Source: Asparagopsis taxiformis
Taxonomy: Eukaryota; Rhodophyta; Florideophyceae; Bonnemaisoniales; Bonnemaisoniaceae
Assembly: GCA_030407315.1 (NCBI GenBank)
Contig: JALQPE010001880.1
Coordinates: forward strand, 1 to 64,000
Length of the DNA: 64,000 bases
Direction of reading: 5' to 3'
Every line of letters begins with the position of its first letter. Positions within the stretch are counted from its first letter, which is position 1. The position numbers and the translations under genes are program-made. Below the pieces are notes generated by a model, which made no database searches, was not told the origin of the DNA, and was given only the letters and a program-made list of their open reading frames with translations. This document shows positions 1-64,000 of the stretch, piece by piece.

Positions 1-1796
1 TTCATAGAAGTGTCTGGAACTACAGCTCCATGGAGTATCTCGTAGCTGAGTCCATAATGTGACAAACCCGCATGTCCCTCCAAAATGGAAGTGGTCAATA
101 CATATTACATCGTTGAATTGGCGGCTCATCGCACTCAGCGAAACTTTCCTCATTTCTTCGGCTTGATTTGCAGAGCAACTAGTGCATGTTTCCAGAACTC
201 TTGACAAGTATTTCTGCACTTCATCACTCCAAAGACCATTGCGTTGTAAAAGTATCTTAATATCAGAGTATGTAGAGTGACCGCAAACATGTAGATGAAC
301 TTTGTCAACAATTTTTCTTATTTCATTCCAAGGGCGGTTAGTGTCCCCATTTTGTATCGTTGTTGTTGCACAAAACATTTGTGATGCTTGTGAAACAGTG
401 AGCTCATATTGAAATTCGAGAAACGCCTTGCAGGGTATGTAACTGTGCATATCAATATCCAGAAGCTCAATTGTGCCATGACTGTTCCCTGCCATGTCTT
501 TTGGAAGCTGCAACACGTTTTTCCCAATATGTAAGATGTCACAATGCCGAGTGACATTGCGTCCAACACCCATTGTGATGACCCTTGAATGACGAGGTGG
601 CGTATCTCCACGGTATGGCCATTATCTGATTGTGCCCGTAGGATGATCGATCCAATTATGGGCCTACTATCACTGGAGTGCTCTCCAGTACCATATTGCC
701 AAAATGGGCGATCTGCAATAGAGTCAGGTAAAGGATCGAAAGAACCATTCCAAGTTGGGAGGAGTAGAGGCTGTAGTAGTTTGAACTCATTTAGTCCAAT
801 TCCACTGTAAGGCGCACCATCGTCAAGCAGTGGCCCTGTTGACATGGTTACATTCAAATTTTCTCCTTGTATCTGCACCATATTAAATGTGAGAGACTTT
901 TTCTTTTTAATGTCTTTGAAGCACAACTTTTGCTTGTGTCATTAGGAGAGATAGAAATTACTCCATGTTTGAGAGATCCATCGCGGCTGTGATCAACGGC
1001 CCAATGTCCAACTTGGTGACATTTTCTGCAAGTGCTTCGAGACTTTAAGTCAGCTAGTTCCTGTGGAGACAGTTTTCTGCGTTTGCCACGTTGCATACGT
1101 ATCGCACTGTTAGCCTGTAGTGGTATGGTAGATAGTGAGCCATTTTCAGAGGTTTTTGGTCTGTCGCATTGCCTCAAAACAGATGATATTGAGCTGTAAG
1201 ACACAGCTTTGAGAAGGTTGATGTTGTCGCATTTGCATCAAATGTTGTATCACGCGGAGATGATGCTACAAGTACAGATATTCGTTGACCACTGTCAACG
1301 TCAGCATTATTTATCAGCATGAATGCAGTCAATGAAGAGGGTAGCTCAATCTCTTTGGAGTGTGCATTAAATTTGGCAACTTGTGCTTCAAAGCGTGACT
1401 CAAATTCATGAACGACTCGCTTTGTCCACGTTTAGTATTCAGTATTGCAATAAAGTCTTGATATACTTCACTTACTACAGCAAGTGGATCACGCTTGAAA
1501 ACTTTCTGCACAATAGCAGTTGCACCATCAGCTGACTGTATGACATTGTCCGGGATTGCTTTGCATAATTCCTTTGCACGTCCAAACAATTGGCTCTGTA
1601 GCATGAGTCCTTGTAGTTCAGCTGGTATCTTGTTTGTGTTTGTATCCGGTAACCTGTCATGGAATGAGCTCCACAACTTTACAGAGGAGTCATACTCCTC
1701 TTGGTTCCCTTTTCCGTCCGTCCACGGAACATTTCGCACATCCCATGTGAAGCGCGGGCGCGAAGGAAGCGCTGATTTCCCAGTATCTGGGCCCAT
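1..1796 (-). pseudogene. Copia gag-pol, 5' half, frameshifted
   Basis: Gag and the start of pol of a Ty1/Copia element, entering from outside the window. It belongs to the same family as Copia-1 and Copia-2 here. Gag starts at the ATG at 1796, inside the primer-binding site, with the family opening (PRFTWDVRNVPWTDGKG). The frame shifts near 1390-1400 and again between gag and the protease region. A zinc knuckle of the form C-x2-C-x4-H-x4-H lies at about 995-1040, and the protease-like motif GPLLDDGAPYSG at about 800-840. The stretch at 1-330 reads as the integrase zinc-finger part. Several frame breaks suggest it is older than the other Copia copies in the window. The rest of pol and the 3' LTR lie off the left edge. 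Confidence 0.85.
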
Positions 1797-1799
1797 AAC
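1787..1799 (-). other. Copia primer-binding site overlapping gag ATG
   Basis: Minus-strand sequence GTTATGGGCCCAG is the complement of the initiator tRNA-Met anticodon stem-loop, as used by Drosophila copia. The ATG inside it is the gag start codon. Confidence 0.7.
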
Positions 1800-2120
1800 A
1801 ACAGAAAGTGGTAGGCGTTCGTTGTCTTCTCGTGAAGGTTGATCAAAAGGAGTTATCACTTCGATGTCTTTATTAAACAGAAACACTAACAGTTTCTTAC
1901 TCTTATGCAATTTAGTATTGGCATGGTGTGCGTTCCCTGAAGAATGCTTCTGCAATACAAATGATGTGTCAGCAACGGCTGAGAGGGGAACATCTCTGTT
2001 GCAAGAGCACAAGAGCAGAGCTACTGTAAACAACACGTGTTAAACAGCTGTAAACAAGTCAATAGTGATTATATTTCATATCGCACCGGCCACAATCACT
2101 CAATATGATAGACAACATAA
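1800..2120 (-). repeat. 5' LTR of the left Copia copy (outer limit uncertain)
   Basis: The inner boundary is set by the primer-binding site at 1787-1799. No second LTR is in the window, so the outer end is a guess from the 321-398 bp LTRs of related copies; a TG start near 2122 is one candidate. An open frame runs through it but is LTR sequence, not a gene. Confidence 0.4.
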
Positions 2121-2207
2121 CAAAACAAAACAATCAAAGAATTACCATATTGCTCAAATCATAATCACGCAATGTGATACAACTGAATCAAGCTATAATG
2201 ATTCATA

Positions 2208-2270
2208 GTCGTACAGTAGAATGTAGAAATTTAGTTGAAAGTGGAGGGGAAACAGACACAATCATTACAA
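2208..2270. repeat. Direct repeat, copy 1
   Basis: Starts GTCGTACAGTAGAATG and recurs almost unchanged at 2782-2844, 574 bp downstream. The two could be termini of a small non-autonomous element. Confidence 0.6.
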
Positions 2271-2781
2271 TGGTGAGAACAAGAGCTAAAGGCGCGCTTC
2301 GCGCGCGTCTGGAGTGCGAAGGGGTCGGGGGATGCGGTGTGCGAGAGGATCGCGGAGGGTGGTGGGAGGGGTGGCGGGGTGGGGGTGCGCTGGCGCGCGC
2401 GGAGCAACGCAGGGTTGCTGGTGGATGCATCGCGTATGGGACAGCGTGTCGCATGGGGTGGGTTAGCGTGGCTGTGGCCACTGATACAGTATGGCGAAAT
2501 TGGTAGCAATTTACGATGACACTGAGTGTCGTTGATAGTGGTATGGCCAGAGCGTACACTGTGATAGTGTATGGTGCAGTGTAGGTGGAGGGGGAAGTGT
2601 ATGGGTGACAGTGTTGTGGTGCAACCAGTAAACGTACAGTGTTATGGTGTTCGGCCTACACTGATATGGCAAGTGGACGAACAGATGTCGAGGTTTGCTG
2701 CTGCTGCTGAATTTTGTTAGTGGGTAGTTGGGGGTGAATTGGAATAAATGGAGCAGATATAGTGTGATAATACAGTAGTGG

Positions 2782-2844
2782 GTCGTACAGTAGAATGTAG
2801 AAATTTAGTTGAAAGTGGAGGGGAAACAGACCAAATCATTACAA
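2782..2844. repeat. Direct repeat, copy 2
   Basis: Second copy of the repeat at 2208-2270. It runs directly into the small-LTR remnant that ends at 2911. Confidence 0.6.
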
Positions 2845-2911
2845 TAAGGAGAATCAGAGTACTGCAGTAACCACATAGGTCACACCGGACATGTGGGCTA
2901 ATGGTTTTACT
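2836..2911 (+). repeat. Small-LTR (TRIM-type) remnant
   Basis: Shares the core CACACCGGACATGTGG and the ending GGTTTTAC with the 70-bp LTRs at 43277 and 43465. Its first bases are eroded. An inverted copy lies at 3327-3397. Confidence 0.6.
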
Positions 2912-3326
2912 GTTCTGACAGTAATAAAGACCCGAAATTCGCGCGCAATATTTTGTCTGCAGCAAACCCCATCATAGCGATGATGGAAAGCTTCTGTTAG
3001 AAGAGTGTCTCTTGCGAATATCTCCTTTGGTTTATTCAGTTAGCTGAGTTGGTTAAGTATAATCTTCTATCTCGTGACCGGCGGCGGTCTCTACGACAGG
3101 CTGTCTCTTATTAGCATCCTAACAGCTTCGTTGTGGATAGAATACTTGTGCATTTTTCTCTTTCTCATTTATCCCCTCTCACTATGAATGATTACAATTC
3201 GCTATTGCAGTACACAACACCGAAGACGTGCTATCCAGAAACAATGCCATTAATGCGGAGTAGGTATGTCGCAAAAGTAGGAAAACTTTTCTATATAAAT
3301 CGCCATTCTTCAGTGCTTGTCTGAAT

Positions 3327-3397
3327 AGTAAAACCATTAGCCCACATGTCCGGTGTGACCTATGTGGTTACTGCAGTACTCTGATTATATCCTAACA
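3327..3397 (-). repeat. Small-LTR (TRIM-type), 71 bp, inverted
   Basis: On the minus strand it starts TGTTAGGATA and ends GGTTTTACT, matching the plus-strand remnant at 2850-2911 almost base for base and resembling the 70-bp LTR at 43277-43346. Confidence 0.6.
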
Positions 3398-3492
3398 GTG
3401 CTGAACACACCTTCAAATGTTAACAAGCCGTAGTGAACATTCTTACTTGGCTTGATTGGAACTCGCAAGCAACAGAAACAATAAAAGCTATC

Positions 3493-3518
3493 ATGTTTGC
3501 CCTTCTACTTTGCACAGC
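3493..3518 (+). pseudogene. Secreted Cys-rich protein, first 9 codons (cut by Copia-2)
   Basis: ATG at 3493 opens a hydrophobic signal peptide (MFALLLCTA) that stops being sensible at 3519, where the Copia-2 LTR begins. The last five bases, ACAGC, are the target-site duplication repeated at 43945-43949. Reading on from 43950 completes the signal peptide in frame (LSSVFA, then SPVAEE). The pieces at 3493-3518 and 43950-44358 are therefore one gene, a relative of the intact secreted proteins at 46027 and 52486. This gene is also the independent proof that the two LTRs 40 kb apart belong to one insertion. Confidence 0.85.
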
Positions 3519-3916
3519 TATGAATATCATATTTCGTGTCTGTGATTGGCGCAATATACTGTCTGCAAATTTCCCTTATTTGATCTTTGATCTCTCCCCT
3601 CCCTGTGATTACAGAGAACCATTGCTTCCAAGGTACGGGTACATAGCTATCCATCCCTTGACCGAAGATCTTTTGAATTGCTGATACAGAACTGTTATAC
3701 TGCTGACCAGGTGTTGAAATTGTCCGCTCTCTCCAATGCATTGACAACAGGATATCAAAACACTATTTAGAACAATGATGCTATGCTAGCAATTAAACTG
3801 ATCATCGGACCAGCTCCCGATCAACCTCTTTCTGAAACCAGTCATCAACATACTGCTCCTTGCCGCTGCTGCAGAGAACTAACACGTCGATCCAAGATAA
3901 GTTACCTTCTTTCATA
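3519..3916 (+). repeat. Copia-2 5' LTR (398 bp)
   Basis: Begins TATGAATATC and ends TTCTTTCATA. The same sequence forms the 3' LTR at 43551-43944, whose first four bases lie at 38549-38552. Confidence 0.93.
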
Positions 3917-3930
3917 GTTATGGGCTCCAG
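3917..3930 (+). other. Copia-2 primer-binding site overlapping gag ATG
   Basis: GTTATGGGCTCCAG follows the LTR directly. It matches the complement of the initiator tRNA-Met anticodon arm with one extra or changed base. The gag ATG at 3920 lies inside it. Confidence 0.65.
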
Positions 3931-4839
3931 TGTAGCCGCTTCAAGCATTCCACTGCGTCCACGATTTTCGTGGGACATTCGGTCGGTTCCGTGGACCGAT
4001 GGAAAAGGAGATCAGGAACAGTATGCACGTTCGGTTAATCTCTGGTGCTCCTTTCATGACAAGCTACCTGATGAAAACTCAAGCAAGATACCGAGGAATC
4101 TGAGAGGAATTATGCTACTCTCTCAATTATACGGGCGAGCGCTTGATCTATGCAAATCAATCGACAGTGATACTATCGAAAGTGAAGCCGGAGTTGATGC
4201 TATTGTCAGCGCGATCCACAAGCGCGATGCACTCGCAGTGATAAGCGACGTGTACAATGACTTCGTTTCCCTTCTGAATACAAACGCAATGCTAGTGAAG
4301 CGTTTAAAAGTTTCGAGTCCAGTTTTGAAGCTCAAGTTGCACAGTTCAACTCTCACTCAGACATTTCTAAGTTGCCAGAAGCGCTTGTCGCTCTAATGCT
4401 ACTGGCTAATTCCAATGTAGATGGAAATCAGCGCATATCTGTACTTGCAGCTAGTTCCCCTCGTGAAGAAGATTTCGATTCTACATCTAATACTGGTGAT
4501 TACCTACAAGCATTGTCATACTCTTCTGTTGCTTCCGTTGTTCGCCAATGCGATCGACCTAACATGTCCACAGTAGAAAATAATCCAATTCCAGCATTTT
4601 CGTCTCGCTTCAAGAATAATGCACCTCGCTCGCAACGCAAGTTAACACCTGAACAGCTTGCTGATCTAAAGTCTAAGAGTATCTGTCGCCGCTGCAAGCA
4701 AAAAGGACATTGGGCCTCAGATCATAATAGAAATGGCTCCTATCGAGACCCAATTGCATCCAACAATTCAAACGATGCGTCTAAATGCACAAATAAGCCC
4801 AGCTCTGTCACGTTTCATATGGCTCACCTACCTACATCT
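3920..4839 (+). pseudogene. Copia-2 gag (5' part of gag-pol), one frameshift
   Basis: Nucleocapsid/capsid part of a Copia polyprotein. ATG at 3920; the family opening is PRFSWDIRSVPWTDGKG. One base is missing near 4277-4291, moving the rest to another frame (reading resumes with the NASEAFKSF stretch). The zinc knuckle CRRCKQKGHWASDH at about 4684-4727 has a final His in place of Cys. At codon TCT (4837-4839) the CMC transposon interrupts the protein; reading resumes at 34886 in exactly this frame. With the frameshift repaired, gag-pol would be one long open frame as in Copia-1. Confidence 0.88.
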
Positions 4840-4860
4840 CCCAGTAAGAAAAGTTGACGA
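4840..4860 (+). repeat. CMC transposon left terminal inverted repeat
   Basis: Starts CCCAGTAAGA. Its partner at 34863-34882 reads CCCAGTGAGA on the minus strand. It is preceded by TCT, the target duplication. Confidence 0.8.
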
Positions 4861-4877
4861 TCCGCTGACCTCCTGCA

Positions 4878-4967
4878 GATGTACGCTTTTTGATGTACGC
4901 ATGACATTCGAAAGGGTGACTTTCAATGTACTCTGGATATCCGCATAGCGATGTCTGTATGATGTAC
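4878..4967 (+). repeat. Subterminal short repeats
   Basis: GATGTACGC occurs at 4878-4886 and 4892-4900 with a 14-bp period, and GATGTAC again at 4961-4967. Short subterminal repeats are typical transposase-binding sites in CACTA-type elements; that role is inference here. Confidence 0.4.
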
Positions 4968-5124
4968 TACTGATTTACGAAGGATGCCAGACTATGATCA
5001 AGTTTGTTTGAGGGAAGATATGGGAAAATCTGGGTTCCTTATTTTTCAAAGTGCTTATGAATTTTGCATAATTTATACACGAGACGGTAAGAGAGGATAA
5101 GTATCGTCCACAATTAGTGGCAGA

Positions 5125-5218
5125 AAACCATGCGAACACGCAATCTCGAATATGGAGATTGATTCAATATTAATATTGAATCAATCTCCATATTCGAGAT
5201 TGCGTGTTCGCATGGTTT
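5125..5218. repeat. Perfect palindrome, 47-bp arms, no spacer
   Basis: The left arm 5125-5171 and right arm 5172-5218 are exact reverse complements, centred on AATATT/AATATT. It could extrude as a cruciform or make a long RNA hairpin. A second perfect palindrome starts three bases later. Confidence 0.95.
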
Positions 5219-5221
5219 GCT

Positions 5222-5277
5222 GACAAAGACGTGCAAACTGGCTCTGAATATTCAGAGCCAGTTTGCACGTCTTTGTC
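5222..5277. repeat. Perfect palindrome, 28-bp arms, no spacer
   Basis: Arms 5222-5249 and 5250-5277 are exact reverse complements, centred on GAAT/ATTC. Only the bases 5219-5221 separate it from the palindrome at 5125-5218. The sequence differs from the first, so this is two independent palindromes rather than one duplicated. Confidence 0.95.
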
Positions 5278-5747
5278 GTCGCCAGCAAGGTACTTCAGGT
5301 TCGATGGCAAAGGATAGCTACGCATCATCAATATCATCATTAAATTTTACCTACACTCACTTTACGAGCACATCGATTACGTACACGGTTCAAATCACGC
5401 GAAACTCTGGCGTTGAATTGAATGAACGCCAGCGCTCAGGCTTGGCCCAGTTACTAGAAATGAAACAAGTATGGGTAGCATCGGCACATACCAGGGGTAG
5501 TATGGTTTACCGGTGCACGCAACGGACAAGATGAACACATGGGTGGTACCCTTTCTGCGTGCGTATAGACATCAAAATTCCACTATCATGGTGCTCAATG
5601 ACGACGCGTGACATTATTTCCACGACCTAAATGTAATGGGATTACTAGGTAGAATGCGGAAAGAGGAGGGGATGAAGAATGGAGGTTGAAGAACATTGTC
5701 TATGGAAATTGAACAGCGAAGGGGCCGCTAGAATCGAGTGACTAGCT
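5278..5747. other. Gene-free stretch right of the palindromes
   Basis: An open frame of 105 codons (5217-5534) starts inside the palindromes and shows no recognisable domain. I see no gene here. Confidence 0.4.
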
Positions 5748-7579
5748 TCAGGACGAGTCTAGATGGAGTTTGCTTTGGAATGCTGGCGACTCTTCGTAGA
5801 GAAGTTGAAGATATGTACATTGTTGAGCGAAGAAACAATCAATAATTACTATCCTTGCGCAGCTCGACTGTACCGTCCACTTTTTCAATACGATAGAGAA
5901 ACTGATGAAGGCGTCATTTCGCACCACATGCTCCCTCATATACTTATCGTTCTCCGTCCCCTTCAGCTTCCACAATTCTTCTTCCGCCTCCGTTCCCCCT
6001 CTCACGGTTTCCATTCTTTCATCTCCACCATCCCCTCCACTTGTCTGCAGACATGCTCGATACCCGCCCACCAGCCGACCATGCCACCTCCGTACTCCCT
6101 CCCTCCCCTCTGCCATTCCCACAAACACGTCTTGGGCAAGATCATGTAGTCGTGCCCCCATCACCAGTCCCCCCCTCATCTTCTTCTAGCCATACCACAC
6201 TGTGCCTCGAAAACATACGCACCACTGACAATACATCATCCACATCCCACAGCTTCTCAATCGCCCCCAGTGGAAGACACATCTTCTTCTACACAACGCA
6301 AAACGACTGAAACATCTCTCCCACTCTCATCCTCTGCCCCTCCTACACTCTCTCCAGACACACTAGGCTCGACTGTATAGCTACATCCAACCCCCGATGT
6401 CTACTCTAGCTTTCTGCCCCCGACAGCTGTACACTGCTCCGCCTGAGGCTCTCCTCGTATTGATCAATGGCATTCGGTCCACACACATCTCGGAGTCGAC
6501 CAAACACCTCTTGCGTCCCAGACCCAGCAACACTCAGTGCCAGTGGCAGTCCCACACATACCTCAATGATGCCCTCAAGTGCATCACGGTTGGCGGATAA
6601 CCACGACACCACCTCGTTACTCTTGATCCTAGCGTACTTGCATAGAATCTCGGTACATGCTTCCCTTCGCAAATCTTCAGGACTCACTGCAATTGGCACA
6701 CCATGCGTCGGTACTCTCCTAATCGCCTCATTCCCCGTCGAAGTCAGCACTTTGAAACTTCCTCCCTCATCAATCTCTTGCACACCTTTACAGGCGGTAT
6801 CCACCAACGTGTGCACAACGGGATCGAGATCCCACACGTCGTCGAAGATGAGGAGGAAGCGCTTCGCCGCTAGTAGGTCGAAAAGCTTTTCGAAAATGAT
6901 GGATCCATCATGTTCACACGCGTATTGTCTTTTGCAGCGAGATGAGTGATTTTGTCGAGGAAATCTGGGAACGCATCGGAGACAATCTCCGAAAGCTAGT
7001 CGAATAGCCTCTGCACTTTGGCGTTGTGGCCCAGTTCAATGTAACACACGCCGTCTGGGAAGTTTTGCGAAACATCTGCGCGTCTGCCGAGGGCGCGCAA
7101 GATAGTGGTTTTGCCTGCGCCTCCGATGACGACAAGTGCTATAGCGGTTTTGTTTGGTCGTTGGACAGAATGGAGAGCTTGGCCTTGCTTTCTGGAGTGC
7201 GGGAGTTTCGGGAAAAGTCGAGTACAATCTGGGGAGAGTTTCGGGGGACGTGGAAAACGGAGGGCTGCAGGGTGTGCGGGGAATGTGACGGCTGGACGGA
7301 AGATGGTGCAGGAGTCGAATGGGGAGGCAGATGAGAGGGCTGGGACACTGGATGGGGTGAGGAATACTGAGCGATGGGGGAGTTGCTGCGGTGGAGGGAA
7401 CGGGACTTGTGGTATGAGGTGGGGGCGCTGGATGGTTCGGAGGAGGAGGGATTCGGGGTGGGGCTGAGCGGTTGACTCGGAAATTTTGCATGACGATGCA
7501 TGTGGGCATTGTCCGAACGTGGAAAAATCTCTGAAGCTGCTGCACGGTTACTTGCTCGTGTGCTCTCCCTGTTTATCAT
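5748..7579 (-). pseudogene. NB-ARC (STAND) ATPase pseudogene
   Basis: A plant/APAF-1-type NB-ARC nucleotide switch, in pieces. In order on the minus strand: a Pro/Ser-rich leader (7480-7190), Walker A VVIGGAGKTT (about 7130-7104), Walker B/kinase-2 LLIFDDVWD (about 6855-6830), FKVLTSTGN (about 6755), GLPLALSVAG (about 6555-6525), winged-helix remnants with KLWDVDDV (about 6240) and LHDLAQD, ending in the YMREHVVR region (about 5940). Lesions: a missing A at about 7150, TAG at 6996-6998, a frameshift near 6920, and stops at about 6405 and further on. No effector repeats follow. It lies inside the CMC transposon, next to the TBCD fragment on the other strand. Function would have been immune-type signalling; this copy is dead. 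Confidence 0.8.
7500..7569 (+). pseudogene. TBCD: Tubulin cofactor D fragment, upstream part
   Basis: Reads GKISEAAARLLARVLS, a helix of the TBCD HEAT array, and is cut at the CTCCC target site of Copia-1. The frame continues at 18782 without a break. Upstream (stop at 7491) the frame ends and NB-ARC sequence on the other strand takes over, so the N-terminal part of TBCD is absent. Confidence 0.65.
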
Positions 7580-7890
7580 TTCTCCTTTTGATAACCATGA
7601 CTTTCACACGTGTTCCAATGATACACGTTGCCAACGTTCAGCTTGCGATTTGCAATTTCGAGGAGAGTATTACATGGCACTCTAACTACTGACCATGATA
7701 TTCAGTGATTAGAACAGTGTGAACTCACCTGCAATTTTTACTCTACTGATTCATTCACCCTGTTCTACGCCACCTAGAATTAGTACATATAGCCTGCTCC
7801 TTCCTCCCTATCAACTGGATAGCTACTGGAAGATTACAGAACACTTTACTTGTACTTTTCTCGGTCCTCACAACACCATTCATTTTCATT
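7570..7890 (+). repeat. Copia-1 5' LTR (321 bp)
   Basis: Identical by eye to 18456-18776; followed directly by the primer-binding site. Confidence 0.95.
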
Positions 7891-7903
7891 GTTATGGGCC
7901 CAG
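7891..7903 (+). other. Copia-1 primer-binding site containing the gag start codon
   Basis: GTTATGGGCCCAG is the exact complement of the initiator tRNA-Met anticodon arm. The ATG at 7894 opens gag-pol, so the AUG pairs with the CAU anticodon of the primer tRNA. Confidence 0.75.
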
Positions 7904-10900
7904 AGCCTAAACCTTCCAATGTGCCGTCACGCCCTCGCTTTGCATGGGATTCCAAGACAGTCCCCTGGACTGATGGAAAAGGGAATCAAGACGAGTACGC
8001 TGAATCCGTTCGCTTGTGGAAGGCTTTTCATGATTTATTACCCGATAATAATGGCAATAAGATACCAAAAGAGTTGCAAGGCCTTATGTTGCAGAGCCAG
8101 CTATACGGCCGAGCTCGTGACCTCTGCAAATCAATACCGGAAAGCACTATTCAGTCTGTTGATGGTGCTACTGCGATTGTTAATGCCATTTTCAAGCGTG
8201 ATCCACTTGCTGTTGTGAGTGAGGTATACCAAGACTACAATGTATTACTGAATACAAGGCGCTACCCGAATGAGTCGTTCAAAAATTTCGAGTCGCGTTT
8301 CGAAGCTCAAGTATCTAAGTTTAACGCGCATTCTACTGAGACGAAACTGTCTGCTGCTCTTACAGCTTTTATGCTATTAGCAAACTCCAATATTGACAGC
8401 AACCAAAGAGTTGCTATTCTTGCTGCTTCCGCCCCGCGAGTGAGTGAACAAGACAGCAACCTCTCGACTACTGCATGTTTACAAGCTGTTACCTACAGCT
8501 CTATTGCAACAGTACTACGACAATGTGACAAAACAGTCACTAACGGCCCCTATACTGATAACAGTAGCTCCTTGCAGGCTAACTACATTTCGCGTCCTCT
8601 GCGTTGCAACCGGAATCGCCTCTCTGCAGAGCAGCTTGCTGCTGTAAAGGCACGAAGCCGTTGCCGTAAGTGTCGGCAGATTGGACACTGGGCTGTTGAT
8701 CATAATGCTGATGGTTCTTTGAAGTCACCAAACTCTACACCAGCCACTGACACAAATGGTTCTACATTTCCATCAACTGTTACAAATCAAGCTAAGAAGT
8801 CTGTCACCTTTAACATGGTTAAAATACACAGTAATGGTGTTGGTTCAGATGTGCGGGAACCGATTGGTCCCCTTCTTGATGATGGGGCCCCTTACAGTGG
8901 GCTTGGCTGGAATGAATTGAAACTACTCCAGAAATTCATTTGCCCGAATTGGACTGGATCGCTAGACCCTATACCTGATTCTATTGCCGACAGGCCTTAT
9001 TGGCAGTATGGATCAGGCAATCATGCAAGTGACACACGTCGGATACTTGGATCCATTTTATTGGAGGCTTCATGTGACGATGGGAGTATCGTCAGCATTC
9101 GACACTTGGTAATTGATGGCTCATCTCAATGGGTCATAGGCCGCAATGTTACTAAACACTGTGATATATTGCACATTGGGAAGAATGTGCTACAACTACC
9201 TTGCGACAGTGAAGGTCTATCATACGGAAGTATCTCTCTTGTCAACAGAGATATGCATAGCTATGTACCATATCCATGTTTCTTATCAAGAGAAAGAGAG
9301 CTTTCCAGTGCAGAGAGCTCTACTATATTTTGTGCTGCAGCAAGCATCGAAGATTCAAACTGCTCCCGGCCGTGGTCTGAAATGCGCAAAATAGTTGACA
9401 AAGTACACCGCCATGTTTGCGGTCATTCGTCGTACACTGATATCAAGATTTTGCTCACACGAAATGGGATATGGAGCAATGAGGTTCAGAAGTATCTACA
9501 TCGCCTCCTAGAATCATGTGCTCACTGTAGTACTACTCATGAGCCCAAGCAAGCAAGGAAAGTATCATTAAGTTCAATGAGCAGACAATTTAACCATGTG
9601 GTCTGTATTGATCACCTGCATCTTGGTGATATGAGGGTAATTCACATAATGGACTCTGTGACACGATACTCAACAGGGGCAGTAGTACCTGATACATCAA
9701 TGAGTCACGCAATTACTGCATTCGAATCCCATTGGGTCTCAGCATTCTGGCCACCTGATTGTGTACTGTATGATCCTGCTTTTGGAAACAAGAAATTTCT
9801 CAATTATTTGGAGAAACTTGGGATTGAACCCCGTCCAATCCCGCCTCGTCGTCATAACAAAAATGTCATCGAATCAAAACACCGTGTGATTCGAGATATT
9901 TTCATTCGCCTGGAACATGAGCTGAAAGGTTCGCCGGAAGACCGTGAACTGCTTGTACAGCAGGCTCTTCGAATATCCAATGATCTTTATGGCAATGATG
10001 TTATGTCCGCCCATGAACTAGCAAAGGGATACACGCGTCCTATCGAATCGGGAAGTACTCCAGCTCTAGTTCCTGATGATATACAGACTGCACACGACGA
10101 GTTACTAGGCAAACGAAAGTTGAATTTAATACTGCGTTCTAAGTCAGTGGCTGATACTCCTATTCATGTTGGTGATACTGTTCAAATTTACATCAGGCAG
10201 CAAAATGAAAAGAGAGGAAAGTGGTCTGGCCCACGACAAGTGCTATCCTATGATCATAAGTCACGTACAGTGACTGTACCTGGCTCACGTGGCCAAAAAG
10301 TATCTGCTGCAGTTGAGGATGTTCGACACTCTATATCAGGAAATATGCTTGCCAGCGCTATTCAAGACGCCATAGACACTGTTGAAAGATGTACTGACGC
10401 TTCCATTGATGAGATTAGTTCTGATGAGCAAAATGATGTGGATGAAAATGCAGGACTTCCATCTACACACTTACAGGATGTAAGTGACTTTGACATGTCC
10501 CAACAAGACATTCCACTGTGCACTATCTCGGATTCACGACCTGCAGAATCTGTATCCGTTCCTGCCAGCGAAAGTGCAACGTTTCCCTCTGTCGGGGACA
10601 GTATTGACGTGTACTGGCCATTAGACAAGATGTACTACTCCGGGAAAGTATCTCAGATTGATGACCAATTATACACTATCAATTATGATGATGGAGATTG
10701 TGAAAAAGTACTGTTGACTGATGAAAAATGGAAATTTTCAACTTCTGCCAAATCAGTTACAAGTAATGAAATTACAATTACGCCTGGCGAATGTCTTTCC
10801 AGTAATCAAGAGGAAGTGATGGACCAGTACTACCAGATGTTTGGTAACAAAGACTTCATGTCCTTCCAAGCCCAAAGCCTACCCTCTTATATCACATATA

Positions 10901-12427
10901 ACGCTTACCAAAAAGAGGAAGAAGCTTTTATGAAGACCGTGCGAGAAATTCCTGTAGAAAACGTTCCCCCAGATGGAAATATCATTACTAGCCATGTCAT
11001 ATACAAGGTCAAGCAATGTGATGATGGGTCAAGAATTATGAAAGCACGTATTGCACCACATGGAAATAAGGATCGTGAGAAACACACCCTCAAATCAGAC
11101 TCTTCCACTTGTCCGCCTGTTGGTATTCGTATCCTACTCTCACTTGCTGTTTTATTCAAATGGACAATTGCCAAAATTGACTTTAAAAACGCTTTCCTAC
11201 AAACAGGAAAGGCAGCGCGTGATGTCTATGTGGTACCTCCTCATGAATGTTCAAATAAGAAAAATTATTGGTTGTTACTAACAGCCGCATACGGACTTGT
11301 CAATGCCAATGCGAAATGGCAAGACATGAGCGATGACTTCTTGTTTTCTATTGGTTTTAACCAGCTTGTATATGTACCCCAGTTGTTCTATTCTTTCGCA
11401 AAAAACAGCTTACAAGTTGTTGCAGTCAAAGTTGTGGATGACATATTGTTTGCTGGTCCCAGACATATTCTGGAAGGTATTATTGCAGATATTGCAGCAT
11501 CATATGTTCTTGGAACAATCGTGTATGGGCCAGGCCAGTTCATGTTTTTTTGGGCTTTCTATTAATCAAGACGAAGAATACTCCATTACGGTTGATGCAG
11601 ACCAAAAATTAGACCGTTTGGAACCTTTTCCAATTGATCGCATACGACGCAAACAAATTGATGCAGCACTCAACGATGTTGAACTATCGTCATTTCGCTC
11701 TCTCAACAGCTCTATTGGTTGGTTGGGTATTTCTGCTTCACCTTTCTGCGCTCATACTGCTAGCTACTTACAGCAGAAGAGTCCCAAACCAACTGTCAGC
11801 CATTTGGTTACACAAATCAATATGCTGCGCAAATTGAAAAAGCTTGGCACTTGTATTAAGTTCAAGCGCCCCACTCTCTGCATACCGCATTCGATTTCTA
11901 TTTTGGTATTTTCAGATGCCAGCAAAATTGATGATATAGGTCAACTTGGTTATGTTGCAGGTCTTCTAATTGGCACGTTGGAATGCGGTTCAGTGTTCCA
12001 TACTCTATCATGGACTTCGCATAGGTCCAAAAGGCCTGTGAAGTCGACTGGTTCAGCGGAAATTCTAGCTGCTGCTGCTGGTATTGATGAAGGGAAGCTT
12101 CTTGTGAAAGCTTTTCAAACGCTTCTGGACATGTATATCTCACATATAATCATTGTTGATTCCAAAGATCTGTTTTCTACACTATCCACATGCAGAAGTG
12201 CTACAGACCGCTCTATTAGAGCAGATGTCAGTGTCATGCGTTATGAATTTGAGACACAGAATGTCAATCAAATTATGTGGATCCCTGGTAATCTGAATCT
12301 TGCCGACCCGTTGACGAAGCCAAACAGTCCTCTCATATCTTTATTGCAGCTTGCAATGTACTCCAGTGAGATCCCTATGTCATTTACAACTGCATTGAGC
12401 AGGAGTACTGCTCGATCTACTGGCTAG
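7894..12427 (+). CDS. Copia-1 gag-pol polyprotein (one frameshift at 11545-11551)
   Basis: Single gag-pol frame of a Copia element. In order: gag; a CCHH knuckle CRKCRQIGHWAVDH (about 8660-8700); protease-like LLDDGAPYSG (about 8870-8900, DDG instead of DSG); integrase zinc finger and core with CIDHLHL, YDPAFGN and VIESKHR as D, D, E (about 9390-9900); a Tudor-like SH3 fold domain around VYWPLDKMYYSGKV and NYDDGDCE (about 10590-10740); reverse transcriptase with KVVDDILFAG (about 11425); RNase H with LVFSDASK (about 11905). A run of seven T (11545-11551), one more than the frame needs, shifts the last third into another frame. Otherwise intact, so the element was recently active. The stop codon lies within the Gypsy-1 target site. 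Confidence 0.92.
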
Positions 12428-12428
12428 T

Positions 12429-12789
12429 TGTAACGAACTGAAGCTGATGCCAGCAATGGCCAGCATAAACTAGTGTATTCTAGACACTACAAGTTACACT
12501 AAGTTTACTCATATACTATAGGCTGCTAGAAAGTAACTTGCTGTTACGCCTAGAAGTATCTAGTTGGCTATGTCATCGAGTGATGTCATGATGGCATCAT
12601 GTTAGATTTATTTTGATGACATAATTTTATTTAGATTAGTATTTTCTAGAATTAGTTCGACATCGAACTACAATTCTATGGTGGGTATAAAAAGGCATGG
12701 TCAACTCCGGTCTTGGGGGATCGGAGGCATCATCGATCATTCAACGAAAACAACTACCACTCAGCTATCCCGTATACACATTCGTTTCA
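12429..12789 (+). repeat. Gypsy-1 5' LTR (361 bp)
   Basis: Starts TGTAACGAAC and ends CGTTTCA. Carries a TATA box (TATAAAAA at 12686-12693). Confidence 0.96.
12686..12693 (+). promoter_or_regulatory. Gypsy-1 LTR TATA box
   Basis: TATAAAAA about 100 bp before the LTR end; the 3' LTR has the same at 18325-18332. Confidence 0.6.
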
Positions 12790-12790
12790 C

Positions 12791-12808
12791 TGGTAGCATC
12801 GCTTTCTA
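12791..12808 (+). other. Gypsy-1 primer-binding site
   Basis: Begins TGGTAGCATCGC one base after the LTR, as expected for pairing with a tRNA 3' CCA end. The donor tRNA cannot be named from the window. Confidence 0.5.
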
Positions 12809-12889
12809 CGGGCGCACTGAGTGAGCAGTTCGGCAAACGCCGGCCGACTGCAAGCTCTTGGCTGAAAAGCCATCGTTGGGAGTTATTGA

Positions 12890-13093
12890 ACACCTGAGGG
12901 CAGGAGTGCCAGGTGTAAGAACTGTAGTGTCTCCTACCCCTTGAGCAAGGGTAAGTTACCTGAGGGCAGGAAGGCCAGGTAACTAAGGGCCTACAGGAGG
13001 GACTGTAAGTGGTCAACCCGAGGGCAGGAGAGCCGGGTTGTACCTGAGGGCAGGAGGGCCAGGTGGTGTCTGAGGGCTGGAGAGCCAGACATC
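12890..13093 (+). ncRNA. Array of five covarying stem-loops in the Gypsy-1 leader
   Basis: Five hairpins share a 13-nt loop of consensus AGGGCAGGAGNGC while their stems differ and still pair. Stems: ACACCTG/CAGGTGT (12890-12916), AGTTACCTG/CAGGTAACT (12954-12984), CAACCCG/CGGGTTG (13014-13040), ACCTG/CAGGT (13042-13064), TGTCTG/CAGACA (13067-13091, extendable to 13093). Compensatory changes with a fixed loop argue for selection on RNA structure, for example packaging, dimerisation or translation control. Two extra hairpins of other loop type lie between them (about 12936-12955, 12991-13008). Confidence 0.85.
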
Positions 13094-13593
13094 CCACTTA
13101 CAGAACCTAGATCGGAAGTCTAGCTTCCTGGAGGGATTCTTGATTCTCAAGACTATCCTCTGACCAGTCCTGTGCTGTCGCCAATTGTATTCCCTATACA
13201 TCCTATTCCACTTGTTGGCTGTTAGCTAGGTGGACCGACAGGGTCACGGATACGGGTAACGCAGGCTTGATAGGGGTAAGGACTTGGACTAAGAGGGGTG
13301 GAGAGGAGATAGGAAAACTTGAGGAAAGTTGGGTACGGTCGACTCGCGAAACTTTCTTATAGGGTAAGGACACCGAAGGGTTTACATCGTAAACTGGTGG
13401 GGATATCCCGAACGGATCGTTGAACCACATTCCCTGGGGTGGGTGTGATCAGAGTGCTGAAATTCCTCTCTCCGCGGGTAGAGGACCCGTCGTCAAAGGA
13501 CGAATCCTTTCAAAAATTGGAAACTGGAAATTTGTTGTTGAAGAAGAAAGAAGTTTTTTTTAAGGTTTTAAGTTTGGGAAGAACACTGTCATT
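13094..13593 (+). other. Rest of the Gypsy-1 leader
   Basis: About 500 bp between the hairpin array and the gag ATG. No reading frame of interest. A purine-rich run lies directly before the ATG. Confidence 0.5.
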
Positions 13594-14361
13594 ATGTCGT
13601 TATTGAAGCCCAATAAGCCCCCGACATTCGATGGAACGCGTGATGCGTTTACTGTTCGGACGTGGCTACACTCTGTTGGAAGGTACATTTCTCTCATTCA
13701 GGTAGGCTCGGATGCAGAAATATCCGATAAACAAGCTATTGATTTCGCTTCGACGTTCATGACAGGGGTGGCTGCCAACTGGTGGTTTACCGTTGTCAAC
13801 GGAGCGAAAATGCCTGATTCTTGGGAGGCCTTCTCAAACCTGGTTATTCAAGAGTTTGTTCCTCAAGATAGTGCTGTTAGAGCTCGCGATAAGCTCAGCA
13901 AGTTGAAACAGAAAACAGGCGTTTCTGCCTATCTTTCCGAGTTTAGGAACATCGTAATCAATATCCAGGATATGAGTGAGGGTGAGAAGTTGGCTCGTTT
14001 CTGTGAAGGTCTCAAGTCTCATATTCTTCTTGATGTTCGCAAGAACAATCCATCGGACCTTGATGCCGCTGCAAACATTGCTCTTAGCGTTGATGGTGCT
14101 TATTACGGAGCTGGGTTCTATACAGGAAAAGTTGTTCCTTCAAGTTATTCCGGGTACGCTCCCATGGAAATCGGCAACTTCGAGAAAAGCCATTCCATGA
14201 ATGCCCAGAAGAGGAAGGATATTCGTGAGAACCTATGCTTTGTATGTCACAAGCCCGGTTGCAGAGCGTATAGGCACAAAGGGGAAGTCAAGAAGAGGCT
14301 TAACACGAACAATACTCAGGTTCATTGGGGTGCACCGAGTTCCTTTCCACAGGAAAACTAG
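13594..14361 (+). CDS. Gypsy-1 gag
   Basis: 255-residue capsid protein of the Retrotrans_gag type: PTFDGTRDAFTVRTWLHSV near the start, a WW-containing core (AANWWFTVV, residues about 61-69), and the EFR/L-x-RFCEGL segment. A degenerate C-terminal zinc knuckle CFVCHKPGCRAYRH lies at residues about 216-229. It overlaps pol by 37 bases, with pol in the -1 frame, so pol is probably made by -1 frameshifting in the overlap. I see no textbook slippery heptamer in phase. Confidence 0.92.
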   Translation: MSLLKPNKPPTFDGTRDAFTVRTWLHSVGRYISLIQVGSDAEISDKQAIDFASTFMTGVAANWWFTVVNGAKMPDSWEAFSNLVIQEFVPQDSAVRARDKLSKLKQKTGVSAYLSEFRNIVINIQDMSEGEKLARFCEGLKSHILLDVRKNNPSDLDAAANIALSVDGAYYGAGFYTGKVVPSSYSGYAPMEIGNFEKSHSMNAQKRKDIRENLCFVCHKPGCRAYRHKGEVKKRLNTNNTQVHWGAPSSFPQEN

Positions 14362-17300
14362 TCGGTCCTCCTAAAAACAAGTTATACGCTCAGGATGGAC
14401 CTGAAAGGAGTGTGAATGTTCGATGCGCTGATGCGCAAGTTAAGAGACCAGAAAAGCCAGGAAGGGCTGTTCCAAGGCAGGAGAAGGGCCGTGTAGAGCC
14501 GAGAGTCTTGGAAGCTGAATCAAATACTATTGTTGGGAAAGAAAGCATCACTACTGATGACCCTATACCAGTAGATCCATTATTGGTTTTCCATGGAAAG
14601 TTGAACGGATTACCAGTCCAAGTATTGAAAGATGATGGATGGAATACCAACGTAGTAGGGGCCGAGTTTCTGAGGAAGCAGAAATCTCGAGAAAATTTCA
14701 TGATTCAGAAAGAGAAAATACAAGTCTCACATTCTCGAAAAGGTTCCACGGAAGAAGCATCTGAAGTAATCATCAAAGGAACATTGAATATGGGTTCACA
14801 TACCTATACATCAAATTGGGTTGTTGCCAATTGTAGGTATGATGTTCTTTTGGGGATGCCATGGCATGTCGCCCACAATCCAGTTATCGATTACAAAAAA
14901 AAGATTGTGAAATGTGGCCATCAGTTGCTTCACGCCTGTAAAGATCCTGATGATCCAAGGATTCATGTGACGAATCTTGGAGTGAGAAAATTCAGAAAAA
15001 TGTTACGGAACAGGAAGAACAGTAATGACTTTGAAGTGTATCAAGTGTTCGAAAAGGAAAATATTCAGGGAATGAAAGGTTCCAAACACAGTGAGAGGTT
15101 GGGGAAGTTACTGACAAAGTACCAGGAAGTGTTCAGAAGTGATCTTCCAGATGGACTTCCTCCCAAGCGAACAGTAGATCACGCGATCGATGTTCAGAAA
15201 GATGCTAAACCTCCACTGAGACCTCTATTTCAGCTGTCTCCCGCGGAACTAAGAGCAGCTAAAGAATATGTCGAGGAACTGCTGAAGAAAGGAAAAATAA
15301 GATCAAGTAAGTCACCTTATGGAGCTCCTCTGTTCTTTGTCAAAGAGAAAGACAAGCTTCGTGGAGTAGTCGATTATCGAGCTTTGAATCGAATCACGAA
15401 GAGGAACAATGCTCCATTGCCGAGATCTGATGAAATGTTTGATCGCCTTGGGGGATCAAAATATTTTTCAAAACTAGACCTCAAGACGGGGTTCCATCAG
15501 ATCAGGGTGAAGCCGGAAGACATCGAGAAAACAGCGTTTAATACAAAATATGGGCAGTTCGAATATCTTGTCATGCCTATGGGTTTGTGTAACGCTCCTG
15601 CAACGTTTCAGACCTTGATGAACCAGATTTTCTATGATTGCATTGATGTTTTCTTGGTTGTTTACATGGATGATCTACTAGTATTCAGCAAGACGGAAGA
15701 GGAACATTTTCGGAATTTGGAAACTGTATTGGAACGTCTGAAAAGAAATGAATTGTACGTTTCTCCAAAGAAATGTGAATTCTTTCAGACAGAGATCGAC
15801 TTCTTGGGATTTTTGGTTGGTAGAGACGGCATCAGGGTTAATCCTGAAAAGGTTGACGTCCTTAAAACCTGGCCAAAACCAAAATCATTGACAGAGTTGA
15901 GAAGTTTCCTTGGTCTCTTACAGTTTTTCCGAAGGTTCATTCCGAAATTCTCTGGGATTGCGGCTCCATTGACGGATCTGACGAAGAAAGAAAAGGGTAT
16001 TGGACAATGGGATGAAATCTGTGATGAAGCTTTCCAAAAGTTGAAAGATGCAATGATTCAGGCTCCAATATTAGTTGCACCTGATTGGAGAAAGGCCTTC
16101 CGAGGTCATGTTGATGCATCTCAGCTCGCTGTTGGTGGTACTCTAACTCAGCTGGACGAGAATGGGAAGGATCGTGTTATTGCCTTCTACTCAAAGAAGT
16201 TATCATCCACTGAGGCAGATTATACAGCGAATGACCGAGAACTTTTGGCTTTGATTTGTTTCTTGGAAAGATTTCGATGTTACCTCGAAGGAGTTGAATT
16301 TGAAATATTCACAGACAACCAAGTGCTAAAGAGTTTCTTTTCGAAAGCCAAGTTGAGTCGAAAAGAAGCGAGATGGTTGGAAACTCTAGGTAACTTTGGT
16401 ATATTCCCGATAACCCTCAAACCTGGCAAGATTCATGTATTGGGTGATGTTTTATCAAGGGCTCCTCACGTTATAACTGGGCGAAATGCTTCATTTAGCA
16501 ATATTGAAGTACCTGAAATCAATTTTGAGGACATTGTAACCCGATATGATGATGACCAGTTCTTCGGACCAGTGGTAAGAGCCATGGAAGGAGATTTTCC
16601 TGAAGATGAGATTCAGAAACGGAAACTGGAAAAGATCATACCATTGTTTTGTCGTGAACGGGCGAGGCTATTTCACAATGGAAAGTTGTGTGTACCGAGA
16701 AGGTCTGTGTCCAGTATTTTGCAAATGGCACATGACTCTAGGATAAGCGGTCATTTCAAGTTCTTGAAGACGCTAGCAAGACTTGAAAAATTCCATTGGA
16801 GACACAAAGCCCGGGATGTCCGGAAGTATGTGGAGGGATGCATGAAGTGTCAGCAATACAAAGACTCTAATCAGAAGAAGTTGACTGATCCAACTTCTTT
16901 AGAGATTCCTGAGAGAAGATGGGGATCTCTAGCAACCGACTTTATCGTAAGTCTACCCAAGACAAAAGACGGTTATGATGCCATAACTACCTGGGTAGAC
17001 CGGTTGACGAGAAGAGTTCATTTTATCAAGTCAAGAGGTACTAACACTGCTGAGGTTGCGAATGCATTCTTCTCCAACATATTCAAGCTTCATGGACTTC
17101 CTGACAATGTGGTATCGGATCGAGATAGAAAGTTTACATCCAAGTTTTGGGATTGTTTGATGGAACTTTGTGGCGTTAAGCTCAAGATGTCTACGAGCAG
17201 GCACCCACAGACGGATGGCACGTCCGAAATCATGAATCGGATGATTGAGAACTATCTTCGGTGCTATTGTTCCTATAACCAAGACAATTGGGATGAACTT

Positions 17301-18026
17301 CTACCATCTGCAGAGTTTTCCTACAATTCTGCTGTTTCTGAAGATCTAGGTATGTCCCCTTTTGAGCTGGACCTGGGATGGATTCCAAAGTCTCCTTTGG
17401 ACTTTGTGTCTGGAAATGAGATACCTGTGCAAAGTGTTGAGGAATTCAAGAAACGGCTTACAGCTTCTCTTGAAGATGCTAAGTACTCTTACAACATTGC
17501 GAAAGCAGCACAGAGTGCGTATGCCTCCAGAAAGTTCAAGGATCCAGACTATAGGGTGGGATCCAAGTTATGGATTAACAGGTCTTTGTTCAGGGATGCA
17601 TACTCCCAGTCTCAGGAAAAGGAGAAGTTGACAGCAAGACGTTTTGGACCGTTTGTTGTGAAGGAATTGATAGGCAAAAATGCAGTTAGGTTGGATCTTC
17701 CTGATCATATCAAGATTCATCCTGTTGTTAATGTCAGCCACACAATTCCTCATATAGAACAACCGAGTGATATTGCTGCTCCAATACCTCCTGTACCGGC
17801 CCCTGTCCCTGCTATTGAAGGTGATGAAATCGAGGTTGAAGCGATCTTGAATCATAGAAAAAGAGGACGAGGATATCAGTTCCTAACCTTGATGAAAGGT
17901 AGTCCTACGCATGATGCTTCATGGCAACCTACGAGGGATTTCATAGACAGAGATGGCACGAAGACTGGAATATGGTTAGAATACATCCGGAAGAAGAATA
18001 TTCTACCGGAATATCATGATGAATAA
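14325..18026 (+). CDS. Gypsy-1 pol polyprotein (protease, RT, RNase H, integrase, chromodomain-like)
   Basis: 1233 codons, unbroken. Protease-like motif LKDDGWNTNVVG (about 14625) has DDG for DSG/DTG. Reverse transcriptase carries YMDD in VVYMDDLLVF (about 15660). RNase H carries VDAS (about 16105) and FTDNQ (about 16310). Integrase has a zinc region ending CMKCQQ (about 16850), then ATDFIVSLP, SDRDRKF and the glutamate of GTSEIMNRM as the D, D, E triad (about 16930-17240). The C-terminus has a chromodomain-like segment around VEAILNHRKRGRGYQF and HDASWQPTRDF (about 17835-17950), as in chromoviruses. The frame opens in the gag overlap with no obvious own start codon. Confidence 0.95.
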   Translation: MGCTEFLSTGKLVGPPKNKLYAQDGPERSVNVRCADAQVKRPEKPGRAVPRQEKGRVEPRVLEAESNTIVGKESITTDDPIPVDPLLVFHGKLNGLPVQVLKDDGWNTNVVGAEFLRKQKSRENFMIQKEKIQVSHSRKGSTEEASEVIIKGTLNMGSHTYTSNWVVANCRYDVLLGMPWHVAHNPVIDYKKKIVKCGHQLLHACKDPDDPRIHVTNLGVRKFRKMLRNRKNSNDFEVYQVFEKENIQGMKGSKHSERLGKLLTKYQEVFRSDLPDGLPPKRTVDHAIDVQKDAKPPLRPLFQLSPAELRAAKEYVEELLKKGKIRSSKSPYGAPLFFVKEKDKLRGVVDYRALNRITKRNNAPLPRSDEMFDRLGGSKYFSKLDLKTGFHQIRVKPEDIEKTAFNTKYGQFEYLVMPMGLCNAPATFQTLMNQIFYDCIDVFLVVYMDDLLVFSKTEEEHFRNLETVLERLKRNELYVSPKKCEFFQTEIDFLGFLVGRDGIRVNPEKVDVLKTWPKPKSLTELRSFLGLLQFFRRFIPKFSGIAAPLTDLTKKEKGIGQWDEICDEAFQKLKDAMIQAPILVAPDWRKAFRGHVDASQLAVGGTLTQLDENGKDRVIAFYSKKLSSTEADYTANDRELLALICFLERFRCYLEGVEFEIFTDNQVLKSFFSKAKLSRKEARWLETLGNFGIFPITLKPGKIHVLGDVLSRAPHVITGRNASFSNIEVPEINFEDIVTRYDDDQFFGPVVRAMEGDFPEDEIQKRKLEKIIPLFCRERARLFHNGKLCVPRRSVSSILQMAHDSRISGHFKFLKTLARLEKFHWRHKARDVRKYVEGCMKCQQYKDSNQKKLTDPTSLEIPERRWGSLATDFIVSLPKTKDGYDAITTWVDRLTRRVHFIKSRGTNTAEVANAFFSNIFKLHGLPDNVVSDRDRKFTSKFWDCLMELCGVKLKMSTSRHPQTDGTSEIMNRMIENYLRCYCSYNQDNWDELLPSAEFSYNSAVSEDLGMSPFELDLGWIPKSPLDFVSGNEIPVQSVEEFKKRLTASLEDAKYSYNIAKAAQSAYASRKFKDPDYRVGSKLWINRSLFRDAYSQSQEKEKLTARRFGPFVVKELIGKNAVRLDLPDHIKIHPVVNVSHTIPHIEQPSDIAAPIPPVPAPVPAIEGDEIEVEAILNHRKRGRGYQFLTLMKGSPTHDASWQPTRDFIDRDGTKTGIWLEYIRKKNILPEYHDE

Positions 18027-18049
18027 CTATGTTGATGAGGACATCAACT

Positions 18050-18067
18050 GTGTGAGGGGGGGAATAG
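18050..18067 (+). other. Gypsy-1 polypurine tract
   Basis: GTGAGGGGGGGAATAG ends at the first base of the 3' LTR, as expected for the plus-strand primer. Confidence 0.8.
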
Positions 18068-18428
18068 TGTAACGAACTGAAGCTGATGCCAGCAATGGCC
18101 AGCATAAACTAGTGTATTCTAGACACTACAAGTTACACTAAGTTTACTCATATACTATAGGCTGCTAGAAAGTAACTTGCTGTTACGCCTAGAAGTATCT
18201 AGTTGGCTATGTCATCGAGTGATGTCATGATGGCATCATGTTAGATTTATTTTGATGACATAATTTTATTTAGATTAGTATTTTCTAGAATTAGTTCGAC
18301 ATCGAACTACAATTCTATGGTGGGTATAAAAAGGCATGGTCAACTCCGGTCTTGGGGGATCGGAGGCATCATCGATCATTCAACGAAAACAACTACCACT
18401 CAGCTATCCCGTATACACATTCGTTTCA
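18068..18428 (+). repeat. Gypsy-1 3' LTR (361 bp)
   Basis: Same sequence as 12429-12789; followed by the duplication CTAGT. Confidence 0.96.
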
Positions 18429-18455
18429 CTAGTCAACCTCTCGAAAAGGGATGAG

Positions 18456-18776
18456 TGTTTATCATTTCTCCTTTTGATAACCATGACTTTCACACGTGTT
18501 CCAATGATACACGTTGCCAACGTTCAGCTTGCGATTTGCAATTTCGAGGAGAGTATTACATGGCACTCTAACTACTGACCATGATATTCAGTGATTAGAA
18601 CAGTGTGAACTCACCTGCAATTTTTACTCTACTGATTCATTCACCCTGTTCTACGCCACCTAGAATTAGTACATATAGCCTGCTCCTTCCTCCCTATCAA
18701 CTGGATAGCTACTGGAAGATTACAGAACACTTTACTTGTACTTTTCTCGGTCCTCACAACACCATTCATTTTCATT
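18456..18776 (+). repeat. Copia-1 3' LTR (321 bp)
   Basis: Same sequence as 7570-7890; followed by CTCCC (18777-18781), the target duplication. Confidence 0.95.
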
Positions 18777-21408
18777 CTCCCGGCATGATATGCACCATCA
18801 TCGAAACAATATTCTCAACTGGTCCGTTGACGAAGCCCTGACATCCTCTGCGACACAACAACTACGAACAAGTCTGTTGTACTTTCTCGGTGCCTTGTTC
18901 AAACACGCGCAACGTTCAGATTTGCGCAATGTTGTACCGCAACTTCTCTTTCCAATCCAACAGTTGTCTAGCGAAATGGAGCAATATTCAGAGACTGCCA
19001 CCACCACCAGTGATGCGCATCTTGCGGTCAAACTTGTGCAGCGTGTCGCACTTGTGTTACTTCCACCGGGTGTGGTATCTTGGCGTTACTCGCGTGGAAC
19101 ACGCGTTTTCTTCGCACCTTCAATGCAGGTGACACATCCAGAACGTTCGGAGACACCAGATAATTCAAAAGTACAGGCAGTTGAAGATCCGGATGATGAA
19201 ATCGATGAGCAAACTGCCGAGTACCTCGAAATCATCATCGACATTTTACTCACCGGACTGCAACATCGTGATACAGTAGTGCGATGGTCGGCCGCAAATG
19301 GAATCGGGCGAGTTTCAGCTCGTCTACCGCAGGATCTTGCACAAGACGTCACCGACTCCATCATGGAACTTGTTGCGAATCCTTCAGCGGCTCGAGCCGA
19401 TGCAGGCTGACAAGGTGCCTGCCATGCAATTGCTGAACTGGCTCGCCGCGGTCTAATTCTGCCGGCGACACGTCAGTTTTCGTCTATATTCTCCGTCATT
19501 CGCAAAGCGGCCGTTTTTGACGTCCGGCGTGGCGCAAATTCAGTTGGTGCGCATGTACGCGATGCTGCCTGTTATGTTGTTTGGGCTGTCGCGCGAGCTT
19601 ATGCAAGTGAGGATGTTGCAGCATATGCTGATATTATCACAAATTTTATGCTGCCTGTGGCGCTTCTTGATCGAGGAGTGAACTGTCGTAGAGCGGCTGC
19701 TGCTGCGTTGCAAGAGTGTGTCGGGTGTCTATCGACAGATCTGTTCAGAGAAGGTATCAGGCTAATCACAGTTGCGGATTATTTTTCTCTCGGCGACTGA
19801 AACAGCGCATATCACAGTCTAGCTCCTGAAGTTGCTGGCTTACCTGATGGGATTTACTTCAAATGCATCGTTGACGAGGTTTGGATGAGAAAGCTTGTGC
19901 ATTGGGACATTACCATCCGAACACTTGCAGCAAAGGCTCTTACCGCTCTGGTCGCAGTTGATAAGGAAAATGTTATTGCTAGCAGGGTACTGCCAGAGCT
20001 ACTGGACATGGCCACTCGAAGGGGTGACCCGGTTATCCGTCATGGCGCTACACGTGGTATTGCAGAAATTGTCAAGGTGGTACATACTGGTGGTCTCAAG
20101 ACACATGGAGCGGCGATCATTGAAATACCGGTACGTTGCGTTTGATTGGTTGTTTTCAATAAGCGATGAAAAAGAAAACTTGTAGCTGACCAGTCGATCA
20201 TATTTTTCGCACACACAGGAGCGTCTGAAGAATGGCAACTTTTTCAAAGGGCGAGCGGGAGATGAACTGCGGATGGCGTGTTGCTATCTTTTGGAAATTG
20301 TGGCGACTGGAGCTAGTGAATTGTTGCTCAAATTGGCGAACGGGAGAAAGAGTGCTGAACTGGGCTTGGGAATATTCTCGGTTGTGGTAAGGAGAACATG
20401 TATGGTGCAGCGAGCAGAGCTTATACAGCCATTTGCACAAGAGTAATTGCGAATGATGTTGAGTGGCACACTGCAGTAACGAAGCGGATTCTGGACGGGC
20501 TAAGAAATAGTAAATTGCTTGAGCACCAGTGTGGGTTCGCACTGGTGGCCGGAGCTTGTGCGGAATCGGAGATTTCAGAGCAAGTTGTTGATGTATTGGC
20601 CAGACAAGTATGGGAAAACAAGGATGCTGCGGTGAGACGCAACGCGGCGACATCGCTTGGCAGGGTACCGGTGGGTGTGATGTATGAAAAGTTTGTAGAG
20701 ATTGTTGATGCACTTGTATGTGGGATGGGCGACTATGGCACGGACGAACGGGGTGACGTGGGGTCATGGGTAAGAGAGGCCAGCATGCGAGCTTCGACAG
20801 ATTTGGTGGAAAGCATGTGTAACTGTGATGCAAGAGGAATTGATTTGGAGAGTACAGAGGCGTTGATGCGCATTTCGCGAGGCATTGTTAAGCAATTCTG
20901 TGGAAGAATCGATCGCATGAGAGGCATTGCGGGCCAGGTACTTGCGTCATTTTGCAAATTGTTTACAAAGCGCGAGGGGTTGGAAACAATTAGGACGGTG
21001 TGCAACGAACTGAAGCGCGTTTTCCGACTGGGCGCGCACGAGCAGTTGGAAGTAGTGGACTTTGTGGACTACAATAGCGTATTCGGAGCGGCGACGGAGC
21101 TGTTGGAAAGTGAGGATTTTGGGGCGTGTGTGATGCAGGGGTTTGTATCTTCTGGCGGTGGAATGGGACATCAATCGAGGAGCGCGCTCAATGTGCTAGG
21201 GCAGTATATGCGCGATGCGAATGTGGCATCGAGGAACAGTGCTGTACTGAGAATCGCTGGAATAGTCGAGGACGGGGACCAACGACGGAGGTTGGCGGGG
21301 CTGCACGTGATCGAGGAATTGGCGATAAGAGAGGCATCGTGGCAAGTTGATGCTGAAGTGAAGGCTGTGAGCTCGGCGGAGCTGATTGGCAACAGCGCAG
21401 GACATTAG
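18777..21408 (+). pseudogene. TBCD: Tubulin-specific chaperone D, main fragment with lesions
   Basis: HEAT-repeat cofactor that handles beta-tubulin during heterodimer assembly. Recognised from FKHAQRSDLRNVVPQL, HRDTVVRWSAANGIGR, HVRDAACYVVWAVARAY, NCRRAAAAALQE, VADYFSLG, LVHWDITIRTLAAKAL and DERGDVGSWVREASM, in family order. One intron is kept (20131-20218, 88 bp, GT-AG). Two in-frame TGA codons (19408-19410 where the family has Trp, 19798-19800) and a frameshift between about 20370 and 20400 break it. The end near 21408 falls short of the family C-terminus. A retained intron means it was copied from genomic DNA. It lies inside the CMC transposon and is cut by Copia-1; together with the NB-ARC piece it looks like captured cargo. 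Confidence 0.88.
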
Positions 21409-24400
21409 AATCCGGAGAAATGGTGATGATGGTGATGGATTACATCCTACTGTGGAAGGCAGGGAAAATTGGCATTGGTTGCAGACGTTTAGAACCTCAG
21501 CTGTCCAATGCCATGAAAGGCAGTCTTTGGAAAGCCTTGGGCACGGTGCAAGCTCTTTCCTTGCCTCTGATCGGGTTTGATAACGCCTCTGGCAGCGAAT
21601 CACGGCAAGAAAAATTGGCTGATATGAGATGTCGTATATTGTCTGCCAGTTGGGACTCCCAACTTGGGAATCAAGGGACGAAATGGTGCCTTGCTGGCAT
21701 CGAGTATACACGTGTACTCGGGGGAGGACGAGGCGTTCGACGTTTATCTGCAAAACTGACGAAAGAAAATATCTCTACCCTGATTCATGCGCCCTAATGA
21801 GGCCAATACAACGTGTCGGATGTCGCCCACGTTTCCATATCCTGTTTGCGGACACTACACATACTCTATTCCTATTCGACTTGTCTCAAGGTAGAACAAG
21901 TACTATACACAAAGTACACCCGGACCACGGTTCGTGTACACTTTTCCATGGTGTATCATGCGTACACTAGCACTACATGCAGCGCATGGTGTACTCGTTC
22001 GAACCAACTGTTGCACCCACGCGGGAGCAAATGTATACGTTCAGTAGCTACCCGATTCCGCCCACCATCAAGTTCAGCGAACAATACCGCTAGTCGAGTT
22101 CAAGTCTTCCAATCTGTAGCCACTTTCCGATTTTTCCAAACCCGAAACAGGCGTTTGCAATGACGCCAAATAACTTCCAGTCGCAACCTGAACATGCTGC
22201 CATGTTGCGTTCGACGAGTACATTCACAGCGACCCCTCCGTAGGCAGCATCCATCACCTGATCAACTCGCAGTCCACAACTGAACAGAACCTACAGCCTC
22301 AAATTCCGCTCGCAAAATCTATCGTACGCCATTGAGCAGGATTTGTGCAAGAGGGAATGATACTTCAACCTGTAACTGCACGCGCATACAGACACATTGT
22401 TTGCTTTCAGCCCGTGTGTCCGACGCAGCCTGTGAGGCGGTAGGAAATGGATTTGTGCGGGATATCATACAGCAATAGCTTGGTTGTTCCCATGCATAGT
22501 CTACGACCTGCGTTGCGCTCGTTCTCAGCAATATTCCAAGTCCATCGTTATCCGTTTGGTGACTACAATTGCTGAACGGATTTCAGATCTGCATGCAAAG
22601 TAGAGTGGATAGCCACTTGACAATCTTCCCTCGCTAGTGTAGTTTGCACATATACGAGCACTTTGACCGAAGAAGCGTTCCGCGCCCCTTCTTTTCACTT
22701 TCGCTAGCGGCCGTTGTAGGCGGACGCCTGTCCCGTCCAACAAGTAGTAATCCATCCAAGCATGGCTACTCACAACTCGAAGAAGAGCTCATTGCCCGAG
22801 TCCACTGTTCCGCAGCACATGAATAGTAGCGCTACACGACGATGGGGTCGGCTCGTATAGCGCACTGCTGCACTCTGCCCATCCCTAAAACGTTACACTA
22901 CCTCCAATCTACGTACCACATAATTCCATACGCATTCCGCGACTTGCCCTACTATCAATCGTCACTGCAAAATAATAAATGCATGCATGGGGAGCGTCAA
23001 CGGATCAGCACCTCTGCTGGTTTCCAGACGCATCCCGGTCTCCATGATCGTGTTCTCATTCTCGCCTATAAACCTGTCCTGTTTCCTTCTTTTGCACTGC
23101 CCTCATCTTTCAACTTTTCTGACATCTACAGAGCCGGTGCGACTGAAAGAAGCTGCCACACATTGAACGCCATCAGTGTTTGTAGTCTAATACTATGTAG
23201 TTGTAAATATCGCGCTGTCGTAGTACTCGAAAGAACAATGGTTCTGGTGCAGTCCAGATAGTCGATCCGGTCACGAAAAACAATTACTGGACGCGTGAGA
23301 CTGTAAGTATGAATAGAGTGTGCATAGCGTATGTAGGCGGAACTAAAATAGTTTAACAGCGAATGTATCCAACCATGCGTTGATGGAATAGAGTATGGCA
23401 TGGAGCGGATCACGTAGTCGCAAGTGCCGCAGTGCAGAACCTGAGAAACGCATGCAGCGCCACGATGGCATCAACACTCAGCGGTCACAACCAACACATT
23501 CATTCATGTGACGCAACCGGTGCGCGCACTCAGATGCTATCAGTGGTGCGAAGAATGGTCCAACCATTTCGCATCGGCATTATTATCGCGTCGCACGAGG
23601 TGGTTTTGACGCGACGCGGCGGCTCGCACGACCAATACAGTGTACATACTGTCGCGCTCTCTTGCTTAGCACCCACTACCATGGGCAACGACAACAATTG
23701 CTGTCGAGCGCTACCACAGTTGCATCCATCGCGACAACGCTGTGGCAAAAACACAAACCGCATCCCCGGGGAGTACGCATGCCAACGTGAGCTTTCTTGT
23801 GCGATAGTGTCGATTCGACACTCTCCTGATGTTCGGTAGTGTATGGTTTGGTCTCAGTGTCAATTGAAACTCCCAAACAGTTCACATTGACTCGGAATCG
23901 CACTGTCCACACCAATTGACAGTTCGCGCCATCTCAATCGTCGTACAAATCCTGATCATCTCCGCTATGTGTCGATCATTGTGCAATCATCATGATCCGA
24001 CAAACTGCACGCCAGTTTTCATCCCTTCGCCGTCCCAACTGAAAACCCATCCCCTGACATGGCGCCGATGGCCGCAAAATTGTCAATTGCTGTCTGCAAG
24101 CAGCGCATACGTTTCGTGTAGCAGTCTCAACCGCACAAGAACTTCCTGACCTCTAACGATTCATTATTCAACATGTCTAACACACAATTGTGACTGGTGA
24201 AGGGATGTTTGCTGTGTTGGAGTGCGCGTAGGTGTGACCGATCATGGTTGAATGTTGCTCGCGCCGTTGTGAAGATTTGTACTGAAGCCAGTGCTTACTA
24301 TGATGCCTGTGAAATCCGAAACGCTGCGAGGTGCACCGTATACGTCAACTGGCTCTACGTTTCCAGTCTACGTACGAAATCATCACGTGCATGTATGGAC

Positions 24401-24689
24401 CCCCGGTCTGCAACAACAGTCTTGACAGCATTCACCCAAACCGAAGCCAACATCTCGCTGTATAACAGTCGTGCTGCATTTGAAAACGTAAACTCTGCGT
24501 CACACACTGTCACTATTGCAGCTCGTCCGTTTCAACCATAGCTTAATAAATTTCGGCACTACTACTTTGACCTATAGCCTCCATCACACTCTTTTCAATT
24601 CCAACATTCCTTTATCATCTTTCTTCCTTGCACTCTGCTATTTTCCATCCACAAGCACTATACTAATCGATAGAACATGGGGATTATAA
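21409..24689. other. Gene-free cargo stretch of the CMC transposon
   Basis: Several open frames of 60-185 codons occur on both strands, but none shows a recognisable domain and they overlap each other. A possible decayed TBCD tail at 21409-21800 is not convincing. No repeat structure stands out except short TGTACAC-type repeats near 21900-21970. Confidence 0.4.
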
Positions 24690-25247
24690 TCACACCCCTT
24701 TCACCACCATCCTGAAGCGTCGCAAGAGACACAGCAATTCCTTCATGGTCCATAGGCGACAAGCAAATTGTGGTGACAGTATCACCACTGCTATCCTTGT
24801 TGTCTCCATTTTCTGAGAAGCATTATGACCGGGATATAGTTCCCTCTTGTCGAAAAACACTTTGAGACCATTGGCGACAAGTTCTTCAAACAACGGTTCT
24901 GCAATGAATTGTTTGTCGGGGCCAGCGTGGCTGATGAAGACATCGTAGAGTTCATCTGCTCCATTGTCTGTTGTTGTGCTTGTGTTCGGTAGTGGGAAGG
25001 GTTGGGGGAGGAATGATAGAGGAGGAGGTTGATCGCACGATGGGAGTTGGGTATCGTCAGATATGAGATCGATGTAGCCCATGATCTTTGATGTTAGAAG
25101 GTGTAATCGGGATGAATCAGCGATGTAATGGGCTTCAAGGACAAAACCTTCCACGGTGGCAATAATGGAAGATGATGCGCCTTGGTGGTATGTTACATTC
25201 GATGGATAGTTGAAGAATGATCCGATAAACTCCTTATTGCAGACCAA
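24690..25247 (-). pseudogene. TIR-domain protein, truncated
   Basis: 185 codons. After about 95 residues of unrecognised N-terminus and a Pro-rich stretch comes a TIR domain: YDVFISHAGPDKQF (about 24950-24910), GLKVFFDKREL, then AVVILSPQFACRLW and the TMKEL helix with the Glu that serves as catalytic residue in NAD-cleaving TIR domains. The middle (GHNASQKMETTRI) is shorter than usual, and the frame stops just after the conserved Glu helix, so the domain end and any NB-ARC or repeat part are missing. It lies on the same strand as the NB-ARC pseudogene but about 17 kb away with TBCD between, so I do not treat them as one gene. Probably a decayed fragment. Confidence 0.7.
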
Positions 25248-25260
25248 GTGAGGAGTTTAG

Positions 25261-25895
25261 GTGCTGCTCATTGTGGTACTATCGCCGTCCAGCTGTGCTT
25301 CATCCAGCGCTTCTGCAGACTGCTCATTCCAAGACACAGACTTCGTATGGACGTCCGATCGATTCTTGTCATATGGTTACGGGTTTGCTGCTGCAAAAGT
25401 TGAGATAATGTTTCCATCTGCACTGAACGAGTTCAGAAAACCAACGAGTAACAGTTCCATTCTGATCGTCAACAACAATCTAAACAACACAATTACCGTG
25501 AAGAATATGCGACGAATCGCCGGATGTTTGACACGACGAGTAGTTTAGGCCAAAGATGCCCGTTGGAAATTGTGAAACTCGAAATATCGCGATCAATGCG
25601 CTTTGATACGTCACACACCTTCCGTATCTCCATCAATTCCGACTCTCTATTGAACGTCAACATTGTTGGCCCATCCTCCGAAACTCCAAACGCGGACACG
25701 TCTGGAAGAAATAGAGAGACCGACTCGATTGTGTTATCCACTAGTCGCTGGTGCAAGTTGTGCAATTCCTACGCTGCAGGATCAGCGTGTGCAGTTTCGC
25801 CGTGGCGGGATAAACCAGTGAAATCGATCCAGAGTGATATTTTAATACGATTTGATTTCACGGCGCATACAATTGCTAGCTATTGGTCAAGTTAG
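25261..25895 (+). pseudogene. Unrecognised coding-like region in two frames
   Basis: Two overlapping plus-strand frames (25261-25548 and 25524-25895) read like one protein with a frame change near 25530-25548. The first opens with a hydrophobic, Ser-rich segment resembling a signal peptide; the second contains an amphipathic strand-rich stretch (KLEISRSMRFDTSHTF) and several Cys. I do not recognise a family. It could be a decayed secreted protein gene or chance. Confidence 0.25.
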
Positions 25896-28080
25896 TATAG
25901 ACCAACCCTTTGCGCCTCGGTAAGCTTCTCTATCGATATTGAACCTTCGGCTGTTCAGGATGGCAGGCTGGTTGTACATCTGTACCTTCTGGTAGGCATT
26001 ATGAAGTACTCGTCTCCCTATATTACCTAGCCTCTCAAGAAAATAAACTAGAGAGCTACCATCGTAGCGACATTATTGTTCTACATGCGAGCAAAAGTCG
26101 CACATCCCAAACTTGCACTCTATAATTTCACACACAAGTTTTGCGATGGGTTGAAGGACAGAAGGGCGCGCTTCACAACATTTTCGGGCGCGGTGGAGGA
26201 TGGTGACAGATCAAGCAAGGGCCGCTGAATGGACGGGAAATAGAAAGGTTTGGGTTTGGTGATATGCATCTTAAGAGTGGTGCGCTGAGGTAGAACCGAT
26301 CAAGGGGAGCGAGAGAAACCTGGAGAGGGAAAAGGAAGCGGGGTGCTGAAGAAACGGACAGTGCATTGTGGGGGTGTGTGAGCGCTGAAGGGAGCAGTCC
26401 AGACGAGAGAAGCATTTACCCTTGGTGTTCCAAGTGTGTTACAAGCAAGCAAAGAGATAAGGGTTGGTTGTGGAGATGCATGGAACGGAAAGAGCTAAGA
26501 GAGTTTAGGCAATGAGACAGAGCGTTCGGGAGGAGGATCGGAGATTTCGGCGGTGGACGAGCAGTGCGGCGATGACGCGATGTGGGGATGCTAAGGGATT
26601 TATTTGTCGCGAGGTGGGAAGATGTAGCGGACTGTAAAATGAGTTGTATTGGGAGCTCATGGGAAAGAGTTAATTTTTCAACATAGATACTGCTGACTTG
26701 CAGCTGTCAGTGAGGTTCGGACTTTGATTCGAGGACGACTAAGAGAGTCATCACTGCGTGATATAAAACACAGACACCAGCGTGGGGCCCGAAGTACTGC
26801 AGTATGGATGCAAGTTGGGGACTTGCGGGCTGCGTGACACTCTGCCATGTGGTTCATAACTGTATTTCAAGAGGTTGATCAGCTCAAGTTTCGCACACGG
26901 CGCGGTATGGGGGCCAGGACACGATGACGCAGCTGAACTGTTATGACAGGCGCGTATAATTTTGAAAATACAAAAAATGCAAGAACGAGAGCAAAATTCC
27001 CTGATCAGATTGCTCAGGACACACCGAGATACACGAATTGGCCTATGAAGTATCAACAAGTCAGGGCAGCAACATATAATGCCTAGCATCGTCACTCGAG
27101 ACAAATCAGTCTCCTTGCAACTGATGCAAGGCATGTCGACCCATGACTGTTCAACACTCAAGTCCCCAAGTACCAGGAAGAATAACTTCTTGGAGGCGAT
27201 TTCATGATCATCAAAACTCCTATTGCTGCAAACTGCTGAGACCAGAGTCCTAGATTTGAGCAAACTTCTCTCTTGTCTCTTCCATCCTATCTCCGGCATT
27301 AGGCACACCCGAAATGCGAACCCTGAGATAGGTCGGCAAAGCTCTCTTCGATCCAAAGCTCCAACCTGCCCCTGGTCCATAATCGCCACAGTGTTCTCTC
27401 TATGCATCGCACTGTAATGGTGAATAACTCCTCCAGCGTTTATCTTGTCAATGTTTTATTGCATCTCGATACGCCATTCTAGTTGGCATCTTAGAAACGA
27501 TTGATTGATCATCACTTTTGCAAATGATAGTTCACATCGTAAATCCGATCGTCACGCAAACGCTAGCGTTGGCGCACACATTATTGATTTCAAGCCAGCC
27601 ATTGTTCCTCCTCTATGCAGTATTTTCGAATAGATGGTTCACACATTGAAAAACAGATAGAGATGACAAAGCTACTTTCAGACAGCCAATTTTGTCTGCT
27701 TACACAAAAAACCATCAAAGAGTTGTTATATGTGCAGAGTGTAAGCTAGGCTCCCGACGATTACGTGGATGATTTGAGTCTCCTGGAGGGAATATACTGG
27801 AAAGTGATTCATATTATCTATTCTGCGATTATGAGATGGAAAAGCTTGGTTGAAGTGGAAAGTTATTCCAGTACAAACGTTCGATTGTTGTATGAATCTG
27901 TGTATAAATTACGTGAAACTCGCCGCCGGACTACCACAAATGCTCTGTATTCCTGTTCATGTACGAGAAATCATCTCTTCTCTTTGGATCTGGTCACAAA
28001 GAACAGCGATTAGTTCTACAATCAAGTGATAGTTCCGGCGACTCATTTGGTTCTAGCTTCACTGTCGGTATTTTGTACCA
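25896..28080. other. No convincing gene
   Basis: Holds a 218-codon minus-strand open frame (26751-27407) with no recognisable domain and a composition rich in Cys and Ser, and a purine-rich plus strand at about 26200-26620. I see no motif that supports a gene. Confidence 0.4.
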
Positions 28081-29064
28081 ATGAATAGAAAGAAAGGTGA
28101 GATGAATGTGGAATGGGTGATTTGTGGCGACGGAAGCGTTGACAAGAGTGGACTTACGCTGGAGAATGGGAAGATGTATGGAAATGAATGCAAGACGGGT
28201 GGCTATGAATCTTATTATCAAATCGATTTTCAGTCTCTAAACGTGTGGAATGTGACATTGGAAGTTCCAGTGATGGAAACGATGATATACGAAATTGGGA
28301 CAGGTGTTTCAAATGAAGGTGAAGCAAAAGCATCTCTCAGTGAAAGTATATCTCCATGTTCAATTTACAGTAATCTAAACGGCAATATTATTGCTCGAAG
28401 AAAGACCGGAAAGTACCTTGCACTGAGTCCGAAGAATGGAAATGTTGGGAGACAATTGGAAGCATGGTGTTTTGAGAATAGAGGAGTGCCCGTTTTCATT
28501 GGTGGGCCTGGTGCGAGATGTCCAATTTACAACATAAAGAGGTATCAGGTGGACGATCAAGGGCACATTTTGATGAGCCAAAAGTCTGGTTTCTGTGCAA
28601 TTGCGTCCATGGTGAATGCGATTGACTGTCTAGTAGGCCGGTTGCGGGCTGAAGAAGCAATGTCGCTTTGGAGAAACACTACACCAAAGGTGAGGAGTCT
28701 GAAAGATTTAAACAACCTCATTCAAGATCTGAAGTTCAATTTATGCGTTAGAAAAGTTTCCAAAGATGAAAAGGAAGCTTTGGAATTGGACAGATTCAAA
28801 TGGTTGGCAGAAAGGAAAAAAGGAGTATGGATTGTGAGAGTAGAGAAGAAGAAAATTGCTGACCATTGCTTCGTTATTGATGGTTATCGAGGTTTGGTAG
28901 TTGACAGCTATTCGAGTCTCCCGCTAAAGCTTTCAAAGGCAGTTCTGAAACGGATGGGAGGCTCGAAAGTGCGTGAACTTGAAGTTACAGATATCAGACA
29001 GCTTTGCCATGAGAGAAGGAAGAAACGCAAGGTATCTGAGACAGAAGTCATCAGTTTAGTCTAA
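28081..29064 (+). CDS. Papain-like cysteine protease candidate carried by the CMC transposon
   Basis: 327 residues, intact. The C-terminal half has the layout of a papain/Josephin-type protease: Cys172 in KSGFCAIASMVNAID, His262 in ADHCFVIDGYRG and Asp275 in VVDSY, with a helix of charged residues between. The N-terminal half (residues 1-150) is unrecognised. It faces the transposase tail-to-tail and lies within the element ends, so it is probably transposon-encoded, as Ulp1-type proteases are in some other DNA transposons; substrate unknown. The start is the first ATG after stops. An alternative is a captured host deubiquitinase-like gene. The protease call rests only on spacing of the triad. 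Confidence 0.6.
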   Translation: MNRKKGEMNVEWVICGDGSVDKSGLTLENGKMYGNECKTGGYESYYQIDFQSLNVWNVTLEVPVMETMIYEIGTGVSNEGEAKASLSESISPCSIYSNLNGNIIARRKTGKYLALSPKNGNVGRQLEAWCFENRGVPVFIGGPGARCPIYNIKRYQVDDQGHILMSQKSGFCAIASMVNAIDCLVGRLRAEEAMSLWRNTTPKVRSLKDLNNLIQDLKFNLCVRKVSKDEKEALELDRFKWLAERKKGVWIVRVEKKKIADHCFVIDGYRGLVVDSYSSLPLKLSKAVLKRMGGSKVRELEVTDIRQLCHERRKKRKVSETEVISLV

Positions 29065-29401
29065 TTACCGATAGTGAAACTTCGTTTTGTCCATTGATCT
29101 GATTACTGGAGCAATAGCAGTTTTGACTTGAGCATGTTGGCAATAAAACTTAATCTGATTGCTACAGTGATACAATATGATATAATTCTATCTCTTCAGA
29201 CCTACATAGATCTGATCAGATTATGGCTCGAGCCATAATGATTTACTGGAATATGAAGAAGTCTGCTCAGCAGTTGATATTCTTGACGAATCCCGCCTTA
29301 GTGGTTCTCCCTTCCAAAATTTCAATTATACTTTCAAGCCACTTTCGCAGCCGCTGCACAATTCAAATTAAACAACTTCAAAATATGCCGCCTAAAATTT
29401 A
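29065..29401. other. Intergenic between convergent transposon genes
   Basis: AT-rich spacer between the protease candidate and the transposase C-terminal frame; probably holds both 3' ends. No motif seen. Confidence 0.4.
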
Positions 29402-30085
29402 CTATGATAGCCCACGTACCGTCACAAGATTGTCTCGCCGATACAGTTTCAGATTTTCATGCAAAGGGTCAATGTAGTACCTTCTATCATTGATATCCAT
29501 GAAAGCAACCATGCGGTTCATACAACTGATGTGTTCAACCGATTTGTGGCGACCTTTTGGGCGGAGAGAATTTCGGGCTGAACGACTTCTCTCAGAAAAA
29601 TAAAGTTCTGTCCGGTTATCAGAACTAAGGGAAATTTCCCAGTGAATCTTTGCGAGCGTAGTATACCCTTCCTTTCGCTGTGAAGTGAAGAAGTCTACAT
29701 ATGAGAATTTTACCTCCCATAATTCATCAACATATCCGTAGTATACGTCGACCGTATTTCTTTCTCGATCCATGGAACTATTCGTATCTCCTGTTATGAA
29801 ATTGCAAGCGACACAAAATTTCTGTCTCGCCGACTCCCCTTGTTTCCTCAGGCGTCTTTTGTACTGATCTATAGTTTCCAGCTCGAGCGGAGAGTCTGAG
29901 TCTCCATAGATAATTTTGATCCTTTCATGTCTGGAAATTTGTAATATTGAAACATCATCTGAACCAGGTGGCAACATTATTAAAACTTGTGCCATTGCTG
30001 CTTGAGCTCTATTTCCTCCCGAGATGGGATTTCCCTTTGAAAGTAACTCGTATCTCTTCCTCGTAATGTGTTTCATTCTCATCAA
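29402..30085 (-). CDS. Transposase C-terminal extension frame
   Basis: 227-codon frame overlapping the end of the transposase frame by 77 bases in the +1 frame. Rich in basic residues and aromatic pairs (KIIYGDSDSP, VDVYYGYVDELWEVKF). It could be joined to the transposase by splicing, by +1 frameshifting, or by an indel in this copy, or be a separate small protein. Its direct overlap with the transposase suggests it was once the C-terminus. Confidence 0.55.
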   Translation of the reverse strand: MMRMKHITRKRYELLSKGNPISGGNRAQAAMAQVLIMLPPGSDDVSILQISRHERIKIIYGDSDSPLELETIDQYKRRLRKQGESARQKFCVACNFITGDTNSSMDRERNTVDVYYGYVDELWEVKFSYVDFFTSQRKEGYTTLAKIHWEISLSSDNRTELYFSERSRSARNSLRPKGRHKSVEHISCMNRMVAFMDINDRRYYIDPLHENLKLYRRDNLVTVRGLS

Positions 30086-32345
30086 ATGTTTGGTGCTCCA
30101 GCCTCATATTCCCGAGCCCTTCCCTAGCTTTGGCTGATCCTTTCTCTATTCCTCCTTGAAGTACCCGTAAAGAAAAAAGAAGATGTGTTTTGTGAAACAA
30201 GTTGGCCTCTGGTCTTCTCCTAGAACCAACTTGATCACTCAACTCTCCTACAATTCGTTCCATGAGAAACTGGGATACACTGATCAACGGACCACAGTCT
30301 CGGAGCATGTCTGGCAGCTGCAAAATCGCATGGGTTGTAGGAGTGAAACAGAAGCCGTATGCATCATCGATAAAAAAAATATCTGAGAATAGAACATGAA
30401 TTGATACAATCATCCTTCTCAAATCATCAACGTCGGATACGTTCGGTGTGGGATTTAGTATAATATGAAGTGCTTTCGATATCACGTGCCATAGCTCCAG
30501 AATCCTTGCATCAACAGACGGTCCACTGAACAATATAGGTGCGTAGTATAACCCAAACATCTTATAGTCTTCAGCCTTGTACTTATTGATAGAATCAAGA
30601 GAAAGGGGCTTCCTTCCCCAGCATGATGGAACATATCTTGCGTTCTTTCTAAGAGCCTCATCGATATCAGAGGCAACTTGAACGTCAATAATATATCCAG
30701 CTTTAAGCCTTACAGATCTTTTGTCCAATCCGAGGCAAAGTATTAAAATATGTTTGACTAATCCGAGCAAGCACAAATGCATGGGATCATAAGGGAATGA
30801 CTTGACAAAGTCAAGGTTGAGCTTGGATATTATCGGGTTTCGTTTGATACCAGTTGACGCAGTAATGGTCTGAGAGGAAGGGCAGAACTGAATACCTTCT
30901 TTGCTGGATAGCTCGATATATTCCCATGTATCTTTCGTTTCAAGACTTGTCCGAGGTCTTGGACATTCATTTTTCATCCACTGATTGCAATAGAACTCAG
31001 AGGCACAACGCAGAATAGAATTCCTGAGATCCAAAGTTCCTTCTGGAATTGCTCTCAGACTCCTTGACACAGAGTCATATCGGGCTTCTTTCTTACAATG
31101 ACGACAGAAAAACTTGGCGTTGTGACCTGAGAATCCAATTATCTTACTCGCGGCTGGGAAATCTGCTGTAATGAATATAACATGTGCTTTCAGTTTCCTC
31201 TCCTTCTTATCGTAGCACTCAGTCATAACACCTTCCTGTAATCGACGTAAGTCCTCGACAATGGGGTGTAGAAATGAATCGAAATATGCAGAACTATGCG
31301 AACCAGGAATAAAGGCACAAACAAGAGAGTTACAAGCCTGGAATCTGTGTTTCACATCGAAATTGAGAACAGAGAAAGCTACCGGCCATGTTTGATGTGC
31401 AGTTCCCCGCCCTTGAAAAAGCTCAAATCCGTCAGATGAAAACGAGAGAAATATATTGATTTCGTTTCCGTCATCCCATTCCCGAGCTCTATGACCATGA
31501 AGTCTTCGGAAGAGAGCTCCGTCATAATAATCAGTGAAAAGTTCACCCTGAGGGAGTGATGCAGCTTGCTTAGCTCTCTTACAGCCTTCTATTATTTCTA
31601 AGAATGATGTCTCAGAGGCGCAAAGAACTTTCAGCTGATCTGATAAAAGCGAGTACCAGTACCGCCTGGCTAAGTCAACTTTCTTTCCACAAGAGGGTAG
31701 AGGACAACGTTTTACATTTGAAAGGGTACCAGTAGCGGCCATGTGGCCCTCTCGACACATAGAAACGAATCTACGCGGTACATTACCACGCCTTCTCAGT
31801 TTCGACACCAATGACTTGTACGACATTCGAGCATCGACAAACTTTGTTTGGAGAAGGGCAGAAATTTTAGATTGGGACATTTTCGATCGCTCAGTTATTC
31901 TCAGAATTTCAGATAGCTCCATTAGCTCCTGAGTTTCAGAATCTTGGGAGGAAGCTGTAAAAATACTAGAAGAGTCCGAGCTCAGCAAAGATTCTCTGTC
32001 AGAGAAGACCTCACATGGAAGACCAGCCAGCTCAAGTACATCCTCAGAAACTACAGGAAGAAGCTGTGATTCGCCAGATTGCCATCGTCTTACAAATACG
32101 TTCCGCTCCTCCGAAGTATCAGAAGACGTTGTTTGAGAGTTGCTCTCATTGCTCTCCGTTGAACTGCTCGGGGAGTCCTCCTCTTCATCAGGGCACCGTA
32201 AAAGTTCTTGCCGAAGCCAAGAAGCTCTCCGACCATGCGTTCTTTCTTGATTCAACTGTTCTGAAACATCACCTGCCTGGTCGAGTTCCATTGATGAGGT
32301 AATGATACCCTTTTGGCTGCCCATCGTGCTAGAAGAGCTTTCCAT
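30009..32345 (-). CDS. CMC-superfamily (tnp2-like) transposase
   Basis: 778 residues from ATG at 32345. The N-terminal 140 residues are acidic and Ser-rich. A zinc-ribbon-like CREGH...CPLPSCGKK lies at 197-222. The catalytic core has Asp305 in FSSDGFELF, TWPVAFSVLNF after it, Asp395 in ITADFPAASK followed by a CRHC knuckle (414-417), and the C/D(2)H signature as DPMH at 520-523 in FPYDPMHLCLLGL. A late Glu in FLMERIVGELSDQ is the likely third acid. This order is that of CACTA/En-Spm tnp2 proteins. It cuts and joins element ends carrying the terminal repeats found at 4840 and 34882. The frame is intact, so recent activity is plausible. Confidence 0.85.
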   Translation of the reverse strand: MESSSSTMGSQKGIITSSMELDQAGDVSEQLNQERTHGRRASWLRQELLRCPDEEEDSPSSSTESNESNSQTTSSDTSEERNVFVRRWQSGESQLLPVVSEDVLELAGLPCEVFSDRESLLSSDSSSIFTASSQDSETQELMELSEILRITERSKMSQSKISALLQTKFVDARMSYKSLVSKLRRRGNVPRRFVSMCREGHMAATGTLSNVKRCPLPSCGKKVDLARRYWYSLLSDQLKVLCASETSFLEIIEGCKRAKQAASLPQGELFTDYYDGALFRRLHGHRAREWDDGNEINIFLSFSSDGFELFQGRGTAHQTWPVAFSVLNFDVKHRFQACNSLVCAFIPGSHSSAYFDSFLHPIVEDLRRLQEGVMTECYDKKERKLKAHVIFITADFPAASKIIGFSGHNAKFFCRHCKKEARYDSVSRSLRAIPEGTLDLRNSILRCASEFYCNQWMKNECPRPRTSLETKDTWEYIELSSKEGIQFCPSSQTITASTGIKRNPIISKLNLDFVKSFPYDPMHLCLLGLVKHILILCLGLDKRSVRLKAGYIIDVQVASDIDEALRKNARYVPSCWGRKPLSLDSINKYKAEDYKMFGLYYAPILFSGPSVDARILELWHVISKALHIILNPTPNVSDVDDLRRMIVSIHVLFSDIFFIDDAYGFCFTPTTHAILQLPDMLRDCGPLISVSQFLMERIVGELSDQVGSRRRPEANLFHKTHLLFSLRVLQGGIEKGSAKAREGLGNMRLEHQTFDENETHYEEEIRVTFKGKSHLGRK

Positions 32346-32876
32346 TCTGTTATCTTACTTCGCTTATGAGAATTGGAAATAATGATACCAATTTGTTGCT
32401 TCTCTTGAGCTTTTCGATGGGTACACAAACTTCCCGGATAAGTAGTGGATCATTTCTGTTTCCTGAGCGTTGAATCTATTCTACTAAGATAGTTCAAGGC
32501 GTTTTTGTATTGGGGTACTCTCCAGAATTACGATGAAACGAGCAAGTTTATCGTTCTGATTGAAAATGGTCAATCAGAAGTATCAGGATCCAGCGTAGAA
32601 AAGAGAAAATGGAATCCCTGTTTCCCTAGAGGAAAGAGCGTATTCATGAAATAGAAAACCTACATCAATTGATAGGCTTCACGTAAATTTGCGGCTCAGG
32701 AAGATATCCTGGAACACGAATAGAACGGGCCCTCACATGAAGTCCTTTTTCCGCTTCCAAGTTGTGGAGGCTTGAAAAGCTACCGTAGGAATTCCTATTA
32801 ATAAGATCCTTTGGATAGACCATTTTCCCGTGTAATTGAATCATCTCCTTTCCCAGCTGCCTCCCATTGCCTCCCG
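32346..32876. promoter_or_regulatory. Divergent intergenic region of the transposon
   Basis: About 530 bp between the head-to-head transposase and the gene at 32877; it presumably contains both promoters. A 113-codon minus-strand frame (32665-33006) overlaps the neighbouring gene and is more likely a shadow. Confidence 0.4.
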
Positions 32877-33806
32877 ATGCCATACTATCTTTCACAGCCA
32901 AGCGAGGAAATTCAGGATCTTGAAGATTGTACAAGGAATGGAGATAGCAATTCAGATGTTTGTGGAGACTTTCCAGGAATAGAGCTTCAATCTCGATGTA
33001 TACCACTGCCGCCTACCAGTGTATCCAGATTTCCAGGCCGGGGTGGTACACCAGGATCTGGTAGTCAAAGAACAACAAGAGAAGTTTACAACAGGATGTA
33101 CGCGCAGTTTGTCGGTGGTGAATACGACGAGAATCACCCAATATCGAGAGAAATGGTAACTGAATGTGCGGAGATATGTCGAAGCTTCTTATACCTTGAG
33201 AAAGGCATCGAATTAGGGATGTATACTTGGAAAGGGTTGCGTGCATCTCATAGTCAAGCAATATTCGAGTTGAGAAGAATATTGGAGAGAACATTCAAGG
33301 AATTTACCCTTGCGAAAGGATATTGGGCAGCAAATCACTTCATAAAAGCAATTCTACGTCGTGACAAGGGACGATTACGAGTTGCAGCCGTTGACCAGTC
33401 TACTTCAAACGATCAAAGACCTCATCGTAATGCAACAAATATAGAAATGAACAATAGGAATGATGGACAAGAGATACAAGCTGCTGCTAGGAATCCGGTG
33501 AGACAAAATAACACTGTGGAACCGCCCAATTCCAACCTAAGGACAGCAATTACTCAAGAAGGGCGCACGTCGAATAACAATTCATCATCCCCCACAGGAA
33601 GACGCTCTACAGTCTTTATACAAGTACCGCGAAGATCCTCTAGACGTCTTGGGCAAAGGAACTCAGCCATACGAAACAACACATCTGATCTTGTGAACGG
33701 TACACCAATCAGTAGAGGGAGAACGCGTACAGTGAATGGAGGGGCAGGCCGTCATGGTGTACTACGTCAAAACAGGCAGCTTAGAAATATTCGGAGAAGA
33801 CCTTGA
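32877..33806 (+). CDS. Unknown transposon-encoded protein
   Basis: 309 residues from ATG 32877. Residues about 70-170 form a compact helical region (EICRSFLYLEKGIELGMYTW, FELRRILERTFKEF). The rest is basic and low complexity, rich in Arg, Asn, Ser and Gly (RRSTVFIQVPRRSSRRLGQR). The basic tail suggests nucleic-acid binding. It is divergently transcribed from the transposase, the place where CACTA elements carry an accessory DNA-binding protein (TnpA-like role). That role is inference; I recognise no family. Confidence 0.6.
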   Translation: MPYYLSQPSEEIQDLEDCTRNGDSNSDVCGDFPGIELQSRCIPLPPTSVSRFPGRGGTPGSGSQRTTREVYNRMYAQFVGGEYDENHPISREMVTECAEICRSFLYLEKGIELGMYTWKGLRASHSQAIFELRRILERTFKEFTLAKGYWAANHFIKAILRRDKGRLRVAAVDQSTSNDQRPHRNATNIEMNNRNDGQEIQAAARNPVRQNNTVEPPNSNLRTAITQEGRTSNNNSSSPTGRRSTVFIQVPRRSSRRLGQRNSAIRNNTSDLVNGTPISRGRTRTVNGGAGRHGVLRQNRQLRNIRRRP

Positions 33807-34862
33807 TGAATAGTTCGACGTGGGTACAATGTGATCGGAGACAGAATAAAATCTCGACAGGCCTGTAGTGAGAAAGAGAAGAAACAGAGTAGTATGTATG
33901 TAATTCAAAGATCCACTGATTTTGACAGTTGAAACGTTAGTTTGTTTGCTCTTTCACTTCTCGCAATTTTTCCTTCGGTACCGCAGAACATACGCATGTA
34001 TAAGCTCAGAACAGAGTCGTACGAAAATCCATCGACCCGTCAAATGCCCTCTCCCGTCGTAGCACTAAAAACTGCAAGCTACTGCTTTTCAAATCACTCT
34101 ATGTCCGGAAATAGTCAAGCCTGCGCGAGAAGCTGATGAGCTTCTCGCGATACGTGGTCCTGTTGGTCTCCAGTTGGATCCGAACTTTGGTGAAATATAG
34201 TTCGGTTTGCAGCTGCAAAATATAGTTATTTTGAAAATAGAGTTTTTCTTAATATGATTTCGCAATGCAACTAGTTTCAATAACTGGACCAATAGCATTT
34301 GATTTACAAGGGATCGAATTTATGAACTGGGACAAAACAGCATTGCTGTAAAGAGAGATTAATTGTTCCCGAACATAGACACCATACATGTACGAGGAAA
34401 ACTTAGGATGCACCAATGTCGAAATTGTGTGAAAGGTTTCGGATTTTATACAGAAAGTAGAATGAAGTATTGTTCTCCAAAATGCCCGTAAATTATCAGC
34501 AGTTAGTATTCCAAGTGCCAGAAACCGCACTAATCATCATGTTATCTAAATTGTAGCGAACAAAAATAGAGGTCACTATCGTATCTGTAGATCTCTGGTT
34601 CATCAACAGTATATCATGCGTATAGGACTTGAATAGGGAATTTTAAGCGGTATGGAATATCACTCCAATTCAGGCATCGTTAATCTATCGTATATCTTCC
34701 GCCCATATTCTCCTTTTCGAGGTATCCCAGGGCATTCTTTGGCTCATCATTATGGGAAAGGGGAAACAACACGAGAATTGAGTTGACATCTCCCGTTCAT
34801 CGGGAGAACGTCGTAGGTTCATATTTACAGAATTTAAGTCTATCACGAAGCCATCTTGTGTT
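33807..34862. other. Right subterminal region of the CMC transposon
   Basis: No gene. It contains two hairpins: 34124-34149 (11-bp perfect stem CGCGAGAAGCT, loop GATG) and 34789-34807 (7-bp stem TCTCCCG, loop of 5). Otherwise AT-rich. Confidence 0.5.
34124..34149. repeat. Perfect 11-bp hairpin
   Basis: CGCGAGAAGCT, four-base loop GATG, then the exact reverse complement. It lies 730 bp inside the right end of the CMC transposon. Confidence 0.85.
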
Positions 34863-34882
34863 CATCATTTCATCTCACTGGG
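34863..34882 (-). repeat. CMC transposon right terminal inverted repeat
   Basis: On the minus strand reads CCCAGTGAGA, matching the left end at 4840 in 9 of 10. Followed by TCT (34883-34885), the target duplication. Confidence 0.8.
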
Positions 34883-37800
34883 TCTGATGTACCGGATTCA
34901 TCTGCTCCAGATATCAATTTCATTGGTCCGCTCCTAGACGATGGAGCGCCGTACAGTGGTATTGGTCACGATGAATTCATGAAGATACAACCTCTTATTC
35001 TCCCTGAGTGGGATGGCACGATCGATCCGTTACCTGATTCTATTCGTAGCCGCCCATATTGGCAATATGGTTCTGGTCTCCACTCTAGCGATACACGAAA
35101 GATCATTGGTTCTATAATGCTATCTGCTACCTCCTCTAATGGTAGGCCTATACAAATCAAACATCTAATCATAGATGGATCGTCACAATGGATCATTGGC
35201 CGGAATGTTACAAGCCGTTGCAATATACAACACATGGGTGATAACAGGCTACAGATACCTGTCACAAAGTCTGATGAGTTTGACTACATACCCCTCGTTG
35301 ATCATGATCTACACTGCTTTATTCCTTATGATATATTCTTGAAAAAGAGCCATCGATCAAACCCCATCACGAACAGTACATTGTTCTGTGCTACTGCTCA
35401 GTTCCCCAGAAATCATAGATCATCACACATTTCGGATTGGCCGCAGAGGAAAGCTATCATTGACAAAGTACACACCCACGTCTGTGGACACTCAAACTAC
35501 ACAGATATCAAGATGCTACTTGAACGCAATCAACTATGGAATAATGATGTACACAAGTACTTATCAAGATTGCTGGAAACATGTCCAAGCTGTACAAAGA
35601 CTGCTACACCGAAAGCAGCTCGCAAGGTTTCTCTAAGCTCAATGTCACGTGAGTTTAATAATGTGGTGTGCATCGATCATATGTTTCTAGATGAGCATAT
35701 TGTACTCCATGTAATGGACTCTATGTCTAGATACTCGACTGGTACTGTAGTACCAGATACCTCTATGGACAATGCTATTATTTCATTCGATTCCAGCTGG
35801 GTGACTAGCTTCTGGACCCCTTCCAAGGTTGTATTCGACCCGGCGTTTAAAAATGAAAAGTTTCAATCCTATCTTCGGTCAAATGGAATAGATATTGGTC
35901 CGCTACCGCCGAGGCGCCACAACAAGAATGTGTTAGAATCCAAGCATCGTATAATACGTGACATCTATCTCCGCCTGAAGAATGATAATCCTGCTGCCCC
36001 TCCTCCACTCATTATACACCAGGCGCTGAGAATCTCAAATGACCTTTATGGAAATCAGCTGACATCAGCACATGAGTTAGCAAAAGGCTATACACGTCCA
36101 GTTGTTCCCGGATGTGCGCCGATCGCGATATCTAAAGAAATTTTAGATGCTCAGCATCTGATACATGCTAAACGCAAACTATCACTCATCTTACGTTCTA
36201 AGTCAACTACGGATGAACCTCTAGCTGTTGGGGATTTGGTTGAAGTTTACATCAAGGCTTCTAATGCAAAACGCGGAGTGTGGTCAGCACCCAAACCTAT
36301 CTTAGGTTATGATCATTCTAATCGCACCATTAGGGTTCCAGGAAAGAACGGTCGTACAATTAATGCGTCAATTGAAGATGTTAGACCTGCGATTCAGGAT
36401 AATATACTGGCGTGTGCTGTACAAGAATCCCTTGATACTCTGGACAGATCTCTAGAAGACTCAATTGACATTGCCTTCCCCAGCCACAAAAGTGTCAGCA
36501 TACCTATCGCTAAAGACGGTATCGACGCTAACTTCAAATTGGATACAGGCAGTACCTCAAAGAGTGCCTCAATGTCCTCCTGTAATCCAATTGGACTATC
36601 CAAAAATGATATATCAGGAGCCGATGTTACCCCCGATGATACTAATAAGCTGCAAACTGACTATATTGCACCTAGTACTGGAGACTCTATAGAAGTTTAT
36701 TGGCCCCTTGATGATAAGTACTATCCAGGTACTGTAGAAGAACATTTCGCTATTGATGATACATTTAAGATCAAGTATGATGATGGACAAGATGAGACTC
36801 TCCATTTACAGGACGAGAAATGGAGATACATGAAGGACTCCGATACAGCAATTCACACAAATGAGGTTCAATTGTCTCCGGGACAAGACCTATCAAGCAC
36901 TGAGAAAGAAGCTACAGCTCTATACTACGATCAATTCCAGTCTAAAGAATTTCTCATTGGCCATGCTCAAGGACTTCCATCATTCGTTACCCAAAATGCT
37001 TACGCAAAAGAAGAGAATTCATTCAAGAAAACTGTTGAGGAAGTGCACGTCTCGAAGCTTCCTAAAAATGCAAATGTTATTTCTAGTCACGTTCTATACA
37101 AAGTCAAGAAAACAGATGATGGTTCACTCATGGTGAAAGCTCGCATTGCACCACATGGAAACAAAGACAGTGACAAAGATACATTGAAGAAAGATTCTTC
37201 CACTTGTCCTCCGGTCGGAACAAGGATGTTACTGTCTATGTGCAGTATTTTTAAATGGTCTCTCGTTAAGATTGATGTGAAATCAGCTTTCTTACAAACT
37301 GGACATGCCAATAGAGATGTTTATGTTGTGCCTCCGCGTGAATGCTCTAAGCGATCATTTTATTGGTTGCTGCTGACTGCTTCATATGGATTGGTTAATG
37401 CAAATGCCAAGTGGCAGGAGCACAGTGATACCTTCTTCAATGAACTCGGTTTCTATCAGTTACCATATATACCGCAACTGTTTTATCTATCACAGAACAA
37501 CTCATTACTTTTATTGGCCGTGAAGGTTGTGGATGACATTCTAGTTGCTGGACCTCTTGAGGATTTGCGTTTGTTCGTTGGTAAGATGTCTAAGACCTAC
37601 GAGCTTGGTACTATCGTATACGGTCCCAGACAGTTTGGATTCTATGGATTATCAATTGTACAAAATGATGACTTCACCATCTCGATCAATGGTGATGAGA
37701 AGCTCAGTATGATTCAACCATACCCAATTGATCGCACTCGGCGCAAGCAACAAGATCAAGCTCTGAATGCTGTTGAGCTTTCATGCTTTCGCTCTATCAA

Positions 37801-38521
37801 TGGTTCGATTGGTTGGTTGGGCACTACAGCTAGCCCTTTCTGCTCTCTTGCGTCTAGTATGCTACAACAGCGTGGTATCAAAGCCACCGTGAGCGATATT
37901 GTCTCTCAGATTAATACTCTCCACAACCTTAAGAAGCTCGGAACTGCATTGCATTACAAGCACCCTATTGATTCAAGAAACTACAGTTTGTCTATTCTTG
38001 TCTTCTCTGATGCCAGCCGACCAAGTGAAACAGGTCAGCTTGGCTTTATTGCTGGACTACTCATCGGAGACTTTGCATCAGGTTCTATATTCCATACTCT
38101 GAAATGGAGCTCCTCTAGGTCAAAAAGACCTGTCAAATCTATAGGCGCAGCAGAGACACTAGCTGCTGGTATTGCGATAGACGAAGGAAAGATGCTTTCG
38201 AAGGCGTTTGAGGTACTACTGGACATCAAAATTGACCTTATTGTTTGTGTTGACTCTAAAGATCTATTCGACACACTATCTACTTGTCACAACGCTACTG
38301 ACAAGAGTATTAGAGCTGATGTCGCTGTAATTCGATACGAGTTTGAAACTCGTAATGTCAACCGCATGATATGGATTCCGGGCAGCAATAACCTCAGTGA
38401 TCCACTCACCAAGACAGACAGTCCTCTGACGCAGCCTCTCCAGCTCCTACTCCATTCCGGGGAGCTACCATTCGACTTCTGTAAGAAGTCCATCCGAGCG
38501 TCAGATCAGTTTCTTGGATAG
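34883..38521 (+). CDS. Copia-2 pol (3' part of gag-pol), frame intact
   Basis: Continues the gag frame of 4839 across the CMC insertion. In order: protease-like LLDDGAPYSGIG (about 34930-34965); integrase with HTHVCGHSNY zinc part, CIDHMFL, FDPAFKNEKF and VLESKHR as D, D, E (about 35470-35960); a Tudor-like domain around VYWPLDDKYYPGTV and KYDDGQDE (about 36680-36840); reverse transcriptase with KVVDDILVAG (about 37530); RNase H with LVFSDASR (about 38005) and the closing SDPLTKTDSPL. No stop or frameshift from 34883 to the stop at 38521. Family relative of Copia-1 with clear sequence divergence. Confidence 0.92.
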   Translation, partial: SDVPDSSAPDINFIGPLLDDGAPYSGIGHDEFMKIQPLILPEWDGTIDPLPDSIRSRPYWQYGSGLHSSDTRKIIGSIMLSATSSNGRPIQIKHLIIDGSSQWIIGRNVTSRCNIQHMGDNRLQIPVTKSDEFDYIPLVDHDLHCFIPYDIFLKKSHRSNPITNSTLFCATAQFPRNHRSSHISDWPQRKAIIDKVHTHVCGHSNYTDIKMLLERNQLWNNDVHKYLSRLLETCPSCTKTATPKAARKVSLSSMSREFNNVVCIDHMFLDEHIVLHVMDSMSRYSTGTVVPDTSMDNAIISFDSSWVTSFWTPSKVVFDPAFKNEKFQSYLRSNGIDIGPLPPRRHNKNVLESKHRIIRDIYLRLKNDNPAAPPPLIIHQALRISNDLYGNQLTSAHELAKGYTRPVVPGCAPIAISKEILDAQHLIHAKRKLSLILRSKSTTDEPLAVGDLVEVYIKASNAKRGVWSAPKPILGYDHSNRTIRVPGKNGRTINASIEDVRPAIQDNILACAVQESLDTLDRSLEDSIDIAFPSHKSVSIPIAKDGIDANFKLDTGSTSKSASMSSCNPIGLSKNDISGADVTPDDTNKLQTDYIAPSTGDSIEVYWPLDDKYYPGTVEEHFAIDDTFKIKYDDGQDETLHLQDEKWRYMKDSDTAIHTNEVQLSPGQDLSSTEKEATALYYDQFQSKEFLIGHAQGLPSFVTQNAYAKEENSFKKTVEEVHVSKLPKNANVISSHVLYKVKKTDDGSLMVKARIAPHGNKDSDKDTLKKDSSTCPPVGTRMLLSMCSIFKWSLVKIDVKSAFLQTGHANRDVYVVPPRECSKRSFYWLLLTASYGLVNANAKWQEHSDTFFNELGFYQLPYIPQLFYLSQNNSLLLLAVKVVDDILVAGPLEDLRLFVGKMSKTYELGTIVYGPRQFGFYGLSIVQNDDFTISINGDEKLSMIQPYPIDRTRRKQQDQALNAVELSCFRSINGSIGWLGTTASPFCSLASSMLQQRGIKATVSDIVSQINTLHNLKKLGTALHYKHPIDSRNYSLSILVFSDASRPSETGQLGFIAGLLIGDFASGSIFHTLKWSSSRSKRPVKSIGAAETLAAGIAIDEGKMLSKAFEVLLDIKIDLIVCVDSKDLFDTLSTCHNATDKSIRADVAVIRYEFETRNVNRMIWIPGSNNLSDPLTKTDSPLTQPLQLLLHSGELPFDFCKKSIRASDQFLG

Positions 38522-38548
38522 ATTCTCCAAGGAACAAAATTGGGTGAA

Positions 38549-38552
38549 TATG
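38549..38552 (+). repeat. Copia-2 3' LTR, first four bases
   Basis: TATG, the start of the 398-bp LTR, separated from its remainder (43551-43944) by the Copia-3 insertion. Confidence 0.85.
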
Positions 38553-38679
38553 TGACAAATAATTCTCTAACACTTTAATTAATTTAATTACATTCACAGT
38601 AGACTCAAGCGTGAACATATACATGGCCGACGACGCGCCATCAAGTAAACGTCCGGTAGGACGAATCTCTTTCTCAACA
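38553..38679 (+). repeat. Copia-3 5' LTR (127 bp)
   Basis: TGACAAATAA ... CTCAACA; very short for a Copia LTR. Confidence 0.9.
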
Positions 38680-38693
38680 GGTTATCGGCCCAG
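38680..38693 (+). other. Copia-3 primer-binding site
   Basis: GGTTATCGGCCCAG directly after the LTR equals the initiator tRNA-Met anticodon-arm complement with one mismatch. Confidence 0.6.
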
Positions 38694-38777
38694 ACGCTAC
38701 AATTTGCGCTTGATCTCAAGCCCACCCTTCCGCGCCCTCCGTTTCAGCAACGAAATCAGCTTGACTTTCACACCCCG

Positions 38778-38906
38778 CCTGCACCCCCGACGTGCCCACT
38801 CCGGCGACATTCACAACACGCCTGCACCCCTGACGTGCCCACTCCGGCGACATCCACACCCAGCCTGCACCTCCGACGTGCCCACTCCGGCGACACCACC
38901 TACTCA
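38778..38906 (+). repeat. Three 43-bp tandem repeats in the Copia-3 leader
   Basis: Units start at 38778, 38821 and 38864, each opening CCTGCACC and containing GTGCCCACTCCGGCGAC. They end just before the gag ATG at 38913. Confidence 0.85.
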
Positions 38907-38912
38907 TCCATA

Positions 38913-39649
38913 ATGGATAACAATCCCGCCCAGCCTGCCGTCCCTGCCCATACTTCGCCCCCTTCCATATCCCCTCTTCACTCAGTTGAAATCCCAACTT
39001 TGACCACAGTCAATTTCATTGCATGGCGTATGAGCGTTGAGCATGTCGCCCGCACCCAGGACCTCATGCATTACCTTTACCAACCTATACCGCATTCCGA
39101 GTCGCAACAAGAAATTGATGCACACCTCATCCGTCATGCTCAAGCACAAGTTCTTATCATACCTTCTCTCTCAACGGAGATATTGTCCTACTTCACGGAC
39201 ATAGAGCTACAGGGTCCCCTACACGTTTGTACGACAAGATCCGTCTCAAGCTCACCTCCCCCAACCCAGCCCATACCCCAAGTCAGCTGCGTCGCAAAGC
39301 GCATCAAATCAAGTGGCAGCCTGGCACTACAGCAGTCGAATATGTTCAACAGCATACTGAACTGCGCCAACTCATGGTTAGGTCAAACTATCCAGATATA
39401 TCAGATGAACAAACTACAATTCGCTTCATCCTGGAAGGGCTTGAACATGACCCTTCTTGGATCGTCTTCTTACAGACCATCTCTATGCACAATGATCTCA
39501 ACCCTAAACATCTACTTTCCTTGGATCAAGTAATTACTATGATCATCAAACAGGCTGACATTGCCCAACAAGCCTCGCCCGCTTCCCATACCTCTCCGGC
39601 GCCACGAATTTTCACAAACCCCCCACCGCTCCCGCCGCTCCCCCGCTAG
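38913..39649 (+). pseudogene. Copia-3 gag (frameshifted)
   Basis: ATG at 38913. UBN2/Retrotran-gag-type capsid: LTTVNFIAWRMSVEHVA, then after a frame change near 39225 MYDKIRLKL, WQPGTTAVEYVQQHTELR and FILEGLEHDPSW. The first part runs in a different frame from the second, so one indel lies around 39210-39235. The zinc-knuckle region sits in the pol frame that overlaps from 39561. Confidence 0.8.
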
Positions 39650-42600
39650 TCAGCGACACCCAGCCGAACAACGCTACACACAAAAATTCCGGCCGGACAA
39701 TAACATACTACCACCGAAAAACTACAGAGGTCCCTGGTGCAAATTCCATGGCAGCCCACACCACACCACGGAAAACTGCAGAGCCAGACAGTTCTTTCTT
39801 AGCCGCCACGAAAGGAAAGAGAAGCCTCACAAACCCGTTCGTGCTCTTGCAGTTACTACAGACCCATATCAACAACATTTCAGCGAAGAGTTTGAAAACG
39901 ACTCGTCTGACAGTGTAAGTGCCCATGAGCCTCAAACCTTCATACTAGACTCCGGCGCTAACCCCACTCACCTAACTCGGGCCCTCCCAGGAATGACAAA
40001 GCACAAATCCAAGACCGTCACTGCAGACGGACATGCGTCTCGAACAACCCATCGTGACACAGTCACCCTATCTTTGTCCGACAAAAGCACCTTAACCCAG
40101 CATACTGCTGTTGTTGCACCTTCATTAAGCACAAACCTACTTTCCGTAGGACAGCTTACTAAAACGCATGACGTCATCTTCACAAATGACCGTGCTTACA
40201 TCACTTCACCCTCTGCTCCTCCCCCACCTGAGTCCATACTGGCCACAGTTCCAAAAACCTCCAAAGGCCTCTACCAGACCACTCCTCATTCACTTTCCTG
40301 CACTACTCACACTTCCGCCAGCAATGCTGCTCGCTCCTTCCCCATCAAGGATAAGCGTACTAAAAATCCCAAACGTGGCAAGAGCAACCTACCCACTCCG
40401 AACCCACCTCGACTGCCAAGAGCACCCCTCTGTAAACCACCACCATTCCGTCACAGCAATATCCACAAAAAACTGCGTAAAGCGAAGCAGAAGCGACGCC
40501 TGGCGAGACGTAGTCACCCCCCTCCGAAAATTCGAGTCCCACTTCCGTCAACCCTCCGTGACTATTATCATTGGCACATCAAGCTAAACCACATTCACCC
40601 GGCCAAACTTCATCATATGGCGAAACATAAATTAGTCAACGATCTGCCCCACACCCTTCTCCGCACACCTCCGAAGTTTACATGTTCGGGTTGCGCGATG
40701 GGAAAAATGCCTGCTGCCCCCTTCCATCGCCACCCGCGCACCGACCCCATCGGCTCTCACCTACACATTGATATATGTGGCCCCATGCCTATCCCCTCTC
40801 TCTCTAATAACCTCCATTTCATAACCTTCCTTGACCAGGGGAGCCGATACCTTCGTATAGTATGTGCTCCGACAAAATCAGAAGCGGCCAGAAACATTCA
40901 ACCTCACATCGACCATGTCCATCGCACTACCCCCCATCGCATATCTCAGCTTACATCCGACAATGCCCGTGAGTTCTATACTCACGTCCTCAATAGGTTC
41001 TACTCAGATAACCACATTTCTACAAACCCTACGATTCCCCATACCCCGCAGGAAAATTCGCTGGCAGAACGAATCAATCGCATCATAATGAATACTGCAC
41101 GAACGACCCTGCTGTCCTCCGGCCTCCCCCTCGAGCTCTGGGACTATGCAGCGTTAGCTGCAGCTGACGCATACAACCACACCCCTCATAGCGCAACAGC
41201 ACAGCTTCCTGCTGCACTATGGTTCGACTGCAAACCTGAGATCCACACCATCCTTCCATTTGGTACGACTGGATACGTATACGACCCTGCGCCGCGAAAT
41301 AAGCTCCAGCCACGAGCTGCCCTCCACCATTACATTGGTCGTTCCGATTACTATCACTACTTCATATACAATCCATCGACACAGAAAGTAACCCGATGCC
41401 GAATCGCTGATTTCCATCCCTATAATCCTGCAACTGACCCTGTCAGCACCATTCATACTGCTAACTTCAGTACCCTTCCCGATACCAACAGCATCATCCC
41501 CCCTCGGCCATATACAGAGCCCAAATCACTCAAGGCAGCTCGAGAAGCCCCGGATGCCACTGAATGGCAACTTGCATGGGACAAGGAATTGGACACTCTG
41601 GAACAGCGTGGTACATTGACCTTCATCCCCAAATCCCAGCTTCCCCCAGGAAACCAGCTGCTCCCATTCACCACCGTGCTAAAATTAAAACGCGACGAAA
41701 ATGGCACCCCGATCTCCCGAAAAGTCCGCTGTACAGTACGCGGAGACCGGCAGGTAGCCGGTCTACATTTCGATCCAACAGACCTCTCCAGCCCAGTGGC
41801 GAATCGCGATACTATCCGTGCGTCTCTCGTCTTTGCAGCAGCACACAATTACACTGTGTTACATTGGGATTTAGAATCCGCCTTTCTGCACGAAAAATTT
41901 ACCGAAGACCGCAACATATACCTCCACCAACCACCCCGTTTCGACGGCTCACTCAAGTATCCAAATCATGTAGCACATCTGACGGAAAACATGTACGGGT
42001 GCAAACAAGCCTGTAAGATTTTCACACAAGGCCTAGCTGACTTCCTCCATTCTATCAACTTCCAACGACTGAACTCAGATCCATGCTCATTCATTACCCA
42101 CTCGGAAGACGATAAGTCCCAATTCGTTCTCCTCGTCATAACAGTCGATGACTTCTTGGTTATCACTAACCACATACCCCTAGCTAACAATATCCGCGAC
42201 CGACTCTCTGAAAAATACAAAGTCAAAGACTTAGGCCAAGTTCAGCACATAATTGGTTGGAAAGTTGAGCGTGACGACAGTGGAATCACTATTTCACAGC
42301 CTGGCTACATAGCTTCCCTCCTCGAACGATTCAGAATGTGCGACTCAAAGACCTTCACTTCTCCTATCGCATCAGAACTCCTTTCCCCAAACCAGTCTTC
42401 TGCCAAACCGCTCGACACATCACGCCACGACTACAAAGCCCTAATTGGGTCACTACGATACCTGGCCGATTCAACTCGACCAGACATTGCGTTCATTGTC
42501 GGATATCTAGGTCTATCTGCCCATAAACCAACGACTCACGACTGGCAGGCAGGCCTACGTGTTCTGCGCTACCTAAAGGGCACTCTTACCACTGGTATAT

Positions 42601-43109
42601 ACTATAGCAGCCTCTTGACCTCCACTCTATCTGCGTATTCCGACTCTGACTTCGCAGCATGCCCCTCTACTCGTCGCTCCACCACTGGTTCCGTCATTTT
42701 CTACAACGGCTCGCCGGTGGCCTGGCAATCTAAACGACAGCGGCACGTATCATCTTCTACGTTTGCAGCCGAATACACTGCTGCCTTTCACACAACACAG
42801 CTAATTCAAAAAATCGTAGGCTTCTTAGCCTCCCTCCCGGGCCATGACAACACACCTGTCGACCTTTTCATCAACAACACAGCAGCTATCACATCTGCAA
42901 CGGCCAAACACCCCACGCCTAGATCGCGCCATGTCGATGTTAAATATCACTGGCTCCGGGAGCAGGTTCAGAACGGCCTCATATCACCAACACACATATC
43001 CACAACACAAAACCCCGCTGACCTACTCACGAAGTCACTCAAACCTGCCCAGTTCACACACAAACTCCCATTACTTCGCCTCGCAGCACACACGGTGCGC
43101 GGCGACTGA
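39561..43109 (+). CDS. Copia-3 pol polyprotein
   Basis: About 1180 codons, unbroken. Knuckle-like CKFHGSPHHTTENC (about 39740); protease FILDSGANPTHL (about 39940, normal DSG); integrase zinc finger with HIKLNHIHP and CSGCAMGK (about 40580-40710), core HIDICGPMP, SDNAREF and ENSLAERINR as D, D, E (about 40770-41085); reverse transcriptase with ITVDDFLV (about 42140); RNase H with SDSDFAACPSTRRSTTG (about 42640) and the usual closing DLLTKSLKP. A standard Copia layout with no Tudor-like domain, unlike Copia-1 and Copia-2. The frame is open, so despite LTR differences it may have been active recently. Confidence 0.93.
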   Translation: MPNKPRPLPIPLRRHEFSQTPHRSRRSPASQRHPAEQRYTQKFRPDNNILPPKNYRGPWCKFHGSPHHTTENCRARQFFLSRHERKEKPHKPVRALAVTTDPYQQHFSEEFENDSSDSVSAHEPQTFILDSGANPTHLTRALPGMTKHKSKTVTADGHASRTTHRDTVTLSLSDKSTLTQHTAVVAPSLSTNLLSVGQLTKTHDVIFTNDRAYITSPSAPPPPESILATVPKTSKGLYQTTPHSLSCTTHTSASNAARSFPIKDKRTKNPKRGKSNLPTPNPPRLPRAPLCKPPPFRHSNIHKKLRKAKQKRRLARRSHPPPKIRVPLPSTLRDYYHWHIKLNHIHPAKLHHMAKHKLVNDLPHTLLRTPPKFTCSGCAMGKMPAAPFHRHPRTDPIGSHLHIDICGPMPIPSLSNNLHFITFLDQGSRYLRIVCAPTKSEAARNIQPHIDHVHRTTPHRISQLTSDNAREFYTHVLNRFYSDNHISTNPTIPHTPQENSLAERINRIIMNTARTTLLSSGLPLELWDYAALAAADAYNHTPHSATAQLPAALWFDCKPEIHTILPFGTTGYVYDPAPRNKLQPRAALHHYIGRSDYYHYFIYNPSTQKVTRCRIADFHPYNPATDPVSTIHTANFSTLPDTNSIIPPRPYTEPKSLKAAREAPDATEWQLAWDKELDTLEQRGTLTFIPKSQLPPGNQLLPFTTVLKLKRDENGTPISRKVRCTVRGDRQVAGLHFDPTDLSSPVANRDTIRASLVFAAAHNYTVLHWDLESAFLHEKFTEDRNIYLHQPPRFDGSLKYPNHVAHLTENMYGCKQACKIFTQGLADFLHSINFQRLNSDPCSFITHSEDDKSQFVLLVITVDDFLVITNHIPLANNIRDRLSEKYKVKDLGQVQHIIGWKVERDDSGITISQPGYIASLLERFRMCDSKTFTSPIASELLSPNQSSAKPLDTSRHDYKALIGSLRYLADSTRPDIAFIVGYLGLSAHKPTTHDWQAGLRVLRYLKGTLTTGIYYSSLLTSTLSAYSDSDFAACPSTRRSTTGSVIFYNGSPVAWQSKRQRHVSSSTFAAEYTAAFHTTQLIQKIVGFLASLPGHDNTPVDLFINNTAAITSATAKHPTPRSRHVDVKYHWLREQVQNGLISPTHISTTQNPADLLTKSLKPAQFTHKLPLLRLAAHTVRGD

Positions 43110-43155
43110 CAAATAATTCTCATATTCTCTACGCACCGTATCTACTGCTACCACC

Positions 43156-43276
43156 TGACAAATAATTCTCTAATACTTTAATTAATTTAATTACATTCAC
43201 AGTAGACTCAAGCGTGAACATATACATGGCTGACGACGCGCCATCAAGTAAACGTCCGATAAGACGAATCTCTTTC
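43156..43276 (+). repeat. Copia-3 3' LTR, first 121 bp
   Basis: Matches the 5' LTR with a few changes; the last six bases lie at 43540-43545 beyond the miniature element. Confidence 0.9.
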
Positions 43277-43534
43277 TGTTGGATAAATACCTTTATCCTC
43301 GTATAACCACTAAGTCACACCGGACATGTGGTTCATTGGTTTTACAGGTTATGGGCCCAGGCACTCCACTGGCACACTTCACACCATCCCGGGTTCAACT
43401 CCCGACGACTACACACAACTTCCCTCCTGTCCGGGCCAAAATAGGCAGGTCTAAATACCGTGAGTGTTGGATAAATACCTTTATCCTCGTATAACCACTA
43501 AGTCACACCGGACATGTGGTTCATTGGTTTTACA
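43277..43534 (+). mobile_element. 258-bp miniature LTR retrotransposon (TRIM/SMART type)
   Basis: Two identical 70-bp LTRs (43277-43346, 43465-43534), TGTTGGATAA ... TTTTACA, around 118 bp. The target duplication CTTTC is at 43272-43276 and 43535-43539. Directly after the 5' LTR, GGTTATGGGCCCAG is a perfect initiator tRNA-Met anticodon-arm complement. The interior contains GGGTTCAACTCCCG, which looks like a tRNA T-arm (B box). There is no coding capacity, so it depends on enzymes of another element, plausibly one of the Copia families here that use the same primer. Confidence 0.92.
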
Positions 43535-43550
43535 CTTTCTCAACAATATG

Positions 43551-43944
43551 AATATCATATTTCGTGTCTGTGATTGGCGCAATATACTGTCTGCAAATTT
43601 CCCTTATTTGATCTTTGATCTCTCCCCTCCCTGTGATTACAGAGAACCATTGCTTCCAAGGTACGGGTACATAGCTATCCATCCCTTGACCGAAGATCTT
43701 TTGAATTGCTGATACAGAACTGTTATACTGCTGACCAGGTGTTGAAATTGTCCGCTCTCTCCAATGCATTGACAACAGGATATCAAAACACTATTTAGAA
43801 CAATGATGCTATGCTAGCAATTAAACTGATCATCGGACCAGCTCCCGATCAACCTCTTTCTGAAACCAGTCATCAACATACTGCTCCTTGCCGCTGCTGC
43901 AGAGAACTAACACGTCGATCCAAGATAAGTTACCTTCTTTCATA
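43551..43944 (+). repeat. Copia-2 3' LTR, remaining 394 bp
   Basis: Same sequence as 3523-3916; followed by ACAGC (43945-43949), the target duplication. Confidence 0.93.
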
Positions 43945-43949
43945 ACAGC

Positions 43950-44358
43950 TCTCTCCTCTGTGTTTGCATCTCCTGTTGCGGAAGAGAACGCAGCCAAATT
44001 TCTCTCCTCCCAAGATATCAGTTTCCAAACTGAGCGCTAAGGAAACTGTCCGTTCTGTCCCAGCTCGAAGGGCAGTTTTCGAGAAGCGACTGCTTTTTTC
44101 ATTACCTTATGCGCTCAAAGACGTAATTGTGTGGTCGTGAACGAGGGCGGTCCCGACGACAGAGATTGTTTTCGTTGTATACTACCATCACCGTCACCCT
44201 CTGTGACACCCTCACCATCTGTTGGGTCTTCTACGGTACCACTCATAATTCCACCGTCAATCGCCAGCGTACCGTCTACTATTGGCCCAGTTATATCGAT
44301 GGCGCCAGCTCCGGTGGAAATAGTGTTTGCGACAGTGCTCCCTGCACCGAGGCCGTGA
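43950..44358 (+). pseudogene. Secreted Cys-rich protein, remainder after the Copia-2 insertion
   Basis: Continues codon 9 from 3518: LSSVFA completes the signal peptide, SPVAEENAAKF is the mature start. A TAA follows the TER residues (at about 44038-44040), then in the same frame GNCPFCPSSKGSFREATAFF, LCAQRRNCVVV and DRDCFRC, a Cys module like those of 46027 and 52486, then the Pro/Ser linker LPSPSPSVTPSPSVG. The stop may be a C-to-T change in a Gln codon. The frame ends at 44358 without the C-terminal Cys domain of its relatives. So the gene is broken twice: by the TAA and by the 40-kb insertion. Confidence 0.8.
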
Positions 44359-45923
44359 AGGAGCTAGGATATAGCTGAGTAAGGTTTGTGATAGTCATCA
44401 GCATTTCTAGTCGGTGATGTCGCGCCAGTTGTAGAAGGGCGCAGCCAATGATAAAGTATGTTGTGAAAAAGTGAATTCTGAAAATGATTTCTCGGCAATC
44501 GCTGCCTTCTACGGCGGTGCTCGTGAGAAAAACCTAAGACTTGCAGTGTCTCTGAGGGACGATGGCTGGATGACGCCGACGAAATACATGGCAACCTTTT
44601 TCGACCTCTGCAACATCTATCGCTGCAAATGGACCACATTACATTCGTTGAAAATAGGCATCACATTTGACATCGTTACCGTGGACTACTATCTTGTCTG
44701 GGCGGAATTTGTCGTTGCTGAACGCTGATCGGCAAAAGTTGCGTCGCAGTGAAGAATATACAGTACTATGTTACGGTTTGCATCTAGTAAGACGCTCACC
44801 GAGATCGGCCCATACCCTATTCGACTCAACCCGATTACAGTTCTGCACAGCATACTGCAACGAGAAGCCTTCTATCCGTGCGACAAGTGTTCACACACTA
44901 TTAGTGCACCTTTCAAATGTCCACCTACTCCCAACGGTGCGTTTTCGACAGCTGTCCGCCGAGAGTCAAACATTCATCATATATCATCCCGAAAACAACA
45001 CCCAAACCGCTCCAAATCACGCGAAAACGGCAAGTACAGTACAATACGATTTCCCATCACCCAACCACCGCGCATCGAAAACAACACGACCCAGACGCGA
45101 AATGCGACCGCAATCAGAACCGCAAATGTGCAAAGCAACCAATCAGCACCACCTCGGTCCTGTCGACGAAGCATTACGTCACACCGACACCACCGCAACG
45201 CCCATCTCAACACGGCACGTGCCGTACCAAGCTACATCATCTCCAAGTTTCCAATCCGCAATCCAACCGTCACAATTACAGCCGGTCCACCGCGCGTCCA
45301 ATGGCCACGCGGCGCGCAATGCCGCCCGAGCTTCCACGTCGCGGGAGGTGTGGAAGACGTGAATACCGTCCTTGACACATGACAGGACATGGCGGTGATG
45401 TATAACCGACGAGATGTCCGTGACTGAATTTGAGTAGGCCGATAATTCACGATGGGATCTGTCTTCGCTGATTGTCATACATGGCATGGTCGCGATTTGA
45501 TGACATGTTTTGCAACGTGTCTGCGTGAAATTCGACTGCGATATACGTCACATACGATACGCGGCTTGTTGGGTGGTTTTGCTACGTGTTTACACAAACT
45601 TGCGTACCGCTGTCTCGGTTCGCTCGGTGCTTGACACCCAATCGTGACAGTGGACATGTGTCATCCGATTCGATTCGCCGCTTTTCGCACACCTGTCCGT
45701 CGCCCTTTTCAAGTCACCCATGTCCTGTAAACATCCGACCGATGCACGTCTCGTACCCAAATTCCACATCTCGATGACAACCATATCCCGGAGGGCACGG
45801 GCCATTCCCCGCCTCATTCCCGGATCATCTGTCAATCACCCGATCCACCAGACACCACTTCCACGTTCAACAAACCCATCACACCCACATCCCATCCCAA
45901 CCCAACCAACCTCCCACAAACAC
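44359..45923. other. Upstream region of the 46027 gene, no supported gene
   Basis: An 85-codon plus-strand frame at 44471-44728 (MNSENDFSAIAAFYGGARE) reads coding-like but matches nothing I know. Frames at 44667-45382 overlap one another and look spurious. The last 100 bp become CA-rich, as in the leader of the next gene. Confidence 0.4.
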
Positions 45924-45930
45924 TATATAA
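45924..45930 (+). promoter_or_regulatory. Putative TATA box of the 46027 gene
   Basis: TATATAA 97 bp before the ATG, followed by a C/A-rich leader. Confidence 0.55.
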
Positions 45931-46026
45931 ACCCACGCCAACCCGCATCAACCCCAACCACAACCACAATCGCACCCACAGCAACAACTAGCAACCAGGA
46001 CCCAGCATCATCCCATCACCGCCACA

Positions 46027-46968
46027 ATGAATACATTCCAAACCCTGCTATCCGCGCTGCTCTTCATCGCGCTCCTCGCGCCAGCCATGGCCGAGACGCA
46101 CGACTTTGACACAATGCCCACGATCCTACGCCAGCGCGGACGCGGCAACGGCCGCGGCCGTCGCTGCTCCGCGTGTCCAAGCGCATGTCTCCCCGTGCGT
46201 CGCGAAGCGCGCGATCTGTGTCGCACAGCCTGCGCGAGGCGTCGCAACTGCCGCGTACGCGGCTGCCGTATCCGCGACGGAAACCAAGTACGTCGTGGAT
46301 TTCAATGCACAAATCGTCCGCGTCGCACCCCGCGACCGACCGTTCCGCGTCCCGTCGTCCCCGCCCCGGCCCCAATCCCGGCACCCGCCCCCGTCCCTGC
46401 TCCCGCGCCGATCCTTGGTGGATTCTGCCCGAATGTCTGCAGGTTTAATAGTGATGTCGTCGGCGCTGAGTGCAACCAGCCCCTGTTCAGGGCGCGCGGA
46501 TGCGTCGTGAGGACGTGTTTTGTCGGTAGTGCTCGAGGCCTCATCTGCCTGCAGGGTGTGCTTCCGACTGCTACGGCAACTGCTACGGCAACTGCGACCG
46601 CGACGGCTACGGCGTCGATGAGTCCTGGCGCTTCGCCGACGCCTACCGCGACGCCGTCGATTACGCCGACGCCGTCTCTGACGCCTTCGCCGTCGCCTTC
46701 GTGTGAGTTTACGGTGCAGGGAGCGCTGGGTGCGACGCCGATTGATGGGGTTTGTCGATGTGGTAATGTGGCGAGATTTGTTACTGTGCTGAGTCCGATC
46801 GGTACTATTCCGGCGTGTTACAACTTGTGTCTGTCTCCGTTGTTGAATAGTAGATGTACGCCGGATAGCTTTGACCAGTTCTCTTCGGATGGAAGCACTG
46901 TGATTACTACGTGTTGTACGGTCTGCCAGGGTACTGTTTCGCTGGTGACGAATCAGTGCATCTTCTAG
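46027..46968 (+). CDS. Secreted Cys-rich protein with Thr/Ala and Pro/Ser linkers
   Basis: 313 residues, single exon. Signal peptide MNTFQTLLSALLFIALLAPA, cleavage near AMA. Two six-Cys modules follow: residues about 43-94 (CPSAC, CRTACARRRNC, CRVRGC, GFQC) and about 136-180 (CPNVC, CNQPLFRARGC, CVVRTC, LIC). A Pro/Ala spacer lies between them. A Thr-Ala repeat (about 181-195) leads to a TPSLTPSPSPS linker, and the C-terminal 85 residues form a second Cys-rich domain starting CEFTVQG, with CRCGN, CYNLC and TTCCTVC. The layout suggests an extracellular, probably O-glycosylated wall or surface protein. Paralogue at 52486; broken relative at 3493/43950. Function unknown. Confidence 0.9.
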   Translation: MNTFQTLLSALLFIALLAPAMAETHDFDTMPTILRQRGRGNGRGRRCSACPSACLPVRREARDLCRTACARRRNCRVRGCRIRDGNQVRRGFQCTNRPRRTPRPTVPRPVVPAPAPIPAPAPVPAPAPILGGFCPNVCRFNSDVVGAECNQPLFRARGCVVRTCFVGSARGLICLQGVLPTATATATATATATATASMSPGASPTPTATPSITPTPSLTPSPSPSCEFTVQGALGATPIDGVCRCGNVARFVTVLSPIGTIPACYNLCLSPLLNSRCTPDSFDQFSSDGSTVITTCCTVCQGTVSLVTNQCIF

Positions 46969-48147
46969 GAGGAATGTTTATGAATATGTGCGCGGTAGTG
47001 GAGAGTATAGAGGTAGGACTAGATGTTTTTGCGAGTACTCTTCAATTATAAATGTGTGATCGTTGATGTTTGAGATGGGATGTAGACGCAAGTGAAGGAT
47101 AAACGACGCGTATGTACGTTCAACGGGGGTGTGGTGGCGTTCGGAGCACGGTATGGATGGTTGTGATGAGACATCGCGTTGCTGGCTTGCGAACAATGAG
47201 AGTATTGAGCGAGCTTGGTGGCAGGGAGGTTGGGGTTATTCGTTTGTAGACGTCTCGACGAGCGACACATTGTTCATCTCAGGATGCGGTCAAACAGCGT
47301 CAGCGACTTACAGACGGTATTCTCCATGCGCCGTTGCAGATCGCAAGACTGCAAAAAATTCGGGTACATACAGGGGTAAGCTTGTAAGATACCGGGACAT
47401 GACATCAGTGTACACTAATCCCGCGAGTGTCAAGAACAACCCTATAAACGTGAACTGCACAACAAACAAGAGTACAGTAAAAGACAGGCTGTCCTATGGA
47501 CTGCACTGTCCAACAAGAGTGGAACGAGGCTCTACTAACGGTGTCCAACGATCACGTGAACGAAGATTACAGTGCCGAGGCCATCTCGATCGCATCGCAC
47601 GCCTACTATCGGCATACCGTCTGTTTGCGATATGGATAGGTATCTAGTTGTGAAGAAAAACAAACATCCCTAGCGCGTTTATTCCCGGTTCCCCAGTGCT
47701 CTTCGATGAGCAGTTTGGTCGATAGACTGCTTCCAAACGCAAATTCTGGCACCAGTTTGGTCGCCGTTTCCGCGTGCGGTGGTGTGTGTTGAATTAAGAA
47801 TTGATGCTCTAGACGAGCCCTACCGCAATGGAGCGTGTATCGTGCAATGTGCGCTCGGGTTCCCGCTCGCATTTCTCGACTACAATGGGCTACTGTTCAT
47901 AGAATAGTATCAGTGCTTTACATTCATTCACTCTGCCTGCATTCGACAGTGAGAAGCTATTCGCGTCCTTTGCTGATCCATGTCACAAAACCCGGAATTG
48001 CACGCGCTTATCACCGCGGAAACTGATCGCACGTCTTCATCAAAACGTTCATCGCAACCCTGTGAGACGCATATAACGCATCCCTCCATCCATCCGCTCC
48101 AAAGTCTGCCGCAGGCTTGGTGGCAGTAGATCCGCAGTCACAATTAC
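46969..48147. other. No supported gene
   Basis: A 172-codon plus-strand frame (47129-47647) has no recognisable domain and a composition unlike the real genes nearby. Nothing else stands out. Confidence 0.4.
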
Positions 48148-49067
48148 TTAAACAAGCTGTACACCGTATTTATCACCCTTGGTCGCAATAGCATCGATCC
48201 TCGCAAACGTATATTCCTAGAAACAAACACAAAACAATCATCACAAAACGCTCAGTCAGCCACCTGATTCACATCGCCAAACGCGCTTCAAAACGCGCCA
48301 CCTACCAAAGTAGTTCTATGCACGAGCAAAAAGCCCAATTGCTCCATCTGCCGCACGCTCTGTCGAACCCTTTCCTTGCCATCACTAAAATACCTCGCAT
48401 GAAACTCGACAAGCACCTGATCCGCATTCAACGCCTCTCTCTTCGTCCACCAATCAGCAATGACATCAAACTCGGCGCCCTCGATGTCCATCTTCAAAAT
48501 CGCAAGCCGCGTATGTCCCTCCGCGCGCATCATACTCCGCAGCGTCTGCACGTTGTACAGCCCCACGGTACCGTTCTGCGCGACGCCGTTCTGCTCCATG
48601 ACTGTATAGCTATCGATGTTTCCCTCGGGAAGCTTGAGACGTATGACGCCGTTATGGGCGGCGAGTCCGACGGGGTGGAAGATATATCCGGGGGGGATTT
48701 CACGCTTGGAGAATAGCTTTCGCGCGGATGGGGTCGGATCCCAACCGTGATGTTCGGTGCCGAATTCACGGATCATCGCCTCGTCCCAGCCGATGTTCTG
48801 TCCGACGCCCACGGAGTACACCAGCGCGCCGCTGAGATGCGGCGACGCGCAGATCGTCCAGCCGCCGTACGAGTCGCCGCGCGACACGAGTTTGCGACAG
48901 TCCAGGAAGCGCGACGGGGCGGGCGCAGGCGGCGTCACGGCGGGACATGGCAGACTGCGCAGCAGCGTGGTGGTGTGGAGAGACCAGAGAGAGAGGGCGA
49001 AGATTATCGCGCAGCTGAGAGGGATGATTGCGTTGGATAGACAGGCGCGCGTTTTCAGTCGATTCAT
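48148..49067 (-). CDS. FkbM-type methyltransferase, membrane-anchored, two exons
   Basis: Exon 1 49067-48306, intron 48305-48217 (89 bp, GTAGGT...TTCTAG), exon 2 48216-48148; 276 residues. Without splicing, the frame would end in VGGAF; splicing replaces this with EYTFARIDAIA, the usual FkbM C-terminal strand. Residues about 14-35 form one transmembrane helix (type II, Golgi-like), then a Pro-rich stem. The methyltransferase domain has YSVGVGQNIGWDEAMIREFG as SAM motif I, VGLAAHNGVIRLKLPEG, and LAILKMDIEGAEFDVIADW, the family hallmark with the central DIEGAE. Likely O-methylates a polysaccharide or glycan in the secretory pathway, fitting sulfated methylated wall galactans of red algae (inference). 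Confidence 0.88.
48217..48305 (-). other. Intron of the methyltransferase gene (89 bp)
   Basis: Begins GTAGGT and ends TTTCTAG on the minus strand. It joins codon 254 to EYTFAR in phase 0. Confidence 0.8.
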
Positions 49068-52000
49068 GGTGTGGCGGGCGGGCGGCGGTGGGGGCGGTGG
49101 TGGAGTTGGTGCGCGGGGGGAGGAGTTGGGTTGAGGGGGCGGTTGGATTGGAGCGGTGCTGATTGGATGGGGAAGGAAACTGGGTGTGTGGTATGATTAT
49201 TTTATGGTTTTTGGGAAAGTTTCGGTTTATGCATCTGCAGACCGGCGAAACCTGGTCCCGCAGAATTGGCAAGTGGCATTGAATGATTGGGGTACGATGT
49301 TTTCAGTGTCGGATTATTGGTATATTGATCTGCAATTAATAACATTATTCAATGTCATTAATTAATTATAGAATAACGGCCTATTCAGTTGTGAGAAAGT
49401 CCATAGTGGAATGCCAGCTGAAGGGGTGGAACACTCTACGAGGGTAGTTGGCATCAAGTATTTGGCACGTAGCCTCTGCGGTCGCTTGTGTGCCTTTTTT
49501 GTAGCTAGCTGGTAAAACGCTTCCTATTTATACACCCGCGCTCCCTGTGAGCTGCCAGTAATGCCACTACGTTCCAGGTGAATTGTCAGTGTAGTTCCTG
49601 CGCTCCTGGTGAGCTATCAGGGGTGGTTTTACTACTGATATTAAATCTGCCTCCGTGCCCCTTTAGCTTTTGTAAGCTAAGCTGCTGATGAGCGCGGCGC
49701 GTCCTTGTTTGTGGGGCGGTGACGATCCTAAGCCATTCGATGTCGTGTCGGCTTTTAGGAATATAAGCACACTGACATGGCTTAGGCACGTCAGTCTGAT
49801 ATCACGATGTGTTGATTGACCGACGCAGCCTTGGCATGCATGTGTCGACGAGTGGACACGTATGACACAGCACACGTGTCGTCCTGGATCTCTTTCCATT
49901 ATTGATATTGGAACGTCAACTTGTTACAACAGTACAGTAGGATTTCAAGCAACGCAGAAGGTATTTCAAGTTGAAATTTTCAACTTGACAAGCGCTAATA
50001 GAAGCACAAACGCAATATTGACAGAGTTACAACGGTTGTCGTGCAGCCGGCCTGCGAGAGGCAAACATACTGCTTCGCTGCCAGAACGCAAGTTGTTGAC
50101 GGAGCGTCGCCCACAGGCACGTCAATTCTTCAGCCTAGGCGTCGCTTTCGTTCCCCTCCCACCACCCCACTCTATCGTTGATTCTCAGTAGCTTAGCATG
50201 GAGCGCTACTGGGGGGCCTACCGCTACACGCTCAGGCAGGCCTCTCGGTCTGAAGGACTACAGAACTCCTACCCCCCAGTAGCTGTCCGGAAAGTTCCGG
50301 TAAACCCTGCGGTTATACTGCGTTCTACTCATGATCTTATCGAGGTTCACATCGAGTTTTGGGCGTTGACCGGAAGCGAAATGACGTTGATTGAATATAC
50401 ACTGAAGTTCCGTACCATTCGGTATGCATCCATGTTTGAATGCTGTTATAGCAGCTGAAACAGTCCCGGAATCTGTACAGCACACCGCTTGTCATCACAA
50501 GCACCTCGCGGTAGTAATAGAAGATGTTCGGGGAATATATACACCAAGGTAGCGATGGAAGCAGGAGAATAGAAAGCTAAGCGGGCTCAGAGAGCCCTGA
50601 CAGACGGATGAAAGGAACACGGCAAAGGCTGTTCCAGCTAGACATCTTCGCACTGGCCCCTGCGCTGGAGTGGGGCTGGAGATGGCTGACTTGTCGTAGC
50701 GGGATTTGTCGTCGCTGGTGGGCGTTGTAGAATTAATTGTTGTGGGTGGTTGTGGGAATTGAACTCGGGAAGTTTGGCTGGTGAAAAAAGGCGGTATTCT
50801 GTGCGGTTGTGTAACTGGGAGAGCTGCGTGTCCAGGCTGCTCGGGATGACAATAATGGACTGCTGAAATCAAATAGCGGCGACGAATGGAGTCGAAACGG
50901 CGTCAACTCTAGACACTACGCGCCCAGACTGTGATCCGCTGCAGACGGCAAGCAGCGGACGCAGTGCCACGAGTCGGATACATACAGGCATACGAGTATC
51001 GACACGATGGAACGGCAGTCCATCTACAGACCCTCTATCACAATATACAACACAACTCTACCGATCTACCACACCATTGCGTGCCACAAATCGCCCAATT
51101 TTCCGGCATGATAATTGCACGCGTCTCATCTCCATCTCTCGCCACCGCAACGCACACCGCATCCACGCAGCTACAATACGCGCCATGCAGAACATCGATC
51201 AGCCATCGCCAATGCCTACATCAGAAGCGCACCACGAAATAACGGATCGTCACAGGAAATGCCGCGCAGCATATCACGCACAGCAGACAACTCACCATCG
51301 CAAGGACGTGCCCGCACGGTGCGAAAACGCCGCACACGATGCCATACACGGGTGCATCATGCACGGCATACACCAACCGGGCGCATACGGCATCGGATAT
51401 CCAGCGCAGGTCATGACAGCACGCGCGTCGAACAGTCGTGCAGACATGGCGGCGGGCGCGGGAGGGGCCCAACGGTACATATGATAGCATAGTGTAGCAC
51501 TGCAGGAACGGAAGCGACTCGGAGACGACATCGTGCGCATCTACACCGACGCACACGTGTCGTGCGACAACGGCCGCGCTTGAAGCGCGTGCGGTCGGAG
51601 GTGTGCGATGTGTACATGTGTAATACGTAGATGTGCTGCAGAGGCACTGACTGCTACTTGGGTGAGTTGGGGTGTTGCAGCAGCCTCGAGACCGAGTTGT
51701 TTGCTGCTGGGCGGATGGGTGGTAGGGTACTACTCGCGCTGACGGGGATGAAAATGATCATGACTGCGCATCGTGACAGCGATGCCACCTGGTGATGCGG
51801 CGTCGCGTCCGGTCGTGCAGAGAGTGGATGCGGTAAGCGGCTGTAACGCCGCGCGCGAGTGCAACTGACGTGCAGACGAGATGCGTTGGAGATAGACGGG
51901 CGTGCGGTTGTTGAGATGGCATGACGTGTGCGGTGCTGTTGACGAGCGCGACGTCACGTTGGCAGACAGCGAGTGCAATTTGGATGGGGATATACACTGA

Positions 52001-52485
52001 CACTGGGGTGGATGAATTTGGGGATTACAGTTATCGACATGCATGCATATGACGATTCGGAGGAAAATAAGGAAATGAGGCCCGTACATGTGGCCGATTT
52101 TGGCCTGGACAAAAGGAGGAGCGATCATACCACTCTCGAGACCGTTGCCTTCATTTCTCCGTCCAGCCCTGAGTCAGTTTCTAGATGATACGCATCATGT
52201 CCAACACGAGCGGAACGCCGCGCCACGCCACCAACACAGACAGCCTGTCAGGCCCGCACGACCATCGCAGCCTCTGACAACGCTTTCCAGGCATGTCACG
52301 CATCGGCCACCCAGCGCATGATCTGGCGGATCGTCGTCGCAAATCCAACACGTGTGTCAAACCGCCATCAAATCGCATCCACACGGCCAGACAAAACGCA
52401 CGCATTCAAATTGCACCACAGCCATGTAACCCAAACCCAACCCAACCACTCCCGTCCAACGCTCCCATCGCCTACACAACCCGCC
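49068..52485. other. Long region without supported genes
   Basis: Contains three degenerate 31-bp tandem repeats at 49540-49632. Frames at 50495-50872 and 51077-51556 show no domain and overlap on both strands. The last 150 bp before 52486 are CA-rich and probably carry the leader of the next gene. Confidence 0.4.
49540..49632 (+). repeat. Three 31-bp tandem repeats, diverged
   Basis: Units begin GCTCCCTGTG, GTTCCAGGTG and GCTCCTGGTG, exactly 31 bp apart. Confidence 0.6.
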
Positions 52486-53523
52486 ATGCAGCCCGCAAAC
52501 ATCCTGTCCCTCCTCGCCGTCCTGCTGCTACTCACGCTCGCGACGCAGACGCCGGCGCTGACGGCGGTCGCGCCGCCGCTGCGCCAGACGCGCGACGCAT
52601 GCACGTCGCGTTGTTTCCGCATGCGCGACAACGCGCAACGCGCATGCGCGCGTCGCCCGCCGCGCGTGGGATGTCGTGTACGCTCGTGCATGCGCGCCGA
52701 CGAACGTCGCGGCTTCCAATGCACCACGGGACGTCCCGTATGTCCCACACAGTGCTTTGTGCGACGCGTACGCGCGACGCGTAACTGCGCGCAGCCCGCC
52801 GCGCGCGCGCTGGGTTGCGTCGTGCGTCGTTGTCGCCGTGCGGATGCGCGTTTTGGATTTGCGTGTCGACGACCGTTCTTTCCGCCGATGGTGATGACGA
52901 TGCAGCCGACGCCGTCGCCGTCGCCCAGCGCGTCGATGGCCTGTCCGCAGATCTGCATCCCGGACCGCGCGACCGCAGAGGCGCTGTGCGGACAGCTGTT
53001 CGTCGTGGCGATGGGGTGTGTGCTTAGGGATTGTGGACTGCCGGATGGGTCTGTGGGTAGTATTTGTGTGCTGCCGGTGCAGGGTGTGGCGTTTATATCG
53101 GCTACGCCGTCGCCGAGTGTTACGCCGTCGCCGTCGAGTCTCGCGCCGGGTGCCAGTCCGTCGCCGAGTAGCTCGGTGTCGCCGTCGCCGAGTGTGAGCG
53201 CGTCGGTGACGCCGTCGGTGTCCGTGTCGCCGTCGCCGTCGATGATGTGTGAATTTTCGCTGCAGGGTGGCTTTGGGGAGGTGGCGTTGGATGGCGTGTG
53301 TCGATGTGGTGATTCCAGTCGTACGGTGCTTGTGTTGAGTAATGCGCTGGCCGGTCCGAATATGGTTTGTTATAATGAATGTTTACAAAGATCGTTGACG
53401 AATAGTTGCTCGCCTAATTTGTTCTCGATGTTCATCAGCGCGTCGTCGGCAGATGTGACGACTTGTTGCACCTCCTGTGGAGGGAATCCCATGCCCGCGA
53501 CGAATCGTTGCGTCGCCGCATGA
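52486..53523 (+). CDS. Secreted Cys-rich protein with three six-Cys modules
   Basis: 345 residues from ATG 52486, chosen because it opens a clean signal peptide (MQPANILSLLAVLLLLTLA); a frame extending upstream to 52318 is leader-like. Three tandem modules of form C-x3-C-x10-C-x8/9-C-x4-C-x10-C start at CTSRC, CPTQC and CPQIC, with internal CRVRSC, CVVRRC and CVLRDC. A long Pro/Ser linker (SPSPSSSVSPSPS) and a C-terminal Cys domain follow, starting CEFSLQGGFG, with CRCGD, CYNECL and TTCCTSC, parallel to the 46027 protein. Highly basic modules. Likely a secreted wall or defence-type protein; function unknown. Alternation of CG-rich 5' and more neutral 3' coding composition is notable. Confidence 0.9.
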   Translation: MQPANILSLLAVLLLLTLATQTPALTAVAPPLRQTRDACTSRCFRMRDNAQRACARRPPRVGCRVRSCMRADERRGFQCTTGRPVCPTQCFVRRVRATRNCAQPAARALGCVVRRCRRADARFGFACRRPFFPPMVMTMQPTPSPSPSASMACPQICIPDRATAEALCGQLFVVAMGCVLRDCGLPDGSVGSICVLPVQGVAFISATPSPSVTPSPSSLAPGASPSPSSSVSPSPSVSASVTPSVSVSPSPSMMCEFSLQGGFGEVALDGVCRCGDSSRTVLVLSNALAGPNMVCYNECLQRSLTNSCSPNLFSMFISASSADVTTCCTSCGGNPMPATNRCVAA

Positions 53524-54802
53524 CGACGCGCGATGATTGTAGTTTAGAGCATAACCGCTGTTAACTGTTGCACATTTAGCTACGCATGGTGTAAAGTCTG
53601 ACTCTTCCGACCAATCTGTACACGTGTACCGAAAATATCTCCGCTGTGACTTTATCGCAGGCCGGTTACAGCTATCGATACAAACTGCACCCGCGCCGCT
53701 CCGGCAGCCGGCTGGCCGTCCGGTCAGCGGGCGGGGAGCTGACCAAATGGGGCGTACAGACGCTACACGCCACGGCTGAAACGCTCGTCGAGTGGAGCAA
53801 TGCTCTTTCCCTGCACCGCGTCGAATCAGCACCACCCGACTGACGGCGCAGAAATCAGGAGGCGCTGCTACGCCTCTGCGCCAATTCATTGATGCCGCAC
53901 ACGTACGAATCGTAGCATCCAACCACAACTCGTCAAAATCCACAACGTGACCTTGTTGGCAATGTCCATCCATCCGCGCGCCACGCCACGTGTCCGTCGC
54001 CTACTTTGGCGTCTGCTGACACACCCGATCCGCATCGTCGCGCCCGTCATGCTGCTTGCATACCCGCGCGCCTTTGCCGCCATTCGTGGCACACACACCC
54101 GCTCGTCACTCGCGCATCCGCGTCACAACGACACCCGCCGGAGCCCGCGCCGCGGGAGAGGTTGGTGGTACTGGCGAGCGGCTGTGACCGCCGATGGCGT
54201 CGTGCTGCAAATTCACCGCTCGCGTCGCGGGGATATACTGCGTGTAGGACGCATGTTCCGGCTCGGACGCGCCGTTGTGCGTCTGGACGGAGGCGCGGTG
54301 TCGGCGACGATTTGGTCGGCGTGCGGTAGACGAGCTTGTGGGTGCGCATGGCGCGGACCGTGACGCGATTGGAACGGGATGGAATGCTTTGTAACGAGGT
54401 GGACGATGCGCGTGTAGATTGTGTGATCGCATGACCTGTTGATTGATTGCCGTGCAGGAAGATGCCGTGCATGGTACTGGCGGCTGGTGCGTTTGATTGG
54501 GTGTCTGTGGATGCGGGAGCGCTGTGGACAGAGGATGGATATCTCGGCCGAGATGCCTCGTATCACGCGTCTCGGAGCGGATTTGGTACGACACGTGCCG
54601 TTGTCCGTTTCTGCGCACAACTACTCGATGTGATTTTCAATTTCGAGAAAATATCTGCGCCAATTACAATGGCCAGTATGCCCCGAGAAGCCCGGTTTGG
54701 ACCGGTCAGATTCTGGAACCTCGAATGGTGGATACGTGTGTTTGCTCGATGTCTTGTCTGTCTGTCATCTTGCTTCCAGCAGGTTTCCAAATGTCTCGAC
54801 AG
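53524..54802. other. Dispersed-repeat region, no supported gene
   Basis: The stretch at about 54040-54700 is a diverged copy of about 63350-64000. Several open frames cross it on both strands, all GC-rich and without domains. Confidence 0.45.
54040..54700 (+). repeat. Dispersed repeat, copy 1
   Basis: Shares landmarks with 63350-64000 in the same order, e.g. GCAAATTCAC, ATTGGAACGGGATGGAA, ACGACACGTGCCGTTG and CAATTACAATG, with many differences between. Confidence 0.65.
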
Positions 54803-55763
54803 TAGACGATTTCTGGTGTTGCCATATGGGAATATATGGAAATTGCATGGAAATTTTTGTGGCGCGTTTTGCTCAGCAGGCGGTGCCAGTATGGAGCCGA
54901 GTTTCGGCATACCTACGCCTGGGGGGAACTGGGTTACGATCTTACAGCGTAAATGTTAGGGCTAGAGAAGTAGAAGTTTTGCTCAAAAGTTTAATTGTGT
55001 GACGTAACGGCCTCGCTCCTAGTAACGCGCTGTGGTAAAAGACAGTTGTCCCCGAATCGAGATTCTGAAATGTTATGTAATGGTGTATTGCTTCGTTTGC
55101 TGAACTTGGTGCTGTGGAACTCGTTGCAACACCGAAACATTACCTTGATCTCATTTCGATTGTTACTGCACTGCTGTAGAAGCACTACCCAGAATATAGA
55201 GAGCAACGGTACGATTTGCAAAGGATTCCAAGTTGATCGCAGATGACGTTAGGTTTGCGTTCTGCACGGCGCACACCAAACGTCATCTTCGATGAATTTC
55301 ACAACCATGGCTTCTCGGAGTGCTGGACAAGCAGGCAGTGCTAGTTGCAAAGGCATATCTCACTTCAACTGACTACCTTTCGAAATGGATTAATTGCTTG
55401 CAGCTAAGCTGAGGCCGCAGCTTTTCATCTGTCTTGGCGTTCGCATGTTACTCCATCGAACGACAGCCAAATGAGATTGATGAGTGCAAAATCTCGCGCA
55501 GTGCAGCAGCATATCTCAGGACCTCGATTCGGGGACAACTGTCTTTTACCACAGCGCGTTACGTCACACAATTAAACTTTCGAGCAAAACTTCTACTTCT
55601 CTAGCCCTAACATTTACGCTGTAAGATCGTAACCCAGTTCCCCCCAGGCGTAGGTATGCCGAAACTCGGCTCCGTACTGGCACCGCCTGCTGAGCAAAAC
55701 GCGCCACAAAAATTTCCATGCAATTTCCATATATTCCCATATGGCAACACCAGAAATCGTCTA
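54803..55763. repeat. Fold-back element, about 240-bp inverted arms
   Basis: Arms 54803-55061 and 55523-55763 are near-perfect reverse complements; the left arm has an 18-bp extra segment near 55010-55030. The spacer of about 460 bp has no gene. It resembles a fold-back or large MITE; no clear target duplication is visible. Confidence 0.85.
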
Positions 55764-56012
55764 GTATCAAGTGTCCTGTTTATGCGCAACATGATGCAAT
55801 TCAAATCAGTGTTGCTGGAACACCAAGTCACATCACTCGACCAACAAGTTGTGCTCTCCTCGCCATTGCGCTTGGAAAGTCACAGCGATGAACGTCGCCC
55901 CAGTTGTTTTCAGCAACATTTAAGGGAACACGAACGGTAGTTGGGGTGCTCTCCATATTTGTCCATGATACAGAGTTAGACTTAGCACCTATTGTTTACA
56001 CGTCTATCACCA

Positions 56013-56633
56013 ATGAGTAGAATACCATTTATAATATCCCTATCATTGCTCTGCGCACTGTGGGACGCAGTCGCATCACATGGCTTTCTTTCAGATCCTC
56101 CACAGAGAGGAAATTTAGTCGGTAGATGGTCTGATATTGTAGTGGACCGTAACGCACCAGCAGACCCGTATCTACACTTTCCGGCGGGACGGAAGGGGGG
56201 AGGACCTGGCCAAAACGTAGGGTCTAAATCTCAAGAAAAGGCTGGAAACTTCAATTGGACTCCATACGACCCATTCTCTCCCTCTTTCGTATGGCGAGCC
56301 GGCGTGTGCGGGGATGAAAAGGGGAAGAAGCAGGACCATTTGCGTGGTGGAATCTACTATTACAATGCAACCATTGTACGTACATACCAGAAGGACAGTG
56401 TGATTGGCATTTCAGTAAAAATCATATCAAACCATCGCGGAATCATGGAGCTTTTTCTGTGCGATGTTGATAAATGTGGAGGCGAAATATCAGAGCAATG
56501 TTTCCAGAAGGGGCATTGTTTCAAATTGAAACGAGCGCAATCGCAATGTGACCGTCCGACGGAAAAGAGGTGTGGACCGATTGATGAGAAGTATCCAGGC
56601 AGATGGTATTTTCCATGTAGGCACGGTGCAGTA
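56013..56633 (+). pseudogene. AA15-like lytic polysaccharide monooxygenase, N-terminal part (split by Gypsy-2)
   Basis: ATG 56013. Signal peptide MSRIPFIISLSLLCALWDAVAS, then mature His1 in HGFLSDPPQRGNLVGR, the copper histidine-brace N-terminus. Later come VWRAGVCGDEKGK and the second brace His in ISNHRGIMELFLC (about 56430-56460), in AA15 order, with Cys at expected places. Coding is unbroken to codon GTA at 56631-56633, where the Gypsy-2 LTR begins. It resumes at 62279 in the same frame. AA15 enzymes oxidatively cut chitin or cellulose outside the cell. The two halves have no other lesion (total 289 residues), so the gene was probably working when hit. Confidence 0.88.
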
Positions 56634-57000
56634 TGTAGCAAATCTTTGTTCCTCTCTTCGCAATATCCTGTGACCTTTCTTGACAATGTTCGATACACTG
56701 TGGAGTTAGTTTAATTTTTGTTTATGACCAGAGTTTTTGATCCTGGTCAAAGTTGATCATTTCAGATGATGATCTGATATTGCCTCCTCTGATGATGGCT
56801 CTCTCTCTATTAGAGGGCATTTCATCTCCACTTAAATGTTGTTTGTGGAGTCAATGTTGATTGTTATCAACATTATCTATCCGTTTGTGATATGTCTGAA
56901 GTATTCTATCTAATTATTTCAACGGTAGTTCAAGTTGTCTGTTATTTGCATTCTGCAAATATTTTGTAGCTTGTATCGCTTCAAGCCACAAATGGCTACA
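56634..57000 (-). repeat. Gypsy-2 3' LTR (367 bp)
   Basis: Contains a 64-bp segment (about 56865-56929) missing from the right LTR. Confidence 0.92.
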
Positions 57001-57033
57001 CCGCCCCATGCTCTGGAACAGAGTATCATTATG

Positions 57034-60000
57034 TCATTTGCTTTGATCAAGTTGTCTGATGGCTTCCTTGGCGGTCTTCGTCCGATGTTTTGATAGGAAT
57101 GTCTTCAACATTTCAGGAACGTCTTGATGTATGTTCTGTAGTGGCTCCCATGTGTGATCTTTTTGATTAGGTAGTCCATCCCATTCAACATAAATGTAGA
57201 ATCTTCCCATTCTCTTCTTCACGTCCTTGAGATGTTTTATGTCCTCATATTCTGCCTCTGTATGTGATGCATGTCGTATGAGGTCTGGTGATGCATCAAC
57301 ACCATCCATATCATTTCTGTATAGCATGAGCCTTACAGCGTGTACTCGTTGTGTTTTGTTATCGGTGAGGCTTGTTACTTCATATACCCAATCGCTAATT
57401 ATTCTGGTGATCCTTTGTGGTCCTTGCCATTTGAAAGATAGCTTATGACCTTTCTTCTGTGCTCGATGCACTAAAACAAAGTCTCCAGTAGTAAATGTGG
57501 GTGTGACAAGTTTCGTTTGCTTGTTATGTTCTATAATATGCCGTTCCCTGTTTTCTCTGACAAGTTTTTCCACATCTTGGTGCATCTTGTCGATACATCT
57601 TTGTAGTTCGTCAATGTTGACAACTTGTCTGCAGCGAGTGTATGTCATTCTGTCTCCTGTATCTTTCATATAACCAATTGTTCCTCTGTTTGGTTTTGTC
57701 CCTGTCATAACTTCCAGAGGGGATCTGTATGTTCCGTCCTCTCTTCTTCCGAGTCTTTGCAGTGGAGATTCGTTCATGACACGTTGTATGATGTGTACAA
57801 TCGTCGGCCAGTCTTGAGGTGCAAGACGTAATTCGGAAAGCAGTGCAGATGCTGCTCGTAATACTTCTTTGCAACATCTCTCCACAGAACCGTTACTCCA
57901 TGGGGAGTATGCAGTAGTGAAATGGTGCTTGATACGATATTCTCTGGTCAAATGTCGTATGACCTTGTTTTTGAAGTGGGAACCTCTGTCGGATACAAAT
58001 ACATCCATCGTTGAGAATGTCTTTATCCACGACAGGATTTGTTCAGCAACGTGTTCAGCCTCAGCTACTTTTGCAGGGCAAAGCCAGACGTAGCTTGATA
58101 GATTGTCCTTCAATATTAAAATGTACTTCAATTCATCTATTCCTCTTCCCATGTAGAGGTAGTCAAAGTGCAGGACTTGATTCGGTGTTTTTGCCATTAT
58201 GCTATGTCCTAGTGGTCTGGGAACTCTTTCACCGCTTCTTGATAGGATGCAATGTACACAGTTCTGTACAAATACCTTGGTGTCATTGGTCATGTTATTC
58301 CAAAAGTACTGTTCTTTGAGTGTGCTCTCAGTGGCAGCAGCACCTCTGTGACCTCCAGTACCGCAGTGTGAAATGACAAGTAGTTTCATCTGCAATTCAA
58401 TGTCATTGTCAGGAATCCATAATTTCTTTCTTATTGTCATCATTCCATCATTGTCTGCGTGAACATGTTGTGGTGCATGTTTTCTGTGGTGTATTTGTGA
58501 TTTACGAATGGTTGAAATGTCAGGCCAGGTGAATGTTTCCTTGAATGGTGATTCCACAATGTCCATGCTTTTCAATGTTTCTCGTATGGAGCGTATTGCG
58601 GAAGTGCGCTTCTTCCTGTATCCAACAAGCCATCTAGTCATGATGTCTGCCATGACGTTTTCGTTTCCTGCTATGTGCTCGATGGTGTATTGAAATCTTG
58701 ACAGATAGAGTGCCCATCTTTGAACCTTATTGACAATGTGTCTGCCAATTGTCGGCTCTATTGATAGCGGATTGAATATGAATAAGAGGTTTCGGTGGTC
58801 TGTGTAGATGTGTGTGTCATGTTGTCCAACCAATAGATAGTCGAGTTTTTTGAAGACTTGGTAAACTGCAAATCCTTCCTTTTCGAAAGTGGTCCAATGC
58901 AGTTCGTTGTTCCTGAAAGCGGAGCTGATGAATGCGAGTGGTTGGTGTCGTTGCGACATGGTGGGTTTTTGAAGTTCGTCTGCGTCACATTGTGTGACAA
59001 CAGCAGCCCAGTGAGTGTCAGACGCGTCCGTGTATATGCACGTCTGTTTGTTTGGGTGAGGATGAGCAAGTTTGACTGAGTCGCGAAGACTGTTATGTAA
59101 TGAAGTGAATGCGTTCACGTGTATGCGGCCCCATGACAGTCTAGCGAGAGGTATGCTTGCAATAGACTTTCGGGTGCGCTTGCCAGCTAATTTGTATGCA
59201 TCTTCGATAATTTGTTTGAGTGGTTCTATCCGGCTGGCGAAGTCCGGTATAGAATAGGACATCCATTGTAGGCAGTGGATGAACTGTGATAGTTCTCCAG
59301 CGTTCTCCGGTGTAGTGATGTTCTGTAGTCCATTCAAGTTCTTTGGATCAAACTGAACTCCTGCGGCGTCGATTATTCTTCCACACCATTTGATAGATGT
59401 GCTGTATAGCTCGCATTTTGTTGCAGAAACTTTAAGGTTTCGTTGACGGCATATTTGTAGGAATTCTCGTAGTGTCTCGAGTAGGCCATGTTCCGTACTA
59501 TGATGTAAGATAAAATCGTCTTGCCAGGCTTTGACATTATTTCGTAGTGATGCAAAGCATGGTTCAACTCTTGATTGAAAGTTGGAAGCGGAGTTTTTCG
59601 CGCCTTGTGGTGAGCGAGTTGGAGAAAATATGCCTTCGGGGGTAGTGAAACTTAACACGTCCATGCTTCCTTCATCGAGGGGTAATTGCCAATATCCCGA
59701 GCAGAAGTCAATCGAGGCAAAATGTTTGCTACCTGCAAAGTCGGCGCACTCGCTGTCGATATGTGGCATGGGCCATCCGACTGCCAGAGTGGCAGCATTG
59801 ACAGGTCTATAGTCGAAATTGATGCGATATTTCTTCGACTTTGGTTTTAGTACCAAAAGTGGTGCAGCAGCCCATGTGGCGTTGTAGTTAGGCTTGATAA
59901 ATCCGTAGCTCTGTGCACGATTCAGGAAGGCAGTGAGGTATTTCCGTTGTTCAGGACTGTATCTCCTAGTTCGTGTGAGAATTGGTGTGGCATCTGAGGT

Positions 60001-60936
60001 GATCTGCACCTTCATTGGTTCCACGTCTGTTGGTGGGTCGTTTCCTAGTCTGATCCTGAATACATCTCTATACTCGCGCAGCATTTCTCGCATATGCTTA
60101 TCGCCTGTATGAGAAAGACCGTTGTTATTTGACTTTATCACCAGTTCTTCCAGTGCCATTTTGATATCCTCTTCCTTGTCTTGCCCAAGTTCGAGGTATA
60201 TGGAGTTGTCATTTTCATTTTCATCAGTTGTCCCTCTGTCGCAATGGTATACGCCATTCTCGGACAGGAGTCTTGCAATGCTTCCATTAACATGGTTGTC
60301 GTCGGGATGCAATTCATTCGCATCTACCGATCCATTGTATTTGTCGCACGCTGCAGCCAGGGCTTTCTTGGCGTCTAGGCCGAGTGCCGTCAGTAGTCCT
60401 CTGCTCAGCAGTGGATCGCTTGCATTTTGTGTTGAGACATACCAAGTGACATTTCGAATGGTGAGTGTTGTCGCGTGTCTGACGATTATCTGTATGTCCA
60501 GTGTGACCATGTTGTCGCATTCGACAAATACGTTTTGCCCATTGGAGTCTTCCTTGACTGCCATTTCGAATTTTCGTGGCACTTCTAGTCGCTGTATCTG
60601 CATATTTGCATTTCCGGAGCGGAGAGTGTGGAAGAGATCAGGTGGCATTAGATTGATACAACTGCCGATGTCCGCGCAGGTTGGTCTGCGCTCAATTCCT
60701 GCAAACACTGTGTCAATCATTGAATTATCTTCTGCCTGTGTTCCTCTGACATGTCTCGTCAGGTTTCCTTCCGGTGTCGCGTTTGAGCTTTCTCGATTCT
60801 TGCACTCTTCTCTCCATTTACGGATGATTCCGTGTTTTTCTTCCTTCGGTGTCATCTTGCAGTCTCGTAGATAGTGTTTCATGGAACATTTCTTATTCAA
60901 ACATGCTGGAAGTTCGTTCATATTATTCCCATTCAT
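57034..60936 (-). CDS. Gypsy-2 pol polyprotein with C-terminal chromodomain
   Basis: 1300 codons, unbroken. Knuckle-like CLNKKCSMKHYLRDC at the start (about 60910-60865); protease-like CADIGSCINLM (about 60675); reverse transcriptase with WQDD in place of the usual YxDD (KAWQDDFIL, about 59530); RNase H with YTDASDTHW (about 59030) and YTDHRNL; integrase zinc part HCGTGGHRG and CVHC, then LHFDYLYMG, SDRGSHF and GSVERCCKE as D, D, E (about 58170-57870); chromodomain YIYVEWDGLPNQKDHTWEP (about 57200-57140). The non-canonical Gln in the RT active-site motif is seen in some Gypsy branches. Chromodomains guide integration to marked chromatin. Confidence 0.93.
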   Translation of the reverse strand: MNGNNMNELPACLNKKCSMKHYLRDCKMTPKEEKHGIIRKWREECKNRESSNATPEGNLTRHVRGTQAEDNSMIDTVFAGIERRPTCADIGSCINLMPPDLFHTLRSGNANMQIQRLEVPRKFEMAVKEDSNGQNVFVECDNMVTLDIQIIVRHATTLTIRNVTWYVSTQNASDPLLSRGLLTALGLDAKKALAAACDKYNGSVDANELHPDDNHVNGSIARLLSENGVYHCDRGTTDENENDNSIYLELGQDKEEDIKMALEELVIKSNNNGLSHTGDKHMREMLREYRDVFRIRLGNDPPTDVEPMKVQITSDATPILTRTRRYSPEQRKYLTAFLNRAQSYGFIKPNYNATWAAAPLLVLKPKSKKYRINFDYRPVNAATLAVGWPMPHIDSECADFAGSKHFASIDFCSGYWQLPLDEGSMDVLSFTTPEGIFSPTRSPQGAKNSASNFQSRVEPCFASLRNNVKAWQDDFILHHSTEHGLLETLREFLQICRQRNLKVSATKCELYSTSIKWCGRIIDAAGVQFDPKNLNGLQNITTPENAGELSQFIHCLQWMSYSIPDFASRIEPLKQIIEDAYKLAGKRTRKSIASIPLARLSWGRIHVNAFTSLHNSLRDSVKLAHPHPNKQTCIYTDASDTHWAAVVTQCDADELQKPTMSQRHQPLAFISSAFRNNELHWTTFEKEGFAVYQVFKKLDYLLVGQHDTHIYTDHRNLLFIFNPLSIEPTIGRHIVNKVQRWALYLSRFQYTIEHIAGNENVMADIMTRWLVGYRKKRTSAIRSIRETLKSMDIVESPFKETFTWPDISTIRKSQIHHRKHAPQHVHADNDGMMTIRKKLWIPDNDIELQMKLLVISHCGTGGHRGAAATESTLKEQYFWNNMTNDTKVFVQNCVHCILSRSGERVPRPLGHSIMAKTPNQVLHFDYLYMGRGIDELKYILILKDNLSSYVWLCPAKVAEAEHVAEQILSWIKTFSTMDVFVSDRGSHFKNKVIRHLTREYRIKHHFTTAYSPWSNGSVERCCKEVLRAASALLSELRLAPQDWPTIVHIIQRVMNESPLQRLGRREDGTYRSPLEVMTGTKPNRGTIGYMKDTGDRMTYTRCRQVVNIDELQRCIDKMHQDVEKLVRENRERHIIEHNKQTKLVTPTFTTGDFVLVHRAQKKGHKLSFKWQGPQRITRIISDWVYEVTSLTDNKTQRVHAVRLMLYRNDMDGVDASPDLIRHASHTEAEYEDIKHLKDVKKRMGRFYIYVEWDGLPNQKDHTWEPLQNIHQDVPEMLKTFLSKHRTKTAKEAIRQLDQSK

Positions 60937-61726
60937 GCTGCTTCCGTGAGATTTGTAATCACGGTTAGAGTTGTTTTTCTCTGGTTCCTTCTGGAGTTAC
61001 TGTTACTCCTTCGTGATCGGCTAGACGACTGGTGGTGTTTTTGGTTGGCGTTTGTTTCGGAATTCGAAATTCGTTCGCTCATTTCTTGTATGCTTTCTGC
61101 CTTCTTGGATGCATATTCCAGAAACTCCTTCCAATTCTCGCGCAGTTCTTCGTTGTATGTGAATGCGTTGGTCACGTATTCGCGCAGAGTCCGGGGGTGA
61201 AAGCGCTGAGTGATGAGTTTGATAGCCATTTCTGTGTTTTTTCACGAAAATCCTTATATCCTATCTCCTCCATTTTGTCTTCGAAGTCGGCAGCTAGTTG
61301 ATACACTCTGCATCCGGCATCATCAATTGTCGTGTCCATTTTTAGGCTTGATACTGCATGATTGATCTTCCTTGAGCAAATCTTCTCTTCGCTTCTTGGA
61401 CCAGCAATCTTCTGTATGCACTGCTTAATATGATCCCCAGTGATTCTTCTGAGATCCACATTTGGTGCTATGTCGTCGAAGTATCCAAATCCGTGCATGG
61501 ACTTGAGAAGTCTTGGACAGAGTGATAATCGCATGGAAACTGGTTGTATTGGTTGTCCATCTCTTTCTCTCAATGCGATTTCTAGTTCATATTGGTGCCT
61601 TTCCCTGAGAAATCTGACAGCGTTGGCTGGGTCGATTTTCTCTAGTTTTGGATGCGCAATGGGCTCAAATATTAGAGGAGCCCGGTTGTTTGTGGTTTTG
61701 TTCCTGCTTCTTGTAGCTTCAGCCAT
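60933..61726 (-). CDS. Gypsy-2 gag, in two frames
   Basis: First frame from ATG 61726 (MAEATRSRNKTTNNRAP) to about 61172; second frame from about 61229 (MAIKLITQRFHPRTLREYV) to 60933, in -1 relation, ending in a basic Ser/Arg tail (SSSRSRRSNSNSRRNQRK). The change lies at a run of six A near 61240. A C-terminal overlap of four bases joins it to pol. The frame change could be an indel; a programmed shift is less likely because the AAAAAAC string is in the wrong phase. Confidence 0.75.
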
Positions 61727-61971
61727 TTTGGCGTGATCGGAGGTGGCTCCGTTTTTCCTGTGTGCTGCCGTGACAGATCAATGTGTCTGTTCGAGATCCT
61801 TCCTTTTGGTGATTGTCGGAGGATGTTTATGCTTTATGCTCAACAGTGTTCTGTTGTCTGGTACGGTTTTTGTCTTGAAAGAAACGTCAGATTGGTGATG
61901 TCAAACTGAACAGTTCAACAAGTGTTAAGGGTCAAATGTTGAGAAGTTCCAGTCAACAACAGATATATATC

Positions 61972-62274
61972 TGTAGCAAATCTTTGTTCCTCTCTTCGCA
62001 ATATCCTGTGACCTTTCTTGACAATGTTCGATACACTGTGGAGTTAGTTTAATTTTTGTTTATGACCAGAGTTTTTGATCCTGGTCAAAGTTGATCATTT
62101 CAGATGATGATCTGATATTGCCTCCTCTGATGATGGCTCTCTCTCTATTAGAGGGCATTTCATCTCCACTTAAATGTTGTTTGTGGAGTCAATGTTGATT
62201 GTTATAAGTTGTCTGTTATTTGCATTCTGCAAATATTTTGTAGCTTGTATCGCTTCAAGCCACAAATGGCTACA
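61972..62274 (-). repeat. Gypsy-2 5' LTR (303 bp)
   Basis: Same as 56634-57000 except for the 64-bp segment; ends with GCTACA followed by AGTA. Confidence 0.92.
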
Positions 62275-62278
62275 AGTA

Positions 62279-62527
62279 AAAGCGAAATTTAGCACGTCGG
62301 AGATTCACTATGAATTGCCTAAAGGGCTCAAATGTGAGCATTGTGTGCTGCAGTGGTATTGGGCTTCGGCAAAGCAGTGTAGCGTAGAAGGAATATTGGA
62401 CTATTTGAATATGGTTGCTGATCGAGGTCAATGGAGGCGGTGTATAAAAATTAACAGTGGGAAGGCGTGTGGAGGTCGTTTTTTTCCACAAGAGTATTAT
62501 CAATGTGCTGATGTAAGAATTGTGTGA
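62279..62527 (+). pseudogene. AA15-like LPMO, C-terminal part after Gypsy-2
   Basis: Continues from 56633 in frame: KAKFSTSEIHYELPKGLKC, then EHCVLQWYW, which is the AA15 C-terminal strand pair, and ends QEYYQCADVRIV with a stop at 62525-62527. Cys residues complete the family disulfide set. Frames starting upstream inside the LTR are artefacts. Confidence 0.88.
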
Positions 62528-63349
62528 ATCGGACGGAAGCAAGTCCCAAATCAAAATTGCACGGTACAGGTGAGGGAACAGATACAACCTCCCGCTGCAC
62601 ACCGAATACAGCGTCAGAGCTGGTGATTCAATTACAACAATGGACTGCACCGGACTGATAAAGTAGCGGCCGTCGCCACAAACTAGAATGAACAACGAGA
62701 AGAATCATCAGACTCGAGGTTGCCATACAACAGAGGATGGGTGAAACCAGTATGATTTGTAGTTACGATCATAAGCTTAGAATCAGAGCCAATTACTAAG
62801 GCAATTGAATCACTCTCTCAGATGAGATCAGAATAGACAAAAAGATGCCCTCCAAATGGCCTCACAGGGATTCGAACCCACGCACCCAAAGAGAGAATTC
62901 GAGAATGGCAAAGTCTCATGCTACAGCCCTGGAACCAAGTACAATACAAACCTCAACCTCCATCGACATCGCTATCGAGAGCAATAAACAGCGTGCAGCG
63001 TTCAATTCTTTCCCGTTCCTCTATTTAAACCAGAACGTCTAAAAACAACGCAGTTCAACCCCATAGCTTGGAAAGTGCGTGGCCAATTCAGGCAACAGCA
63101 TTCAATTCACAACGAAAGCTGCAAGACGCAAAAGCACAATAAGCTTCAGGACGTTTCGCAGTTGGAAACGCAGCACGCCTAACAACGTCAGTTCGATACC
63201 CCTGTACCAACGAGCTTCATCGTCACTTGTGGCGTGCATTTCATCCGCTCATCCCCGCCTCCCGCCCTCAGCGCTCGCATTGTCGCCGCATAAACCTCTC
63301 CACACCGCACGCGCCACGACACGGGCATGCGCTGCGGTGACACCAGGGC
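62528..63349. other. No supported gene; tRNA-like fragment
   Basis: At 62868-62878 the minus strand reads GGTTCGAATCC, a perfect tRNA B box. The matching A box and acceptor pairing are poor, so it is more likely a tRNA-derived repeat than a tRNA gene. Confidence 0.35.
62855..62945 (-). repeat. tRNA-like sequence with perfect B box
   Basis: B box GGTTCGAATCC at 62878-62868; no clean cloverleaf could be folded by eye. Confidence 0.3.
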
Positions 63350-64000
63350 ACGAGTCTGGTTGAAGCGCCACCGAGGCTGAATGTTAGCGAGGGCCTGTTG
63401 GCGGATGGCGGGGTGCCGCAAATTCACTACATACACATCGTGTGTTATAAACTGCGTGTAAGACGCCCGATCCGGCTCCGGCGCGCCGTTCCGCATCGAT
63501 TCGTCCGGACGCCTCGCACTGTTGTGGGAGCACAGCCTGGAGCGATTTAGTCAGACATGTGCGGTGCATGCGTCCATGCTGTGGTGAATGTGCGGGGAGC
63601 TGTGTGTGGACACCGGGACGAGATTGGAACGGGATGGAACAAATTGTAACGAGGGTGGATAATGCGCAGATATCCTTAGCGATCGAGTGCGGATGACCTC
63701 TTGATTTAGGTGAAGGACGATGCGGTCCACGATACTGGGAGGGCGGTCGATTTGAATTGACGTGTGCGGATGGGAGGAAGGTCCTGTATGGGATGGATCC
63801 CCGCCCTGCATTGAACAGATAGACACTTTGCCTTAAACTGGTTCTTTGCCGAAGTGCTTCGCATCTAGTGTTTTGGGTGGAGAATTGAGAACGACACGTG
63901 CCGTTGGGCATTTCTGCGGACAACTACTCGACGCCAATTTCAATTTCGAAAAAACATCTGGGCCAATTACAATGCCCAACATGGCCCAAAAGCCCGGCAT
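63350..64000 (+). repeat. Dispersed repeat, copy 2
   Basis: Diverged copy of 54040-54700, running off the right edge. Open frames in it are not conserved well enough to support a gene. Confidence 0.65.

Follow-up and report, generated by a model that had tools for sequence, protein, structure and literature searches.

The block between positions 4840 and 34882 of the window, the stretch of 64,000 nucleotides analysed here, is very probably a giant cut-and-paste DNA transposon, EnSpm-like and of the CMC clade, probably red-algal, with host-derived cargo that is most likely inert. The host group was judged from 13 phycobilisome matches in the genome, 11 of which lie on contig C469, probably the plastid genome of a red alga; among 14 control genomes Synechococcus alone gave matches. 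A fungal origin was rejected on this ground. The growth of a giant eukaryotic cut-and-paste element is well resolved here, as its ends, an empty site, the source gene of one fragment and copies with alternative continuations were all found in a single assembly. Host gene fragments, immune-type ones included, are seen to have been copied around an algal genome, and two orphan genes are proposed as partners of an EnSpm-type transposase.

Ends, insertion site and copies of the element

The boundaries of the element, its insertion site and the nested retrotransposons are as follows.

3519–3916, plus strand: host Copia, 5' LTR (its 3' counterpart at 43547–43944); 398/398 bp identical, ACAGC outside both
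4837–4839, no strand: left copy of the target-site duplication TCT, from flank and empty-site comparison
4840–4849, plus strand: left terminal inverted repeat CCCAGTAAGA, identical letters in 20 of 21 contigs
4878–4967, plus strand: three subterminal GATGTAC repeats (4878, 4892, 4961), motif chosen after inspection
5118–5277, no strand: near-perfect hairpins adjoining the left end, 54-bp arms, 96%, from opposite-strand self-matches
7570–18776, plus strand: nested Copia, LTRs 7570–7890 and 18456–18776 identical; missing from C1887 and C194
about 12429–18430, plus strand: Gypsy within the nested Copia, 363-bp repeat run identical
34598–34866, minus strand: three subterminal GATGAAC repeats (34598, 34795, 34860), motif chosen after inspection
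34873–34882, minus strand: right terminal inverted repeat (minus-strand letters CCCAGTGAGA); 6 of 6 right-end matches end alike
34883–34885, no strand: right copy of the target-site duplication TCT, from flank and empty-site comparison

The right end, TCTCACTGGG, is complementary to the left CCCAGTAAGA at 9 of 10 positions, which gives a 10-bp terminal inverted repeat with the consensus CCCAGTRAGA, and TCT flanks the element on both sides as a 3-bp target-site duplication. The initial annotation had proposed these ends and this duplication, and they were borne out by exact, recurring ends. When the left end was used as a query, 51 genome matches were obtained, 21 of them beginning at query base 1, one per contig. 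CCCAGTAAGA was exact in 20 of these 21, and the exception (C2374) was short of one base and still started with CCCAGT. The left ends stood in 14 distinct flanks and were spread over two sister families. All six right-end matches stopped at ..CTCACTGGG, in 3 distinct flanks. Chance is excluded for the element ends by this recurrence of copies. A short-pattern search for right ends, in which the first pattern gave no matches, yielded 18 matches; six were exact and all already known, and the 12 with 2 mismatches were taken as chance because a reversed-pattern control gave 14. The motif GATGWAC, chosen after inspection, occurs 12 times on both strands of the core, with three copies at each end pointing inwards.

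The 3-bp duplication was present only in C1756 of the three contigs containing both ends (C1756, C1887 and C194). C194 is flanked by ..TTG on the left and GAG.. on the right, and C1887 by ..TTG on the left and TCT.. on the right; these two look like assembly joins or recombinants. The element core is common to the window, C1887 and C194. At three different sites (C1851, C550 and C1823) the first 1.8 kb are identical, as recent movement would predict.

Insertion into a Copia retrotransposon was also verified, an uninterrupted relative passing straight through the site. The comparison with an empty Copia gave seven matches to the joined flanks, two of which (C2930 and C1624) crossed the junction gapless with 172/181 bases; their stretches are identical to each other, so at most one independent empty copy is certain. 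The junction with the host Copia was found in three contigs on the left (C1756, C1755 and C84) and in two on the right (C1756 and C1887). The LTRs of this Copia, described earlier as looking identical, are so over their full 398 bp.

The element measures 30,043 bp, and subtraction of 11,212 bp (the inner Copia plus one duplication copy) leaves a core of 18,831 bp, in agreement with the earlier estimate of about 18.8 kb. This size was obtained by alignment to C1887 and C194, both without the inner Copia. Because they lack it, the inner Copia and the Gypsy are, on this comparison, not features of the element family. C84, which carries the window's left flank, is short by only about 6.0 kb, equal to the size of the Gypsy (from coordinates).

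The transposase and two accompanying genes

Three genes were assigned to the element itself.

29405–32354, minus strand: tnp2/EnSpm-type DDE transposase (PF02992, 988-aa relative); 781-aa ORF at 30012–32354, C-terminal part in another frame at 29405–30103
28057–29061, plus strand: P0002, 335-aa orphan ORF, cysteine-protease candidate (C180, H270, D275/D283), adjoining tnp2 in sister elements too
32805–33803, plus strand: P0005, ORF of 333 aa, divergent from the transposase and of unknown family; residues 38–191 match sister elements at 69%

The transposase ORF matched Transposase_21 (PF02992) with an E-value of 5.8e-18 and 65.3 bits, the cut-off being 28.6. Pfam includes a Plavaka transposase model, and in the Pfam scan of this ORF only Transposase_21 and DUF1258 were detected, no Plavaka model. 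The assignment to a CMC-type DNA transposon made from the letters was thereby confirmed as regards the transposase domain; the termini, however, are not CAC..GTG. The homologue search, in which 8,000 candidates were scored, gave at least two transposase relatives. A single PDB match with an E-value of 1.1 was taken as chance. In the alignment to relatives the D, D, C(2)C and E positions were conserved, the motif list in PMC12730594 serving as reference. CRHC was present, and HxxxH was found in the sister sequence, P0010, C194 and C2135. In the window and in C1887 HxxxH is replaced by HAILQ, so that one His of the motif is missing.

The transposase had been described as intact, but it is frameshifted: sister contigs contain a single open ORF of 988 aa, whereas the window has the 781-aa ORF and a separate frame. 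The window copy therefore probably depends, or once depended, on a transposase supplied by another copy. Against one sister sequence each, pN was 0.249 and pS 0.770 for tnp2, 0.211 and 0.843 for P0002, and 0.177 and 0.715 for P0005.

A protease candidate and an unknown divergent protein had been listed among the contents of the element. Both are present, but judged from their sequences P0002 and P0005 are conserved element genes under purifying selection rather than cargo. In all seven contigs where the sister transposase is an open frame of 988 codons, P0002 is present too, free of stops and 63–64% identical (some of these contigs may be alleles). The C2111 relative of P0002 (65% identical) retains C180, H270, D275 and D283, and Q175, a possible oxyanion residue, is R in P0008. 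Nothing usable was found for P0002 in Pfam and PDB or for P0005 in Pfam; the homologue search with P0002 gave one relative of 184 aa, and AlphaFold2 on a 4-row alignment reached a pLDDT of 32.7. P0002 could conceivably be a new papain-like cysteine peptidase and a core transposition gene, inherited with tnp2 and P0005 under purifying selection, a proposal that we regard as rather unlikely. If it were true, P0002 may process the transposase, or strip ubiquitin or SUMO to escape silencing, and the element would be a three-gene CMC system. No description of such a system was found in the literature searched, in which cysteine proteases were little covered and which left the red-algal originals outside.

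Host-derived cargo and the proposed assembly of the element

Decayed host pieces make up about 8.6 of the 18.8 kb of the core.

5919–7504, minus strand: decayed NLR-type gene piece with NB-ARC (PF00931, E 3.7e-11); up to 89% to other loci among the 40 candidates scored
7505–7569, plus strand: first 65 bp of the TBCD fragment, severed by the nested Copia; 98.5% to native TBCD
18776–21361, plus strand: remainder of the TBCD (tubulin chaperone D) fragment; 95.8% to C1970:233300-237000, PF25767 and PF12612
21362–24661, minus strand: second piece of the NLR-type locus; 83% to C2109:20074-23390 over 3.3 kb
24664–25748, minus strand: piece of another NLR paralogue with a TIR domain at 24693–25256 (PF13676, E 1e-10); 84% to C2638, C1026 and others

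The decayed host pieces were recognised already in the initial annotation, and their NB-ARC, TBCD and TIR domains were confirmed. The three kinds distinguished there are now better described as an NLR-type locus, TBCD inside it, and a piece of a second NLR paralogue bearing the TIR domain. The two pieces of the NLR-type locus lie 581 bp apart at C2109 and likewise at C1026. The NB-ARC region is divided among frames. Compared with the native gene, the TBCD fragment has kept an inferred intron, has two in-frame stops and a 10-bp deletion, and is without both gene ends. It was found in 10 contigs beyond C1756, among them C84, which represents the same site. Both stops and the 10-bp deletion are also present in C1887 and C194, and we concluded that the element moved with its cargo already decayed, as had been claimed. 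Most probably the cargo is inert and simply carried along.

For the assembly of the element we propose the following steps. The transposase would bind the CCCAGT ends and the inward-pointing subterminal GATGWAC repeats, and would cut with a 3-bp stagger. Host DNA would have been captured at the DNA level, because the inferred intron is retained in the TBCD fragment, and most simply through template switching while excision gaps were repaired. An NLR-type stretch may have been taken up in this way, with the TBCD fragment replacing about 580 bp of the NLR locus, and near 24660 a second NLR paralogue would have supplied the adjoining piece. The loaded element, its cargo decayed, would then have transposed into the Copia whose LTRs are still identical. 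Later a Copia would have landed inside the element, and then a Gypsy in that Copia.

Alternatively, the element could be a hybrid in which a transposase-less, Pack-type left part of 20 kb (end, NLR and TBCD) recombined near 24660 with an autonomous right half, a possibility to which we give an appreciable minority share of the probability. Six contigs (C1645, C705, C297, C1851, C550 and C1823) match 4840–24660, with 95–96% over the second NLR part, and beyond the window's switch point run on into native-like NLR sequence; no tnp2, P0002 or right end was found in them among the best candidates and matches listed (C705 stops 3.7 kb past the break near 24660). Beyond 24664 the similarity is to an NLR paralogue other than that of the preceding part. 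C1887 combines the left end of one subfamily with an interior near another, thus exchange between copies is seen, real or in the assembly. The sister families speak against a hybrid. Among the matches listed, the sister-family left end (80–81% similar) occurs in 10 contigs, and in five of them (C2111, C565, C2577, C2361 and C2362) tnp2 is listed as well, with the side and strand as expected, so the combination looks ancestral; C2916 holds P0002 only, and C2375, C685, C443 and C2374 neither tnp2 nor P0002. The window copy, moreover, represents one insertion, matched by one empty site. C697 and C920 have the right end and decayed tnp2 pieces, with no P0002 among the matches listed.

It is very unlikely that the 30-kb block was placed inside the Copia by a false repeat join during assembly. 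Such an error would be suggested by C1887, which carries the window's right flank (60/60 bases even beyond the Copia) and a different left flank, but both junctions recur elsewhere, and the TCT duplication, the same Copia with identical LTRs on either side and the gapless empty site argue for a genuine insertion. A Starship-like vehicle with host genes intact and useful to the host, which the large size and the immune-type NB-ARC and TIR pieces might call to mind, is scarcely credible, as the cargo is fragmentary, the transposase is of the tnp2 type, and a tyrosine recombinase domain, the captain gene being the hallmark of Starships, was absent among the scanned ORFs, a subset of those in the block.

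Known relatives

The preferred reading of a cut-and-paste EnSpm-like element can be compared with described families. Plant CACTA elements have a repeated subterminal motif, and GATGWAC, picked after inspection, stands in this position. ACTGGG closes all six right ends; CAC..GTG was not found, nor the CA..TG of most of the CMC clade. As the termini are CCC..GGG instead of CAC..GTG, we call the element EnSpm-like and do not file it as CACTA proper. Short duplications, 2–5 bp in the CMC clade and 3 bp in fungal EnSpm, are represented by TCT, at this one insertion. Plavaka was rejected, as the termini are neither TGT..ACA nor CATCA..TGATG, the forms given for it in PMC12730594, where fungal EnSpm has CAC..GTG. 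The fungal Plavaka and EnSpm elements described there are alike in their CMC-clade transposase, 2–3 bp duplications and an accessory gene, but this gene is TET/JBP and their termini differ.

Closer in kind are the giant EnSpm elements of red algae, reported from Chondrus crispus with 16–20 kb and 4–5 ORFs (Kojima, Bao and Jurka 2013, cited by PMC6431247) and from Bostrychia moritziana (Petroll et al. 2025, cited by PMC12477816). Common to them and the window element are an EnSpm-type transposase, the size (Chondrus) and several additional ORFs or accessory genes, and the host group is probably shared as well; in contrast, about 8.6/18.8 kb here consists of decayed host pieces, the comparison being by published description. 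The size had been called large for the superfamily; the figure holds, but it is less exceptional than claimed in view of the red-algal families in PMC6431247. In Ectocarpus, giants belong to EnSpm, KDZ and Sola-1, with EnSpm up to 15.2 kb (PMC12477816). These likewise exceed 10 kb and contain nested TEs and extra genes, with frequent transposase decay and presumed help in trans, but their nested insertions are generally fixed among copies, whereas the Copia and Gypsy here are not. Chenopodium CACTA elements also combine Transposase_21 with captured host gene fragments (PMC8978399); their termini are CACTA, compared with CCCAGT here, and their accessory genes differ. The captured pieces there occupy the 5' region and precede the coding sequence, whereas those of the window element lie downstream of the transposase gene.

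Ends, empty site and copies of the transposon

The assembly searched comprised 141.49 Mb in 3,156 contigs, with the window as G000:C1756:1-64000; phycobilisome genes gave 13 matches in the assembly, 11 of them on contig C469, and point to a red alga as the probable host. The transposon starts with CCCAGTAAGA at 4840 and terminates with TCTCACTGGG, last base 34882, and TCT stands on both sides of this block. Its left 501 bp had 51 genome matches. Of these, 21 ran from base 1, one per contig, and the remaining 30 were hairpin self-matches or later parts of the same copies. Eleven of the 21 were 94-100% identical (family A, near relatives of the window copy) and ten 80-81% identical over the first 187 bp (family B, a sister family). 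Comparison of 1.5-kb flanks (157 bp for C2362) resolved seven distinct sites in family A and seven in family B. The right 600 bp gave six matches at three sites.

The initial annotation had pointed to an empty Copia copy for comparison, and such a site was found: with the joined Copia flanks as query, two of seven matches crossed the junction gapless. These two stretches are mutually identical and may be alleles. The LTRs of the host Copia, described earlier as looking identical, agreed over all 398 bp, with ACAGC at both outer sides. Because of the recurrent ends, the gapless empty site and the identical host LTRs with ACAGC, we concluded that the insertion is real and younger than the host Copia.

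Both transposon ends were present on three contigs, C1756, C1887 and C194. The right junction of C1887 is that of the window, and beyond the Copia 60 of 60 sampled bases agree. Its left flank, unlike the window's, is that of C194 and C1823, and its first 1.8 kb are identical to C1851, C550 and C1823; its TBCD (tubulin chaperone D) part is close to the window copy. Neither C194 nor C1887 has a target duplication. Both are chimeric contigs, through assembly or recombination. The window's left junction is supported by three contigs and its right junction by two, and the pair with its duplication occurs in C1756 only. The ends did recur (CCCAGTAAGA exact in 20 of 21 left ends, all 6 right-end matches stopping at the same base); among the three contigs with both ends, the duplication was seen in C1756 only.

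Nested insertions were compared between copies.

Window 7570-18776: inner Copia, LTRs identical
L037 (stretch of C1887) 4028-6373: insertion with 108-bp direct repeats
L038 (stretch of C1887) 3290-3728: insertion with 53-bp direct repeats

The inner Copia is absent from C1887 and C194, which carry instead a ~2.35-kb insert with terminal 108-bp repeats and a ~0.45-kb insert with 53-bp repeats. Left end and TBCD are 9,511 bp apart in C84 and 15,519 bp apart in the window, a difference of 6,008 bp; the Gypsy including its duplication measures ~6.0 kb. Judged from these coordinates, C84, which shares the window's left flank, would contain the inner Copia and lack the Gypsy. In C1755 both were present at two sampled points. 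This pattern of presence and absence therefore gives the order host Copia, transposon, inner Copia, Gypsy. Without nested retrotransposons the core is 18,831 bp, matching the earlier estimate of about 18.8 kb.

Transposase and accessory frames

30012-32354, minus strand: tnp2 (transposase) ORF, Transposase_21, E 5.8e-18
29405-30103: C-terminal part of tnp2, in another frame than the 30012-32354 ORF
28057-29061: P0002, cysteine-protease candidate
32805-33803: P0005, divergent ORF

The transposase had been annotated as intact; this did not hold for the window, where the C-terminal part is out of frame. Seven family-B contigs have a single open 988-codon frame. Among the best 58 of 96 candidates, no family-A copy had the whole tnp2 in one frame; the match was interrupted near residue 660 in C1887, C194 and C2135, and C697 and C920 held decayed pieces. 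In tnp2 of the window and C1887, HAILQ stands at the place of the HxxxH of C194, C2135 and relatives.

Five of the ten family-B left-end contigs (C2361, C2362, C565, C2111, C2577) also had a tnp2 match, oriented as expected, with its far edge 18 to 38 kb from the left end; left end and tnp2 may belong to one element there. Among the matches listed, C2916 had P0002 only, without tnp2, and C2375, C685, C443 and C2374 had neither.

The four near-identical family-A contigs that carry tnp2 also contain P0002, as do all seven family-B contigs with the open tnp2, where it is 63-64% identical and free of stops; P0005 occurred in the same seven (69%, residues 38-191). P0002 was not among the matches listed for C697 and C920, the latter stopping short of the expected place. 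C180, H270, D275 and D283 of P0002 are all kept in the C2111 relative, in the order of a papain-like site, for which searches so far returned no supporting family or fold; Q175 is kept in C2111 and is R in P0008, a relative of P0002. The P0002 search gave 52 matches in total, including decayed pieces and distant relatives of 24-28% identity. The latter (C69, C72, C649, C2679, C3122) are possibly a host gene family or a wider transposon gene family.

Between the window and one family-B contig, C2111, pN/pS was 0.249/0.770 for tnp2 (744 codons), 0.211/0.843 for P0002 (187 codons) and 0.177/0.715 for P0005 (154 codons); with synonymous sites near saturation, these values serve as a contrast only. 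For P0005 against the C697 copy it was 0.081/0.077, as expected without selection.

Host gene cargo

7505-7569 and 18776-21361: TBCD fragment, putative intron retained

The fragment matches 2,655 bp internal to TBCD, with 95.8-98.5% identity to the gene at the native locus, C1970. TBCD matches were found in 12 contigs, 11 of family A and C1970, which is the likely source. Two stops and a 10-bp deletion are common to the window, C1887 and C194. NLR-type pieces with NB-ARC flank the fragment on both sides; since C2109 and C1026 each have 581 bp between the matching stretches, the TBCD piece occupies the place where the NLR locus lost ~580 bp. At 24661-24664 the window switches to a different NLR paralogue, one that carries a TIR domain. 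Past this position C1645, C705 (which stops soon after), C297, C1851, C550 and C1823 continue like native NLR loci, and tnp2, P0002 and the right end were not among the matches listed for them. Because of the intron-spanning TBCD piece, the ~580-bp replacement and the paralogue switch, we concluded that host DNA was taken up at the DNA level in several steps; repair-based template switching is proposed as the mechanism.

Contigs C2109, C415, C251 and C695 each gave several matches to NLR-type pieces and probably hold NLR-type gene clusters. In C2449 a 56% tnp2 relative and a 90% NLR piece lie ~8 kb apart, with no TBCD, perhaps an element with NLR cargo predating the TBCD insertion.

Related systems and further elements of the window

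EnSpm families of 16-20 kb with 4-5 ORFs are described for Chondrus crispus in a review (PMC6431247). An Ectocarpus TE paper (PMC12477816) states that giant EnSpm elements with accessory genes are reported in red algae, and describes giant Ectocarpus elements that hold nested inserts and whose transposases have decayed; gene-fragment capture is known for plant CACTA elements (PMC8978399). The transposon's termini differ from the EnSpm and Plavaka termini given in PMC12730594. A mostly broad-term literature search, with the red-algal EnSpm originals outside it, found no description of the P0002/P0005 pair or of NLR plus TBCD cargo. The transposon is thus a variant of an already known kind of element.

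Downstream of the transposon, the host Copia contains a further Copia (38553-43277; 122-bp end repeats 97% alike, 1188-aa ORF with RVT_2). A 258-bp element at 43277-43534 has terminal 70-bp identical direct repeats and a possible CTTTC duplication and resembles a very small LTR (TRIM) element. An inverted repeat at 54795-55771 has 215-bp arms, 98% complementary, spaced by 547 bp. A minus-strand Gypsy at 56634-62274 matches a chromodomain weakly; between its end repeats, two blocks of 234 and 69 bp are 100% identical, and one repeat has ~64 additional bases.
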